A stretch of 64,000 nt of DNA from Nakazawaea peltata (Eukaryota > Ascomycota > Pichiomycetes > Alaninales > Pachysolenaceae). The stretch covers positions 128,222-192,221 of the forward strand of contig BCGQ01000005.1 in the NCBI GenBank assembly GCA_001599355.1, read 5' to 3'. Made by a program: the position numbers and the translations under genes. The notes beneath the pieces were generated by a model. That model ran no database searches and was not told where the DNA came from. It saw only the letters and a program-made list of their open reading frames with translations. Below are positions 1 to 64,000 of the stretch, piece after piece. Position 1 is the first letter of the stretch, and each line of letters opens with the position of its first letter.

Positions 1-157
1 CAATTAGGAAATCAGAAGGGGGTTACTTAGGAGCAAACTCGGTAAAGATTAGAAGATGTCGAATTGGGATATGTAAATATACTTTAATTCTCGCTTGGAA
101 TTGCTCTAGATTACGTTCAGTAGATCACTTACCCCTTCTATCTCCCCTTACTTTGTA

Positions 158-168
158 GATAAGATAAG
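158..168 (+). promoter_or_regulatory. Tandem GATAAG sites upstream of the permease
   Basis: Two overlapping GATAAG words (158-163 and 163-168) lie about 90 bases before the permease start. GATAAG is the binding core of nitrogen-catabolite GATA factors (Gln3/Gat1/Dal80 in S. cerevisiae), and DAL genes there use closely spaced pairs. That this pair acts the same way is an inference. The rest of bases 1-254 shows no gene. Confidence 0.5.
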
Positions 169-254
169 AGCATGCATGCTCCCTCAGTATATAATATAAG
201 ACTGCTGTCAATTTCTAAAGTAGAGTTAGTACCAAGATCAACCAACTATCAACA

Positions 255-1727
255 ATGACATCAGAGACGGATAGTGAACACAAGGATGGTGCCGTTGTAC
301 AAGTGGTTTCCACTGTCCACCAACCAACCGACCTTATCGACTATACTCCAGAGGAAGAAAAGCTGGTTGTGAACAAGATCGACAGAATCGTCCTTCCAAT
401 TATGTGTTTTGTCTTCTTCTGTCAATACTTGGACAAACAAACATTGAGTTATACCGTTGTTTTTGGATTGAAAACAGATTTGCATTTAGTTGGAGAACAG
501 TACTCCTGGTTGAGTAGTGGTTTCTATATCCTGCAAATGCTGTCTCAATTGGTCAACATGTACTTATTGAGTAGATTTCCAATCAAGGTAGTCACAGGTG
601 TTACTGTTATCCTTTGGGGTGCCACATGTATGTGCCTAGCAGCTCCAAATTCCTTCCCTGGTTTCATGGCTGTAAGAGCATTGTTGGGTTTCTTCGAGGG
701 AGCTGTTTCTCCTTCTTTTGTCATCACCACTTCAATGTACTATCGTAAAAAAGAGCATGCTTTGAGAACACTGTGTTGGATCTCTTGTAATGCAATTGCT
801 CAAGTAATCGGTAACTTTTTGGTTTATGGAATTGGAAAGAATCCAAACTTGACTATTGCTGTTTGGAAAGTAACCTTCTTAATTTGTGGAGGTGTTACCT
901 TGGTAGCTGGTGGTCTCTTCTTCTTCCTCGTACCTGTCTCTCCTAAAGATGCATGGTTCTTAAACGAAAGAGAAAGATCCATTGCCGTTCATAGAATTCT
1001 TGTCGAAAGTGATAGAGGTGAGAAGAGTAGTTTCGATAAATCTCAATTGATGGAGTGTTTGAAATTCGACTGGATCACCTACTCCTCATTTTTGTGGGGT
1101 TTCTTAGTCACCGTCACTTCTGGGCCAATTATCTTTGCTTCTTTGATCATTTCCGAGTTGGGATACAGTTCTTTTGATACTTTGAAATACGGTGCTCCTT
1201 CTGGTGCAGTCCAATTAGCCCTCATTTGGGTAGGAGTAGCTCTTGTTCAAACTTTCCCAAAACAGAGAGTTTTCATTGTGATGTTATTGATCATAGTACC
1301 TGTTATTGGAAATATCTTATTATTGCTGTTACCTCAGACTAACAGTTGGGGCATCATTGTGGCTGCCTGGTTAGGAAGTTGTATTACTAGTTTCTATTCG
1401 ATCTTGTTGTCTTTAAGTGCATCCAACACTAGAGGTAACACTAAGAAATCTGTGGTCAACAACTCTTTCTACTTGGGATACGGTCTTGCTGCTGTTGTAT
1501 ACCCTCAATGGTGGAATTATTCTAAAGACCCTACCTATAGAACTGGTTTGATCACCAATTTAGTCTTCTGGGGGATCACCGAGATATTGCTTGTAGCCTA
1601 TAGATGGAAATGTGTTCATGAGAATAAAAGAAGACAACTTCTTGAAGATGAAGGCCTGTTGCCTGATTACAATGAGAAGGTTGACTTGACTGATAAGCAG
1701 GACTTATACCACAGATATAGTTATTAA
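255..1727 (+). CDS. Allantoate permease family (DAL5-type) MFS anion:cation symporter
   Basis: A 490-residue major facilitator of the fungal ACS family (Dal5, Tna1, Seo1, Vht1 relatives). After a hydrophilic N-terminus it has the family signature around residues 47-95: a PIMCFVFFCQYLDKQTLSY stretch ending TM1, then the SWLSSGFYILQM helix. About 12 hydrophobic segments run to residue 455, and the C-terminal tail is charged and cytosolic. The length is typical of the family. The ATG has an A at -3 and no alternative in-frame start upstream. The substrate cannot be read from sequence; allantoate/ureidosuccinate, nicotinate or other organic anions are all possible. The GATAAG pair just upstream favours a nitrogen-related role, which is inference. 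The gene is complete. Confidence 0.88.
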   Translation: MTSETDSEHKDGAVVQVVSTVHQPTDLIDYTPEEEKLVVNKIDRIVLPIMCFVFFCQYLDKQTLSYTVVFGLKTDLHLVGEQYSWLSSGFYILQMLSQLVNMYLLSRFPIKVVTGVTVILWGATCMCLAAPNSFPGFMAVRALLGFFEGAVSPSFVITTSMYYRKKEHALRTLCWISCNAIAQVIGNFLVYGIGKNPNLTIAVWKVTFLICGGVTLVAGGLFFFLVPVSPKDAWFLNERERSIAVHRILVESDRGEKSSFDKSQLMECLKFDWITYSSFLWGFLVTVTSGPIIFASLIISELGYSSFDTLKYGAPSGAVQLALIWVGVALVQTFPKQRVFIVMLLIIVPVIGNILLLLLPQTNSWGIIVAAWLGSCITSFYSILLSLSASNTRGNTKKSVVNNSFYLGYGLAAVVYPQWWNYSKDPTYRTGLITNLVFWGITEILLVAYRWKCVHENKRRQLLEDEGLLPDYNEKVDLTDKQDLYHRYSY

Positions 1728-2126
1728 TTGAGATTGAACTTATTTGGAATTGACTCTTGTAGATTTGTCTAAGTAAATTAGGGGTGACTCCTTAGCGCAC
1801 CTGCGCAGGGGTGCAGACAGCCCCAGTAACCCCCTTTCAATCGTGCTCAGTAAACTGCCCCGGATGTGCTCACTAAATACAAAAAAGGTGGCCGCCGCGC
1901 ACCCACATCGGCTGTTTTCCCCACATTTCTTTGCTTTGCGCCGCTTACAGTAGGCATCTCTGCTGTCGTTAATCGCTCTCCGCCTAAGGTTCTGACGTGC
2001 CTGGTTCGAAGGATCCTCTTGGCCATATCAGGCAGTGATAGCCTTTTGCGCTCTGTGGGTGCGGGATATAAAAAGAGGGGCATATTCTGCGATATTCAAT
2101 TGCTTGGAAATATCAGAGAATTCACA
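1728..2126. promoter_or_regulatory. Intergenic region and promoter of MMSDH
   Basis: No gene is seen. It holds a CCCCCTTT word followed by ATCGTGC at about 1830-1846, which resembles the recurring promoter element described for other genes here, and a TATAAAAA box at 2067-2074, 53 bases before the ATG. The reading frame is open upstream of the ATG from 1866 but has no ATG there, so the coding start is placed at 2127. A tRNA-like GGTTCGAA near 2003 has no surrounding cloverleaf. Confidence 0.5.
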
Positions 2127-3716
2127 ATGTTGAGAGCTGTGAGAAGGTTGTCAACGCTCCAATTGAGCACTACCACGACCAATTATCCAAAGGCGCACCC
2201 AGTTGGGGTTGCTCCGTACTTAACTCCGTATTTCTTTGAGAATCAATTTTTGAAATCGGAATCTTCAGAATGGTTTGATGTGATCGATCCACTGACTCTG
2301 CAAGTGGTGTCAAAGGTACCTCAATCCACAGACAAGGAGTTGGATGATCTGATTCTGTCGCTGGACCTGCTGTTCCATGGGATGTGGAAACAAACGTCTG
2401 TCATTAGACGTCAACAGATCAGCTTCAAATTGGTTCTGTTGTTGAGAGAGAACTGGGACCGGATAGCAGCCAATATTGTCTTGGAGCAAGGTAAGACTTT
2501 TGCCGACCTGAAGGGGGATGTCTTGAGGGGTTTGCAAGTGCTGGAACTGGCTTGTGGAGTACCACAAGATACCGCGGGATCAGTGGTAGAAGTGGCCACT
2601 GATATGGAAACCAAGATGATAAGAGAACCATTGGGTGTAGTTGCATCTATTTGTCCTTTCAATTTCCCTGCTATGATCCCATTATGGACTTTGCCATTGG
2701 TCATTGCTACAGGTAATACCACTGTAATGAAGCCAAGTGAACGTACACCTGGGCTGCTGATGATCATTGCAGAGTTATGTGAGAAACTGGGTGTCCCACC
2801 AGGGGTAGTCAATATTGTCCATGGAAAGCTGCCTACCGTCAACAAATTGATCACCGATGAACGTGTTAAAGCTGTTACCTTTGTGGGGGGAGACAATGCC
2901 GGAAAGTATATCTATGAGACTGCTGCAAAACATGGTAAGAGAGTCCAATGTAACATGGGACTGAAGAACCATATGGTTGTAATGCCAGATGCCGACAAAA
3001 ATTCGTTCGTCAAGCTGTTGAATGGTGCTTGTTTTGGTGCTCTGGGTCAAAGATGTATGCTGATCTCGGTGTTGGTTTGTGTTGGAGAATCTAAAAAATG
3101 GATCTCTGATGTTGTTGCTGATGCCAAGAGCTTGAACGTTGGCTCAGGGTTCGATCCTGAGTCTCACTTGGGTCCTTTGATTAGTAAAGAAGCTTTAGAA
3201 AAAACCCATCAAATTATCCAGGAAAGTATTGATATGGGGGCCGTTTGTGATCTCGATGGTAGGGGTTATACTCCGCTGGGAGGAGCCCAATTTGAGAATG
3301 GATATTTCTTAGGTCCTACTCTCTTGTCAGGTGTCACACCATCTATGCCTTGTTATGAGAAGGAGATTTTTGCCCCGGTTCTTAGTGTTTTATGTGTTGA
3401 TACTTTAGATGAGCTGATTGAGTTAGTTAACAAAAACAAATATGGAAATGGAACATCAATTTTCACCAAATCTGGTCTGCTGCTGCAAAAATTCACCAAG
3501 CAGATCGACGTTGGTCAAGTAGGTGTTAATGTACCAATTCCTGTCCCATTGCCAATGTTCTCTTTTACTGGATCTAGAGCTTCGTTCTTGGGAGATTTGA
3601 ATTTCTATGGTAAGGCAGGGTTGACATTTTTGACTAAACCAAAGACGATAACTGCATTGTGGAAACAAGATCAACTGGAGGTTGGAAATTCTATGTCGAT
3701 GCCTACTCAACAGTAA
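2127..3716 (+). CDS. Methylmalonate-semialdehyde dehydrogenase (acylating), mitochondrial
   Basis: A 529-residue ALDH6-family enzyme. It oxidises methylmalonate or malonate semialdehyde with CoA and NAD to propionyl-CoA or acetyl-CoA in valine, pyrimidine and beta-alanine breakdown. The start at 2127 gives an Arg/Ser/Thr-rich mitochondrial presequence ([18 protein letters not shown]). Family motifs include [25 protein letters not shown], the catalytic Cys at residue 310 in GQRCM, EIFAPVL and the [19 protein letters not shown] block near the C-terminus. CTG codons at 2961, 3042 and 3060 fall where the family has Ala (NMGAKNH, GAAGQRCMA), supporting CUG as Ala. The standard S. cerevisiae gene set lacks this enzyme, but many other yeasts and filamentous fungi keep it. 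Confidence 0.95.
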
Positions 3717-4124
3717 TTAACGGCCATTTACTAGTACCTAGAACGAAATAGCTGTAATTTACATAGTTAAATTAGTCTTTTCTTATTAATAATGTAGGAG
3801 GACGGTAGTTTATTCATTTGGTGTAGCTGGTACGGGGCAAACCAGTTCTGGCGCACTATCGGACCAGTTTCAGCACATATCCGCGCATTTTTGATACATA
3901 GCTGTAATTTCTCCCGGCTCAGTCCGTTGGTCCACTCGGCCTATTACCCCCCTCACCCTGTCAACCTCAGCCTAACCCCCTTTTTGGTCGTGCACATCTC
4001 ACCAATCCATCCCGATGAGCTAAAAAAATTTTCCCTCTTATAAAAATTTTTTTCTCCCTCTTTTCTTCTTTTGTTACGGCGGTTAAGACTTGAAAGAGGA
4101 CTGGAGAAAGCAGTAGATTGAACG
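3717..4124. promoter_or_regulatory. Intergenic region and promoter of ERB1
   Basis: No gene is seen. A CCCCC-TTTTT run at 3976-3985 leads directly into GTCGTGCA (3987-3994), with CCAAT 9 bases further on. This is the clearest full copy of the recurring composite element. An A/T-rich stretch of oligo-A and oligo-T follows at 4020-4075, as is common in nucleosome-depleted yeast promoters. Confidence 0.5.
3987..3994 (+). promoter_or_regulatory. GTCGTGCA element, ERB1 promoter
   Basis: GTCGTGCA lies 131 bases upstream of the ERB1 ATG (4125), preceded by CCCCCTTTTT and followed by ACCAATCC. It is one of at least eleven GTCGTG-type sites found in intergenic DNA of this window. The binding factor is unknown. 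Confidence 0.4.
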
Positions 4125-6560
4125 ATGGTGAAGTCTCAAAAAGCAACAGCTGCTTCTGGCGGTCAAAGAAAGAGAAGAGCTGACCCAGTGGAGGAAAATG
4201 AGCCAGAAATTGTAGAGTCAGGCTCGGGATCTGAAGCTGAGTCCGATGAGGAAATCGATTTCAAGAGCATTATCAATGATGAGGATGATTCCGAGGACGA
4301 TGATGATCTGGAATTCGAGAGCGCTGAAGAGGAAGCTGAAGAAGGATCTGAAGCTGATGCCGAGGAAGAGGAAGAGGAAGAAGACTCGGATGCTGAATTC
4401 AACAGACTTCTTGCAGAGGAAGAAGAAGAAGAGACTGAGGAAAGTGAAGATGAACCTCAAGATTCTGCCAATATCCAGATCAAATCCGACGTTATTAACA
4501 CCAAATATTCCGATGGTAAACCAAGAACTATCAGACCAGAAATTAACCCTGTTTATGACAGTGATGACAGTGACCAAGAAGGGTTCGGAAATACTATTGG
4601 AAATATCCCTCTTAGTGCATACGATGAGATGCCTCATATTGGTTATGATATCAACGGTAAGAGAATCATGAGACCTCTGAGTGGTAGTCTGTTGGATCAA
4701 TTGTTGGAATCTATTGACTTACCTGAAGGTTGGACCGGTTTGTTGGATCAAAACACCGGAGCTTCTTTGAATTTGACCGAGGAAGAATTGGAATTGATCA
4801 ACAAGATTCAAAAACAAGAACAAACCGATGAATCTACGAACCCATATGAACCTACAATTGAATGGTTCACCAGTAAAGTGGAGATCATGCCACTTACCCT
4901 GGTTCCAGAACCTAAGAGACGTTTTGTCCCATCTAAGCATGAAGCCAAGAGAATTATGAAGATCGTCAGACTGATCAGAGAAGGTAGAATTGTTCCACCA
5001 GATCAACTGCGTGAATTGAAGGAAGAAGAGGAAAAGAATTACGATATCTGGGCCGATAACAAGGATGAAACCGAAGACCATATCATGACTTTAAGAGCTC
5101 CTAAATTACCACCTCCAACTAATGAAGAGAGTTATAATCCACCACTGGAATATTTGTTGGATGACAAGGAACTTGAGGAACATTTACAACTGGATCCACA
5201 AGATCGTGAACGTAACTTCATTCCTCAGAAGTACTCGGCTTTGAGAAAGGTTCCTCTGTACCTGGAGAATATCCGTGAGAGATTTGAACGTTGTCTTGAT
5301 TTGTATTTGGCTCCAAGAGTCCGCAAGAACAAATTGAACATCGATCCAGAGTCTTTGATCCCAGAATTGCCATCTCCAAAGGATTTGAGACCATTCCCAA
5401 TTCATTGTTCTACTATTTATGAAGGTCATAAGGGAAAGATTAGAACTCTTTCGATCGACCCATCTGGACTTTGGTTGGCCACTGGTAGTGACGATGGTAC
5501 TGTCAGAGTCTGGGAAATCTTAACTGGTAGAGAAGTTTACAAATTGAGTCTTTACGATCCACTGGAGAATGAAGATGATCATATTGAAGATTTAGAATGG
5601 AACCCTCTGAGTGGAATCGGTTTATTACTGGTCACTTGTGGTGAAAATATCTACTTAGTAGTACCTCCACTGGTCTTTGGTTATGAGGTTGAAAACGCCA
5701 GCAGATTAAAGGTTGAAAATGGTTATGGTTACGATGTTCACGGTCAAAACAAGAAGGCTGGTGATATCAAGAAGGTTGGAGCTGATGAAAATGCCGACTC
5801 TGATTCTGATGATGAGGCTGAACTGGCTGCCACAATCAAGAAAGAAGTCTCGAAATGGCTCAAACCATCCAAAGAACAATCTCAAAATGGTATTGCTTTA
5901 ATTGTTCAATGTAAAAAATCTTTGAAGAAGTTGTCCTGGCACAGAAAGGGAGACTATTTCGTTACAGTTTCCCCAGAATCTTCAAGTACGTCTGTCTTGA
6001 TTCACCAATTATCTAAACATGCATCTCAATCACCTTTCAAGAAGGCCAAGGGTCTTATCATGGACCTGAAATTCCATCCATTCAAGCCTCAATTATTCGT
6101 ATGTTCTCAAAGATACATCAGAATCTACGACTTGTCTCAACAGATGCTCATCAAGAAATTGATGCCAGGTGCTCGTTGGTTGTCCACCATTGATATTCAT
6201 CCTCGTGGAGATAACTTAGTTCTGTCCTCGTTCGACAAGAGAGTTCTTTGGCATGATTTGGATCTTAGTAACACCCCATACAAAACTTTAAGATACCATG
6301 AGAAGCTGGTAAGAAGTATCCAATTCCACAAGGGAGGATTACCTCTTTTCTCTTCTCTGTCTGACGATGGTTCTATCCATGTGTTCCATGGAATGGTTTA
6401 CGATGACTTGATGACCAATCCTTTGTTGGTGCCATTGAAGAAGTTGACTGGTCATAAAATCACTTCTCAATTGGGGGTATTAGATTTAGTATGGCACCCA
6501 CGTGAACTGTGGTTATTCAGTGCCGGTGCTGATAATACTGCCAGATTGTGGACTACATGA
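4125..6560 (+). CDS. ERB1: ERB1/BOP1, 60S ribosome biogenesis WD-repeat protein
   Basis: An 811-residue nucleolar protein of the Nop7-Erb1-Ytm1 (PeBoW) complex, needed for 27S pre-rRNA processing. Residues about 20-115 form a long Glu/Asp/Ser acidic tract. The BOP1 N-terminal domain follows (roughly 140-425, including [10 protein letters not shown] and the IPRRR-like [14 protein letters not shown] segment). WD40 repeats fill 428-811, starting at [17 protein letters not shown] and ending with [13 protein letters not shown]. The length matches the yeast orthologue (807). In the last repeat a CTG gives Glu-Ala-Trp with CUG as Ala, as in orthologues. It is preceded by a GTCGTGCA/CCAAT promoter element. 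Confidence 0.96.
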
Positions 6561-6703
6561 GTATAGATTTAATAGCATTATTGTAAGATATCCTTAGTAG
6601 CACTCTCACCTTACTCTCCATACCTCATGGCTTCTCGTACTATCCTTCTCCCTACCTCTCCCTCCCTACCTTAGCACCCTTAGCGCAGAGTATCCCCTTT
6701 GTA

Positions 6704-6711
6704 GTCGTGCG
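6704..6711 (+). promoter_or_regulatory. GTCGTGCG element, complex I gene promoter
   Basis: GTCGTGCG preceded by ATCCCCTTTGTA and followed by CCCCAAT 8 bases on; 138 bases upstream of the ATG at 6849. It belongs to the recurring GTCGTG-type promoter element of this window. Confidence 0.35.
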
Positions 6712-6848
6712 TATATCCCCAATGTCCATTTTAGGAAATCACCTCCCCGCATTTTCATACGATTTTCCCACCTATTTTAAGTGAGGAGACAAAGTAAAAA
6801 GAATTAGACGCTGACAGATCAGTTGGGGTACACGATCAATCAGTTGCG

Positions 6849-7982
6849 ATGAAGCCATCTCTCACCACTCTTATGGGGAGATTCCCCCTCAAATCTGATA
6901 TCAATATCACCAAGACAGGTAAAGTGCTCACTGCAGTAGGTCAAGGTGGTCGTTCTTCCAGGACTGGTTATACTGCGACTGTTTTTGGATGTACTGGATT
7001 TCTTGGTAGATTGTTGACGCTGAAGTTGCTGAAACATGGTACTATCACAGTTTGTCCGTACCGTAATCCGACTCTGAAGAAGCAATTGAAGGTCAATGGA
7101 GACCTTGGTGTGGTCAATTTCGTGGAATTTGATATTAGAAACATGGAAAGTATCTATAACAGTGTGGCTCATTCTGATATTGTATTCAATTTGGTTGGAC
7201 TGGATTACAATTCCAAGAATTTCTCAATGGCTGATGTTAATATCGAGCTGACTAGACGTATTCTGCAACTGGCCAGTGATTGTAATGTTTCTCGTTTCAT
7301 TCAAGTCTCCACTTACAATGCTGATCCTCAAAGTGACTCTGTTTTCTATGCGACAAAGCTGATTGGTGAACAAGTTGTCAGGGAAATTATCCCAGATCTG
7401 ACTATTGTTAGACCTGGTCCAATGTATGGACGTAATTCTCCTTTCCTTAACAGATTATTAGAAACTCAAGTCCTCGGAACCAACAAAGTTTTCAATCAAC
7501 AAGTATATCCTCTGCATGGTATTCAAGTTCTGGAACTGTTGGAGAAGATTGGTTATGATGACACCACAATGGGACAAACTTTCGAACTCAATGGAACTGA
7601 AAAATGGCGTAAATCCGAACTTCGTGAAATGATCAAACATATTATCCATATCGGTCAAAAGGGTTATTACCCTGCTCTGGCTGGTTGGTATATTCCTCTT
7701 CCATTGTCAGTGATCAAGGCTGCTGCATGGTGGGGTGAAACATTCTCCTCTCAACAAAGATTCAACCTTGATCAATTGACTCGTGTTTTCATCGATCATG
7801 AGTTGACTTACGATCTGAAAGGGTTCAAAGATTTGGGAATGGTTCCAGACGAATTGAACGAGTACTTGTACCGTTACGTAAAGCCACATATTTCTCATGA
7901 TTCCCAAGCTTTGAATAGAACTGTTTATTCGAAGGAGGACATTGATAAATTGAGAATCTATGTCAATTCTCCTGCTGTCTAA
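6849..7982 (+). CDS. NADH:ubiquinone oxidoreductase 39-kDa subunit (NDUFA9/NUEM), mitochondrial
   Basis: A 377-residue accessory subunit of respiratory complex I, an atypical short-chain dehydrogenase fold that binds NADPH. The N-terminal 35 residues are basic and hydroxylated (presequence). The Rossmann signature TVFGCTGFLGRLL follows at about 44-56, then PYRNP, the VNIELTRRI/QVSTYNAD block and IVRPGPMYGRNSPFLN. Length and motifs match NDUFA9 and the fungal 40-kDa subunit. Its presence implies a proton-pumping complex I, which S. cerevisiae lacks but Pachysolen-type, Pichia-type and Candida yeasts have. The ATG is the first in frame. The 3' flank contains a TTTA-rich microsatellite. Confidence 0.94.
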   Translation: MKPSLTTLMGRFPLKSDINITKTGKVLTAVGQGGRSSRTGYTATVFGCTGFLGRLLTLKLLKHGTITVCPYRNPTLKKQLKVNGDLGVVNFVEFDIRNMESIYNSVAHSDIVFNLVGLDYNSKNFSMADVNIELTRRILQLASDCNVSRFIQVSTYNADPQSDSVFYATKLIGEQVVREIIPDLTIVRPGPMYGRNSPFLNRLLETQVLGTNKVFNQQVYPLHGIQVLELLEKIGYDDTTMGQTFELNGTEKWRKSELREMIKHIIHIGQKGYYPALAGWYIPLPLSVIKAAAWWGETFSSQQRFNLDQLTRVFIDHELTYDLKGFKDLGMVPDELNEYLYRYVKPHISHDSQALNRTVYSKEDIDKLRIYVNSPAV

Positions 7983-8003
7983 AGAGTGACAGAAGTGACC
8001 ATA

Positions 8004-8075
8004 AATTATTTATTATTTATTTACCTATTTATTATCTATTTATTTATTTATTTATCTATTTATTTATCAACTATT
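8004..8075. repeat. TTTA/TTAT microsatellite
   Basis: About 70 bases of imperfect TTTA repeats in the 3' flank of the complex I gene, probably within its 3' UTR. The remainder of 7983-8332 shows CCCCCTT and GCGTGTTTACC words upstream of CWC27, a weaker version of the composite promoter element. No gene is seen. Confidence 0.7.
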
Positions 8076-8332
8076 TTGTATTGTATTTCAATTAGATTTT
8101 TCATTTAATCCTCAAAGGACCGAACCCCCTTAACTATCTGCGTGTTTACCCCTCGCTTCACCTGCGTACCTCACCTGCGTGCCCACGTCTCACCTGCGTA
8201 TCCCACCAGCTCATAGAAATAATAAAACAAGAGCACCATCGCATCTCTGCTCAAGTACTAAAGACATCACCACACCGACTAATAAAAACTGTACCAAATA
8301 CACACCGAGAAACGCGTTGTGGATACTGTAAG

Positions 8333-9349
8333 ATGAACGAACCTCTGACAAGTGCCAAAGTTGTTCTCGAGACCTCGAAGGGCAAGTTGGAACTCGACCT
8401 TTGGGCAAAGGAAACACCTACTATTAGTAGGCACTTCCTCAGCTTATGTAAAGATCAGTCTTTGAAAGGTACTTTATTCGATAACATTAAGCCGAAGAAA
8501 TGGATCCAGCTTTCATATCCTGTTGGTCTGTTGATACCGAGACCAGTTAAGTTGCCACACGAGATCAATCCTCGTATCAACTTGAATAGACGTGGTTTAC
8601 TTGTGCTAGCATCTAGTCAACATAATGCCGATGGGTTGTTCTTTGCCATATTGTTGGATCCTCCTACTGAGAATGTCACTTGCTTTGGCAGAGTTAGTCC
8701 CAGTTCAATTTATGACTTGACGAGGATAGGAGATAGTGAAATTGATGGAGATGGTAAAGTCTTCTTCCCTCTGGTGGTGAAGAGATGTGATATAATTGAA
8801 GATCCCTTCGGTTTGGGTGCATCTGAGAAGAAGAATACCGCTGGAGATCAAATTGATGGTGATAAGAAAGTGAAGAAGCCCAAGTTGAAGGCTAATAAGA
8901 ATCAGATTAGTTTTGAAGAGGAAGATGAAGATGAGTTGATTTCATTTAAGATCAAATCTATTCATGATTTGAAACCGAAGAAGGTTGTTGAGGGTAATGA
9001 GATACAGAAGGAAACAGAGAAAGTACCTGAGAAGTCAAGCTCTCTGAAAAAGAAGGTGGAGAAGGAGGTATCAGAGCTGAGACTGTCTGTAGGTGAGGAG
9101 AGTGATGCAGAACAAGAGCGACTCGCAGTAGCACTGTCAGAAGAGCTGCCTGAACCGCTGCCTGAACCGCTGCCTGCACCAATTGATTCTCAAAACAATC
9201 CCGATTCATCTCTCCCACCAGCAATAAACCCATTAGACAAGTTAAAATCTAAATACAAATCGGTGGATAAGGACAAGAAATCTAGAGAGAAGACCACTTT
9301 GAGTATGTTGAACCTGTTTCTTGGATCAAAAGAGAAGAGAAAGTGGTGA
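8333..9349 (+). CDS. CWC27: CWC27-type cyclophilin, spliceosome-associated
   Basis: A 338-residue protein with an N-terminal cyclophilin-like domain (about 8-155) resembling CWC27: KVVLETSKGKLELDLWAKETP, INPRINLNRRGLLVLAS, DGLFFAIL and TCFGRV. The motif for active-site Arg/Phe (the FHRxxxGFxxQGGD loop) is strongly degraded to a KPKKWIQLSYPVG segment, so isomerase activity is doubtful, as in known CWC27 proteins. The C-terminal half is charged and disordered. The NQISFEEEDEDELISFKIKS segment matches the conserved NFSLLSFGEEAEE-like region of CWC27, and a KEKRKW end follows. Around residues 269-282 is a short Leu/Ala-Pro-Glu repeat whose CTG codons read Ala. CWC27 acts in activated spliceosomes with CWC22/eIF4A3. 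Confidence 0.82.
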   Translation: MNEPLTSAKVVLETSKGKLELDLWAKETPTISRHFLSLCKDQSLKGTLFDNIKPKKWIQLSYPVGLLIPRPVKLPHEINPRINLNRRGLLVLASSQHNADGLFFAILLDPPTENVTCFGRVSPSSIYDLTRIGDSEIDGDGKVFFPLVVKRCDIIEDPFGLGASEKKNTAGDQIDGDKKVKKPKLKANKNQISFEEEDEDELISFKIKSIHDLKPKKVVEGNEIQKETEKVPEKSSSLKKKVEKEVSELRLSVGEESDAEQERLAVALSEELPEPLPEPLPAPIDSQNNPDSSLPPAINPLDKLKSKYKSVDKDKKSREKTTLSMLNLFLGSKEKRKW

Positions 9350-10423
9350 AATTGTATAATATGTATGTAGTATAATGGTCAGTTAGATCTTATTGTGAGT
9401 TTTTGTGTTTGTGTTATGTTATAGTCCTCGTCTAAAGAGTTTATGCTGTATCGATTTGGTAAGATATGAATCTAACAGATCCAAATATATAATATATTTA
9501 ACCTCAAATTAGATGTTTTAATAAAGAGAACGAAGGAAACCATAATTCATATCAAGCTAAAGATACTGGAACTATAAATATTACAATCAGCTGACAATGG
9601 TATCAGTATGCAGTAAGTGCTCATCTTCAGAAACATAAAACTTTCAATTAGGTCAATTAATCTTAGTTTAGTCTACAGATTTAACCCATGTGGCTACAGA
9701 GGGGGTTACATAATAAAATACAGATAATCAAAAAATAAACCAGCATTGAATCACGATGAAAAAAAATCAAGTCAATTTCACACTCGTATATCTCAATAAG
9801 TGGTCAACCTAGAGTTATTCTGACAATATCACTCCATTCTCCTTGTCCCATCTTTACCCCGACCCCCCTAACCCCTAACATCATTACCCCCTTCTACCTG
9901 CACAGCATTTTACAACTATCAATCCCTCTCATATTAAGCTCGCTATAGTCAAACCAAAGGCAACCTCGGAACAACCAATCAAATCGCGTGTATATTATGG
10001 ATTTGTAACTTTTTCTAACCAGATTGATGAGTTGGACCGCGCACGACCTATCTTTGAGCGAATCGAAAAAATTTTAATCGTTGTGCCTGCCCTCAAAGGG
10101 CAAGCGCACAAAAATAAACCAAAGTTTTGTGCTGTGTTTGAATCAAATAAAATCTTACTGGCTGATTTCGAGACGCATTAAGAGAGGAAAAATAAGGGCA
10201 GAGGCACACTTTTAGCCCAAACACAAACGCTTTTCTATACCCAGACTGAGTTGCAAAAGGGAGAAATTTTTTCATCACCACCAAAAAGTTGGAAGGAATC
10301 TTTCTTTTTTTTATTAACATTTAATTGTATACAATACATTCATTTAAAACTGAATAACTGTGATTGTGGTGATATAGTGATCTATTTACATTTAATTGTC
10401 CCCATCTATCTTTTGTTTTTAAC
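9350..10423. promoter_or_regulatory. Intergenic region and promoter of CYT1
   Basis: A 1.07-kb gap with no supported gene; only ORFs under 80 codons occur. It includes a CCAAT box at 9975-9979 (TGATTGGTTG on the other strand), a fit to the Hap2/3/4/5 site that drives respiratory genes in yeasts. It also has C-rich words (CCCCCCTAACCCC near 9862) and a GTCGTGC element on the minus strand at 10041-10047. Hap control of CYT1 is known in S. cerevisiae; here it is inferred. Confidence 0.4.
10041..10047 (-). promoter_or_regulatory. GTCGTGC element, CYT1 upstream region
   Basis: GTCGTGC in reverse orientation relative to CYT1, 377 bases upstream of its ATG; on the minus strand it is followed by TCAAT about 17 bases on. 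Part of the recurring element set. Confidence 0.3.
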
Positions 10424-11350
10424 ATGTTCAGATTAACCACTCCTGTTAAGTCTGTTCTCAGACAACAAGCTAGAAGTGCCAGCACTAACAGTACCGCCGG
10501 CGCTAATGAAGTCAACCCATTATTGAAGAAGTTCATTGTCGGTGGTGTTGCTGCTACTGGTTTGACTGCCTCTTACCTGTTGTACATGGACACCCACAGT
10601 GCTGAGGCCATGACCGCTGCTGAGCACGGTTTGCACCCACCTGAATTCGGTTGGGAACACAACGGTATGTTGGACACTTTCAACCACGCTTCTATTAGAA
10701 GAGGTTTCCAAGTTTATAGAGAGGTTTGTGCTCTGTGTCACTCTTTGGACAGAGTCGCCTGGAGAACACTTGTTGGTGTTTCCCATACCAACTCTGAAGT
10801 CAGAGCTATGGCTGAAGAATTCGAATATGATGATGAACCAGATGACCAAGGTAACCCAAGAAAGAGACCAGGTAAATTGGCCGACTACATTCCAGGTCCA
10901 TATGCCAATGAACAAGCTGCCAGAGCTGCTAACCAAGGTGCTCTTCCACCAGATTTATCTTTGATTGTCAAGGCTAGACACGGTGCTTGTGACTACATCT
11001 TCAGTATCTTGACTGGTTACCCAGACGAACCACCAGCCGGTGTTGTCTTGCCTCCAGGATCTAACTACAACCCTTACTTCCCAGGTGGATCCATTGCTAT
11101 GGGTAGAGTCTTGTTCGACGGTTTGGTCGAATATGAGGATGGTACCGAGCTGACCACCTCTCAAATGGCTAAGGATGTTTCCGTCTTCTTGAACTGGGCT
11201 TCCGAACCAGAGCACGATGAGAGAAAGAGATTGGGTTTGAAGGCTGTCATTGTTACTTCCTCTTTGTACTTGTTATCCGTTTGGGTAAAGAAATTCAAGT
11301 GGGCTGCTATCAAGAACAGAAAGATCGTCTTCCACCCACCAAAGAAATAA
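10424..11350 (+). CDS. CYT1: Cytochrome c1, heme protein of complex III
   Basis: A 308-residue catalytic subunit of the ubiquinol-cytochrome c reductase, located on the outer face of the inner mitochondrial membrane. It has a bipartite presequence: a basic N-terminus, then a hydrophobic sorting stretch (about 35-56). The mature start region AEAMTAAEHGLHPPEFGW is near-identical to other yeasts. The heme motif at residues 102-106 is Cys-Ala-[CTG]-Cys-His, which becomes CAACH, exactly the yeast sequence, only if CUG is Ala. DGTE-[CTG]-TTSQM likewise matches DGTPATTSQM. The DYIPGPY, PPDLS and NYNPYFPGG blocks are intact, and a C-terminal anchor (about 272-290) is followed by a basic tail. Length equals that of S. 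cerevisiae Cyt1 (309). Confidence 0.98.
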   Translation: MFRLTTPVKSVLRQQARSASTNSTAGANEVNPLLKKFIVGGVAATGLTASYLLYMDTHSAEAMTAAEHGLHPPEFGWEHNGMLDTFNHASIRRGFQVYREVCALCHSLDRVAWRTLVGVSHTNSEVRAMAEEFEYDDEPDDQGNPRKRPGKLADYIPGPYANEQAARAANQGALPPDLSLIVKARHGACDYIFSILTGYPDEPPAGVVLPPGSNYNPYFPGGSIAMGRVLFDGLVEYEDGTELTTSQMAKDVSVFLNWASEPEHDERKRLGLKAVIVTSSLYLLSVWVKKFKWAAIKNRKIVFHPPKK

Positions 11351-12020
11351 GCATAGAGAAGAATATCATCCATTTACTACAAAAAAAACCGACCCTTCCC
11401 TCCCAGCCATTACACCATTAGAAAAAAAGACATTCCATTACTACTATCACATGATCTTTGACAATCTATTCCTTTTACCACTCCATTGATCTATATCCTT
11501 GACTGTTTCCACCACCATTGCTTCACCTTATCGTTATGTCGCTGCTGTATATATTCTGACCAATCAGAGCGCAGGAAAATAACACAAGGCTAAAAAAAAA
11601 TCATTAAAAAAATCCTAAAAAACACAAAATAGAATTTCCTTTTAAGGTAATGTCCTTTAAAGGCAATCATATTATTGTGCTAGAGACCCGTCGGGATACA
11701 GACACTGCGAGAATAAAAGAGAAGAAAGAAAGAGAGAAATGAGTACCAAATTATGAACTGTCATTGGTTCGTTATTTGATGGTAATTTATTTTTATTATT
11801 ATGTATATATCCATATACTTGATTAACTTATTATATTATTCGAATTATAATTCAACTGAAAAAAATTACATTATAAATCTTTGTAGTGTCTAAGTGTCAA
11901 GTGTAGTAGTATTTTTTATAGTGATCACCCCCTTTTTTTGTTTCTACTTTTTTTTTTTTTTTAAAATAAAATAAAATAAATCGATTTCAAAACTATATCC
12001 ATATTATAACAGGGCATAAA
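11351..12020. other. Convergent 3' intergenic region, CYT1 / OPT
   Basis: A 670-base gap between the 3' ends of CYT1 (+) and the OPT gene (-). No gene is seen. It holds homopolymer runs, including a T tract at about 11946-11962 followed by AAAATA repeats, plausibly 3' end signals for either gene. Confidence 0.5.
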
Positions 12021-14579
12021 TTAGGACCAAGTAGTTGGACCAAAGTAACCTTGTGCAAGCTCGCTGACGTCTTTCAAAGATTGTCTACCGGCATAACCAT
12101 CGACACCAGAGAATGGAACATCGTTACCCCACCAGTAGATAGACTTGTCATGGTATTGAACCAGGAAGAAAATAATGATGGCACTGAACAGAACACCAGC
12201 GTCCAACAGGGAACTCAAAACATAATTATACTTCTCGAACCATTGTAAGTAATGACGTCTGATGTAGTACATGAAAATCCAAGAAAGATATAAACCTGGA
12301 GTGACGAACATCAAGTTGTAAGGAGCATAATTCATCATACCACCAATGATAATAGTTGGTTGGAAACGGTTGTCGAGCAACTTTGGAGCGAACATTCTGA
12401 TACCAATGAAGAGTAACAGGAGCAAGAATCCAATCAAGAACAGATATTGCATAATTGGATACAACTCGTTGAATACACGCTTTGGACCAATGACACCCCA
12501 GAAGACAGAAGCCGAGTAATAAGTTCTCTCGTTTGGACAAGTGAACTTTTGTGGTTGACTTGGGGAACAGAAGTCCTTGATATTGGACATAGACCAGTTG
12601 ACAACACCCAAAAAGACGAAACATTGAATGAAACTAGCAAGAAGTTGACCTCTGAAGACAGCTCTAGGAGGAATCTTGGTGTAATGCAGCATCTTTTGGT
12701 CACTAATATAGTTAGACAGTTGACCATCAATGTTGTAACCCAAAGCCTTCAATGTCATCAAAGCAATACCGTTACCTGGAAGAGCATAACCAACGATCAA
12801 TTCGACCAAGACGTTCAAACCCAAAGAATAACCAGTGGAAGCGTAAAGCATAGTCAATGGAATTAAGAAAACAAAGTTGATACCAACAGTGAAGAAAATA
12901 CCCCAAACTGGAGTGTTGGTTGGGTACAATTCAACACACAAAATACCAAGAACAATACTGATGATCAAAATGATCAAGAACCACCAATCTGGAACTTCTG
13001 GATATCTGGCCATCATTTGAGAATGCAGGTCCTTGAAATCAGCAAAATTAGAACGTCTCCAGTTCTTGATAAGTTTCTTCAGTTGGATCAAAGACATCCA
13101 AAGGGACTTACGTTCTACGTAACAAGTGTACAAAAACGAGAATGGGTAGACAGCGAAGAAAGCACCATAAACAAGTAAGTTACCCAGGGTGTAGAATGGA
13201 GGAGAGTACAGTTTGTACTTGGTCTCATCCAACAAACCATTGGTCAAAATTTGGGTGACGTCGTAAGACTCAGCAGTATTGGTATAAATACCATTGTCAT
13301 TTGGTGGCATGTACAGAGCCCATTTGTAGTTACTGTAATAAAGACCAACAACAATGAAGAAACCAATGAAAGTTCCAATAGACTGATTCAAAGTACTGAA
13401 GAATGGCATAGTCAATGGAGCTAAGAAACTGGCGACATTCCAGTCGAAAGTTGGAATTGGGTTCAAACCGAAACCGAAGTATTGTCCACAAATAACGGCC
13501 AAGTTGAAATTGTCTGGAGCGATCCAAGTAATCCAGTTGAAATAAGATAACAGTTGGAATAAGTAATCTGGTAACCAGAAGTAAAGGAACATGGCACCAA
13601 AGGCAATAAAGAAGAAGTTGTAACGAGATACAGTCCAGCCGTGAATTCTCTCCTTCTTCTCACCTTTCAACAAAGCTCTGTTCAAAGCGATTGTAGGCAA
13701 GACACTTGGCCAAATACTCTTGGTTGGGTAAATGACAAACTTTCTCAAGATACCAGCAAAACTGAAACCCATGAATTGAGTAGACAAGGTAAGAAGCACT
13801 TGGAAACCGAAACTCAACCAATCATTTTTATAGAACATTCTTTGGGTCACGATGTTATAACTAACGTAGACACCGACACTGGTAACAGAATACATAAGAG
13901 TAGCAAACATTTGTTCCTTGTGGTTCCAAGGACCTGGGTTCAAAGAAACACGTTGGCCTCTGACATTGAAGCCCCAATCAGGCATGATCATAGCCCACAG
14001 TTTACCAGAAGGATACAATAACATTTGCAGGACAGAGGTACTCAAAGTAATACTAGGATATCTGTGCGAGAAGAACTCGTTAACACCGGAACCGATGATC
14101 AACCAGATAATAGCAATGAAATAAGATCTGATAGTCTCAACAGGCAAGTCAAAGTCATCAAATGGATCAGTAACAGCTCTGACTTCTGGATATGGAGAGT
14201 GATACAGAATTAAACTCAGTAACATTCTGGTCTCGAAATCCCATTCAGCATCTTCTGGCTTAGGCTCCAGAACCAAGGTTTCCATCTCAGAAAAATCATC
14301 GGATGGGAAATTAGGATCATCAGCGTGATATACAATCAGCTCCTTCAAAATTTCAAGCAGCTCATCTTGCTTCAATTGGTGAATTTTGTTCAACATGTAC
14401 TCAGTGTCTGATGGCAAGTCATGAATACTGTCCTCAGAACTGTGTCCAGTCTTGTACAAGATTCTGGAGATGAAACGATCCTCGAATTCTCCATAGTATT
14501 CTGTTTGGTGGTCATCAGCGATGACATCCACCTTCTCATTGGTGATGCCAATCTTTTTCTCGTCCTTTATTTCTTCCAT
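12021..14579 (-). CDS. Oligopeptide transporter (OPT family)
   Basis: An 852-residue proton-coupled small-oligopeptide transporter of the plasma membrane. The N-terminal cytosolic region (about 125 residues) is acidic. The signature SPYPEVRAVTDPFDD (about 148-162) precedes roughly 14-16 membrane segments. Other family blocks are SLNPGPWNHKEQMFATLM, FGFGLNPIPTFDW, the cytosolic DLHSQMMARYPEVPDWWF loop, PGNGIALM and KIPPRAVFRGQLLASF. The C-terminus is short and hydrophilic. Length is within the range of Opt1 (799) and Opt2 (877). OPT proteins carry tetra/pentapeptides, glutathione or related peptides; the substrate cannot be assigned. The upstream region carries several GATAAG words, fitting nitrogen-regulated expression. 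Confidence 0.93.
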   Translation of the reverse strand: MEEIKDEKKIGITNEKVDVIADDHQTEYYGEFEDRFISRILYKTGHSSEDSIHDLPSDTEYMLNKIHQLKQDELLEILKELIVYHADDPNFPSDDFSEMETLVLEPKPEDAEWDFETRMLLSLILYHSPYPEVRAVTDPFDDFDLPVETIRSYFIAIIWLIIGSGVNEFFSHRYPSITLSTSVLQMLLYPSGKLWAMIMPDWGFNVRGQRVSLNPGPWNHKEQMFATLMYSVTSVGVYVSYNIVTQRMFYKNDWLSFGFQVLLTLSTQFMGFSFAGILRKFVIYPTKSIWPSVLPTIALNRALLKGEKKERIHGWTVSRYNFFFIAFGAMFLYFWLPDYLFQLLSYFNWITWIAPDNFNLAVICGQYFGFGLNPIPTFDWNVASFLAPLTMPFFSTLNQSIGTFIGFFIVVGLYYSNYKWALYMPPNDNGIYTNTAESYDVTQILTNGLLDETKYKLYSPPFYTLGNLLVYGAFFAVYPFSFLYTCYVERKSLWMSLIQLKKLIKNWRRSNFADFKDLHSQMMARYPEVPDWWFLIILIISIVLGILCVELYPTNTPVWGIFFTVGINFVFLIPLTMLYASTGYSLGLNVLVELIVGYALPGNGIALMTLKALGYNIDGQLSNYISDQKMLHYTKIPPRAVFRGQLLASFIQCFVFLGVVNWSMSNIKDFCSPSQPQKFTCPNERTYYSASVFWGVIGPKRVFNELYPIMQYLFLIGFLLLLLFIGIRMFAPKLLDNRFQPTIIIGGMMNYAPYNLMFVTPGLYLSWIFMYYIRRHYLQWFEKYNYVLSSLLDAGVLFSAIIIFFLVQYHDKSIYWWGNDVPFSGVDGYAGRQSLKDVSELAQGYFGPTTWS

Positions 14580-15842
14580 ATCTACTGTATTTATTTGAAA
14601 TCAAAGGGGGTAACAGTACAAAGAAATAGGGTCGAGGAGATCGAAATTAAAATTAAAGGGTTCACGAGACAGTTTAAATACGAATTTTACAGGGTACATC
14701 TGCTAGCAATCTGGGCGGCTTAATGATGTGCTTTCCTTATCTCTGAATGGGGGAGATGGTGAATTGATAAGTTGAACTCAGAAAACCGAAAGAGGGCGTT
14801 CTGAAAAAAAAACAAAAACCGGATTTCTCGCTTTACTGTAGCGGAAAAAAAGGGAAACGCTTATTGCGGGACAATTAGAGTTAAACGCGGCTAGAGTTTG
14901 ACAAAATACCAAGAACTTTAATAAGCAGAAGCCGTTCGATTTATGTACAGGGGTGGAAAGCGAGAGATAGGAATCATATTTTTGAACTGATGACCTATAC
15001 TTGTAGACATCATGAGATTGAGTTCACTAGTTGACGCTCTAGTCCTATAAGCGGAGATAAATCATGATCGATCAGATTGTATGGTTGTGAGTGCAATTGC
15101 AGATAACAGCCGACGTGAAGTATTCACGGAATATACACAATAAGAATTCACTCCAACTTCGATAAGTGGCTCCTGAATTGAATTACACAATAAGGAAAAT
15201 CTCTGATAAGGCAAGGCTCGATGGGAAGTTGTTGCAAAAAAAAAATAAAAATGTCACAGAACTGAAAATTGGTGCCACACGAGTTCTTGTTCTGAAAAAG
15301 CCTTGCGAATGGACTCGGCGCTTACTGATAACAAGGCAAGAGCCTTATAGGGTAAGCCGTTCAATGAGGTGATAAGCCCATCAGCCCTCAACTCTGAACA
15401 GAATCTTGAACGACGAAACAATAATGAACATCATTGACGGGAGACCCTGGAGCGAAAGGTTTATATTTGAAGGATACTTCTGTATCAAAACTGCCGCAGT
15501 GAATCTCGGCTGCAATGAAGAGGGGTAACCTAAAATTTCCCCCAAAGCGGAATATCGAGAGAGGCACAAACTTTAAAAAAATCTTGTTTTTTATTAAGTT
15601 TTGCGTCCGCAAGTTTCAGAACAAAAATATGATTTTTGTTATCTTGTCAGAATCCAAAGCTTGGAAAGGTTGAATTGTGGAGAGCCGAATGGACAACAGG
15701 AGGAGGAGAAACGAGAGCCCCTTGGCATAAGTAACTTGGATCATTGGTTCGAAATATTTCTTGGCAATGAGGTGAATTATTAGTGGAATAAAGAAATTTC
15801 CGCCATTTGAGCCTATTGTGAACGGCTTCTTATGCTAAATCA
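14580..15842. promoter_or_regulatory. GATAAG-rich upstream region of OPT
   Basis: A 1.26-kb gap with no supported gene. GATAAG occurs at 14766-14771, 15161-15166, 15205-15210 and 15371-15376, with CTTATC at 14736-14741 and looser GATAA words between. That is five exact cores in about 640 bases. These are candidate sites for GATA factors such as the one encoded at 44119-46311, and suggest nitrogen-catabolite control of the peptide transporter. Short ORFs here (up to 68 codons, some with non-ATG starts) have no recognisable features. Confidence 0.5.
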
Positions 15843-16397
15843 TTAGTTAGCGTCGAGGACGATCTTCGAAGGAGCCGCATCACCAGTTCCCGGGATCTCG
15901 CAGGCATTTTTCGAAGTATAACAAACTGTTTGTGGAGGAGCAGCTATTGCCCAATTCCCGGTAGCGGGCTTCCAAGGGTCCTTGCTGTTGCTAGGTTTAT
16001 ATTGTAAATCCAGTTTGATCAACCAAGGCAGGAAGAACATTTGAACCGACTCACCAGCATCGGCGGAACAGGAAACGGAGAAATCCAATTCAAGCGAAGA
16101 AGAAACTTCAAATGATGTGGAAACGGAAATAAAGTTTGTAAGCAGTCCGGCTAACGCTGGTGATACCGAGACACCTCCCGATATACTGAGTGCTAAAGTT
16201 TTCGATACAGAAGCACCGGAACCTTTAGTACTATCGATACAAATTCCAAGGGGGATTTGTGGGGTCCATAAAAACGGAGCCGAAACAGATCCACGAATAT
16301 CATAACCATCTAATGAAGCTGAAAATGTGGTATTGGGATTGTTTGTAAAAGCATTGACAAAAGCGAAGAATAAAAAGGGGATAATGAAGAGATTCAT
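15843..16397 (-). CDS. Orphan small secreted protein
   Basis: A 184-residue ORF I do not recognise. It begins with a clear signal peptide (MNLFIIPFLFFAFVNAF, likely cleaved around residue 16-20) and has no other membrane segment or GPI-type tail. The mature part is rich in Ser, Ala, Gly and Pro with alternating hydrophobic residues, suggesting beta structure (for example VSVSTSFEVSSSLELDFSVS). It contains four Cys in the mature chain (in IGICID-like GICIDS, SVSCSAD, QTVCYTS and NACEIP), which could form two disulfides. The ATG has a well-placed, A-rich leader. Isolated between the OPT promoter and NIK1. It could be a cell-wall or extracellular protein; no function is claimed. Confidence 0.6.
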   Translation of the reverse strand: MNLFIIPFLFFAFVNAFTNNPNTTFSASLDGYDIRGSVSAPFLWTPQIPLGICIDSTKGSGASVSKTLALSISGGVSVSPALAGLLTNFISVSTSFEVSSSLELDFSVSCSADAGESVQMFFLPWLIKLDLQYKPSNSKDPWKPATGNWAIAAPPQTVCYTSKNACEIPGTGDAAPSKIVLDAN

Positions 16398-17118
16398 TTT
16401 GATATGGGGGTTAATAATTACAAAGTGAAGGGTAAAGGTCTATTAAATATTCATTAAAGATTCCAAAATACAAATATCACAAGAGTATGATCTGGTTGAT
16501 CATGCTCTGGCAATGACCGATATGTAAATGTTCAATCATAATATCAATAATATTAATAAACCAAACTAGGACTAAACATACTACCACCATTAGGTAGTGT
16601 ACGGACAAAAAATACGAAATTGAAAGCTTCATCTTATCGTGCTCTGCGGTCTGCGATCGGCTGTCTGATTCTGTGCACGACCTTTTGAAACTGGGACAAA
16701 TTAGGTAAAACTAATCAAATTCTGCACTGCGCAGGAGATCGATTTATTATAGCGTCATAATTAAATATATTGGGCGGTGGGATTAGAGGTGTAAGCTTAT
16801 TGTTGGAATAGTTCGCATTTAGACAAGTAATGGATAATTAGTGGACAAGTAGTGAGGGATATTCATTGTAGTTGATCTTTCATCCTCCGCCTGTCTCTCC
16901 CATCCTCTCTGACTGCCCTTTTACTGCCCCCCCTTGCCCTTTGACTACCCTCCTACTGCCCCTCGTTCCTGTCTATCTGCACCGCACAAAATTTGACCTA
17001 AAAATAACCCAATTTGAGGAAAAAAAAACACCTCCCCTTAAAAAAAAATCAACAAGCGCCGATACAACTCATTTGGCGCCATCAAAGCAGAACACCGTGC
17101 CGGGAAACACACGTAAAA
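16398..17118. promoter_or_regulatory. Divergent promoter region, secreted protein / NIK1
   Basis: A 721-base divergent region. It holds a minus-strand GTCGTGCA (16674-16681), a C/T-rich block at 16880-16975, and A tracts just before the NIK1 ATG. The NIK1 frame is open upstream from 17014 but has no ATG before 17119. No gene is seen. Confidence 0.45.
16674..16681 (-). promoter_or_regulatory. GTCGTGCA element between the divergent genes
   Basis: GTCGTGCA on the minus strand, preceded on that strand by CAAAAG. It is 277 bases from the secreted-protein ATG and 437 bases from the NIK1 ATG, so which gene it serves is open. Confidence 0.3.
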
Positions 17119-20100
17119 ATGGATTTGATAGCCATCTTGAAAGACCCGGAACAGTTCCTGATCCATCACGCGGTCATCCGTGAACAAGTCTTGGAGTTAG
17201 TGGAACAGAAGGAGTCCGAGGTCAATAATTTAAATAATGAATTAATCACGTCCAAGAACGCCAATAAACTGTTTCAAAAACTGTTGAACGAGATAGGTAC
17301 CGTGGTCATTAGTGTGCTGATGGGAGACTTATCGAAGAAGGTTCAAATTCATGAGGTGGAGAGTGACCCGGAGATTTTGAAGGTGAAGATCACCATCAAC
17401 ACCATGATGGACCAATTACAAACTTTTGCCAATGAAGTTACTAAGGTTGCCACCGAGGTGGCTCACGGTGAGTTGGGAGGTCAGCTGAAAAATGACGGCA
17501 CCGTGGGAATCTGGCGCTCTTTGACCGACAACGTCAACATCATGGCGCTCAATTTGACCAACCAAGTGCGTGAAATCGCCGACGTTACCAGAGCCGTTCT
17601 GAGCGGTGATTTGTCTAGGAAAATCAATGTCCACGCGCAGGGAGAGATCTTGGAGTTGCAAAAAACCATTAACACCATGGTGGACCAGTTGAGAATGTTT
17701 GCTTTTGAGGTCACCAGAGTCAGTAGAGAGGTCGGTGTCTTGGGATTATTGGGAGGTCAAGCTAAGATCAATGGAGTCGAAGGTATTTGGAAAGAATTGA
17801 CCGATAATGTCAATGCCATGGCTGCCAATTTGACCCAACAAGTGCGTAATATCGCCAACGTTACCACTGCGGTGCTGCGTGGTGATTTATCTAAGAAGGT
17901 TACTGCCGATTGTAAAGGTGAGATTTTGGATTTGAAATTGACCATCAACCAGATGGTGGACCGATTACAGACGTTTGCCGAAGAAGTCACTCAAGTGGCT
18001 AGAGAAACTGGTGTGTTTGGTAGATTGGGTGGAGAGCTGATTGTGCAAGATGTCGAAGGTGCTTGGAAAGAAGTCACCGAGAATGTAAACCTTATGGCTG
18101 CCAATTTGACCAACCAAGTGCGTTCTATCGCTACTGTTACCACAGCCGTTCTGCACGGTGATTTATCCCAGAAGATTGACGTCGACCTGCAAGGTGAGAT
18201 CTTACAATTGAAGAATACCATCAATAAAATGGTGGATTCGTTACAGGTGTTTGCCAAGGAAGTGACTAAAGTTGCCAGAGAAACCGGTGTCGAAGGTAAA
18301 TTGGGTGTTCAAGCCAACGTTAAAGATGTAGATGGTGCTTGGAAACTGGTTACCGAGAATGTTAACACCATGGCTACCAATTTGACTTATCAAGTTCGTC
18401 TGTTTGCCCAAATTACTGCTGCTGCCACCGATGGTGATTTCACAAGATTCATCACGGTTGAACTGTCCGGTGAAATGGACGCCTTGAAGACAAAGATTAA
18501 CCAGATGGTTTTGAATTTGAGAGAATCCATTCAAAGAAACACTCTGGCCAGAGAAGCTGCCGAGTTACTGAACAGTGCCAAATCCGAATTCTTAGCTAAT
18601 ATGTCGCATGAAATTAGAACCCCGATGAACGGTATCATTGGTATGACTCAATTGACTTTAGACACCGAGTTGACCCAGTACCAACGTGAGATGTTGAGTA
18701 TTGTACACAACTTGCTGAACTCTTTATTGACTATTATTGATGATATATTGGATATTTCCAAGATTGAGGCCAACAGAATGACTGTTGAGCAGATTGATTT
18801 CAGTTTAAGAGGTACTGTGTTTGGTGCTTTGAAAACATTGGCTGTCAAGCTGATCGAGAAACAATTGGACTTGGTTTATCAGCTGGATAACTCTTTCCCA
18901 GATAATTTAGTTGGTGATTCTTTCAGATTAAGACAAGTCATTTTGAACTTGGCCGGAAATGCCATCAAATTCACCACCAAGGGTAAAGTCACTGTCAGTG
19001 TTAAGAAATCAGGCAAAGTTTGTGCCAATTCCGACAAGTTACTTTTGGAATTCTGTGTCAGTGACACTGGTATTGGTATCGAGAAGGACAAATTGGGCTT
19101 GATTTTCGACACCTTCTGTCAACTGGATGGTTCTACTACAAGAAAATTCGGTGGTACCGGTTTAGGTCTTTCGATTTCTAAACAATTGATCCAGTTAATG
19201 GGTGGTGAGATTTGGGTTCTGTCCAATTATGGTGAAGGTTCTCAATTCTACTTCACTATTCTGGTTTCCCCAGCTAAGATCGAGTTGTCTCGTCAATTAG
19301 AAGTATTGTTACCTTTCAAGGATCATCATCTGATGTTCATTTCTACTGAACACAATGACACAGGCTCTGAAATCATCAGACAAAACATCGAGAATTTACA
19401 ATTACAACCAACTGTCGTTCGCACAATCGATGAAGCAGACTTTGTCGAGCCTGTCATCTATGATATCATCATTGTCGACTCTTTACAAACTCTGAAACAA
19501 TTGAGAACTTTGCCTGAGATCAAGTACATTCCGCTAGTATTATTACATCCTTCCATTCCAGGTTTGAATATGAGATTATGTCTCGATTTAGGTATCACTT
19601 CATATGGTAATACCCCATGTTCGATCACCGACTTGCTGTCTATTTTGAAACCGGCTTTGGAATCCAGACTGGCCCCAACTAATGCCGATGGTTCGGTCTC
19701 GTTCAAGATCTTATTGGCCGAGGATAACTTGGTCAACCAGAAGTTGGCCGTACGTATTTTAGAGAAACATGGCCACTCTGTCGAAGTAGTTGAGAATGGT
19801 TTGGAGCTGTTTGAACTGATCAAGAAAGATAAATATGATGTGATCTTAATGGATGTTCAAATGCCTATCATGGGAGGTTTCGAGGCCACTCTGAAGATCA
19901 GAGAATGGGAGAAGAAGATCAACCCAGTCGATTCATTACTGTTCAGAACCCCAATTATCGCATTGACTGCTCACGCCATGTTGGGAGATAGAGAACGTTG
20001 TATGAAACTGCAGATGGATGAATATTTATCCAAACCTTTGAAGCCTACTTTATTGGTCCAAACTATTGCCAAGTGTATCCACAATGTGAACCAATTGAAG

Positions 20101-20550
20101 GAGTTGAGTAAGAGTAATCAGCATAATAACAAGAGAATATCCAAATTTGCAGCAACTGTCGATAGCAATGTTGGAGCATCATCTAATTTGCTGTCTCCTG
20201 CTATCGATGCTCAGAGTCCTCAAATTGAGTTACTTCAAGACGTTGTTATGGGAACAAATGGCTCAAGTAATGGGTCCAATACCAACATCCGCATGTCCAA
20301 TAACAACGAACATAAAGTGAGTGAACATATTTCTGATATTCATGGCGAAGATTACGGCAGAGATCTGGTAAGAAAGACTAATAGTGATGAAATGTTGAAA
20401 CAAATGAGAAGACCAGGTGGATATGGTAATAGAAGTAACACTACTGAGGGATTAGTTCCTACGTTATCAGACTTCGGGTCTTCTGATTCGATTCCTTTGG
20501 CCGCTACAGGTCCAGAGAAGAAGGCTAAACGTAAGTTAAGTAATGATTAG
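17119..20550 (+). CDS. NIK1: Group III hybrid histidine kinase (NIK1/HIK1 type)
   Basis: A 1143-residue cytosolic sensor kinase acting above the HOG MAP-kinase pathway in osmotic and cell-wall stress. Residues about 60-450 are tandem HAMP-type repeats (about 92 residues each, NVNxMAxNLTxQVRxIAxVTTAV pattern). Then come the H-box [13 protein letters not shown] (phospho-His 497), the N/G boxes ending [13 protein letters not shown], and a receiver domain with ILLAEDN and phospho-Asp 912 in LMDVQMP. The C-terminal 110 residues are low complexity. The start at 17119 is the first ATG and aligns with other Nik1 N-termini. At least eleven CTG codons (residues 67, 123, 161, 253, 345, 449, 476, 484, 533, 578 and 669) sit at Ala positions of C. 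albicans Nik1, or next to one at 449 (sequence as I remember it). No membrane segment is present. Confidence 0.97.
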
Positions 20551-20894
20551 ACAGGAGACCTCGGGTCTAGTCTTACTTTAATGATGTTATGAAGCCTAAT
20601 GATATAAGAATATAAGAATGATAAGATATCTGTAGGATACTGTTTTCTAGCCGTGACTCAGCTCCTTAGTCTTGGATTCTCTTTCATAGCCCCTCTCTTC
20701 AACTAACCCCCTTCTACTTACCCCCTTCTTATTCGTAAATCGCTCTGTATCATTAATAAAGTGCTAAGTCACATGACTCGTGAGACGCTTTCAGAATTTA
20801 ATAATATGCTAAGGTCGACACTTGAAAAATCATCGACCCCCGGTATCTTCAGACTATAAAATCATAGCTGAAAGCAGGTTCGGCGCTATCTAAA
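20551..20894. promoter_or_regulatory. Intergenic region and promoter of GatB
   Basis: No gene is seen. Two CCCCCTT words (about 20707 and 20722) lie upstream of the GatB start. The second is followed by TATTCGTAAATCGC, a weak relative of the composite element. Confidence 0.4.
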
Positions 20895-22436
20895 ATGCTC
20901 AGAAGACATTTCAGCTCCTCCTCCAGTCTATGGAAACTGAAAAAGTTCCAAATAGACCTCAATCATCCTTTGAAATGTGGTCTTGAAATCCACACTCAAC
21001 TTGATACTAAGCACAAACTCTTCTCAGCTAGTAGGTCATCTACAGGGACGGAGCAACACTTGATCCCAAACTCGAGACTGCTGTATTTTGATCTAGGACT
21101 TCCAGGAACACAGCCATTAGCTCCCATTAACCCAGAACTGGTGTTGCAACTGTGTAAACTTCTGCATATATTGGGCAGTACTATCAACCCTCTGAGCACT
21201 TTCGATAGGAAACATTACTTCTATGGAGACCAGCCATTGGGGTACCAAATTACCCAGCATTATAATCCGATTCTGAAGGGAGGTAGCCTCACATTACAAA
21301 GGAAATATGACGACATCGACGAGGACCGATTCACCATCCATTTTGAGCAGTTGCAATTGGAGCAAGACACTGCCAGATCGATTCACAGAGACGAAAACTA
21401 TGTAGCTATAGATTATAATAGGCTGAACATGCCGTTAGTTGAATTGGTGACGGAGCCGGAGTTCACTGATTTGAAGCAGATTAAACTGTTTATTCGGAAA
21501 TTCCAGTTGATTTTACAGAAATCAGGTGTATCTAAGCTGGATCTTGAGACTGGAGCCATCAGAGTCGATGTTAATGTGAGTATTGATGGTGGAGAGAGGG
21601 TAGAGTTGAAGAATTTGGCTAATACTACGCTGATTTTGAAACTGGTAAGGTATGAATACGAGAGACAATTGCTGTCGAAGTTAGAAGGTGTTCCTATTGT
21701 CAAAGAGACCCGTGGTTGGAATGGATCTTCTACTTACTCTCTAAGATCTAAGGAAAGTGCTACTGATTATAGGTACATTCCGGACCCTGAGTTGCCTGTT
21801 TTGAGATTGGATTTGTCGGACATCAATGAGGCCAACTTGAACTCTGTTATCCCAGAGTTACCTAACCAGACTTTAGATACTTTATTACTGGCTCCTTACA
21901 ATTGTAAATTAAGAGACGCTTTAAGTTTACTTTATGATGACGAATTAAGAGGGTATTATTTAGAATTAGTGCTGTTATTACAGAAGCAAGGTATTGATTC
22001 CAAGTATCTGGTGAATTGGTGTTGCCATGAATTACAAGGAGCATTCAGTAAAATGGAAACCACTCCCCCATTACCCCCAGTAAAGATGCTTTTTGATCTC
22101 ATCAGGCTCGTGGATTCCAAACAACTCTCGAATAATAATGCTAAATTGTTACTTCTTCATTTGTTGAATAATGTTGAGGATCAGTCTAAGGATTTGGATA
22201 TACTTATTGACGAATTTGAGTTGAGATCCAGTGGTCTGGTTGCTGATTCGGATGTTTCTCTGATTATTCAACAGGTTTTAGACGAGAATCTGAGTTTAGT
22301 AGAGGAATTGAAGGCTGGGAAGAAATTAAATTCGATTAATTTCTTGCTTGGACAATGTATGAAGTTGAGTAGAGGTAAGGTTGAGTCTAAGGTATTTCTT
22401 GATGAGTTGAAGAGGGTCATTGGAATAGAGGGTTGA
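20895..22436 (+). CDS. PET112: Mitochondrial glutamyl-tRNA(Gln) amidotransferase subunit B
   Basis: A 513-residue GatB/Pet112 protein. With GatA- and GatF-type partners it converts Glu-tRNA(Gln) to Gln-tRNA(Gln) in mitochondria. The N-terminus (MLRRHFSSSSSLWKLKKF) is a presequence. GatB motifs are CGLEIHTQL, LGLPGTQP, FDRKHYFYGDQPLGYQITQ, the AR(S)IHRD loop, DYNR-[CTG]-NMPLVELVTEPEF, DVNVSI, KETRGW and DYRYIPDPELP. The C-terminal YqeY-like helical domain ends with NFLLGQCMK. Reading CTG at 21423 as Ala gives NRANMPL, the family sequence (NRAGMPL). The length is slightly shorter than S. cerevisiae Pet112 (541). Confidence 0.95.
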   Translation: MLRRHFSSSSSLWKLKKFQIDLNHPLKCGLEIHTQLDTKHKLFSASRSSTGTEQHLIPNSRLLYFDLGLPGTQPLAPINPELVLQLCKLLHILGSTINPLSTFDRKHYFYGDQPLGYQITQHYNPILKGGSLTLQRKYDDIDEDRFTIHFEQLQLEQDTARSIHRDENYVAIDYNRLNMPLVELVTEPEFTDLKQIKLFIRKFQLILQKSGVSKLDLETGAIRVDVNVSIDGGERVELKNLANTTLILKLVRYEYERQLLSKLEGVPIVKETRGWNGSSTYSLRSKESATDYRYIPDPELPVLRLDLSDINEANLNSVIPELPNQTLDTLLLAPYNCKLRDALSLLYDDELRGYYLELVLLLQKQGIDSKYLVNWCCHELQGAFSKMETTPPLPPVKMLFDLIRLVDSKQLSNNNAKLLLLHLLNNVEDQSKDLDILIDEFELRSSGLVADSDVSLIIQQVLDENLSLVEELKAGKKLNSINFLLGQCMKLSRGKVESKVFLDELKRVIGIEG

Positions 22437-22574
22437 TTTTGGACTTGTTTGCGCTCCGCCCACTCTCCGCCCACTCTCCGCTCATTTCTCCGCCCAGTTT
22501 CTACCCATTCCCCCGCCAACGCTCTGCCAGTACTCTGCCCGCGCACCCCCTAAATTTTCCCTCTAAACCCAAAG

Positions 22575-22582
22575 GTCGTGCA
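22575..22582 (+). promoter_or_regulatory. GTCGTGCA element, TIM8 promoter
   Basis: GTCGTGCA followed by CGCCCAATTCCCC; 99 bases before the TIM8 ATG. A C-rich CCCCCTAAATTTTCCC stretch lies just upstream. Confidence 0.4.
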
Positions 22583-22680
22583 CGCCCAATTCCCCATGAA
22601 AAATTTTACCACTCAAAAACTCCTCTCCAACCAGTTCTTGCCATCACTTCACCTTCATACAACACCACAGAACCACCAAA

Positions 22681-22950
22681 ATGTCGACCTTAGATGCCGC
22701 CCAATTGAACCAGCTCGATGACCAGTCCAAGAAAGAGTTAATGGAATACATCAACTCCGAAAATAGCAAGGCCAAAGTCCAGACTTCGATCCACCAATTC
22801 ACCGATATGTGCTTCAAGAAATGTGTCACTGGACCAATCACCAGTGGTCAGTTAGTCGGCCAAGAAGAGGCTTGTTTGAACAACTGTTTGAACAGATTCC
22901 TCGATGTGAATATCAAGATTGTCGAGCAATTGCAAAATGCCCAAAGATAA
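22681..22950 (+). CDS. TIM8: Mitochondrial intermembrane-space chaperone Tim8
   Basis: An 89-residue small Tim protein that partners Tim13 to guide hydrophobic precursors across the intermembrane space. It has the twin CX3C motifs (CFKKC at 40-44 and CLNNC at 62-66) with 17 residues between. Flanking sequence is almost that of S. cerevisiae Tim8: LDDQSKKEL, ENSKAKVQTSIHQFTDMCFKKC, QEEACLNNCLNRFLDVNIKIV. Length is typical (87). Its stop lies only 35 bases from that of the convergent gene. Confidence 0.95.
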   Translation: MSTLDAAQLNQLDDQSKKELMEYINSENSKAKVQTSIHQFTDMCFKKCVTGPITSGQLVGQEEACLNNCLNRFLDVNIKIVEQLQNAQR

Positions 22951-22985
22951 TCATACATGTATATAATTGAATAAACGCAGAGTCG

Positions 22986-24362
22986 TTACAATTGGTTGAG
23001 ATCGTTCTCGAGCTCTGGACAACATTGTTGCCATACTGATTTCAAGTCAGAAACAAGTTGTTCCACTTGAGGATCGGTTTCTTTTTGTAGAATTCCAAGC
23101 AGACCCACATAGTCGTACCTGTATTTATCGAGAACTGGCCAGCAATATTTGGCTACTTGTAACAACAGACGAACAGTATCTGGGAACACAGTGTCTCGTT
23201 TCATCAAAGTGTATGGATCGATGAGTACATTGAGGAGTAAAGGATTCAACTGAGGCAAAATCTCGATCGTTTTGATCTCAAGGAGCGGAATTATTTGATC
23301 CGTAACTAAATCCAATAAAAATCGTAAAATCTGTGATGATTTATCACGAACTTGACTTATTGAGGGGAGTATATGGTTCTGAGATAGTTGTAGAACGAAC
23401 TCTTTGTAGTCTGATTTCTTTGAATTCATCTTAAGGAGTGTCTCGTACCCAATTTGGACCAATTTCAACGATCCTTGTTCCTCAGTCAATGGAGGTAAAC
23501 TACTTATACAATTATATAATGAATCATTGAATAAATTCACCAAATCTTCAGCGAGGAAATGAGACTTTTCAACTCCATTTAACAATATCTCACAACTATG
23601 AGCTCTTAACCTCACATTTGTATCATCAAGATAATTCAAAAGAATCGAAACCACCAATGGTTGATATTGGGGAAACGCTTTCTCAGTTTCTACAAGATAT
23701 TTTACGATAGCCACCGACTTTAAATGACGCAATTTCCAGTCTTCGAGATCCCCATGAGAACTGAGATTCCTTAGTAATCCAATATTTCTATTGCCAAACT
23801 CTTTTTCAAGGAATTTTAACCTCTTACGTCTGGCAACAGAGTCCTTCCCATTATTAATTTTTGACAACTCTTTCAGCAGAGTCTCTAACTCTGCAACAAT
23901 ACCATCCAAGTCCACTTGTGAGTTCATTTCAATTGTCTCCATTATCATTGAGCTAACTTTGCTCAACTCAGAACTCGACCACAGCAAATCTTCATATAAA
24001 TAATACACCACAACTTGACTTAATATCCCTCCATAAATATCAATGATCTTCTTAGCCTGAGAAGCCACAAGATTTAATAAACAACATGTCTTTAGCTTGA
24101 AGGTCTGTACTCGTTGGTCATTCAATTCATAATTGTAATCGATAGGTTGACATTGTTTCACCAAAAATTCCACAACATCTCGTGTAATCAGCGCCTCATC
24201 CCTCTCAAAAATCACAGTTAACGCTGAACAAGCCTGTTGAATATCGGATGTATCGAGATTATCAAGCCAAACTGAGCATCCCAGGTCAATTAACAGTTCA
24301 ACATCCTTCTCAGATGCGCCTTCTTTCCCCTGAGACTCTAAATATCGTGTCCAATCCACCAT
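22986..24362 (-). CDS. TTI2-like HEAT-repeat protein
   Basis: A 458-residue all-helical protein with features of Tti2, a member of the Tel2-Tti1-Tti2 co-chaperone complex that matures PIKK kinases. Helical repeats fill most of the chain (for example VVSILLNYLDDTNVRLRAHSCEILLNGV at about 240-266). Near the C-terminus is LLQVAKYCWPVLDKYRYDYVGLLG, resembling the YCWPRI.KYR segment of Tti2. Length is close to yeast Tti2 (421). There are no membrane segments or signal. The assignment rests on that C-terminal motif and overall architecture, so another HEAT-like protein remains possible. Convergent with TIM8. Confidence 0.55.
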   Translation of the reverse strand: MVDWTRYLESQGKEGASEKDVELLIDLGCSVWLDNLDTSDIQQACSALTVIFERDEALITRDVVEFLVKQCQPIDYNYELNDQRVQTFKLKTCCLLNLVASQAKKIIDIYGGILSQVVVYYLYEDLLWSSSELSKVSSMIMETIEMNSQVDLDGIVAELETLLKELSKINNGKDSVARRKRLKFLEKEFGNRNIGLLRNLSSHGDLEDWKLRHLKSVAIVKYLVETEKAFPQYQPLVVSILLNYLDDTNVRLRAHSCEILLNGVEKSHFLAEDLVNLFNDSLYNCISSLPPLTEEQGSLKLVQIGYETLLKMNSKKSDYKEFVLQLSQNHILPSISQVRDKSSQILRFLLDLVTDQIIPLLEIKTIEILPQLNPLLLNVLIDPYTLMKRDTVFPDTVRLLLQVAKYCWPVLDKYRYDYVGLLGILQKETDPQVEQLVSDLKSVWQQCCPELENDLNQL

Positions 24363-24899
24363 AGCTCCTCGTTGATCTACCTCTTTCTGACCCTGACCCG
24401 TCTTTTAACCGCCCTTTAAAAGTCGCCTCGAGACACGTAGAAATTGATTTTTCGCTCAGAAGAGATGAGAGGATTAGACTTCCTAAGTAGGAAAATATCC
24501 CAAACTAGAAACTAATATTACCCCCTTTTCAGTACTTCAATTCTACACTGGAAGCTACATAGTTTAAGTAATAATATAGTGTTGGAGTTTTGTTAGAAAA
24601 GTTTGTAGAACAAAAACCAGATCCAAAGGGTATTACTAGTAAAGGAGTGGATCTGGCATAGACGAAAGAAAGTGTTAAATAACGAGACAACAAATCATCA
24701 ACTGTGCTTTGCAACTAGCGATACATCCCCTGAACAAGAATGGAAATAGAGTGTTATGGATAAGAAGAAACTAAACTTAAAAAATGGGGATGTAAATATG
24801 TTGCGAAGTGCAGGTTTATGATGTTGGATTTGGAAAAGCTAGAAACTACCATCTTTTGGTGAAAAGAGGAGTCTTTTTTTATCATTTTTGCCTGATGAT
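24363..24899. other. Intergenic region, no gene seen
   Basis: Between the TTI2-like promoter and the 3' end of the Ser-rich secreted gene. It contains only a 61-codon ORF with no features. A TTCCTAAGTAGGAAAA near-palindrome lies at about 24479-24494, resembling an Mcm1-type box with a mismatched centre. Confidence 0.35.
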
Positions 24900-25814
24900 T
24901 TAGTAGTAACCATCGTAGTAAGTGACGGTGACTGGGTCTGGGGTGATAGTGGTGTACTCGTAGACAACAACACAGGATTCAGATGGAGCTGGTCCGGTTG
25001 GAGAAGAAGAGCTGGTGACTGGAGTAGCTGGGGTGGAAGAGCTAGAGCTTGGAGTAGTAGCTGGGGTGGTGGAAGAGCTAGAAGAGCTAGAAGAGGAAGA
25101 AGAACTGGAAGAACTGGAAGAACTGGAAGAGCTGGAAGAGCTGGAAGAAGTAGTGGTGGTAGTAGTTGGTGGCAAACAACTTGACTTCCAACCGTGCAAT
25201 GGAGCATTGTTTCCAGACTTACAACTGATCTCAAAAGTTGGCTTGTAGGATTCAAAAGTATCCTTCCAAGAACCACAATCCTTAACAGAGTCCTTCCAGT
25301 TATAGTTAACCTTCAAACCAGAACCCGGAGTGATAAGGTCTTCATACTCCTCACCAGAAACCTTGATGGAGGAACTGAAGCTACCACAGTTAGAGAATGA
25401 AGAACCAGAAGATTTCTTACCACTGGAGAAAATAGTGGTGGACAAAGATTCGTCATCCAAACAAGAAACAGTAAGGGAATCCAAGTAACTGGTGTCAATA
25501 TCCAGATAATCACCAACAGTACAGTCGAAGGCCAACTCATACAAGTCGGAGTCCTCATCGTAGGTAACAGAAGAGAAGGTGAATTCGATGTCTGGCATAG
25601 TTTCGAAACCGTTGGTCCACTCCTTAGAATCACAAGAACAAGAAGTTGGGGTCTCGAATTCGGAACAGGTAGTTGGGGTACCACCATTGCCACCTTTACC
25701 GTGGGCGGAAACAGTAGAAGCGGTCACTAAAAAGAGTTAGTATATCATAACACAATATCCAATGTTAATTCACTTACAAGCAGCAGCAATAACAGTAAGA
25801 ACAGTAAATCTCAT
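24900..25814 (-). CDS. Ser/Thr-rich secreted protein A (two exons)
   Basis: Two exons: 25778-25814 and 24900-25726. The spliced product is 287 residues. Exon 1 encodes MRFTVLTVIAAA, and splicing completes a signal peptide that continues into exon 2 (LTASTVSA). The mature part has a Cys-containing domain (about 22-205; TCSEFETPTSCSCDS, SSVTYDEDSDLYELAFDC, SFSNCGSF, VKDCGSW, FEISCKS). A Ser/Thr linker (about 212-265) leads to the C-terminal segment CVVVYEYTTITPDPVTVTYYDGYY. No hydrophobic GPI tail is present. The YDE..Y pattern, architecture, and intron position are shared with the next gene, so the two look like diverged tandem paralogues. Probably a wall-associated or secreted glycoprotein; function unknown. 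A TATA box lies about 90 bases upstream. Confidence 0.75.
25727..25777 (-). other. Spliceosomal intron of secreted protein A
   Basis: A 51-base intron on the minus strand with 5' GTAAGT, a TACTAAC branch site 16 bases from the 3' end and a TTTTTAG acceptor. It splits a Leu codon (phase 1) inside the signal peptide. Confidence 0.85.
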
Positions 25815-26793
25815 TGTGACTTGGTTATGAAGTTGGATTATTCAATGGGTATGAGAATATGGAGAGATTAGAATAGAATAAACAGGGAGATATTCTTAAT
25901 ATTTATACATATTAGACTAAGGCAGAGGTGAAAAAGCCCAAAACCTAGAGGTGATACCTGCATCACCTTTAGGCGTCGACCATGCTGGAGGTTTCATAAT
26001 AGGAATGGACATTTATAGGGTCTTTTTGAGGCATACTGCATTAAATTTCCCCAACTCCCCAATAAAAATGCCACAAACCAAGTGTTGGGTGTCGAAGATC
26101 AAGGCGTGAACAATTTGAAGTAATAGGGTCTAAATTGACAATTTCTTTTTTTGAAAGAACAATGGACCTGCAGTGTAAATTCCAGATACGTAAGTAAAAG
26201 TGACTAATATGGGGTAGTTTGGAGGCTTTGGAGGAGGGATTAGAAAGAGGTTGAAGCCCTGAGAATCATTTCTTATTGCTCATGAATGAGTTCGTCTTTG
26301 TTACTTGTCTCTACAGAGTCCCCCCTTGGTATATCCCAGTCGTTTGGTCCCTCCCGGCACCTCACTTGCCTAGTTAACCCCCCAAATCACCGCCAAATTT
26401 TTGCGCACAAACTCCTCAAACTCAAAACCACAAAAACGCACTCTTAAGAGACGCCTTGAAAAAAAAGGGAGAATTTTTTTTGGCTCCATTTGTAGAGGCT
26501 TTTTAACACTCTATGCATGGAAGGCGGAAATTTAAACTAAGAGCCGAAGACTATCAAGGAAGTTTCTATATCGGGATAGCAGGGAGGTTTATTACGTAGG
26601 GCGGTTGCAGATTGTGACACAATCATTATTAGACAATGTATCTGAATCTGCCATATGCATCTTCAAGTTAGATTGAAGAAAAGGGGATCTGAAGATATGA
26701 CCTTGCAGGGTAAGAGAAGGGAGATGAGTAAGGAGATTAAAGTGTAGATAGGTAATAAAATATGAATGCTTATATTAGTTATGGGTAATCAAA
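25815..26793. promoter_or_regulatory. Intergenic region upstream of secreted protein A
   Basis: A 979-base gap with no supported gene. It holds a TATAAA on the minus strand (25902-25907) for gene A, and the 3' flank of gene B at its far end. Confidence 0.4.
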
Positions 26794-27695
26794 TTAGTAG
26801 TAAACAGTAGTGGTAACTGGAGCTGGGGTGAACCAAACGGTAGCGTATTCGGTGACACAATGACCGGAAGCGTACTCAAGTTGGTGGGAGGTAGTGGATG
26901 GGGTGTTAGAGGTGGTGCTTGAGCTAGAGCTGGAGCTAGAGCTGGAGCTGGAACTAGAACTAGAACTAGAACTAGAACTAGAACTAGAACTAGAACTAGA
27001 ACTAGAACTAGAACTAGAACTAGAACTAGAACTAGAACTAGAACTAGAAACACAAGACTCAGCCCAACAGTAACTTGGCAGATCAGTTTGAGAATGTCCT
27101 TGGTTGTCGTAGTTGTTACAACCAACAGAGAAGTCCATACTGGAAGAGTAAGTGTGACCATCGTAGTTGATAGAAGAGTTCATGTCGAATTGAATTTGGT
27201 AGGTACCAGTGGAAATACAATCAGAGGAGTCAGATCCGTAGAAGTAGACAACGTAAGACCAGTCACCAGGGTTGGTGAAGGTATCAGTTGGACCATTTTG
27301 AGAATCGTAAACAATGATTGTGCTGGAAGGACCATCGACAGAAATGAACTTAATCTCTCTAACATTGCTAAGCAGTTGTCCGTCATACAGAGGGGAGTAG
27401 AAATCAACAGTAACAGCATAGGCACCCTTGGCTTCATCGTATACGACATCAGACAAAGTGATGTCTACCTCAGGCTTGTTTTGGTAGTCGTTAGAAACCC
27501 ATGAGAAGTCCAAGTCAGGACATTGATTGGTGAAACTGGTACAGTCAGCATTAACACTTTGTACAGTCAGAGTAGCGAAAACTAAAACAATGAATTACTG
27601 TTAGTATACCTCAAATCAGATCCTCACCGAGGCTAAAAGAATAGATACTTACGCAGAAGGAAAACTGCCTTGAAAAGGGAGCTAGCGTAAATCAT
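26794..27695 (-). CDS. Ser-rich secreted protein B (two exons)
   Basis: Two exons: 27653-27695 and 26794-27581, giving 276 residues. The spliced N-terminus MIYASSLFKAVFL... continues into FATxTVQSVNADCTSF, a signal peptide likely cleaved near NA/DC. The mature domain (about 35-190) has paired Cys and the VVYDEAKGAYAVTVDFYS segment, resembling protein A's SVTYDEDSDLYELAFDC. A pure Ser run of roughly 45 residues follows, encoded largely by a GAACTA hexamer array. The C-terminal block is CVTEYATVWFTPAPVTTTVYY, again like protein A. No GPI-type hydrophobic tail. Likely extracellular and O-mannosylated; role unknown. Length of the Ser run is expected to vary between strains. Confidence 0.75.
26951..27048. 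repeat. GAACTA hexamer array coding for poly-Ser
   Basis: About 16 near-perfect copies of a 6-base unit (GAACTA on +; AGT TCT on the coding strand). The unit keeps the Ser-Ser frame, so gain or loss of copies changes linker length without breaking the gene. Confidence 0.9.
27582..27652 (-). other. Spliceosomal intron of secreted protein B
   Basis: A 71-base intron on the minus strand: 5' GTAAGT, TACTAAC branch site (27600-27606) and TTTTAG acceptor. It interrupts the signal peptide in phase 1, as in secreted protein A. Confidence 0.85.
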
Positions 27696-28089
27696 TTCTA
27701 TTTTTGAATGGGAAGTCTAAAAGATGGTGATTGATCTTCGATGTACTGCTGAACTTAAAAGATGAGAGTGCTGAGGAAAGAATGATCTATTATATATGAA
27801 TTGATAAGCTGGGATGGTGTGGTGAAAAATTTGAGCCTCAATCTGCAGAAAACGAAATTCACCCGCTTTCTGAGCACTCTGCGGAAGTGTGTCCGATAAT
27901 CACCCAACTTCACCAAAGTTACTTCGTATCAAGACTGTGCTTACATGAAGTGGGTAGCATAGGGTCTAGTACAATATGGTAATCCTCAATATAACTCGCA
28001 TAACGGCGAAAAAAAATCCCTTCCTTCGTACAGATCTCGATCTGCACAAGCTTATTGTGCGATCTCGTAGCACGACGATTCCGCCTTTC
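27696..28089. promoter_or_regulatory. Promoter region of secreted protein B
   Basis: Holds a TATATA-type box near 27790-27796, about 97 bases upstream of gene B. No gene is seen. Confidence 0.4.
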
Positions 28090-28746
28090 CTATTGGTCTT
28101 CCCCAAAAATTATTAAATGCATGCATATTTCTAGGGCGTCTCCACGCGCCGTTTGCAAAGTTAGAGGCGTTGTGGGTGAAATTTTTGCGCACGCCAGTGC
28201 TTCGAAATATGCAAGTGAAGGCTCGAAAAAATATTTCTTTTTGCGCTTGCAGAATAAGAAACGGAAAAGGTGACGAAAATCAGGTGCTGGAGGAAATAGC
28301 TTCTGCAGGTAGGCGAAGAACTGGTGATTGTTTGGGGGTGGTGAGTAACAGCGGGTAAATGATGAAGTGTTGAGTAAAAAATTTTCATGTGCATTCTCCA
28401 GATAACGTATTCCAGAAGGCAAGGCGAAATGGAATATTACGTCCAATCTAAGAGGCTTGTGGGCAGTTGGGAGTAGAGGGGTGTATCTCAGGCCAGATGG
28501 ATGTAACTCACAACCAAAGAGCTTACAGTAGATTGGAAGTGGACGGATGATCGATACCTTCGGAGGATGGTGTGACATTCTGGAGATGGCGATAAAGAGT
28601 GAATATGCAATTGGTGTTGGCACCGTTACGTTTGGATCGCCTTGAGTTGACATGATGCGTTCGGGTGAAGTAATTTTACGAGAGTTCTCCATGTATGAAA
28701 GATTGGGAGAATTACGAGGGAAGTATAATGTGGATATTAATTGCAT
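28090..28746 (-). CDS. Orphan ORF of unknown function
   Basis: A 218-codon ATG-initiated ORF with no family I recognise. The predicted product is basic, Pro/His/Phe-rich, without signal peptide, clear membrane helix or repeats. A KRKKKYFFEP stretch near residue 168 is the only distinctive patch. The length is more than chance would readily give at this base composition, but composition and codon use do not look like the neighbouring real genes. It may be a lineage-specific gene or a chance ORF in a 1.6-kb gap. Confidence 0.25.
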   Translation of the reverse strand: MQLISTLYFPRNSPNLSYMENSRKITSPERIMSTQGDPNVTVPTPIAYSLFIAISRMSHHPPKVSIIRPLPIYCKLFGCELHPSGLRYTPLLPTAHKPLRLDVIFHFALPSGIRYLENAHENFLLNTSSFTRCYSPPPNNHQFFAYLQKLFPPAPDFRHLFRFLFCKRKKKYFFEPSLAYFEALACAKISPTTPLTLQTARGDALEICMHLIIFGEDQ

Positions 28747-29312
28747 GAATCCTGCGAATCTGTACTTTACTTGAGCATATGGGAGGTTGCAGAGAAGTTT
28801 CCAGGCATGTAGATCACATTAAGTTACTATTATAAAGAGTAAGTAAATGAATTAGTTTAATTAGGTGCTTCTGTGAATACTAATGTCATTAAATGATAGA
28901 TGTAACCATTGTTAAAGCCCCATGTCAATATCTAAACCAATACTTATCCACTTCCCCTCCTAAATCAGCCCATATATTTCACCTGCACCCCTAAAGCAGC
29001 TGCCCCTTGATCATCACACTGTTCCCCTAACGCCCGGTACAAGATTCCGCAAATCATTTTCCTAATACGGTAACAGGGGCTGTCCCTCTAGTTTTGCGCA
29101 CACCTGCCGCGGCATCCCGCTCTGTTTGCTTCTTCCCCACTAAACTGGGGCTGTCTACTCCCAAATTGACTATGCGTGACAGCCCCAGACCGGTTTTGTC
29201 AGAGCCGAAATGATGAGAGCAAAAGGAGAGGAAAAAAAAGTAAAAAGAGGAGCTGATCAAAATTAACGAAGGAAGACCTCAATTTGCAGAGAGATATATT
29301 TGTGATACGAAG
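28747..29312. promoter_or_regulatory. Intergenic region and promoter of MPC2
   Basis: No gene is seen. C-rich words near 28960-29035 and a GC-rich block at 29090-29190 precede the MPC2 start. Confidence 0.4.
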
Positions 29313-29974
29313 ATGTCGGGAGCATTTCTGAAGTTTTGGAACTCTCCAGCTGGACCTAAGACTGTCCATTTCTGGGTAAGTAAAAATTTTTGAAAGGATT
29401 TAGGACCAAGCGCTGAATGTGAGGAACAAACCGGTTCTTTGACCGACCCGCTCTTTCTCATGCAATGTTTTCAGGGTCTTTTGATGGGATTGATGAGACC
29501 TTTGGGCTCAATCTTTTGATCACGGATGAATCTTCCCATTAGGAGAGGTGATTGGTTTTCAAATTCCATCCGACATGTTCCAATGGCGCGTCTTGACCCA
29601 GGTCATCCCTTTATTTCAACCCCACGTCATGTTTACTAACACTTTTTTTCTAGGCCCCAGTTTTTAAATGGTCCTTGGTTTTTGCCGGTGCCAATGACTT
29701 ACAAAGACCTGTAGAGAAACTTTCAGGTACTCAACAATTGGCCTTGTTCGGAACAGGTGTCGTCTGGACTCGTTGGTCCTTCGTCATCATCCCAAAGAAT
29801 TACTTGTTGGCCAGTGTGAATTTCTTCTTGGGTAGTGTCGCTGGTTACCAAATCTACAGAATTTTGGACTGGAGACTTAATGTCAAGCATGATTCTTTCC
29901 TGAAGGCTTTGGATTACATGGTAAATGGAGAGAAGAGCATTGAAGCTGCTGCTCCAGCCCCAGCTAAGGCTTAA
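29313..29974 (+). CDS. MPC2: Mitochondrial pyruvate carrier subunit MPC2-type (two exons)
   Basis: Exons 29313-29375 and 29654-29974 join in frame to a 127-residue protein. It is very close to S. cerevisiae Mpc2/Mpc3: FWNSPAGPKTVHFWAPVFKW at the splice junction, then FAGANDLQRPVEKLSGTQQLAL, TRWSFVIIPKNYLLASVNFFLG and AGYQIYRI. Two to three short membrane helices fit the carrier fold; it forms a heterodimer with Mpc1 in the inner membrane for pyruvate import. The tail is Ala/Pro-rich (AAAPAPAKA). The first 21 residues exist only if the intron is spliced, and supply the conserved HFWAP motif. The stop is 77 bases from the convergent gene. Confidence 0.96.
29376..29653 (+). other. Spliceosomal intron of MPC2
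   Basis: A 278-base intron with GTAAGT donor, TACTAAC branch site at 29634-29640 and a TTTTTTTCTAG acceptor. It lies between codons (phase 0), inside the conserved HFW-APxxKW motif. Confidence 0.93.
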
Positions 29975-30051
29975 ACCCAACGATACGATGATCTATAATT
30001 ATATTATGTTGATTGACTTAATACATCACATTTATTGTATTTAACTGTACA

Positions 30052-31308
30052 TTATTTTTCATTTTCCAATTCGGCATCTAAATCGTATTCCTCTTCTGGA
30101 TCGTAGTTTTCTTCTTGGTCAATGGAAGGCTCTGCGCGAGGTTCTGACGGGTGTTCGGGTTCGGCTTCAGTCTCTGGTTCCACAGAAGGTTCAAGAGAAA
30201 CTTCCACATCATCGTCCATCTTCAGTTTCTTGAGATCCGGCTCATCGGTAATGGATTCAGATTCTTCAAGGTTATGTTTGGATAAATCATCATGAGTCTC
30301 TGACACTTCATCATTAGGTTCATATCCAGCATCTTCATCTTCTTCTACCTCTTCTTCCTCTACCTCTGCCTCTGCCTCCACTTCCTCTGGCTCTATTTCC
30401 TCTTCTTCGTCTTCTGAATCATTAAGTCCAGCTAAGATCTTATCATCTTCTTCTCTTTCCTTCACATCTCCTTCGATCTTACTCAAATCTTTACCCAAAA
30501 CCTTCAAAACATCCTCCATTTTAATCAACTTATCCAATCTCAGACTCCATTTCCTATCAAGATCCTTCAATTTCTTAAACCTATTGGTGTATAAAGTTTT
30601 ATTCAATAAGAACAATTTGAACCGCTGCAATTTCTCCAGTTGTATCACCTCTTGTAATTTCGAAATATGCTGTTGTAATTCACTACCAGGCAGTTCCATA
30701 TCCTTCAATTGAATATCTAACTGGGACAACTTATCCAAAATCTTGTCTTTGGAATAAACCTCTTGTAAAAAGTCCAAACTATCAAAGTTGGCAATTTCAC
30801 GTACGTATGATAAGTCCAATTCGGGGATATCCTGGATCAACTTCATCGATTGAGACGATAACTCGTTCAACTCGTCAATAGAACGTAACAATTTGCTCCT
30901 GCCCTTGTCGCGGAGTAATTTCCTATTGATTGTATTCACTCTGGTGGTAGTATATTTATCTCTTGTGGTTTTCAAAGCCATGAAATGAGCATCAGCCTCT
31001 TTCTGGATCTTAGCATTCTCGATAATCAAGTTTCTCTCCAATTTCAATAACTCTCCTTTGTTGGGAGCCTGGTTCTCTTCGTACGTCTTCTTTAAGAATT
31101 GTCTTACTTCATCGACCGTTTTATAGGAATCCTCCAAGAGGGATTTCAAAGATGAAGGAACTTCAAAATGAGTCCAAATATCTTCCGGAAGAGTCATTAT
31201 ATGAGACAGGTACTTAGCTGCCGATACCACTGTCCTCTCGCTATCCTCTTGCCGTTCTGTTATACCTTCCGCCCTTCTTCGTCGTCTACCTAACAAGAAG
31301 TCGTTCAT
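30052..31308 (-). CDS. Acidic coiled-coil protein of unknown function
   Basis: 418 residues from the first ATG (31308); a second in-frame ATG at 31197, starting MTLPEDIW, is also plausible because the first 37 residues are Arg-rich and low in structure. The middle (about 60-290) is predicted mostly helical with heptad-like Leu spacing (for example KDKILDKLSQLDIQLKDMELPGS). The C-terminal 135 residues are extremely acidic (Glu/Asp runs) with a small basic patch KKLKMDD, a possible nuclear signal. I cannot place it in a family; a kinetochore, transcription or trafficking coiled-coil subunit are all possible. Divergent from CDC23 with 183 bases between starts. Confidence 0.8.
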   Translation of the reverse strand: MNDFLLGRRRRRAEGITERQEDSERTVVSAAKYLSHIMTLPEDIWTHFEVPSSLKSLLEDSYKTVDEVRQFLKKTYEENQAPNKGELLKLERNLIIENAKIQKEADAHFMALKTTRDKYTTTRVNTINRKLLRDKGRSKLLRSIDELNELSSQSMKLIQDIPELDLSYVREIANFDSLDFLQEVYSKDKILDKLSQLDIQLKDMELPGSELQQHISKLQEVIQLEKLQRFKLFLLNKTLYTNRFKKLKDLDRKWSLRLDKLIKMEDVLKVLGKDLSKIEGDVKEREEDDKILAGLNDSEDEEEEIEPEEVEAEAEVEEEEVEEDEDAGYEPNDEVSETHDDLSKHNLEESESITDEPDLKKLKMDDDVEVSLEPSVEPETEAEPEHPSEPRAEPSIDQEENYDPEEEYDLDAELENEK

Positions 31309-31491
31309 GAAAAACCAAAACTGTTTGATTTCCTTTATCGGACAAATCACTATATTCCCTGATTCAGATTTTGATATATCGTGAACGTCCTTTAATATTT
31401 TTGTTCTCGCGCTGACGCGCTTTAAATCGTCTCTCCTTAAGGAACTTAAAGGGGGTGGTGGTCAATTGAACGGCGATACGAACAACTCAAG

Positions 31492-33210
31492 ATGGACCTC
31501 CAACAGTATATCGAACTCAGTACTGGACTCCGAGAAGCTTCAAATACTTTGGCAGATTTACAATTGCATCAACTGTCTAAATGGTGTCTCGAACTGTTAA
31601 ATGGGCTCTATAATCCAGCCGAATCGAAGGAACAACAACAATTGGTGGACGCTGCTTTTAAACAGTATAAAATCGATCAATTGACGAAACAGTTGGAACG
31701 GGAGAGACAGATTCTCCAAACTGACACACCCATTGAGTCACAAGCGGATCTCGATAGGATAAGCCTACTGGTACAATACTTCAATTGTAAAGAATTCCAA
31801 AGATGCTCGGACGTGTTAGTCGATTGCAATTCTTCATCTAGACTGATCTTTATACGGTTATATTCGCAGTTTTTGAATGTCGAGAAGATATTTGAGGAAG
31901 AGAATCAGAATATGTTCGCGAATAGCACTACGAAACTGGTCAATTATAGTGATATTTTGAAAGAATTAGAGTCATTCAAACATTTGAAGGACCCATTTTT
32001 GAACTATCTCAATGGTGTGATCCTTTTAAAAGAGAAGAATATTGAGTTAGCTCAAGAATATATGATTGAATCTCTTATATATTACCCATATAATTGGTCA
32101 TGTTGGATGGAATTGATCTCATCTTGTGCCAAATTTGATGAATCTTTGTTATTATTACCGAGATTTCAACGGAATAACAAATTTAATTCTAATTTGAACT
32201 CCAAATTGATGCTTCTTATGTTTGAGATTGTGTTAAATCAAGAATTCTTCCAGAATTCGCCAAAATTGAACTCAAATTTAAACTATTTATTGGAAATTTT
32301 CCCCAAATTCTCTTTTTTGAAGATTCAAAAACTGTTAATTTTGTACCATTCTTTGGATTACGTGAAGCTGGAAGAGATTTTTGACGAGGTGTTGAATTCT
32401 GATCAATTTAGATTAGATGATATGGATATTTACTCTAATATTCTATACGTGATGGAGAAGAAATCGAAATTATCATTTTTACTGCAATTTCTGAGTTCGA
32501 TCGATAAATTCCGACCAGAAACATGCTGTATTATCCTGAACTATTACTCTTTGAGATTTGAACATGAGAAATCGATCATGTATTACAAACGAGCCATCAC
32601 TTTAGACCCAACTTGTTTGAGTGCTTGGACATTAATGGGGCATGAGTTTGTAGAATTGAAGAACTCTCATCTGCTGATTGAGAGTTATCGTAGAGCTGTA
32701 GATATAAATAATAAGGATTACCGTGCTTGGTACGGATTAGGTCAGCTGTATGAGTTCCTCGATATGCATTTGTATTCGCTTTACTATTATCAAAAGCTGT
32801 GTTCATTGAAGCCTTTAGATAAAAGGATGTGGCAGCTGATGGGAAATTGTTATGAAAAGTTGAATAAACATTCAAATGCCATTAAGAGTTATGAAAAGCT
32901 GTTAAATCTTGATAAAGATGCGATAATTCTTTATAAATTGGGGGTACTTTACAATATAATGGGAGATTTGAAACAGCTGCAAAATTATATGAAATTATGT
33001 GTGCTGGAAGAGCAGTTAGAAGGAGCTGCATCCGATGAGACTTCAAAACTGAAATTATGGTTACTGAAATTAGAACTGTCTCAAGGGAATTGGGAGAATC
33101 TGTACAAATATTCCAGTGATCTTCAGTATGGAAATCAACAAGATCTTGAAGAACTGAGAGGTTTACTGAGAGAGCTGAGACTTAAGATGAGAAGCGTTAG
33201 CTCGATATAA
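31492..33210 (+). CDS. CDC23: Anaphase-promoting complex TPR subunit Cdc23/Apc8
   Basis: A 572-residue TPR subunit of the APC/C ubiquitin ligase. The N-terminal region has the Apc8 pattern (LREASNTLADLQLHQLSKWCLELLNGL). At least seven TPR units occupy about 330-530, including KRAITLDPTCLSAWTLMGHEF, the hallmark DYRAWYGLGQLYEFLDMHLYSLYYY and MGNCYEKLNKHSNAIKSYEK. Two adjacent CTG codons at 32671-32676 give HAAIESYRRAV when read as Ala, as in orthologues (THAAIEAYR). Slightly shorter than S. cerevisiae Cdc23 (626). Its stop is 50 bases from that of the convergent ACC deaminase gene. Confidence 0.96.
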   Translation: MDLQQYIELSTGLREASNTLADLQLHQLSKWCLELLNGLYNPAESKEQQQLVDAAFKQYKIDQLTKQLERERQILQTDTPIESQADLDRISLLVQYFNCKEFQRCSDVLVDCNSSSRLIFIRLYSQFLNVEKIFEEENQNMFANSTTKLVNYSDILKELESFKHLKDPFLNYLNGVILLKEKNIELAQEYMIESLIYYPYNWSCWMELISSCAKFDESLLLLPRFQRNNKFNSNLNSKLMLLMFEIVLNQEFFQNSPKLNSNLNYLLEIFPKFSFLKIQKLLILYHSLDYVKLEEIFDEVLNSDQFRLDDMDIYSNILYVMEKKSKLSFLLQFLSSIDKFRPETCCIILNYYSLRFEHEKSIMYYKRAITLDPTCLSAWTLMGHEFVELKNSHLLIESYRRAVDINNKDYRAWYGLGQLYEFLDMHLYSLYYYQKLCSLKPLDKRMWQLMGNCYEKLNKHSNAIKSYEKLLNLDKDAIILYKLGVLYNIMGDLKQLQNYMKLCVLEEQLEGAASDETSKLKLWLLKLELSQGNWENLYKYSSDLQYGNQQDLEELRGLLRELRLKMRSVSSI

Positions 33211-33260
33211 TTTACATCCATTTAACGAATTATGACATGATATTAATTTTTATGTAGAAT

Positions 33261-34286
33261 CTATTTGAACAAAGCAGAGTAAGCAGACAAAGCTGGAGCA
33301 CCACCCAAGTGGACGTACAAGACGTTAGCACCTTGCTCGAACTCATCGTTTCTGACACGCAGAATCAAACCTTGCATGGACTTACCTTCGTAAACGGGGT
33401 CGGTCAAGACACCCTCGGTGGATCCACACAACTTGATGGCCTCCAAAGTACCTTCGTTTGGAATACCGTACAGAGGGTGAGCGAATCTCTCGTCGATGTT
33501 GATGTCATCCAGAGTCAACTCGAAGGAAAGGTCGACCAACTTGGCGGTGTTTTGGGCGATTCTCAAAACTTGCAGCTTAGTCTTCTCTGGAGTGAAAGAG
33601 GCATCGATACCAATGACGTCCTTGTGTCTACCATATTGAGCGAAACCAACGACGATACCAGCCATGGTGGAACCGGTGACGGCACAGACAACGATCTTGT
33701 CGAACTTGATACCCAATTGCTTCTCTTGGGCCAAGACTTCGTCAGCGAAACCGACGAAACCTAAACCACCGTATGGGTGCTCGGAACAACCAGCTGGGAT
33801 TGGGAATGGCTTCTTACCACGCTTCTCACAGTCCAGCATCAGGTCCTTCCAGGATTGTCTGATTCCGATATCGAAACCAGAGTTGTCTAATCTGACATCG
33901 GCACCCATGATACGGGACAACTCGATGTTACCGACTCTGTCGTAGATGGTGTCCTTGTAGTCAACCCAGTCTTCTTGGACCAAGACACACTCCATACCCA
34001 AATGGGCCAGGACAGCAGCGACTTGTCTAGTTTGGTTGGATTGGATACCACCGATAGAGACCAAGGTGTCGTAACCACCGTCGATCAGTTCTGGAATCAA
34101 ATACTCCAATTTTCTGATCTTGTTACCACCGAAGGCCAAACCAGAGTTACAGTCCTCTCTCTTGGCATAGATGTTAACCTTGTTACCCAAAGCCAGAGAT
34201 AATCTCTTCATTTGGGTGATTGGGGATGGGCCGAAAGTTAATTCGTACTTCTTGAATTTGGACAAACCTTTTTGAGCGTCAGACAT
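33261..34286 (-). CDS. 1-aminocyclopropane-1-carboxylate deaminase family (PLP)
   Basis: A 341-residue fold-type II PLP enzyme very similar to the characterised ACC deaminase of the yeast Cyberlindnera (Hansenula) saturnus. It shares [20 protein letters not shown] with PLP-Lys at residue 56, [32 protein letters not shown]-like, [39 protein letters not shown] and [10 protein letters not shown]. The reaction is ACC to 2-oxobutyrate plus ammonia, providing nitrogen from plant-derived ACC; D-cysteine desulfhydrase is a relative with similar sequence, so the substrate needs testing. The codon choice is strongly biased, like highly expressed genes here. A TATAAA box (34352-34357), an Mcm1-like palindrome and two GTCGTG elements lie upstream. 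Confidence 0.93.
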
Positions 34287-34904
34287 TTTGTTGTGTGTTA
34301 GTTATTGATAATGATCTGAACTATCTGAATATTCTTGGATATTCCCCCCAATTTATATCTCTTATCTTATCGTAGATTTGAAGAGCCCTCGATGCAGTAT
34401 CGGCTAAGGTGCAATAGAGATCCGAAGCGATGAGCGAATGAGGTTACCGAATTAGGAAATTATTTGATTTTCTCTCGAGCCAGACGTCGGCTAGAGGAGA
34501 AACCAGCTTCCAAGGCGGAAGGGAGGATGGAAGGGGATGAAAGGGGAGGTGAATGGGTAGTTGGAGATGACTAACCGTCGTGCATCGGAAGAGGAAAAGG
34601 GTCTGGGGAATTGTTTTGTCGATTGTCTTACTAATTGTCGACATATCCGCAGGGCTGTTCTGTATCTGGTTCCGTGGTTGTGAATTGGTCGTGTATCGGT
34701 AGATAACTTCGGATAAACTTGAGATCTGCCACAGATCCACTAGACTGAGCGGTGGTAGGGGAGAGCGATGAGCTAAATCAGGCCTGCTTGGATTCTATCC
34801 GACCCAATGCCTCACAAAATTGGGGGTGTTATGTCGGCATTAGCAAGGGGGCGGGGGGCTACGAGCAATTTATCAATACATAAATTCAAACTAACTATAT
34901 ATAA
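34287..34904. promoter_or_regulatory. Promoter region of ACC deaminase
   Basis: A 618-base region with no gene. It holds TATAAA on the minus strand at 34352-34357, the palindrome TTACCGAATTAGGAAA at 34444-34459 (a match to the yeast Mcm1 P-box), GTCGTGCA at 34577-34584 and GTCGTGTA at 34688-34695. Confidence 0.45.
34577..34695 (+). promoter_or_regulatory. Two GTCGTG elements upstream of ACC deaminase
   Basis: GTCGTGCA (34577-34584) and GTCGTGTA (34688-34695), both followed by TCGG. They are read on + while the gene is on -. They differ from the others in lacking a clear CCAAT partner. Confidence 0.3.
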
Positions 34905-37900
34905 CTATTTATTCTGAATACTAGCTCTTGTACTGTACCTTGAAAGTAACGATTCCAGTTGAGTGAGACCTTCAACTTGGTGGGTAGTACGGACCCTTTC
35001 TAACGAAGATCTAGTCAATTGACCACTGCGAATCATCGACAGTCTCAAACTTTCGATATCATCCAGCTCAATTCCAGCCTCATTCATCAGATTTTGATCA
35101 TGAGTCGATCCGAAATGGAATGATGGAGGTTTCATCGATTTAGATAACGATCTTAATCTATTCACTACCGATTTTTTACGAGTAAGAGGTTGTTTTGCAT
35201 GTGTAGCGGTCTCTGTGTGAGGCTCAGTACCTATCGGAGCTGCTGTGACACCATAGGACTCTACATCTTCGGTACTTTCACCTTTATCACCCCCTTCAAG
35301 CATCAATTTTCTGTGTAATTCCACATCTTCAAATGATGTAGGATCGTAGCCATCGGGATAATTATCAAAGTCTCCCATTTGAACTCTTTCTCTAATAATA
35401 TCGACATCCTTAGGGAAATATAATCTTCTAATATTGTCCCAAATGAATCTAGGCATCACACAAGCCAAGACTCCAACGAAGAAACAAACCCAGAAACTCA
35501 AACTTCCCAATACTTCGGAACCGGCTTTATAAAATTCACCAGAAATAGTTCCTGATGACCAGACTCCAGTCCAAAAGAAGATAATCAATATAGAGATCGA
35601 GACAATCAACACACTTAACCAATCCCAACGCTTTTGTTGTAATAAAACATACAAATTATTGGAAACTACGGCAATATGAGCTACATAGAGTCCCATCCAA
35701 AACCTGTGGTCCAATAAAAGGCCATCATGGTTGAGGAAATTACCCTTCCAATAGGTGAAATATGGGAAAAAGAAAGCTATAAAACTTTGGTAAAGACCAT
35801 CTACCATATAGTTAACAAATTTGAATTGGGACCATTCGAGACCCAAAATACCAGATTTGTATAATTGAGGGACCAATAAAGAGACAGTAGAACTGACATC
35901 CTGGTCTAAAACGGCTAAAAAGATGACAGGCAACGAAGTGAACAGCAAATTATAAAACATCAAATAGGTATACTCGAACAAATAAGAACCATCAAAGTTG
36001 TTGAAGATACCATACCAGAACAAAGTGACGGTGAAAGTGACGTTTTTATAGAAGAAACATGGAACCATTTCAGCTAATCTCTTGTATGACCATCTACCAT
36101 GAACAAGAAGTAATCTGGTGAGGAATCTGAACTGCAGAATAGCGTAATCGGAACTCATAACCAGCTGTCTACCTTCTTCTCCGGCAATACCTACACCTAC
36201 ATTCAGCAGTTGGATCATAGCTACATCATTAGCACCATCTCCAATTGCCAAAGTCATCACTTGTAATTCTGTCTTGACTAATTTGACCACAGCCAGCTTC
36301 TGACTTGGAGAAACACGACAACACAAAACACTACGACAATTTTTACCTAATAATAAGAATTTACGTTGTAAGACTCCTGTCTCGTCATTGAAAATTTCCC
36401 AAAGAGAATCACCATCAATGACGATACCACAATTTGAGTCTGGAGTTGTATGTTCGCCACGAGCCGATTCCAATTCTTCTTCTGAACCTTCCATTTCGAA
36501 TTCTTCGGCCAAATATTTGGACAATTTCTCGTCGGTCGATTCGATCAGATCCGACTCGGAATCTTCTCCATCCTTCTTAATGACCAATAAATGCATTCCG
36601 CTGTTCAATAAATTACATCCGAATCCAATATTGATAGCAGTCTCGATCTTATCACCTGTAAGAACCCATAATTTAATTCCGGCTTCTCCAAGTAAACTAA
36701 TAGACTCAGGCACCATATCTTGTAAACGATCTTCAATCAGAGTTCCTCCAAGTAAAGTCAAATCATTTTCCAACTCGGCAACTACGGCGTCGATTTTATC
36801 ATCTCTATCGTCATCAGACGAAGATAAGGCATCATTATACCGTTTCAACCATGCCTCGGTCCACTTGGAATCCAATGGTTTAGACAGGATACACAAGGTA
36901 CGCAACCCTTCCTTGGCATATTCTTCCAAATGCAACAGAGTTTGGGTGACAATCTTCGATTGGCCAGCCATTAAACGTTCATAAATCACACTATCAGCAC
37001 CTTTGGTGTATAAGAATGGCTTACCACCTACCTCGGCAATACATGACATACGTTTACGAGCCGAAGTGAACTCAACTATAGCCAAGATCTTGATCTCTTC
37101 CTGCTCGCCATACGTTTGCACCACAATCCCTCTCTTATTACGGTCAACAAACACAAGACCCAAGTCACGGGCAACATTAACTAAAGCCAGTTCATCAGGA
37201 GATTCCAGTTTATAAGTTACATCGCCTGTTTTCTCGTTCTTCTCTGCCACAACCGTATGACAGATCGAGAGCAGCTTCATAAACAGCTCATTGGCTTTAG
37301 CCTGGGCCCCAGATTTCAATATATCTTGGACATATTCTTTACTGACCAAGGTGATATCGTCATCTACTTTATATTTGAAGTTGGTACGGATGAGTTGGAC
37401 CATTTCGGATTGTTCTTTCTCGATCAATTCTTTCATCTCATGAGCTCTGGCCACGACATCGATTCCTTCTCTTTTATCCATCCCCATTCTCAGTTCGGTG
37501 TAACAATTACCATAAGATTTACCGTTGATGGTACATTTTTTGAATTCCATCACGTTTTGGGTCAAAGTACCTGTCTTGTCACTGAAAATATACTCGATTT
37601 GACCTAAATCATCGGAGATATTCCAAGATTTCGGCGTACAAGGATAGTCAAGCTTTTCATAGTACATTTTGACGTCGGAATAAATGAAGATCAGTTGAAC
37701 TGTCTTGATAATTTCGATCGAAATGTAAAGAGAAATTGGGACTAAGGACTGATAGATAATTAACAGGACAAAGAAAGAAACAAGACCGTTCAACAGAGAC
37801 GTCGAAGCATAAGGTTTGAACTCGTAGAACAATCTGGAAGTGTCTTTCTTGTCGTAGAATAATCCATTGATAAGACCACTGACAAAACACAAGACGAAAA

Positions 37901-39107
37901 GCATGACAAAGTTGATTATGACAGACAAATTCAATTCTTTGGAGATTTTAGATCTCTTTGTTGGGGTGATACCCGAATTTAACATGATTTTAGTCTCTGG
38001 ACCGGTGTAAATGACTAAACCGATAGCCCATTTAGTGTTACGTAAAGAATAACCTCTCAATAAGATGTTGTCGTTGGTGATAGGTTCAGTCTCGTCGTCT
38101 CCATAATGAATAACACCTTTAAGAGCATATAAATTGGAGTTTGGTTGTTCTACTTCGACCCAAAATTTGGTATTTGTCAAGTCTTTCAGGTGATGAAGAC
38201 CTTCACCACAATTTAACAGTTTACGGGACTTCAAATTGGTCTCTCCATCGAGATTTTTGGTCTCAATATAACATGTGTGGGTCTCGGTGTCGGAGGTTGA
38301 GATAAGAACTACATCGGCTGGGACTTCCTCGTTGTTTTTGATCCTAATGAAGTCACCAACATGGATATCTTTCCAATGTTTTTTATGGAATTGACAAGGT
38401 TTTTCTGGGCCAGGGTTCGAATGGTCGATTAATGGGGAATTTGAGATGGTGTTTGCCTCAGATAAGATGGTGGTTGTTCTTGCGATAGTGTGGTGAGTCT
38501 CTGTGGAAGTTCTTGGAGCGTGGTCGGACTCAGAATTAGAGCCAGATCCAGACCCAGAACTTTGCTTCTTCAATACATGCCCAAAAAATATACGAGTACA
38601 CAGTTTTTTCAACCGTCTCCATGGCCCAACGGAAGCATCGGACAAAACATTCGGGTTCTCTAACCCAGTCAAGAGATGAATTGGAGAATTATTCAACTCC
38701 AAATCACTCACCAGACGTCTATAATCTTCGATAGCATCTCTAATAGCAGTAATTACGATGATAACAATCAATGGGACAGCACTTAACAGCGGACTAGGCA
38801 CACCAAAGATCTGGAACAGACCCAATATGAGAATGAACAAGAAATAAACATTGGCGATGTTGTTGAACTGGAAGAAGATGTTCTTAGGGACAAAGGACAA
38901 AGGTGTGTACTTTGTCGTTCTAATTTTGTTGCGCGGATAATTGATGAGGGGGGCGTTCGATTGGGCGGGGTTATCACAAAGCTCATCTGGGAGGGGGGTA
39001 TTGACGTACACTTTACGATATGAGGCCCTAAGCAGTTCTTGACGTTGGAAGCGAGCCTTATTTCGAAAGAGTTTCTTTACCGACTCTGGGTCGATAATCA
39101 GAGGCAT
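34905..39107 (-). CDS. Dnf1/Dnf2-type P4-ATPase phospholipid flippase
   Basis: A 1400-residue plasma-membrane/endosomal flippase that moves phosphatidylcholine and ethanolamine lipids to the cytosolic leaflet with a Cdc50/Lem3-type partner. N-terminal NKIRTTKYTPLSFVPKN motif, TM1-2, actuator DGETNLKSR, TM3-4 with YQSLVPISLYISIEI, phosphorylation site DKTGTLTQN (Asp 510), nucleotide-binding KGADSVIYERL, LTGDKIETAINI, GDGANDVAMIQ and six C-terminal TM segments. The CTPKSWNISDDLGQIEYIFS block points to the Dnf1/2 subgroup rather than Drs2. CTG codons at 37188, 36294, 36207, 36204 and others land on family Ala (SPDEAALV, SPSQKAAVV, IQAANVG, RQAVMSSD). The cytosolic tail is Ser/Arg-rich. Confidence 0.97.
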   Translation of the reverse strand: MPLIIDPESVKKLFRNKARFQRQELLRASYRKVYVNTPLPDELCDNPAQSNAPLINYPRNKIRTTKYTPLSFVPKNIFFQFNNIANVYFLFILILGLFQIFGVPSPLLSAVPLIVIIVITAIRDAIEDYRRLVSDLELNNSPIHLLTGLENPNVLSDASVGPWRRLKKLCTRIFFGHVLKKQSSGSGSGSNSESDHAPRTSTETHHTIARTTTILSEANTISNSPLIDHSNPGPEKPCQFHKKHWKDIHVGDFIRIKNNEEVPADVVLISTSDTETHTCYIETKNLDGETNLKSRKLLNCGEGLHHLKDLTNTKFWVEVEQPNSNLYALKGVIHYGDDETEPITNDNILLRGYSLRNTKWAIGLVIYTGPETKIMLNSGITPTKRSKISKELNLSVIINFVMLFVLCFVSGLINGLFYDKKDTSRLFYEFKPYASTSLLNGLVSFFVLLIIYQSLVPISLYISIEIIKTVQLIFIYSDVKMYYEKLDYPCTPKSWNISDDLGQIEYIFSDKTGTLTQNVMEFKKCTINGKSYGNCYTELRMGMDKREGIDVVARAHEMKELIEKEQSEMVQLIRTNFKYKVDDDITLVSKEYVQDILKSGAQAKANELFMKLLSICHTVVAEKNEKTGDVTYKLESPDELALVNVARDLGLVFVDRNKRGIVVQTYGEQEEIKILAIVEFTSARKRMSCIAEVGGKPFLYTKGADSVIYERLMAGQSKIVTQTLLHLEEYAKEGLRTLCILSKPLDSKWTEAWLKRYNDALSSSDDDRDDKIDAVVAELENDLTLLGGTLIEDRLQDMVPESISLLGEAGIKLWVLTGDKIETAINIGFGCNLLNSGMHLLVIKKDGEDSESDLIESTDEKLSKYLAEEFEMEGSEEELESARGEHTTPDSNCGIVIDGDSLWEIFNDETGVLQRKFLLLGKNCRSVLCCRVSPSQKLAVVKLVKTELQVMTLAIGDGANDVAMIQLLNVGVGIAGEEGRQLVMSSDYAILQFRFLTRLLLVHGRWSYKRLAEMVPCFFYKNVTFTVTLFWYGIFNNFDGSYLFEYTYLMFYNLLFTSLPVIFLAVLDQDVSSTVSLLVPQLYKSGILGLEWSQFKFVNYMVDGLYQSFIAFFFPYFTYWKGNFLNHDGLLLDHRFWMGLYVAHIAVVSNNLYVLLQQKRWDWLSVLIVSISILIIFFWTGVWSSGTISGEFYKAGSEVLGSLSFWVCFFVGVLACVMPRFIWDNIRRLYFPKDVDIIRERVQMGDFDNYPDGYDPTSFEDVELHRKLMLEGGDKGESTEDVESYGVTAAPIGTEPHTETATHAKQPLTRKKSVVNRLRSLSKSMKPPSFHFGSTHDQNLMNEAGIELDDIESLRLSMIRSGQLTRSSLERVRTTHQVEGLTQLESLLSRYSTRASIQNK

Positions 39108-39986
39108 CTGTGGTGGGGGGTGGTAGTTTTAAAGGAGGGGGTGGGGGTAGTAGCAGCTGAGTCCCCTAGTGGAGTGCCAATGATGAAATTTGTTTGAACT
39201 GGTGAAGGGAAGTGAACGGGAGTTCGGCAAATGCTGTTTATTTTTCGTTCCGCGATGGGACGGAAAGTAGTGTAGGGAAAGGCAGAAAGGGCAGAAAGAG
39301 ACAGAAAAAGGGCAGAAAGAGGAGGAAAGTGCGCAGGGAGAACAGAAGGTGAACTGACAGAGTACAGGGGAAGCACAAGGGATAGGGTTAGAAGTGGGTA
39401 GAGAAGAGTTGGTGCTAAGTTGACCTGAGAATAGACTACATGACAATTCGGTGCTACTTCAACTATGTACTGTATACTGACCACTGTACTGAGCATTATA
39501 TTTAACCTCTAATTCCTCTAATTCTGCCCGTGCGCAGCTCATTTCCCATGCATCATTTGCCCTCCCCATACTTCGTTTTTCATTCCATTCCTCTCTCCAG
39601 CGTTATCTGTCCTAATCATTTTGGCAGTGTTTTTCGGTCCCTCATCGGTTCTAGCGCAGTTTACTCACCTCTACATGCCCTTGCGCACGGCCACTCGCAA
39701 GCTTTTACACACAGGCCCTTAAACAATTTTCCTTACTCCGTACACTACCAATTTTTCTCACTAATTGCTCACTTTTCGCTCACTTTTCCCTCACTTTAGC
39801 TCACTTCCACAATTATTTGCACATTATACACTACCATCACTCACGCCTCCCAATAACCAATGGTCGTGCACCCCAAATTCCCCTTTCGGAATCGACGTTT
39901 TCTAAAATTTTTCAGCCAATTCCCCCCATTCAAATTGATCATATATTTCCACATAACATTCAACTACTACAATATCATCAATCAAT
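39108..39986. promoter_or_regulatory. Divergent promoter region, flippase / EGD2
   Basis: An 879-base divergent promoter with no gene; ORFs here are short and compositionally biased. A purine-rich block (GAAAGGGCAGAAAGAG repeats) at about 39275-39365 lies on the flippase side. GTCGTGCA (39863-39870) followed by CCCCAAATTCCCC lies 117 bases before EGD2. Confidence 0.45.
39863..39870 (+). promoter_or_regulatory. GTCGTGCA element, EGD2 promoter
   Basis: GTCGTGCA preceded by AACCAATG and followed by CCCCAAATTCCCC; 117 bases upstream of the EGD2 ATG at 39987. Confidence 0.4.
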
Positions 39987-40526
39987 ATGTCTGAACAAAT
40001 TCCAGAAGGAGCCCAAGTCTCTATCTTATCCAAGAACGAAAAGAAAGCCAAGCAACAAATCTTGAAGTTGGGCTTGAAGCAAATCAAGGGTATCTCCAGA
40101 GTTACTTTCAAGAAGAAGGGTAACTTAATCTTTGCCATTGACAACCCAGAGGTTTACAAGAGTGCTGGTGGTGCTTACGTTGTCTTCGGTGAGTGCAAGG
40201 TTGAGGACTTGAACAAGCGTTACGCCGAGGCTGCTGCTGCTCAAGCTGCTGCTCAATCCGCTGCTGAGGCTCAAGGTGAGGAAGGTGCCGCTCCAAAGGA
40301 CCCAGCTTCCATTACCGCTGATTTGCAAGCTTCTGCTGACTTGCTCCTGAACGGTGGTTCTATCAAGGAGGAGGAAGATGATGCTGAGGTTGACGAAACT
40401 GGTTTGGATTCCAATGACATTGAATTGATCATGGAGCAAACTAACGTTTCTAGACCAAAGGCTGCTAAGGCTTTGAAGGCTCACAATGGTGACATGGTCA
40501 ATGCTATTATGGAATTGACTCAATAG
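39987..40526 (+). CDS. EGD2: Nascent polypeptide-associated complex subunit alpha
   Basis: A 179-residue NAC-alpha protein that, with NAC-beta, binds nascent chains at the ribosome exit. It has the NAC domain (about 10-80: VSILSKNEKKAKQQILKLGLKQIKGISRVTFKKKGN, VYKSAGGAYVVFGE), an Ala/Gln-rich linker (84-105) and a C-terminal UBA domain (about 138-179: DIELIMEQTNVSRPKAAKALKAHNGDMVNAIMEL). Length matches Egd2 (174). Strong codon bias, as expected for a very abundant protein. Its 3' end is 26 bases from the convergent LNP1 stop. Confidence 0.98.
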   Translation: MSEQIPEGAQVSILSKNEKKAKQQILKLGLKQIKGISRVTFKKKGNLIFAIDNPEVYKSAGGAYVVFGECKVEDLNKRYAEAAAAQAAAQSAAEAQGEEGAAPKDPASITADLQASADLLLNGGSIKEEEDDAEVDETGLDSNDIELIMEQTNVSRPKAAKALKAHNGDMVNAIMELTQ

Positions 40527-40552
40527 AAAACGAAATACATTAAAGTGTTAGT

Positions 40553-41446
40553 TTAGTGATTATGTAGTTGGATTCCTGTAGAACCTAGTTGGGAATTAAT
40601 TTGTTCGGGCTCGACCAGCTCAACGTTGGGCCCAACCGTAGGCTCAACCTTAGGCTCAACCTTAGGCTCAACCTCTGTCTCAACTTCCGGTTCAATATCT
40701 GTCTTATCCTCTGTCTCCACCTCTTTCTCATTCATAACCCCACACTCAGGACATCTATATTTAACCTCACTACCAATCATCCCAGGTGGCAGTAACCCAT
40801 TATGTCTATAACAATTCCTACAAATCAATGCATACCTATTAGCTGGTGACATCTCATCTTCTCCTATAGCAAGTCCCACTATCTTATCAAATACACTCGG
40901 TTTTGATGTCACCGCCACTTGTGAGCTCCCTCTACTATTCAGTTGCAGCTCAAGTTGCTTGAAAAACTCCTCTTGTTCACGTCTTTTCAGCTCCAAATCC
41001 TCCGCATTCTCGTCAAATTTCAATAATAAATCTTGGGTTTTACTGAAATTCGTCATCTCTTTCAATTCCTCGATCTTCCCTGTATGCTTTTCTTTCAGCA
41101 TTTGGATCTTATTCTCCAATTTGTTCTGTCGGCGGTTATAAATCATCGTGATCAAGTTCTTCACCACATTAATCGCAAGGGGCAGCCCTACAACGATCCC
41201 ATACTGGAGCATACTCACCGACTCCAACTTCACCACCAAGCCAATGTACCCGAGAAACAACACATACACCAACGCCGAATACATCACTAGCGCCTTCTTC
41301 AACAGATACAGTTGCTTTGCCATCGTGCCTTGTTTGGCGGTTAGTTGTTTGATCTCTGAGGAGAGATCTTTTAGTTGTTTTTCGAATTGCTCGATGACAT
41401 TGATCGTCTTGGTGTCTTTGGCTTTAAAGAATGGAATCCATGACAT
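40553..41446 (-). CDS. LNP1: Lunapark-type ER junction protein
   Basis: A 297-residue ER membrane protein that stabilises three-way tubule junctions. Two adjacent hydrophobic segments near the N-terminus (about 53-95) follow a coiled-coil (IEQFEKQLKDLSSEIKQL). A second coiled-coil comes next, then the lunapark zinc finger: CRNCYRHNGL-[CTG]-PPG ... YRCPECG (about 209-236). CTG as Ala gives HNGLAPPG, the family sequence. The C-terminal tail has degenerate EVEPKVEPKVEPTV repeats from a roughly 12-base tandem unit. Length is close to S. cerevisiae Lnp1 (278). Its promoter faces that of CTF8. Confidence 0.95.
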   Translation of the reverse strand: MSWIPFFKAKDTKTINVIEQFEKQLKDLSSEIKQLTAKQGTMAKQLYLLKKALVMYSALVYVLFLGYIGLVVKLESVSMLQYGIVVGLPLAINVVKNLITMIYNRRQNKLENKIQMLKEKHTGKIEELKEMTNFSKTQDLLLKFDENAEDLELKRREQEEFFKQLELQLNSRGSSQVAVTSKPSVFDKIVGLAIGEDEMSPANRYALICRNCYRHNGLLPPGMIGSEVKYRCPECGVMNEKEVETEDKTDIEPEVETEVEPKVEPKVEPTVGPNVELVEPEQINSQLGSTGIQLHNH

Positions 41447-41800
41447 TTTGGAAAGTTTGGTGAAGTGGATCTGAATGGTTTAGCAATTGAGTTTGGGTTG
41501 AAATTGAGTCAGATCGCGTGGTGATGATGGGATGAGAGGATAATTTCCTTATTGGGGAAGGAGGAAAATTGCTTCAATAGGAAGGGGAGTTTTTGAATTA
41601 TTTGTGATTTGTTTGTGATTTATAACTTCCGTATTGGGTTGGGTGTTGTTGACTTCCTAATTGGGAAATGGAAAATTCGATGCCTCGAACGCGAAAAGTC
41701 GTGAAGAAATGGGAGAAGAGGGTTGTTTGGAGACGATTTGTTGGACAGGTTGTGTTGAACAAGTTGTGCCGGACAGGTTGTAATTAGATTGCTGTACACA
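41447..41800. promoter_or_regulatory. Divergent promoter, LNP1 / CTF8
   Basis: A 354-base region with no gene. It holds the exact palindrome TTCCTAATTGGGAA (41654-41667), an Mcm1-like box, and two looser TTCCxTATTGGG copies near 41547 and 41626. Confidence 0.4.
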
Positions 41801-42262
41801 ATGCCATTCATAGAAATAGAATACTCCCAAGTCAAATCTAAAGTTTGTGATAAAGAAGAAACTACTACACCCTCCCTTCCCCAAATTATAGAGACAGCTG
41901 ATGGGAAGTTCATACTTGAAATTCAAGGGGAATTAAATTTACCAACAAAATTTACTGAGGATCATGAAATTGTGGATATTGAGGGAGTTCAAGTATCAGA
42001 AGGAGACAAGCTGTTGAAAATTGGAAAATTGGAGGTGGACGGCTCTAAACTGACTCTCTACATTGGAACTTCTCAGAGATTAATAGGCACCGTGGAGAAA
42101 TTGAACCCACCATTTGCATTAATGAAATTCCCCGAGTCAACTTCGAGACCTGATCCCGACACAAGTATAATGAGTGATGAGGGGTTCGAGGAAACTGTTG
42201 AAATGGTCAATATCATTGACAAGAGGATCGTCTTCAAACATAGGCCATTACCTATTATGTGA
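41801..42262 (+). CDS. CTF8: Ctf8-like subunit of the Ctf18 replication factor C complex
   Basis: A 153-residue protein resembling Ctf8, which with Dcc1 and Ctf18-RFC loads PCNA and supports sister-chromatid cohesion. Ctf8 features are the IGKLEVDGSKLTLYIGTSQRLIGTVEKLNPPFALMK beta-rich core (around residues 70-110) and the C-terminal VEMVNIIDKRIVFKHRPLPIM ending. The first ATG is at 41801; the open frame runs a few codons further up without another ATG. Length is close to yeast Ctf8 (133). Confidence 0.85.
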   Translation: MPFIEIEYSQVKSKVCDKEETTTPSLPQIIETADGKFILEIQGELNLPTKFTEDHEIVDIEGVQVSEGDKLLKIGKLEVDGSKLTLYIGTSQRLIGTVEKLNPPFALMKFPESTSRPDPDTSIMSDEGFEETVEMVNIIDKRIVFKHRPLPIM

Positions 42263-42537
42263 GCATAATATTGAAATTCAAGTTTCCTAATTGGGGGTTT
42301 AATGGGGGTGATCTGATACTGGTAAGGGGTGGACGGGTCGATATACGAGGTAATTATTACCTTATTGGGTTTTCTATGGAGCTGAAACCTCTTGGAGTCA
42401 GTTTGTATCCACTTTTTGAGGTTAGGTGGAAATGATATAAATTGAAGGTTTATATCCCTTGATCAAAGGGGGTTAGAACATCACAGATCTTTAGATCAAT
42501 CTTAACCAACACTCTCACACACATTCTTTTTTACGAA
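42263..42537 (+). promoter_or_regulatory. Alpha-factor promoter with Mcm1-like boxes
   Basis: Two P-box-like sequences, TTTCCTAATTGGGGG (42283-42297) and ATTACCTTATTGGGTT (42356-42371), match the Mcm1 palindrome centre CC-T-AATT-GG. A TGAAAC (42383-42388, Ste12-type core) and TATAAA (42436-42441) follow, 97 bases before the ATG. In S. cerevisiae alpha-specific genes use Mcm1 with alpha1; the same here is inference. Confidence 0.5.
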
Positions 42538-42858
42538 ATGAAATTCTCTGCTATCACTTTATTGGCCATTCTTGGTTCTGTTGCTTTAGCTGCTCCTGCT
42601 GCTTCCCCTGATGCTGTCGCTGAACTGGAGGCTTGGTCTTGGATCAAGAGTAAAGTTGGTGAGCCTTTAGGTAAGAGAGATGCCAATGCTGAAGCAGAAG
42701 CTGATGCTCTTGCTTGGAGTTGGATTAAATCCAAGGTTGGTGAGCCTTTGGGTAAGAGAGATGCTTATGCTGATGCTGAGGCATATGCTGATGCTCAAGC
42801 TGATGCTGTTGCCTGGAGTTGGATTAAATCCAAGGTTGGTGAACCATTGCGTAAATAG
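42538..42858 (+). CDS. Alpha-factor mating pheromone precursor
   Basis: A 106-residue precursor with a signal peptide (MKFSAITLLAILGSVALAAPAA) and three copies of the 13-mer WSWIKSKVGEPLG at residues 33-45, 60-72 and 93-106 (the last ends EPLRK). Copies 1 and 2 end in a Lys-Arg (Kex2) site. Each spacer consists only of X-Ala or X-Pro dipeptides: SP-DA-VA-EA-EA, then six, then nine. Those are substrates for a Ste13-type dipeptidyl aminopeptidase. The first spacer keeps this register only if CTG at 42625 is Ala. There is no N-glycosylated pro-region and no Kex2 site before copy 1, unlike S. cerevisiae MF-alpha. Trp1, Trp3, Gly and Pro positions match alpha-factor-like pheromones of other yeasts. 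Confidence 0.93.
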   Translation: MKFSAITLLAILGSVALAAPAASPDAVAELEAWSWIKSKVGEPLGKRDANAEAEADALAWSWIKSKVGEPLGKRDAYADAEAYADAQADAVAWSWIKSKVGEPLRK

Positions 42859-43398
42859 ATCAATTTTGATCTATATGGTTATATACCATTAGGGGATATT
42901 ACGTCCTAATTTTTTTTGAAATCGATTTCTTTTACTGGCCGATATTATGTAGAATAGGGAGTTATGATATCTTATAAGTTGATCTAATATTCAGCTTTTC
43001 TATATGTTAGTTATTCAGATAAATTGAACAGTAAATGGAAGAGAAGTGAAGTGAGCGTGAGTCTGAAGGTGGATCAAAACACCGTAACTAGCTATTGAAT
43101 AATGAGATGTCGGACCTACGCTGTACTACTGTTCCTACTTCCTAATTCCTTCTATTCCTACTTCCTCCTATTCCTACTATTCCTACTATTCTTACTATTC
43201 TTACTATTCCTATAATTCCTTCTACCCTACTCTAATGTTGCATTAATACACCTCTTATATTCTTTTATATTCTCTATATTCTCTATATTCTCTCCGCGAG
43301 AATATCTAATCATGGTATCCACGATGCTACTCCCTGTGTAACTCCCTGTGTTATTCCCCCTCTAGTTTAACCCCCCTACCCATCCTCGCTAAACTTTT

Positions 43399-43406
43399 GT
43401 CGTGTA
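43399..43406 (+). promoter_or_regulatory. GTCGTGTA element upstream of the GATA factor
   Basis: GTCGTGTA followed by TCATCTCCTAATT, 713 bases before the GATA-factor ATG; a CCCCCC run lies 25 bases upstream. Confidence 0.3.
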
Positions 43407-43714
43407 TCATCTCCTAATTTACCCTTCCTCGCTTATCGTCCAATCAAATCGCGCGCTTATTGTTGTCAGCCCTTATCGCGCTGCATGAAACGTAATCTCG
43501 CTGGTAACTAAGAGAGCGGATTGCTTATAGGATCTGCAGTGCTGTTATACCCGAGTTCTTGATTAGGTAATCATTGACTCGATGCATCTGTTGGTGGGCG
43601 GATGTTAAACGGGGAATGGTGCTGTGTGTGTAGCGAATGTTTGTTTTCGGTTTTCGGTTTCTCCGTGTTTCCTGTGGGAGATTCCTGTTCTCCTTGCTGC
43701 GTCCACCCTGTCCT

Positions 43715-43868
43715 CCTACCACCCCTCTCTCCTTCCTTTCTCCTCTCTCTCTCCTCTGCCACCCACTTTCTCTCTCCTCCCTCCTCTCTCCTCCCTCCTC
43801 TCTCTCCCATCTGTCCCTCCCATCTGTCCCTCCCTCTCTCTCCCCTCTGTCCCTCCCTCCAATCCCTA
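43715..43868. repeat. Polypyrimidine (C/T) tract
   Basis: About 150 bases almost wholly C and T on the + strand, with repeated TCTCTCCTCCCTCC and CCATCTGTCCCTCC units. It probably lies in the promoter or leader of the GATA factor and could form triplex DNA; no coding function is supported. Confidence 0.8.
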
Positions 43869-44118
43869 AGAAAAAATCAACCTTTTTGAAAGAAAATTTT
43901 TAACCTCATAAATTGACTTGCCCCTACAGTTCAGCGTATCGACAACCGGAGGTGACTCGATTCAGGGACCAAGAACGCGCTACACACACGATACACTACA
44001 AGCTTACAATACTCACTGTACACTACTCACGTTACCCTACTCACTTTACCCTCACAGTACACTACCCTCTACAATTAGACATCAACTTGACATCCAATTC
44101 TAAGCGCCGACACTTTGA

Positions 44119-46311
44119 ATGGCGAGAAATAATAGTGGATCAATACCAGGGCCGCTGGGTCAACTGTCGAACCAGCTGTCTGGCCAGCACCAGCTCTTCG
44201 AAGATGACCTGACCTCAGCCCAATCTCTATGGAAAATGTACTCCAAGCTGAAGACCTCACTACCGTACAAATCAAGAATGGAGAATCTCACGTGGAGAAT
44301 GATATCGATAAGTCTTAAGAAGAAACAGTCACAGAATAGAGAGCCGGTTGGGATACTAGGGAGTGGTTATTATGGTGCTGGCTCGGCTTCGGCTTCGACC
44401 TTGGCTTCGGCACAGTACCAGCGACTGAATAACCAACTGGAATCTCCAAACTTTACTAAGAAACCTCAATTTAAAGACTTTGAACACTCGACTCAACTGA
44501 CAAGTTCCGACCCAACTAGTGTCGATTTCGATTACGTCCTGCATATAAAAAAGATTGGCCAAGAAGGTCACTCCAACCAGACTTCTCCGGTGTCTCCTCA
44601 AGGTACTAGACGGTCGAACTCGATCCAAAAGAAGAGACCACTGGAGTTTTCTCCGTTGGTGAACCCAAATGGCAATAATGCGGCATTGAGCGAGGATGTC
44701 TTGAACCTCCGACTGGTCCAAAGACCATTTCAACCTAGTAGCAGGCCTAGTAAGTTGAGTGCTTCGTTGGCTGCGGCTTCGATGCGTCAGAAACAGAAAC
44801 ATAACTCTCAATCGAGTCAGTCTTCTGCTCAAGCTTATAATTTTGATAACGATTTCGCTTCGTTGGGTGGCAGTTTCGATTTCGGCCCGGCAAGTCTACC
44901 CAACAATCTTAATAGAGACGACGATCTTTACGGTAACCTGAACTTGTTCAGTAGTACTGACGTTGAAAGTCCGGTACTGCATATGATGATGAACAACCAG
45001 ATGACACCACATTCTTCGTTTTCGAAATCGTTTTCCACTCAGCATTTGGGTTCTGTTGGTGGTACAGACATTTATTCTCCACCTTCCGGGTCCGTGGTGT
45101 CGACTTCGGCCACTCAGACTCCTGTTTATGATGGGAATGTAGAGAATGCCACATATTTCGACTCGATTTACAATAAGAACAACAGGAAACAATCCACCAG
45201 TCATATTCCTCTTAGAGGAGGTCTTCATAAACTGACCAGTGCCATTGGGGTGAACGAGTTTTACAATCTCAGCCAACCTGATCAGCAACCTGTCCGTAAC
45301 CATCAATCTATGCACCTTCCTCATCATTCAGCATCGGTATCTGAACAGCCACCTTTCCAGAACAACTTCAATGATGACTTGCTCATGGATTATGCTCAGA
45401 TTTTGAAGCTTGAGAGCGAGAAAACCGATGTCGATATGACTCCACAGACTGGATTTCCTGATTTCCATTCTGATCATTCGAGTCCTGCTAAGAATCTGAG
45501 GAAACCAAAACCTATTAAAGCTGTGAAGAAAGTACTGAGATCTCCAAGTGCTGTGTCTTCTTCTGCTCCGACTGCTGCTGGTGTAGATGCCAATTCAGGT
45601 ACTCCGACCATTTGCTCCAATTGTAAGACCACAAAGACTCCATTGTGGAGAAGAAATGCGGATGGTCAACCGCTTTGTAATGCTTGTGGATTGTTCTTGA
45701 AGTTACATGGGACAGTCAGACCTTTGAAATTGAAGACTGACGTTATCAAGAAGAGACAAAGAGGTGTTAATTCGACTTCTAAGAAGGGTCAAGACAAGCC
45801 TGCTGCCGTCACTAATAAGAAATTATTGAAACCTACCGATGGAGATGACTTAAATCCTACACCAATTCAATTTGGGTCTGCTGCTGCTACTACTACTAGC
45901 ACTGGTATGAAGAAGAAGAAACCTACAAAGAAACAACAAGCACAGCAAAGACTGCAAAATCAGCTGTCGGATGATTCTCCAGGGACAAATTCAACTCCAT
46001 TTGGGTATGAAGATATCGATTTTTCGATGCAGAATCTCCGCCAGGCCAATAATGGTGGTACTACAGTGAATAATAATGCCAATGCTATGGACATTGACGC
46101 TTTGGATTTTGCTGATTTAAGAGATGATGAAATGGTGGACTTTAATGTGAATGTTGACTGGACAGAGCAACATCAGGGTGAGCAGCCTCAGATGGGGCAA
46201 GCTCAGCATACGCAGACCCATCAGATGCCTGCACATGATGGTCAGGAGCTGAATTCTGAAGCGCCTGGTGATCGTGGTAATGATTGGGAGTGGTTAAGTA
46301 TGGCTTTATAG
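44119..46311 (+). CDS. GATA-type nitrogen regulator (AreA/Gat1/Gln3 family)
   Basis: A 730-residue transcription factor. The N-terminal [30 protein letters not shown] (about 35-64) is the conserved domain found at the front of AreA/Gat1-type activators. One GATA zinc finger, [14 protein letters not shown]-17/18-CNAC, spans residues 499-523 with a basic tail ([15 protein letters not shown]). The remainder is low complexity with Gln, Ser, Asn. A short acidic segment near the C-terminus ([20 protein letters not shown]) could be an activation region. In yeasts this family drives nitrogen-catabolite-repressed genes through GATAAG; candidate targets here are the DAL5-type permease and the OPT gene. 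Confidence 0.93.
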
Positions 46312-46735
46312 ATAAGATCGTACCATTTAAGAGATGTGCCGGGCAACTTGCCCTGAGCGCAGTGTAAGGATTGTAATTGCCCTGTAATTTCCCTATAATT
46401 TGCCCTTTGGTGGCTGGTATTTCCTAGAAATTGCCCTTTTAGTGGTATTATGCCCAGCAATTTGCCTAGTTAAAGCGTATTTTCTGCCTCGAGTAACTTG
46501 TAATTGCTCAGGAATTTGCCCTTTGATGGCTATCTCGCTTCTTATTTGCCCCATGGGGTAATCCAAAGGGCAAACTCCCTAGTTATGCGCTCTCGGAATT
46601 GTGGGGATGATGGGGGGAGTCGTCGGAATTTCGTCTGGTGATGTTTTTCCGTCCAAAGTACTTAAACAAGTATTAGTACTCAAATTTGACTAACTAAGGA
46701 TTACTGAATAGTATCGAGATAAACTAACTGATAAT
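46312..46735. promoter_or_regulatory. Intergenic region with repeated TTGCCC words
   Basis: No gene is seen. The word AATTTGCCC or AATTGCCC recurs at least six times between 46340 and 46550, a degenerate tandem array of about 25-50-base spacing in the 3' flank of the GATA factor. Confidence 0.5.
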
Positions 46736-48154
46736 ATGTCAAAACTTCAAAAAAGAGTAAATGAACTCGTTGCCGAGTTCGAGGTGTCCAAGGAAACCTT
46801 GGAAAAAGGTGTGGAATTGTTCATTGCTAACGCTAAGACTGGGTTAACTCCATCGGACGACGTCTATGGTTTGCCTATGATTCCTACTTATGTGACTAAC
46901 ATTCCAAATGGACGTGAAAAGGGAGTGTTGCTTGCTGCTGACTTGGGAGGAACTAATTTCAGGGTCTGTTCGGTCGAGTTGAAAGGTGACCATACTTTTG
47001 TCATTAAGCAAGAGAAGAATCCGATTCCTGTTGATTTGATGCACCTGGACACCTCTGATGAGTTGTTCGAGTACTTGGCTAAGAAAATTGGTCTGTTTGT
47101 TGAAGCTCATCATAGTGATATTCCTGATAAACTGAATTTACCCTTAGGTTTCACTTTCAGTTTCCCAGTTGATCAGACTTCTCTCAATTCTGGAACATTG
47201 CTTAGATGGACTAAAGGTTTCGACATTAAGGACACTGTAGGTAAGGATGTCGTTGCCTTGTTGCAAGGTAACTTGGATGAGCTTAAAATTCCTGTCAAGG
47301 TTGCTGCTTTGGCCAATGACACTGTAGGTACTTTGTTATCCAGATCGTACAGTGCTGGAGCCGTTGCTGGTGGTCAGCAAGGAAAGACCGTGATCGGTGC
47401 AATCTTCGGTACTGGTACAAACGGTGCTTATCTGGAGAAATTGGAGAATATTAAAAAATTGCCAGCCTCTGTTGTTGAGGAATTGAAACTGCAAGGTAAA
47501 ACTCATATGATCATCAACACCGAATGGGGATCCTTCGATAACCATTTACAATTGTTACCAACCACCAAGTACGATGTTGCCATTGATAAGGAGACTGCTA
47601 ATCCTGGGTTCCATATGTTTGAAAAGAGAGTCAGTGGTATGTTCTTGGGAGAGATTTTGAGAAATGTGATCTGTGATCTTTACAATGAGGGACTTGTATT
47701 GACTCAATTTGCTACATTCGATCGTTTACCTCATAGATTGAGACAGAACTGGCAATTGGACAGTGAGATTTTGTCGTATATTGAGGTTGATGATTCGACT
47801 GAATTGAAACTGAGTGAGATGGCTTTGTTGAACTCTCTTAGATTGCACACTACTGCCGAAGAGAGAGTTGCTATTCAACAATTGACCAGAGCCATTGCTA
47901 AGAGAGCTGCTTATTTGCTGCTGATTCCAATTGCTGGGTTATTGATTATGAGTGGAGAATTGGAAGGACATAACAAGGAAGTTGATATTGGAGTCGATGG
48001 ATCTTTAGTTGAGTTCTATCCTGGATTCAGAGCTATGTTGAGAGATGCTTTATCTATGACTAAGATTGGTAATCAAGGTGAAAGAAGAGTACATATCAAT
48101 ATTGCTAAGGATGGTAGTGGAGTTGGAGCAGCATTATGTGCATTGGATGGATAG
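46736..48154 (+). CDS. GLK1: Glucokinase
   Basis: A 472-residue hexokinase-fold glucokinase (glucose + ATP to glucose-6-phosphate, cytosol). ATP-binding ADLGGTNFRV (about 69-78), the sugar-binding LGFTFSFPVDQ...LLRWTKGF block (about 137-163), LANDTVGTLLSRSY, FGTGTNGAY, INTEWGSFD and C-terminal GVDGSLVEFYPGF are present. Two CTG codons (47918, 47921) give AAYLAAIPIAGL if read Ala, as in other glucokinases. The N-terminus lacks the Mig1-interaction motif typical of Hxk2, and length is close to S. cerevisiae Glk1 (500), so Glk1 is the best fit. Confidence 0.94.
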   Translation: MSKLQKRVNELVAEFEVSKETLEKGVELFIANAKTGLTPSDDVYGLPMIPTYVTNIPNGREKGVLLAADLGGTNFRVCSVELKGDHTFVIKQEKNPIPVDLMHLDTSDELFEYLAKKIGLFVEAHHSDIPDKLNLPLGFTFSFPVDQTSLNSGTLLRWTKGFDIKDTVGKDVVALLQGNLDELKIPVKVAALANDTVGTLLSRSYSAGAVAGGQQGKTVIGAIFGTGTNGAYLEKLENIKKLPASVVEELKLQGKTHMIINTEWGSFDNHLQLLPTTKYDVAIDKETANPGFHMFEKRVSGMFLGEILRNVICDLYNEGLVLTQFATFDRLPHRLRQNWQLDSEILSYIEVDDSTELKLSEMALLNSLRLHTTAEERVAIQQLTRAIAKRAAYLLLIPIAGLLIMSGELEGHNKEVDIGVDGSLVEFYPGFRAMLRDALSMTKIGNQGERRVHINIAKDGSGVGAALCALDG

Positions 48155-49051
48155 TGGGGACGGACTGTATAGGTGTATAGACGATATCTAGTGAACGTCT
48201 AGTGAACGTCTAGTGAACGTCTAGTGAGTGTGTAGGCGAATGTTTAGTCAGTGTGTAGGTGAATGTTTGAGATGACCGATGTAGGTAGGTAGGAAGGTAT
48301 GGTTGGCTGGCCCATCTGCGCGATCACCCCCAATAATTAGCCGCGTACGATCGTCAATGTAATATTCTCTTGAGATAAAGGGCACGCGCAAATAATGTAA
48401 AGGGCATGGATATGAAGTGAGGGGATGAATGACGAACGAGGGGATATTTTTGTAGTTGATAAAAATATGCTATACGGTATAGTGTACCCTACTACATTAT
48501 ACTACATTATCTATGCCCTCTACTATACACCATACTATACTATACTATATCCCCTACTATGCGCTATACTCCTCTGCTGTACGCTATACTATACTATACT
48601 ATACTGCTTACTATGATCCCTCTACTGTTCTACCCCTACTTTACCCCTACTCTACACTATATTATACACTATATTGCTATAGTTTATCTGTAGATCCACC
48701 AATCTCCTGCCTATTGTTTGATATGTTTCTGCTTCACTTGCCTACCTGTTTCTGCCTTACTTGCCCTGTTTCTCTTCTTGCCCTTCGCTGCCTGTTTGCT
48801 CTGCCTGTTTGCTCTGCCTGTTTGCTTTGCGCTTGCCCCTTTCTTGCTTTGCGCTTGCCCCTGCCCTACCGTCTGCCCCTTCCCTTCCCAATAAAAATTT
48901 TCATCTCCTTCAAAAACACTAAACCACTAAGCTTATCCACGAAGCTTAACCCCTAAACCACCCCTAAACCACAAACCAAAGACCTATCGAAGTTGGACAA
49001 CGTCAGAATCGTCATTAACAAGGTGATACAAGGAGAAAAGTCGAACCAGAT
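48155..49051. promoter_or_regulatory. Repeat-rich intergenic region upstream of PIB2
   Basis: An 897-base gap with no supported gene. It holds an 11-base tandem repeat (about four copies of GTCTAGTGAAC, 48186-48229), CTATA-rich runs at 48470-48605, and three exact copies of the 13-base unit CTGCCTGTTTGCT (48788-48826). ORFs over the CTATA region are low complexity and not believed. Confidence 0.6.
48788..48826. repeat. Three 13-base tandem repeats (CTGCCTGTTTGCT)
   Basis: Exact copies at 48788-48800, 48801-48813 and 48814-48826 in the PIB2 upstream region, inside a longer C/T-rich leader. Confidence 0.9.
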
Positions 49052-51235
49052 ATGTCGAGGGAGAGTACAGACGAGAGGGTGACGTCGGCGCTAACGGCGG
49101 AGAATAGTGCGATTGAGGGGAGTGATCAAATTGAGGTGGTGATAGATGGTAAAAATGAAGGGGGAGGTGGTGATTTTTTGACAGCGCTGGATAGCCAAGG
49201 TGATAAACTTTCGTCTAGAGCCAGCATCGACCCACATACCTCCCGAATTACCCCCTCTATCGACCCCCAAGCCAGTATCGAGACTCTTAAGCGCGATAAT
49301 TCCATGAAACACTCACCTCCAGCTCTGCCTGTGGTGCAGCCTCAATCAGTTCTTGACCCAGACAGCTCGCAAAACTCGGGTGATGAGAGTTATCTCCAAC
49401 AGAGTGACCTCTTACTGACAGAAGCATTAAAGAAGTTGTCCCAACGCCAGAACAACGCCGTTGACCAAGACAACTTTGACCTATCGACATTTGCATCATT
49501 GACCAGACAGCCACGTCTTGAAGATTCTAGTGGGTCACTGAATGAGGGAGTATTGAATAATTTGGCGAGTGTCACATCGGAAATGAACCTTTCTGCCTCG
49601 GCAACTAGTGCTAATAGCCGTAATAGTGGACGAGGTAGTGGAGGAGACACGAGTTTGGGGCTTCGTCCTATGAGAAGGAATTCTAGGAATCCTATGCAGC
49701 AATATGAGCAACGTAAGAGACGTCCGGTGTCGCCTTCGCCTTTACTTCGAGGGGAGATTGATTTTGATCTGTCGCCATTACGTGAACGGGAGACAGATCC
49801 ACTGACTGAGGTTCGGACTGAGGTTCGGACTGAGGCTCAAACAGAGTCCCAGCCTCAGTCTGACCCTAGAGTTGACCCTAGAGCTGACCCTGGAGCTGAT
49901 TCCAGACCTGACTCCACCCTGATAGCATTCGAAACCTCAAATCAAGCACATTCATCAAATGAGGTACCCACAATTCACTCCCCCAAACTGTTTAGTCCCA
50001 GCATGATCAAACCACCCGTTGTATCAATGTCATCACTGCCAGCTCAACTGATGTCTAGACAAGGTAGGGATGGGGGATCAGGTTCGGGCTCGGGTTCGAG
50101 TACTCCTGCCCCATCGATGGGTAGTACAGTTTTACCGGTATCTCAACCGGCTCATTTTCATTCGCATCCAGTTCTTCCTAGTCAGGTTCAGTCGTCTGGT
50201 GCCGGTACCGGCCCCGGTTCCGGCCCTGGCACTGGTACTGGATCCAATACAAGTTTCTCAAGCATTCACAAATTGAAAAGACCTCTATATGTCCCTGCAG
50301 TCTTACGTCCAACTCAGCATTCGTCCCATTCTCCTCTTCTAGAACCAATGAACGGCAATCAGGAGATGCTCAGTGCCGATCTCATCAGATACAAAGAATA
50401 TAACAACCTCTCATCGCTGAGTATGACTCCTCCCACGATGTCTAGACAGTCTTCGATCTCTTCGTCGCCTGGAAAACCATCTTTGATGGGTCTGGCTCTG
50501 GGAGGTGTCGCTGGAGCCGCTGGTACTGCGACTCCTAATCGACTCACTCAGATATTTGACAAGTTTGTGGGCTCTAAACAACCTAATCCTCAAAGTAACC
50601 CGGTCACACTGCAACTCCAGCAGTATATGATCCAGCAACAGCAACATCAGGTGAGTTCATCGGATTCGTCTTCGATATTCTCGACTTCTTCGTCTTGTCT
50701 CGAAGGAGGTCCCACTAGAAGCCATTGGAAACTGGACTCGGTGCTGTTGAGATGTGGAAATTGTAATAAGATCTTTACGAATTTCGGTAAGATCCGTAGG
50801 AAACATCATTGTCGGAGTTGTGGGTCCATTTTCTGTACCAATTGTATCAACCATTATATATATTTGGATAGAGATGCCAAGTTTGTGTTGATCGATGCGT
50901 TTGTGAACAAGCAACAACCACCACCAAGGAAGGCATCTCCAGGGCTCAAGAATGATTTCTCATTCAGACCGAAGTCTCCAAGACCGGAAGAGAAGTTTTT
51001 GTCCAAGGTTTGTTATCAATGTTTTGAGAATTATGAGAATTTGTTACGTCAAAAGAACCCACTGATCTTTAACCTTCAGGTTCAAAGTGGTGGTGAGTTT
51101 GTGTATGGGAATGAAGAGGAAGACGATGAGGAAGCGATGAGGAATGATGAATTTAATGATACTAATAATACGGAGGGGAGTGGTAGATCTGGGAGTGTTG
51201 CGTTGCCGGCAGATTGGAATTGGTCTTCGTTCTAG
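49052..51235 (+). CDS. PIB2: Pib2-type FYVE protein, TORC1 regulator
   Basis: A 727-residue protein, largely disordered (Ser, Pro, Gly runs) before a FYVE finger at about 559-660 (WK-[CTG]-DSV-[CTG]-LRCGNC...RKHHCRSCGSIFC...CYQC). CUG as Ala gives the FYVE consensus Ala before the first Cys. FYVE binds PI3P on the vacuole/endosome. The extreme C-terminus LPADWNWSSF matches the Pib2 tail motif needed for TORC1 activation by glutamine. A low-complexity repeat TEVRTEVRTE and DPRADPGAD lies near residue 252-285, and a Gly/Ser/Thr run near 390. Length is close to Pib2 (635) with longer linkers. Confidence 0.9.
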   Translation: MSRESTDERVTSALTAENSAIEGSDQIEVVIDGKNEGGGGDFLTALDSQGDKLSSRASIDPHTSRITPSIDPQASIETLKRDNSMKHSPPALPVVQPQSVLDPDSSQNSGDESYLQQSDLLLTEALKKLSQRQNNAVDQDNFDLSTFASLTRQPRLEDSSGSLNEGVLNNLASVTSEMNLSASATSANSRNSGRGSGGDTSLGLRPMRRNSRNPMQQYEQRKRRPVSPSPLLRGEIDFDLSPLRERETDPLTEVRTEVRTEAQTESQPQSDPRVDPRADPGADSRPDSTLIAFETSNQAHSSNEVPTIHSPKLFSPSMIKPPVVSMSSLPAQLMSRQGRDGGSGSGSGSSTPAPSMGSTVLPVSQPAHFHSHPVLPSQVQSSGAGTGPGSGPGTGTGSNTSFSSIHKLKRPLYVPAVLRPTQHSSHSPLLEPMNGNQEMLSADLIRYKEYNNLSSLSMTPPTMSRQSSISSSPGKPSLMGLALGGVAGAAGTATPNRLTQIFDKFVGSKQPNPQSNPVTLQLQQYMIQQQQHQVSSSDSSSIFSTSSSCLEGGPTRSHWKLDSVLLRCGNCNKIFTNFGKIRRKHHCRSCGSIFCTNCINHYIYLDRDAKFVLIDAFVNKQQPPPRKASPGLKNDFSFRPKSPRPEEKFLSKVCYQCFENYENLLRQKNPLIFNLQVQSGGEFVYGNEEEDDEEAMRNDEFNDTNNTEGSGRSGSVALPADWNWSSF

Positions 51236-51400
51236 TGTGGTGCCCGGCTAAGCTTAGTGCTGTGTGTGCTCGGCTAACACTGGCTCCCGGCTAACTCTAG
51301 TGCCTGCTAAGTACAGTGCCCGCTAAACTTAATGCCTGCTAAGTACAGTGCCCGCTAAGCTACTTGGCCGCTAAACTTACTGCCTGGCAACACCTATGCC
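51236..51400. repeat. Degenerate ~20-base tandem repeats after PIB2
   Basis: Eight or so degenerate copies of a GTGCCCGCTAAGYTTAG-like unit run through the PIB2 3' flank, showing divergence between copies. No gene is seen. The rest of the 432-base gap carries GTCGTG elements for the next gene. Confidence 0.65.
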
Positions 51401-51451
51401 CAGCCAGCCCGGCCATGCCCTGTCAGACTGCCTGTTAACCAACCTTATATA

Positions 51452-51562
51452 GTCGTGTAATATATATCAATCATAAAGTAGTGTACGAAATATCAATATA
51501 CTGATGCTCAGAAATAGTCGTGCACTCTATCCCAATATATCTGTCTGTGTATTAGTCGTGCA
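51452..51562 (+). promoter_or_regulatory. Three GTCGTG elements upstream of the Zn2Cys6 gene
   Basis: GTCGTGTA (51452-51459), GTCGTGCA (51517-51524) and GTCGTGCA (51555-51562). The last two are followed by TCCCAATAT at identical spacing, so they look like a duplicated composite site 106-144 bases before the ATG. Confidence 0.45.
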
Positions 51563-51667
51563 TTCCATCCCAATATCCTAATCGGTGTCCTGGGTAATCC
51601 ACCACTTCACATAAGAACCAACCCCATTGATCTATCACGGTCAACCAAAGGATAAAACAAACATCTG

Positions 51668-54600
51668 ATGAAGCAGGAGGTCGACCAACAGGCACAAAGT
51701 GCCCGAGAAATGTTAAATACCCCGCTTAACCCCCCAAATGGCCTTCAATCGTCCCCCGCATCTGATCAAATGAGGCTTGAAACCTCAAATCGTGGGGATA
51801 TCACCAGTGAACGAGAGCTTAGCAGCGATGTCACGAGCCCTGGAGGCGGAAATGGCTCCGATAGCGGACCGGGAGCGAAAAAATTCACTGTTAAATACAA
51901 AAGACCTCGGTCTTCTAGGCTGTGTGTCACGTGCCACGAGAGGAAAGTGAGATGTGATGCTCAGAATAAGTTTCCATGTACTAATTGCCGGTCGTTTGGG
52001 TGCGAATGTGTTGTTCCGTCGGCGAAGAGGGTACGAAGGACTAAGAAGGAGATTATGGAGGAACGTGCGCGTGTCAGTGCCCGGCCTAACGCTGGTGCTC
52101 GGCCTAACGCTGGTGCTCGGCCTAACGCTGGTGTCAGTGCCAATGTCGGTGCCAGTGTCAGTGCCAGTGTCAGTGCCCGGCATAATGCAGGTGCCCGGCC
52201 AGATGGCCAAAATACTGCTCATCTTAGTGGTGTGTCCGGAGCTGGACCTGTCCATGGATTGTCTGGAGCTTCAGCTGGAGTTTCAGCTGGAGTGCCTGGA
52301 ACATCTGGAGCTGGGTCTGGCGTATCAGGAATGTCCGGAGCGTCCGGAGCAGGAGCTGTACCAGCTCCCGCTCCTGCTCCCGCTGACTCTCCCCTCCTCT
52401 ACATCTCCCAACTCAACCTCAAACTCCACCCCCATCTCTTCAAATACCTCCTAATGGGCTCAAAATCTGACTACCTCTACCTTGGAAGCTCCGTCGTCCT
52501 CCAATCCTCCACTCATTACAAGAAAATCTCCAAAAATGGAGAGAGTTTATGTGGAAAACCCGGGGTCAAAGAGGCCTCTCCAATGTCTGGGGTCACGTCC
52601 CTCAGTGTCGACACTGACACCATCACGGACATCTCCGAGATCGACCTCCAAGTGCTCGAGATCAAGGGCTGTTTCAAACTTCCCGAGGCTGAAATCCGTA
52701 GGGAATTGATCGATCTTTACTTTGAACATGTCCACCCATTCATGCCGATTATCAACCGGACAGAGTTCATGAGGGTGTACTATCGTGATGACCTCAATGA
52801 GGCGGCCATGAAGGGCGAGCCCATGTCGTTGTTGCTCTTGAATACTGTGCTCTTAGTAGGAGCTCGATACACGACGAATCCAAAGCTTTTGAACCCGAAC
52901 GAGTACGGAGAATTGGTCATCGATAAGGTTGCCCAGCTGCTTTACCAACGATGCAAGACACTCTTTGATCTCAGGATCCTGACGACACCTCTTGCCCTCG
53001 TCCAGCTGGTCCAAGCGTTGTGTTGGTACTGGGAAGGACCCGAGGATGTGACTCAGAATGTCTTTTATTGGACTAGGGTAGCTCTTACTATAGCCCAAGG
53101 GTATGGATTCCACAAGACGAACTCACAGATCAGTGAGCTGGAGCTGAAGGTGTGGAGAAGATGCTGGTGGAGTTTGTTTGCTAGGGACAGGTCGGTCCTG
53201 GTGTCGTTTGGTCGTGGTATAGTGATAGATTTGGATGATTGTGATGTTCCGATGTTGAGTGTAGAGGATTTCGAGGAAGAGACGGGTCCTGATGGGGTCT
53301 CGTACAGTCTTGGGATGCTGCCACGGCTTTACCAGATCAACTATGTGAAGATTTGTGAGATCATGGGGATTGTTCTTAAGCAGAAGTATACTGTTCAACT
53401 GGAGAAGTCGGTGGATCCTAATCATATTCAGTTTATAAAGAGATGTGATTTGATGATGGTGAATTGGTTGAACAATCTCCCTGTAGAGTTGCAGTATTCG
53501 ATCACCGATAAGAGTAAGCAGAATATATATAGTAGTATGTTGATGATGCAGTATTATGTTACGTTGTCGTTGATTCATAAGACGAATATAATGAGGCATC
53601 AACGGGAGGAGCTGAGAACACAGGGATTAGCAGAGAGTGTTGGGCAGGGGCTGGCACTGAGTCTGGGCCTGGGACTGGGACTAGGCCTGGGACTGAGCCT
53701 GGGACTGGGCCGGGGACTGAGCCTGAGTATGGGCCTGAGTATGGGCCTGACTCTGGGAGTGGTGCCGGGCACTTCCCTGCCAGAAGAATACTACCCTTCC
53801 TGGGGTATCACCTTCCAATCCTCTCACATGATCGTCATCATAGGGAAGAATATGATGGACAGAGACGAACTCAAATACACCACCTCCTTCATCGTCTCGC
53901 TGCTCTTCTCAGCTGCTATCATGTTGATCTACCACATCGATAACAAGAACCCCAAGGTGAGTTCTACCCTGAAGAGATTACTTGATATCTGTTCGAAGGT
54001 GATGTTGATCGTTTGTAAATACTGGCCTGTAGCTTATGTTTGTCTTCAGATGCAAGAGACGTTGAGGAACGATAAGTCTAAACGTAATGTGGTGATACTG
54101 AGTAGTTTGAATGCTGGGAAGATTGAGAAGAAGTTCCGTGAGACGGAGCCGTTGTTGATGAACACTTCGGAGGAGATACGTAATTTCAAGCCGTCTCAGT
54201 TGTTTCCTGAGCATTCAGTGGCTGGGACTGGGGCTGGGGCTACTAGTAATACAGAGACTAGTAAGTTGAGTGCTGGTGTTGCTGGAAGTCCAGGTGCCGG
54301 GCACGGAGCTGCCGGGCAGGGTATTGCCGGGCAGGGTATTGCTGGACACCCAGACCTTCTTCTCATCCCCTCAAACAGACAATTCCCAGAATCCTCCCTG
54401 TCCTCAACTCCTCCCTCTCAATTCTATCAGTCAATGCCATCTCAACAACTGCTGTCTCCACAGATCTACTCTCTTCTTAATAATCTGTCGACTCTTTCCA
54501 ACTTGAGAGATTCACCTGATCAATACTCTTCCAGAAAGAGTGCTGCTTCGTCTCATTCAGAGTCTGGTAGTCATAATGACATCTACGATATGGAGCTATA

Positions 54601-54919
54601 TAACAATTTCGAGGTACTTGATAGTAATGTTCTGACTGGAGCTGAATTTTGGCAGGGTCTGGTGCCTGGTCAAGGTACCGACCACGCGGGGCAGGCAGGG
54701 CAATCTGCTCAGCCAGGGCAATCCGCGCAAACTCAAGGATCAATTCCTTATGATCTGCCCCTGCAGTATCCTATCCAAAACCAACAATTCCCTGATCAAT
54801 TCCAAAACCAACAAATTCCAATTCAAGCAGTGCCTGGTATGTTTATGGATGGTGACAGACAAGGCAATGTACCTACTACGTTGAATATTGGAGATTGGTT
54901 CAACTTTTTACAGTTTTAA
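51668..54919 (+). CDS. Zn2Cys6 transcription factor with fungal-specific domain
   Basis: A 1083-residue regulator. The binuclear cluster is at about 85-120: [CTG]-CVTCHERKVRCDAQNKFPCTNC..GCEC with a basic follow-on (KRVRRTKKE). CUG as Ala gives ACVTC, the family consensus. The fungal_TF_MHR domain spans about 345-700, starting at LIDLYFEHVHPFMPIINR. The cluster resembles FarA/CTF1/AmdR-type regulators of fatty-acid or amide use, but the target is unknown. Two low-complexity linkers flank the domain: RPNAGARPNAG repeats (about 135-200) and a Gly-rich run (about 658-695) that reads Gly-Ala/Ser when CUG is Ala. The first ATG is used; three GTCGTG promoter elements lie just upstream. Confidence 0.92.
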   Translation: MKQEVDQQAQSAREMLNTPLNPPNGLQSSPASDQMRLETSNRGDITSERELSSDVTSPGGGNGSDSGPGAKKFTVKYKRPRSSRLCVTCHERKVRCDAQNKFPCTNCRSFGCECVVPSAKRVRRTKKEIMEERARVSARPNAGARPNAGARPNAGVSANVGASVSASVSARHNAGARPDGQNTAHLSGVSGAGPVHGLSGASAGVSAGVPGTSGAGSGVSGMSGASGAGAVPAPAPAPADSPLLYISQLNLKLHPHLFKYLLMGSKSDYLYLGSSVVLQSSTHYKKISKNGESLCGKPGVKEASPMSGVTSLSVDTDTITDISEIDLQVLEIKGCFKLPEAEIRRELIDLYFEHVHPFMPIINRTEFMRVYYRDDLNEAAMKGEPMSLLLLNTVLLVGARYTTNPKLLNPNEYGELVIDKVAQLLYQRCKTLFDLRILTTPLALVQLVQALCWYWEGPEDVTQNVFYWTRVALTIAQGYGFHKTNSQISELELKVWRRCWWSLFARDRSVLVSFGRGIVIDLDDCDVPMLSVEDFEEETGPDGVSYSLGMLPRLYQINYVKICEIMGIVLKQKYTVQLEKSVDPNHIQFIKRCDLMMVNWLNNLPVELQYSITDKSKQNIYSSMLMMQYYVTLSLIHKTNIMRHQREELRTQGLAESVGQGLALSLGLGLGLGLGLSLGLGRGLSLSMGLSMGLTLGVVPGTSLPEEYYPSWGITFQSSHMIVIIGKNMMDRDELKYTTSFIVSLLFSAAIMLIYHIDNKNPKVSSTLKRLLDICSKVMLIVCKYWPVAYVCLQMQETLRNDKSKRNVVILSSLNAGKIEKKFRETEPLLMNTSEEIRNFKPSQLFPEHSVAGTGAGATSNTETSKLSAGVAGSPGAGHGAAGQGIAGQGIAGHPDLLLIPSNRQFPESSLSSTPPSQFYQSMPSQQLLSPQIYSLLNNLSTLSNLRDSPDQYSSRKSAASSHSESGSHNDIYDMELYNNFEVLDSNVLTGAEFWQGLVPGQGTDHAGQAGQSAQPGQSAQTQGSIPYDLPLQYPIQNQQFPDQFQNQQIPIQAVPGMFMDGDRQGNVPTTLNIGDWFNFLQF

Positions 54920-55871
54920 TAAGGAGATTAGGCTGGAAGGATTATGGGGTTACCTAACACACAGACAGGTTGCAAGTATCATTGGGTCACCACCTCACTA
55001 CAATATTCTATATGATCGTAATGTCAGTAGAGAGGAATGTCATTGGCATTGTGATGATGTAGTGTCACTGACATTGTGATGATGTGGTGTCACCGTGACA
55101 TTGTCATGCATCACTTGCATCTATATGATCTTCCCCTCTTTCTGAATTAGCCCCTTTACATATTGCGCGTTGGGATTATGTAATGCATAAATAAAGATAT
55201 GATAATTGATGGGTAGGCCAGTGCTGGCTGGACAGGATAGAGAGACTATTACTATGTACTTATATGACTGTGTACTATATCCTGTATATTATACTATACT
55301 CTATTATATTATACTATAGTATGTAATATATGCATTACTCTATACGATACTTACTCTATACGATACTTACTCTATACGATACTTACTCTATACGATACTT
55401 ACTCTATACGATACTTACTCTATACGGCTATGACTTAAGCTATTCACTATATAGTATATAGTAGTACTATACTAACTGCTATGATAACAATAATACTATG
55501 TACTATATAGATTGTATTACACTGTATGACTATGCTATGGCTATATAGTGTATAGTGTATAGTGTATAGTATATAGTGTATACTATATACTGTATATTAC
55601 TACTGTATATTACTACTGTATACTACTACTGTATACTATGTAGTATCCACATATACTGTCCACTATGTAGTGCCCACTATGTAGTGTCCCTATGAAGTGC
55701 CCACTATGAAGTGTCCCTATGTATGCGCCACATATACACCTCTGTTTCTGCACCTAGATAAGACTAAATATGTAAATTTCAATCTACACGACAATTAATT
55801 ACTAATTATTATTTATTAGCACAATGGATATATAAACCTCGATCAAAATATCAAGAATAAAAATAGTCTAT
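54920..55871. repeat. Repeat-rich convergent spacer
   Basis: A 952-base gap between two convergent genes with no gene. It holds a 16-base tandem repeat TTACTCTATACGATAC (five exact copies plus a partial, 55335-55430), a TATAGTG/TATACTATATAC-rich, hairpin-prone stretch at 55440-55640, and degenerate CCACTATGTAGTG units at 55640-55720. Likely to be slippage-prone. Confidence 0.8.
55335..55430. repeat. 16-base tandem repeat array
   Basis: Unit TTACTCTATACGATAC, copies at 55335, 55351, 55367, 55383 and 55399, then a truncated copy ending near 55427. Confidence 0.93.
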
Positions 55872-58574
55872 CTAAGAAGACTTCTCATGTTGAGTAGAAA
55901 CTCTTTGCATGGCATAGATGAAGTCCTCAATAGATCTTTGAGGCTTCTCCTCCTTTCTTGGCTTACCGTTCATGAATCTGTCGAAAGCCTCAGATTGAGA
56001 CATCAAGACATAGGCACCACCCATGACACAGAAGACACCGAAAGACCAAATCCAGACACGGACAACGGTAACAATGTCGTTCCAGTTTTGAGACCACCAT
56101 CCGAACAACAGGAAACAGGTAGCAATGATGTCGACAATGAAGACGGCACCAGACAATTGCCAAGATGGAATAGAAGACCAGAAAGCACCTTGAGCTCTGG
56201 TGATGAAAATCAACCAGTTCTCAGTCAACGAGATTTGCAAGAACAAAACACCGTCGACGGAACCAAAGTTTTGGATGATACCACCCTTACCCATGAACAT
56301 GGTGGTCAAGGTGATCCAAGTACCAACGGCCAAGATAACACCCAAGATAACAGACATACCCCATAATCTAGGCAAGTTCCACTTGACTGGTTGAGGGTCG
56401 TATGGAGCATTGTCGTAGGCAATGGCCAAGGTAGCAACATCGGCGAAAATGGCAATGAAGACAACCAAGTCAATGTTCAAAGAGTTGTTCAAGATAGCAA
56501 TCCACAAACCTAAGAAGATCTCCAAGTGCAAAGACAAGGCGATACGGTAGACAACGTAAGAGTACATTCTGTGGAAAATCTGTCTGGAGGTCTTCAAAGC
56601 ATCAATGATAGCAGATAAACCTGGAGCCAAGAAAACAATATCAGCAGCGGAACGGGCAGCATCGGTAGCACCTTCAACGGCAATACCAGTGTCGGCCTTC
56701 TTCAAAGATGGGGCATCGTTAACACCGTCACCAGTCATGGCAACCAAGTAACCTCTTTGTTGCAAGATCTCAACGACGTTGTACTTATGTTGAGGGAAAA
56801 CTTCGGCGAAACCATCGGCATTCTCAACGAAATCAGCAATTTCAGAACCAGCCATGTCTCCACCACCGGACAAACCTAATCTCTCAGCATTGTAGATGTT
56901 AGTACCCAAACCCAATTGACGACAAGTTTCCTTAGCAATACCAACGGCATCACCAGTCAACATCTTAACTCTCAAACCCAAGTGTCTAGCCTCGTGGACA
57001 GTCTTAGCAGTGTCATCTCTTGGAGGGTCCATACATGGCATGATACCCAAGATTTCCCAGTGACCTTCACCTCTCTTTCTAGCAACACCCAAAGATCTGA
57101 AACCTCTGGAAGCAAACTCGGCAACCTTGTTCTCGTAGTTGTCGTGGATGTCTTCTGGGATTGGGTGGTCTTCTTCAACAGTCTTCAAAACGAACAATGG
57201 AGCACCTTTAACACAGATGATTCTCTCACCTTCTGGGGATTCAACGTAAGCAGTAACCTTCTTAGAAACAGGGTCGAAAGGTTGGAACTCAATGACCTTG
57301 TATTTGGTCAAAGCATCCTTAGCTCTTGGGTAGGAGATCAAAGATTTCAAGAAAGCCTTGTCAATAGCATCAAGACCCTTCTTCTTTCTGGAAGCAGCCA
57401 AACAAGCAGTCAACATCAAATCGTCAGCCTCAACACCTTCGACAGTGTATGGCTCGTGCAAGGACAACTTGTTCTTGGTCAAGGTACCAGTCTTATCAGA
57501 ACACAAAATTTCAACACCGGCCAACGATTCGATAGCACTCAACTTTTGGACAATAGCTTGCTTCTTGGCCAAGTAAGCGGCACCGACAGCCATGGTAGTT
57601 GTAACGACAGCTGGCAAACCAACTGGGACACCGACAATGGTGATAGCCAAAGTGTATCTCAAGATTCTAACAATCTTGTTGGATCTGTAGAACGAAGCAG
57701 TCCAGACAACCAACAAGGTAAGAATAACCAAAACCAACAAGATAGTACCGATACCGTTCAAGACTTCGGTGAAATGACCAGAACCGGCAGCAGCCTTGTT
57801 AACCAAGGCAGCAGCACGACCAACGAAAGTGTTGTCACCGGTGGAGGTAACAATCATGTAAGCTTCACCTCTCTTGACGGTGGAAGAAGAGTAACAAGCA
57901 TCAGCATGTCTCTTGTCAACGGCCAAAGATTCACCAGTAATAGCAGATTGATCAACTTGCAAAAGACAGTCCTCGGTAACGATTCTACCATCGGCTGGGA
58001 TGACAACACCATCCTCCAATTGCAAAATATCACCTGGAACAATATCAACAGCACCAACTTCGACCAATTGACCGTCTCTGATAACGTTAGCAGAGTTAGC
58101 CAAGGTCTTCTTCAATTCATCAACGATAGAACCAGCTTGGAATTCTTGAATGAAACCGACAGCAGCGTTCAATAACAATAAACCACAGATAACACCGAAA
58201 TCAACCCAATCTTCCAAACCGGCAGCCAAAATAGCAGCGGCTTCCATGACGAATTGAATTGGACCAATGAAGAACATACAGAACTTGATGATCAAGTTTT
58301 CCTTGTCTTCAGCCATTTGGTTCAAACCGTACTTCTTTCTTCTTCTGGCGACATCGTCAGAAGTCAAACCGTACTTAGGGTCGGTTTGCAACAACTCCTC
58401 TGGGACTTGGACGAAAGAACCAGCGTCAGAGTCACTTGGTAAGTCGTCGTCGTCACCTTCACCACCATGACCTTTGTCGGATTGCAAGTCCAAGATCAAT
58501 TGGTCAATGTCATCTTCTTCATCATCAGATTCAGCAGCTGGAATCTTTTCCTTAGTTGGCTCAGTTGCGGACAT
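55872..58574 (-). CDS. PMA1: Plasma-membrane H+-ATPase
   Basis: A 900-residue P3A-type proton pump that sets plasma-membrane potential and cytosolic pH. The acidic N-terminus (about 1-65) precedes TM1-2; the TGES actuator motif is in [12 protein letters not shown], and the DKTGTLT loop has phospho-Asp 360. Further motifs are [43 protein letters not shown] and C-terminal helices. The regulatory tail ends [21 protein letters not shown], with Ser/Thr sites known to be phosphorylated in Pma1. Length matches yeast Pma1 (918). Codon bias is extreme. A 5' UTR intron is likely (see next entry). Upstream is a very long gene-poor region. Confidence 0.98.
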
Positions 58575-59116
58575 CTATTTGAAAAAGTTAGTAAACGCAT
58601 TCATGAAAAAATTCCACCAGATTACCGAGAAAAACGGTCGGCGTTTGCTCGTATAGAACAAAACCTTAAAGATTTCCCTTTTGGGAAGGTCGTGTAAAAT
58701 TACCAATTTCCCACACTTTATTAGGAAAAATTTTTCTCCCGCCTTTTCCGAAAAATTGGTAATCCCACGCACTCCCTTTAGGGAAAATTTCGCTCGAAAC
58801 AGAAACAGAAAAACCAAAACAAGATGCACGCACACTGTTACCCACCTTCCTCATCTTGAACCAATGAATGGCTTGGAAATTTTCATGAATGAAAAAAGCA
58901 GCCATCGCTGGGGAAGGTTTTGAACGGTGGTGGAATTGAGACAAATTAAAAGCCATTAAGTGCAGTGGGTTCCACAACACTATTCTAGCTCATAATCGCA
59001 TGAGCTGACTGCTCATTTCTCAATCCCTTAGCCTCTTGTAAAGCTCACTGTCCTATCGCCGCTTTATCTCTCTGTAAAATACTTAAAGTGCGCAAAAAGC
59101 ACTTAATAAAACTTAC
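58575..59116 (-). other. Likely 5' UTR intron of PMA1
   Basis: On the minus strand a TACTAAC branch site (58587-58593 on +) is followed after 9 bases by an AAATAG acceptor that abuts the PMA1 ATG. The only good GTAAGT donor seen upstream is at 59111-59116, giving an intron of about 542 bases entirely before the coding region. The three consensus elements and the position make it likely; the donor choice is the weakest part. If true, the GTCGTGTA at 58689-58696 is intronic. Confidence 0.6.
58689..58696 (+). promoter_or_regulatory. GTCGTGTA element upstream of PMA1
   Basis: GTCGTGTA followed by AAATTACCAATTTCCC, 115 bases before the PMA1 ATG. It is read on +, opposite to the gene, and may sit inside the 5' UTR intron. 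Confidence 0.3.
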
Positions 59117-62100
59117 CTTTCTCAACTTTTGAAATATACAATCAACTCTTCCCTAATTATAAGGTATCAATGTCAATATGAATCAACTTCTAATGTAATT
59201 GAAGAAGAAGGGATTGGATATATTAAAGGTTAGAAATAAAACAAAAAAAGGAATTCTAAAGGGAATTCAGGTTTGAAGGCTTCCTGAATACTTATATAGT
59301 TTTTTGGGAGAATACTAATTTTTGGGTTTGGTCGACCACAACTTTTTGTTGCAGCATAGAGAGGGAAATTCAATATAATAATGACAAGGAAAATGCAGAC
59401 TGCTTGAGATAATAGATGAACTATTTGGGAAAACTGCACACAAAACTTGAGGGATAGGAACAAATTTGAGAGATTTTTTTCAACCGAATATGTTCATATT
59501 TTCAATTGTTTTTGTTTTTAATTAACTCTTTTCTGTCTTTATTTGTCTGATGGGAAAAAAATAACTCAAGCAACGCAGAATATGTGAAAAAAATATGTGG
59601 TTGCCCATGCCTCGCCTGCCTTTTTTTCTCGCTCTCTAAGGCCTTTTTGAGTATTTCTTTCAGGCCGCCTTTTCCTCCCCCTCTTGATACTATTCACTGG
59701 TGGAGCTAACTTCCGATCCTTTTTTTCTAATCGCAGGATTTATGTTTCTCGGCTCTTTCTTTTTGACCTCGAAATACCTGAATTTAATACTATAATGCCT
59801 TCAGCGGATTTCAATTCTTAGGAATAGTTCTAGCTTATTCCTCTCACAATCTTCCTTCATCCCTCTCTGCTCAACTATAAGCCTATCGCCAAAAGGCTTA
59901 TCTGAACCAACTGCGTTATTTCCAATACCCTAATGCCCGGCCCCTCCACCGATTCTTACTCCCCCGTCTTCCCCCTCGTCGGACTTCATGCTTCGACTGC
60001 GTAGCTCGGTATCTCGAGAAATAGAGCGGATAGAATTTGGGAATTTCTTTTTTTTACTTACCTACTTACTATCTTTCTCGCTACTAAATAGAAGCTTCGT
60101 CGAGGCATTTTATCAGGCGGAGGGGCACAAACTTCAATCCTCAGAACACTTGGTTTAGTCTGCCTAAGAGACTCTGTACATTGAACTACCCGCTTCCGCT
60201 GGCTACTACAGGCGGCAGAACCTCCGCACTTGTCACTGTTGCTGCCTAAACTGGTTTTGGTTCCTGTTAATTAATCTTCCCAATTAGGTAATAAATATAC
60301 AGTTTTAATCCAATTAATTAACTAAAAGGGTAACTCTATTACCCTTCCAGAACAACAAAATTCAGACTAGGCAACCTCGAGAACTGGAGGGTCTACAAGA
60401 TTAGATAGGAGAACGTAATTCCAAAAGAAGATTCGACAGGAAATTAAGGATTGAGACCCCATACATCTCTCCCCATCATTTTCGGTTATTCGTAAAGTAT
60501 ATGTGCCGTTGTCTCTGCTGATGATCTTTTCCTGGGCCTACACAATCCCCCGACCTAGTTACTTAGTTTGCGTCATATCCATAATCCCCTCAAGCCCAAC
60601 GCTCACTAATTGTGAGAGGAAAAAATTTTCGCATTTCTAATCAGGAACCACTCGGATTCGATTATCCAATTTTCAGACTTTTCGAGACTTTTTTCTTTTA
60701 TCAAGGGCACAAAAATAACGTAATTTTTAAATCTGATATTCAGAATATGCCCCAACCATCGGCGATAAACTCAAGCTGCTAGAAAACGGGTAAATTTAGG
60801 AATTTTACGCATATCACAAAAAATAGAGCGGTTAGGAAAAGGAGCTAATGCTTAGATAATGTAAGGCTAACAAAACGTCGAGTCTTGTTATCGAGACAAA
60901 AAGAAACGAGTTAAGGTGGGTGAAAAAAAGCCCGACTCTTGAAACTACCTTGGAATGTTAGAGAGAGCGATGGGAAATCACGATACCAGTAGATAGGTTC
61001 ATCTAAGCTTCAGGATTAGCCCAATGACTTGGAGAAGTCTCTTTGGATCAACTAATATCGGAAACATTGGCATAATCTTGCCGTTGTAGCCAAGATTTTT
61101 CAATATGCTCCCCAGTAAATAAGGTAGGGAGCCTCGGTACGATAATTATTGTTAAGGGATTTATTGTACTTAGGGCATGTAGAGAAAGTAGAGAATCTCA
61201 AATGTATGTAGAAAGGGGAAGTGAGAGTTTTTCCCTTGACTGACAAGCAAAATGGACTCTCGTCGCCAGAGGTCTTGTGTTCTTGGTCCACATTTTGCGA
61301 GATTTAATTCAAATAAGCTTTCCGTCATTTCTTTTTACAATTGCTAGGGTCCGACGACTTAATTGTGGGCGTCTCGGGTGGATGAGAAGGAGATAGGCTC
61401 TACGGTGTCGGGCTTAAACAAAAAGAGTAAGAATATCGAGAATAAACGTCGACAAATTGCCGAAGTGAAGAAAAAAAAGTCTCAAGACGGTACACTTAGG
61501 ATTTTTAACAACCGATGGAATTTTTTGTTTTTTGTCTTTTCCTGCGCGGTACAACTTTTTGACTATGGGGGATTGGGAGTTAAGATGGAAGAATGGAAGT
61601 AAGTAGCGCTCGAATACCGTTTATAGGCTATTGTTCCTCGGATTGCTAGATCTCTCTCACTCTCTTTGTTGGAGTCCATCGGATGTGTGTCGTATGTAGA
61701 ACAGAAAATTTTTCCAGTGTGTAGTTACCGAATATGGAAGTATCTCCAGATAGCGAGTGTTCCGAAACGGGGCAAATCAGACTTTTTTATTCAAAAGTCT
61801 GTTATCAGAATCCGAGAGAAGGAAAATAAAGTTCGTCGAAACCGAAATATTTGGAATAGAAAAAGAAGGAAGCGGGTTTCCATCATTTTCCCAAATTTTC
61901 GGTTTTCTTTGTCCTGCGATTGGGCGAAGATCTGAAAAAAAAGACTCGGATTGTAGTAGTAACCTTGGGCCAGTTAAGCTCATTATGCCCTGTAGCGGGT
62001 GAAGCTTTTTTTTTTTCAAAGAAGGGCCATCAGGCAACCTCTACTAGTCTTCAAGGTCAGGCACTTTTTGCATAGCTGCAGTAGTCCAGATTTCTCATTG

Positions 62101-62779
62101 GTCTACGTATCGTTATCCGGCCTTGTATGCCCCTCTCCATTGCTCACTCACCCACCTATTTCACCTCTTCTCATCTCAGATCTCCGTCCGCTAACGCACT
62201 CCCACCCACCACTTAGCTTTTTTCCAATTTGAATACTCCAGCCGCGCGGAGAAGATTATGTAATTCTACATGAAATCTCTGGTCGACACTGGGAAAGATG
62301 TACACAAGAGGGGAGTTTTGGCCCGCTTGCAACAAAGGGCAGCTATGTCTGGAATAAGAAACAATTCCTTGGAGCTCTTATTTAGTCCCAATTTCTTTTT
62401 TTTGGTAATGCCTCGACAAGAACCCCCCACAATTTATTCTTGGTATTCTGCAAAGAAATGTATGGCAATAAGAGGGCATGAAAACGTGCTCCATCTAATT
62501 ATCCGTAGTCTCGGCATCATGTAATTTGTTCCAAAACAGTACCTTCTCACGAGACCAATTCAATTCACTTCCCACTAAACCACCTGTCTTTCAAACCAAC
62601 CTTTCACAGTCACAGCTACACTTTATTTCGTAATTTGCTCCCTCTCTCGTATTAACATCATAACACCACCTCGCTTTCCAGGGATGGGACTTAATCCTGC
62701 AGAGACTAGGAACCTTAAGTAGTGAACCGAAGATCTAAGGGGTGGAACGAATCGGAAGCTGTGATTTTTCCATAGCATA
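59117..62779. other. Long gene-poor region upstream of PMA1 and of the 5-phosphatase
   Basis: With the candidate intron this is 4.2 kb with no supported gene: the largest ORFs are below 90 codons, many with non-ATG starts or low-complexity content, and none shows a family motif. It is AT-rich with pyrimidine blocks, an Mcm1-like TTCCCAATTAGGTAA at 60277-60291 and many short A/T tracts. Long upstream regulatory DNA is known for PMA1 genes of yeasts; unseen non-coding RNA, or a lineage-specific small gene, cannot be excluded. Confidence 0.5.
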
Positions 62780-64000
62780 ATGCAATTGGAGACCCTGAAG
62801 TATATACTTCATTACAAACCGGTGCCATCTGCTTCGCTGCTGATATCCTCACCGCTGTACACCTTAATACTAGAAGGTAAAGGTGGATCTGGGGGCCGCG
62901 TAGTGCCGGTAATACGATTAGAGATGAGCCAGGAGGGGCATTTGATATTGAATAATCAAGATTTGGGTCAAGTTGAGGACCTGGACCAAGCTGGGGAATT
63001 AGTGAGTCGCTGGAAGATGAGAGAGGCCGGGAATCTCCCTCAATCCTCACCCAATTCGGCTGATATTAAGAGCGATGAGGCCATTCCGGTCACGGCAATT
63101 GACTCGGGATCAGGGAATTGGGGGATGAGACAACGTCTTCTGCTGCATACTTCTCAATTCGAGAACACTCGCCCCCTCAATATAAGAATTATCACTTGGA
63201 ATCTACACGGTGATGCCATTTACGAAAATGAAGATGAGGATATCGATCTGCTTATTAATGTGGAAAGAGAAGGTGGTAGTATTCTGGATTTGTATTTTGT
63301 GTGTTTTCAAGAGACCATCCCATTGAACGCAAAGAACTTGTCTTCGTCTCCGGAGCGGGTTCTGGGGTGGGAGAAACGTATTTTGGCCTGTTTGCCCAAA
63401 GATTATATAAAATTGAACTCTAATAGACTTTTAGGGCTAACAACCCTCCTGTTTGGATCGCTGGAACTTTCCAAGCAGGTGGGCTCTATGTCCACCAGCA
63501 CCATTGGCACCGGTCTTATGGGACTTTGGGCCAACAAAGGTGCCATTGTAATGAACTTAAATATTGGAGGAGATGAGATGAGTGGTATTGCAGGCTTAGA
63601 TTTGCAATTATTCAACTGTCATCTCCTGTCTGGTCATGGTAAGGAGATGTTGGACCGTCGTAGACGTGAATTGAGTGATATTCAGCGTAAATTCCCCATC
63701 ATCGGCAGTAGTCTGTTAGTAGGAGAAATCCCAGACGATAACGATTTAGTTGAATATGAGGAAGAATCTGATGATGAGAGCTTTTTTGCCTCTGAATCTG
63801 AGCCAGAAATCACTAAAATTCAGGATAAAGTACAAGATATGTCCCTTGATAACAGTCCAGATTCATTGGGGATCACTTTCTTTGCCGGTGACTTGAATTA
63901 CAGAGTCTTTATGGATCGTTCAGAGATCGAAAATTGCCTTGAATTATCCGATTACAATCTGTTATTAAAACAAGATGGATTAACTCAGGAAAAAACAGCC
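62780..64000 (+). CDS. Inositol polyphosphate 5-phosphatase, partial (runs off the window)
   Basis: 407 codons, no stop before the window end, so the C-terminus is missing. The frame opens after a stop at 62762-62764, and the first ATG is at 62780. An N-terminal region of about 130 residues is unrecognised. From about 133 the 5-phosphatase catalytic core follows: IRIITWNLHG, VCFQET, a STIGTGLMGLWANKGAIVMNL block, CHL-[CTG]-SGHG (CHLASG when CUG is Ala, matching CHLAAG), and FFAGDLNYRV near the right edge. It lacks an upstream Sac1 domain of the synaptojanin-like Inp51-53 type, so is closer to Inp54-like or other type II enzymes. It removes the 5-phosphate from PI(4,5)P2 or related lipids. Confidence 0.9.
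   Translation, partial: MQLETLKYILHYKPVPSASLLISSPLYTLILEGKGGSGGRVVPVIRLEMSQEGHLILNNQDLGQVEDLDQAGELVSRWKMREAGNLPQSSPNSADIKSDEAIPVTAIDSGSGNWGMRQRLLLHTSQFENTRPLNIRIITWNLHGDAIYENEDEDIDLLINVEREGGSILDLYFVCFQETIPLNAKNLSSSPERVLGWEKRILACLPKDYIKLNSNRLLGLTTLLFGSLELSKQVGSMSTSTIGTGLMGLWANKGAIVMNLNIGGDEMSGIAGLDLQLFNCHLLSGHGKEMLDRRRRELSDIQRKFPIIGSSLLVGEIPDDNDLVEYEEESDDESFFASESEPEITKIQDKVQDMSLDNSPDSLGITFFAGDLNYRVFMDRSEIENCLELSDYNLLLKQDGLTQEKTA

Follow-up and report, generated by a model that had tools for sequence, protein, structure and literature searches.

Nuclear sense-codon reassignment is very rare. One such change, from leucine to alanine at CUG, has been published for the yeast clade of Pachysolen, Nakazawaea and Peterozyma (PMC5951914), genera that the NCBI taxonomy places in the order Alaninales, and the resulting code is listed as NCBI table 26, the Pachysolen tannophilus nuclear code. 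The same codon is reassigned in the CUG-Ser1 (Candida albicans group) and CUG-Ser2 (Ascoidea, Saccharomycopsis) yeasts, although there it specifies serine, and the proposed route is shared: a tRNA charged by an anticodon-independent synthetase changes its anticodon. In the alanine case, the literature describes loss of the ancestral tRNA-Leu(CAG) and a switch of one tRNA-Ala gene to a CAG anticodon, and the genome studied here would have followed the same path. As AlaRS ignores the anticodon, such a tRNA would remain charged with alanine, which would then be inserted at CUG. A search of the window, the whole 64,000-nucleotide stretch of DNA analysed, found no tRNA gene.

An earlier note had read CUG as alanine throughout this window, and had described the reassignment as already published. 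It was right on the second point, as the clade's code is that of PMC5951914 and the change itself is not new. The first is confirmed at the level of aligned, predicted proteins. We put at roughly 97% the probability that the window derives from the nuclear genome of a budding yeast using NCBI table 26 as its cytosolic code, with CUG read as alanine and the remaining adequately sampled codons standard. The gene content, including genes for Flo11, a Zn2Cys6 and Fungal_trans protein, a Dnf-like protein and NUEM, is consistent with a budding yeast, as in the table 26 clade, and the code would place the source within Alaninales. Two tests on alignments and the pattern of one processing site show the alanine identity of CTG here, and the case is one of statistics over many sites, rather than of any single site. 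There was ample material, with 335 CTG among 14,147 codons in 26 of the window's 36 open reading frames (overlapping frames were removed by hand, and one of those counted, 28090-28746, may be spurious), or 334 among 13,342 codons in 22 genes. Hence about one residue in 40 of the window's proteins is wrong under a standard-code translation, including residues in the cytochrome c1 heme-binding motif, beside the catalytic Cys of methylmalonate-semialdehyde dehydrogenase (MMSDH) and at a predicted pheromone processing site.

Firstly, eight window proteins were each compared with one relative in the PDB, leaving CTG as X. These alignments held 128 CTG sites, one of which lay opposite a gap; blocks without CTG were omitted for cytochrome c1, glucokinase and the P4-ATPase. 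Over the 127 counted sites, the facing residue was Ala at 66, Ser at 14 and Leu at three. In the same alignments GCN codons faced Ala at 77 of 168 sites and Ser at 21, and the other leucine codons faced Leu at 242 of 368. The log-likelihood of the residues facing CTG was -367.5 bits if drawn as for alanine codons, -484.5 bits as for serine and -788.9 bits as for leucine. About half of the CTG sites face residues other than Ala in these relatives, as do GCN codons.

The motifs that the earlier note had singled out as family-conserved alanines generally face Ala in these structures. In the MMSDH-like gene (2127..3716, plus strand; 25 CTG, 13 opposite Ala in 8xxq_A), the codons at 3042-3044 and 3060-3062 give GAXGQRCMX, which lies opposite GAAGQRCMA. 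In CYT1 (10424..11350, plus strand), whose three CTG codons face Ala twice and Leu once in 6giq_D, that at 10733-10735 supplies the second Ala of the heme motif, CAXCH facing CAACH. Likewise HXXIESY in CDC23 (31492..33210, plus strand; codons at 32671-32676) faces HAAIECY in 8a3t_D, where 14 of 25 sites are Ala, and YLXXIP in glucokinase (46736..48154, plus strand; 47918-47923) faces YLAAVP in 6p4x_A, where three of eight sites are Ala and none is Leu or Ser. The two remaining genes without a named motif behaved similarly: the ERB1/BOP1-like ribosome biogenesis gene (4125..6560, plus strand) has 10 of 20 CTG sites opposite Ala, and one opposite the gap, in the ERB1 chain 4u7a_A, and the NUEM/NDUFA9-like complex I subunit gene (6849..7982, plus strand) has eight of 14 opposite Ala in 9iho_P.

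The assertion that neither Leu nor Ser fits such positions holds over the pooled sites, where both are rejected, but is too strong site by site. The P4-ATPase gene (Dnf1/Dnf2-like; 34905..39107, minus strand; 30 CTG) has its SPDEXALV codon at 37188-37190 and its SPSQKXAVV codon at 36294-36296; Dnf1 has SPDEAALV and SPSQKAAVV, as claimed, whereas Dnf2 has SPDESALV, and the 20 of 30 sites compared with Dnf2 gave 11 Ala, four Ser and no Leu. Similarly, the GatB gene (20895..22436, plus strand; 20 CTG, 13 of them counted in the aligned part of 4n0h_B) carries CTG at 21423-21425 in NRXNMP, where the bacterial relatives favour Ala at a weighted frequency of 0.54 with Ser at 0.34, and 4n0h_B itself has Ser.

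The alternative that survives best, though we consider it improbable, overlaps with the preferred explanation: CUG might be ambiguous, read mainly as alanine with some leucine or serine inserted through competing or mischarged tRNAs. The CUG-Ser2 clade offers a precedent, with two kinds of CAG tRNA in one genome according to PMC8629427 and PMC5951914, and the avoidance of CTG in codon-biased genes would suit a slow or error-prone codon too. However, a mixture fitted to the residues facing CTG was 99.7% alanine-codon-like, 0.3% leucine-like and 0% serine-like, a comparison blind to misreading of a few per cent, and CTG sits on columns that are entirely Ala in bacterial relatives, as at MMSDH sites 282 and 315.

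Secondly, a consistent alanine reading emerged when every codon was scored on conserved columns of bacterial relatives. The principle, that conserved columns vote on the meaning of a codon, is that of Codetta, which was applied to 462 yeast species (PMC8629427) and uses Pfam profiles; the present version differs in using five window proteins, a home-made score and relatives from bacteria alone. These relatives had been retrieved with an alanine-translated query, although CTG was masked as X when the alignments were scored, and eight of the 30 retrieved loci (L170-L177, weak hits) were excluded. The coverage rule removed 19 of the 89 CTG sites, and the 70 that were scored gave +98.1 bits for Ala, with Ser next at -47.1 bits and Leu at -126.9 bits, rejecting both the CUG-Ser code and the standard code. 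Alanine was the top residue of 20 in each of the five proteins and in all five leave-one-protein-out sets. The standard meaning was returned for 54 of 61 codons, and the other leucine codons were best read as Leu (TTA at 61 sites, TTG at 118, and, as in table 26, CTT at 18, CTC at eight and CTA at three). A second reassigned codon was considered, but AGC, CGC, CGG, GCG, TCA and TGC departed from the standard meaning on only 1-12 sites by margins of 0.1-6.5 bits, which we read as noise; the margin of Ala over Leu at CTG was 225 bits. Under a relaxed rule with 74 CTG sites, 14 lay on columns at least 80% Ala, and none on columns at least 80% Leu or Ser.

In GatB, Ala was the best of the 20 amino acids across 19 CTG sites (+20.7 bits), and it also ranked first across the nine sites of an ACC-deaminase-like PLP enzyme (33261..34286, minus strand; Pfam PALP; +15.0 bits). 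The hybrid histidine kinase (17119..20550, plus strand, start chosen by inspection; Pfam HAMP array, HisKA, HATPase and receiver) has 32 CTG codons, five without any aligned bacterial relative; eleven had been claimed as alanine sites, and Ala was commonest at 15, more than claimed. Four sites in its HAMP array (residues 356, 409, 427 and 448) did not favour Ala.

Pfam scores under the three codes point the same way. For table 26, 26 proteins were scanned; with tables 12 and 1 the number was 25, as window:30055-31308, having no family, was omitted. Over 39 rows, hand-chosen as one per domain, Ala was ahead of Ser by 97.4 bits and of Leu by 283.3 bits. The 43 redundant rows set aside were then recounted: in the 34 present under all three codes, the other nine being absent under some code, Ala led Ser by 70.9 and Leu by 211.2 bits, and was the best reading in 21. 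The Aldedh domain of MMSDH scored 451.1, 429.6 and 402.8 bits as Ala, Ser and Leu respectively, and GatB_N 298.3, 288.6 and 278.5 bits. Of the smaller claimed sites, the one in lunapark (HNGLAPPG) belongs to a protein whose Zn-ribbon model reaches 65.0 bits with Ala, 63.0 with Ser and 63.1 with Leu. The Zn2Cys6 domain, cited for an Ala before its first Cys, lends weak support, scoring highest with Ala by a slight margin (Zn_clus, 31.6, 30.1 and 28.7 bits). The same is true of FYVE (53.8, 53.4 and 51.7 bits), but there the nearest CTG is three residues ahead of the first Cys, not adjacent to it as had been stated.

These scores bear on the possibility that CUG is serine, as in CUG-Ser1 or CUG-Ser2 yeasts, which we regard as very unlikely. 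Of the 35 Pfam rows that were informative, seven score best with serine (HAMP by 4.9 bits), as do nine of the 34 redundant rows (including TPR_8 by 4.7 and WDR5 by 3.1 bits), and serine faces CTG at some sites of the PDB relatives, including the GatB motif. Yet it faces GCN codons about equally often, it trails Ala by 117 bits in the PDB comparison, 145 bits in the all-codon test and by the Pfam margin above, it never makes up 80% or more of a CTG column, and it would break the pattern of a pheromone spacer.

Thirdly, this pattern lies in an alpha-factor-like gene (42538..42858, plus strand), which by inspection has a signal-like start, KR processing sites, X-Ala spacers and a repeated W-x-W core, the features of an alpha-factor precursor, and is a predicted pheromone gene; a Pfam scan of the precursor gave no relevant match. 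It encodes three WSWIKSKVGEPL cores, two of them followed by GKR, and 19 X-Ala dipeptides, of which 18 use GCN and one uses the gene's single CTG (42625-42627). The standard code, under which the Ala matches would come from chance or misalignment, can be set aside as virtually excluded: Leu is the best reading in just one informative Pfam row (PhoLip_ATPase_N by 0.5 bits) and four redundant rows (including NAD_binding_4 by 2.4 bits), besides its three facing sites in the PDB relatives, but at CTG it ranks 12th among the 20 amino acids, falls 283.3 bits short of Ala over the Pfam rows and never makes up 80% or more of a column, as it does at 37 of 213 sites of other leucine codons.

With CUG read as alanine, CTG accounts for 331 of 1031 alanine codons, second only to GCT and eightfold above GCG. 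It is not depleted in conserved domains, at 24.0 per 1000 codons within Pfam stretches and 26.8 outside. The most codon-biased gene, a PMA1-like P-type ATPase identified by Pfam (55872..58574, minus strand), nearly lacks it, with one CTG against 89 GCN. The CUG-reading tRNA is probably scarce, since CTG is avoided in the majority of genes with strong codon bias. No GCN codon reaches CTG by one step, and therefore the spread of CTG onto invariant Ala sites would have needed Val, Pro or double-step routes. In code-changed clades CUG has been described as relatively rare and tending to fall outside well-aligned sites (PMC5951914), whereas here CTG is abundant and not peripheral, a modest departure from that picture. 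It is tentatively suggested that the reassigned CTG has become a mainstream alanine codon, common inside and outside domains, near GCN on almost invariant Ala columns, and scarce in the top-biased gene. If so, the lineage would be a test of a captured codon reinvading the proteome, against the published view of CUG as rare and peripheral. Such heavy use of the new meaning at conserved sites makes this good material on the spread of reassigned codons.

The GC content of the window is 42%, and that of Pachysolen tannophilus is about 30%, a difference that would speak against this species as the source. The ORF-poor stretch at 58575-62779 held no repeats or inverted arms of at least 25 bases (12-base seeds), sought as a sign of a centromere.

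The PDB, all-codon and Pfam comparisons each favour alanine as the meaning of CTG, bearing out the earlier note's claim that this codon falls at family-conserved Ala positions in at least eight proteins. Firstly, CTG was rendered as X in the translations of nine proteins, and the eight other than the ACC-deaminase-like enzyme were searched against PDB sequences, namely a methylmalonate-semialdehyde dehydrogenase-like protein (MMSDH), the ERB1/BOP1-like and NUEM/NDUFA9-like proteins, cytochrome c1 (CYT1), GatB, CDC23, the P4-ATPase and glucokinase. The comparison was blind to the meaning of CTG. With one relative per protein, 127 CTG sites could be scored, of which 66 lay opposite Ala, 14 opposite Ser, seven opposite Gly, six opposite Thr and three opposite Leu. 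In the same alignment blocks, Ala lay opposite 77 of 168 GCN codons, Leu opposite 242 of 368 other Leu codons, and Ser opposite 132 of 263 Ser codons. The Ala share did not differ between CTG and GCN (Fisher p = 0.35), and a mixture fit to these alignments assigned CTG 99.7% to the Ala-like class, 0.3% to the Leu-like class and 0% to the Ser-like class.

Secondly, bacterial relatives of MMSDH (80), GatB (37), CYT1 (30), the ACC-deaminase-like enzyme (22) and the hybrid histidine kinase (30) were projected onto window proteins in which CTG was masked as X. All 61 sense codons were then scored against each of the 20 residues. CTG scored +98.1 bits for Ala, with Ser second at -47.1 and Leu at -126.9 (70 of 89 sites, five proteins), with the caveat that these relatives had been retrieved by Ala-translated query. 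Ala ranked first for CTG in all five single proteins, and in all five leave-one-out sets. The standard meaning scored best for 54 of the 61 codons, the six non-standard calls besides CTG involving 1 to 12 sites each. When columns were tabulated under a relaxed coverage rule, Ala was the commonest residue in 39 of 74 for CTG, and 70 of 112 for GCN. Columns with at least 80% Ala were reached about equally readily by CTG (14/74) and GCN (29/112; p = 0.29), with no CTG column reaching this level for Leu or Ser.

Thirdly, ORFs were scanned with Pfam under translation tables 26, 12 and 1 (CUG as Ala, Ser and Leu, respectively), retaining one hand-chosen row per domain. Over these 39 rows, Ala led Ser by 97.4 bits and Leu by 283.3 bits; 35 were code-sensitive, with 25 best as Ala, seven as Ser, one as Leu and two tied. 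The 43 redundant rows excluded from this set included 34 found under all three codes, in which the summed Ala lead was 70.9 bits over Ser and 211.2 over Leu, with Ser best in nine and Leu in four. The HAMP model favoured Ser over Ala by 4.9 bits; within the kinase HAMP array, six CTG sites are Ala in all seven aligned bacterial relatives, and four others are mostly Val, Asp or Asn.

An internal check on the code is provided by a short forward-strand ORF (42538-42858), absent from the earlier note's examples, encoding an alpha-factor-like mating pheromone precursor that is likely secreted. It contains three identical WSWIKSKVGEPL cores, two directly followed by GKR, with X-Ala dipeptide spacers; the core resembles the S. 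cerevisiae peptide, and the core strings had no match in the literature searched. Of its 19 X-Ala dipeptides, 18 end in GCN and one in CTG (42625), such that the pattern is intact with CTG as Ala, and broken once with CTG as Leu or Ser. The layout is that of alpha-factor precursors, which bear Ste13 (EAEA) and Kex2 sites (PMC6265332).

The CUG-Ala reassignment was reported in 2016 in Pachysolen tannophilus, and the clade also includes Nakazawaea and Peterozyma (PMC5951914); these three genera belong to the order Alaninales per NCBI. As the reassignment is published for these genera, the code is already known, and the window, inferred in the earlier note to come from a CUG-Ala yeast, agrees with it at the level of the clade. 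For 453 of 462 yeast species, Codetta's CUG calls matched the distribution already known (PMC8629427). PMC5951914 attributes the change in Ala-clade yeasts to a novel CAG-anticodon tRNA, arising through anticodon mutation in a pre-existing gene, and states that AlaRS requires no particular anticodon bases. ARAGORN and Rfam found no tRNA genes within the 64 kb.

Across 22 genes, CTG (331) ranks second among Ala codons, after GCT (380) and ahead of GCC (202), GCA (77) and GCG, the rarest (41), and its share is similar in Pfam stretches (33%) and elsewhere (31%; p = 0.55). CTG is common here, and occupies columns of at least 80% Ala much as GCN does, whereas PMC5951914 depicts CUG as relatively rare in code-changed clades, tending to fall outside well-aligned sites. 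Such high use may be ordinary within Alaninales; one codon-usage survey excluded its five CUG-Ala genomes (PMC6701816), and another covered Alaninales (PMC11540330). The CTG share of Ala codons is negatively correlated with the TTG share of Leu codons (Spearman -0.60, p = 0.003, 22 genes), being low in the PMA1-like P-type ATPase gene (1/90), EGD2 (1/29) and CYT1 (3/35). Because this share drops with rising codon bias, codon usage suggests that CUG is read by a minor tRNA. Over the whole window, most strongly codon-biased genes avoid CTG, the ACC-deaminase-like gene (9/33) and the OPT transporter (20/55) being codon-biased exceptions.

Of the 150 bacterial genomes searched, seven contain arrays with which the HAMP array of the hybrid histidine kinase (17119-20550, forward strand) shares 62-69% identity by best match, and judged by sequence this fungal-bacterial likeness is strikingly close. 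Identity of the ACC-deaminase-like enzyme (33261-34286, reverse strand) to bacterial proteins reaches 72% in one genome and is 61-65% in five others, making transfer between bacteria and yeast possible, in either direction. Two reverse-strand genes with long Ser repeats, one with a Pfam Flo11 domain (26794-27513) and its Ser-rich neighbour with no Pfam match (24900-25727), are possibly adjacent adhesin genes. Upstream of the PMA1-like gene (55872-58574, reverse strand), an ORF-poor stretch of about 4 kb (58575-62779) has no ORF above 111 aa and no repeats of at least 25 bases; downstream lie dense short tandem arrays (55286-55737), among them 5.8 perfect copies of a 16-base unit.
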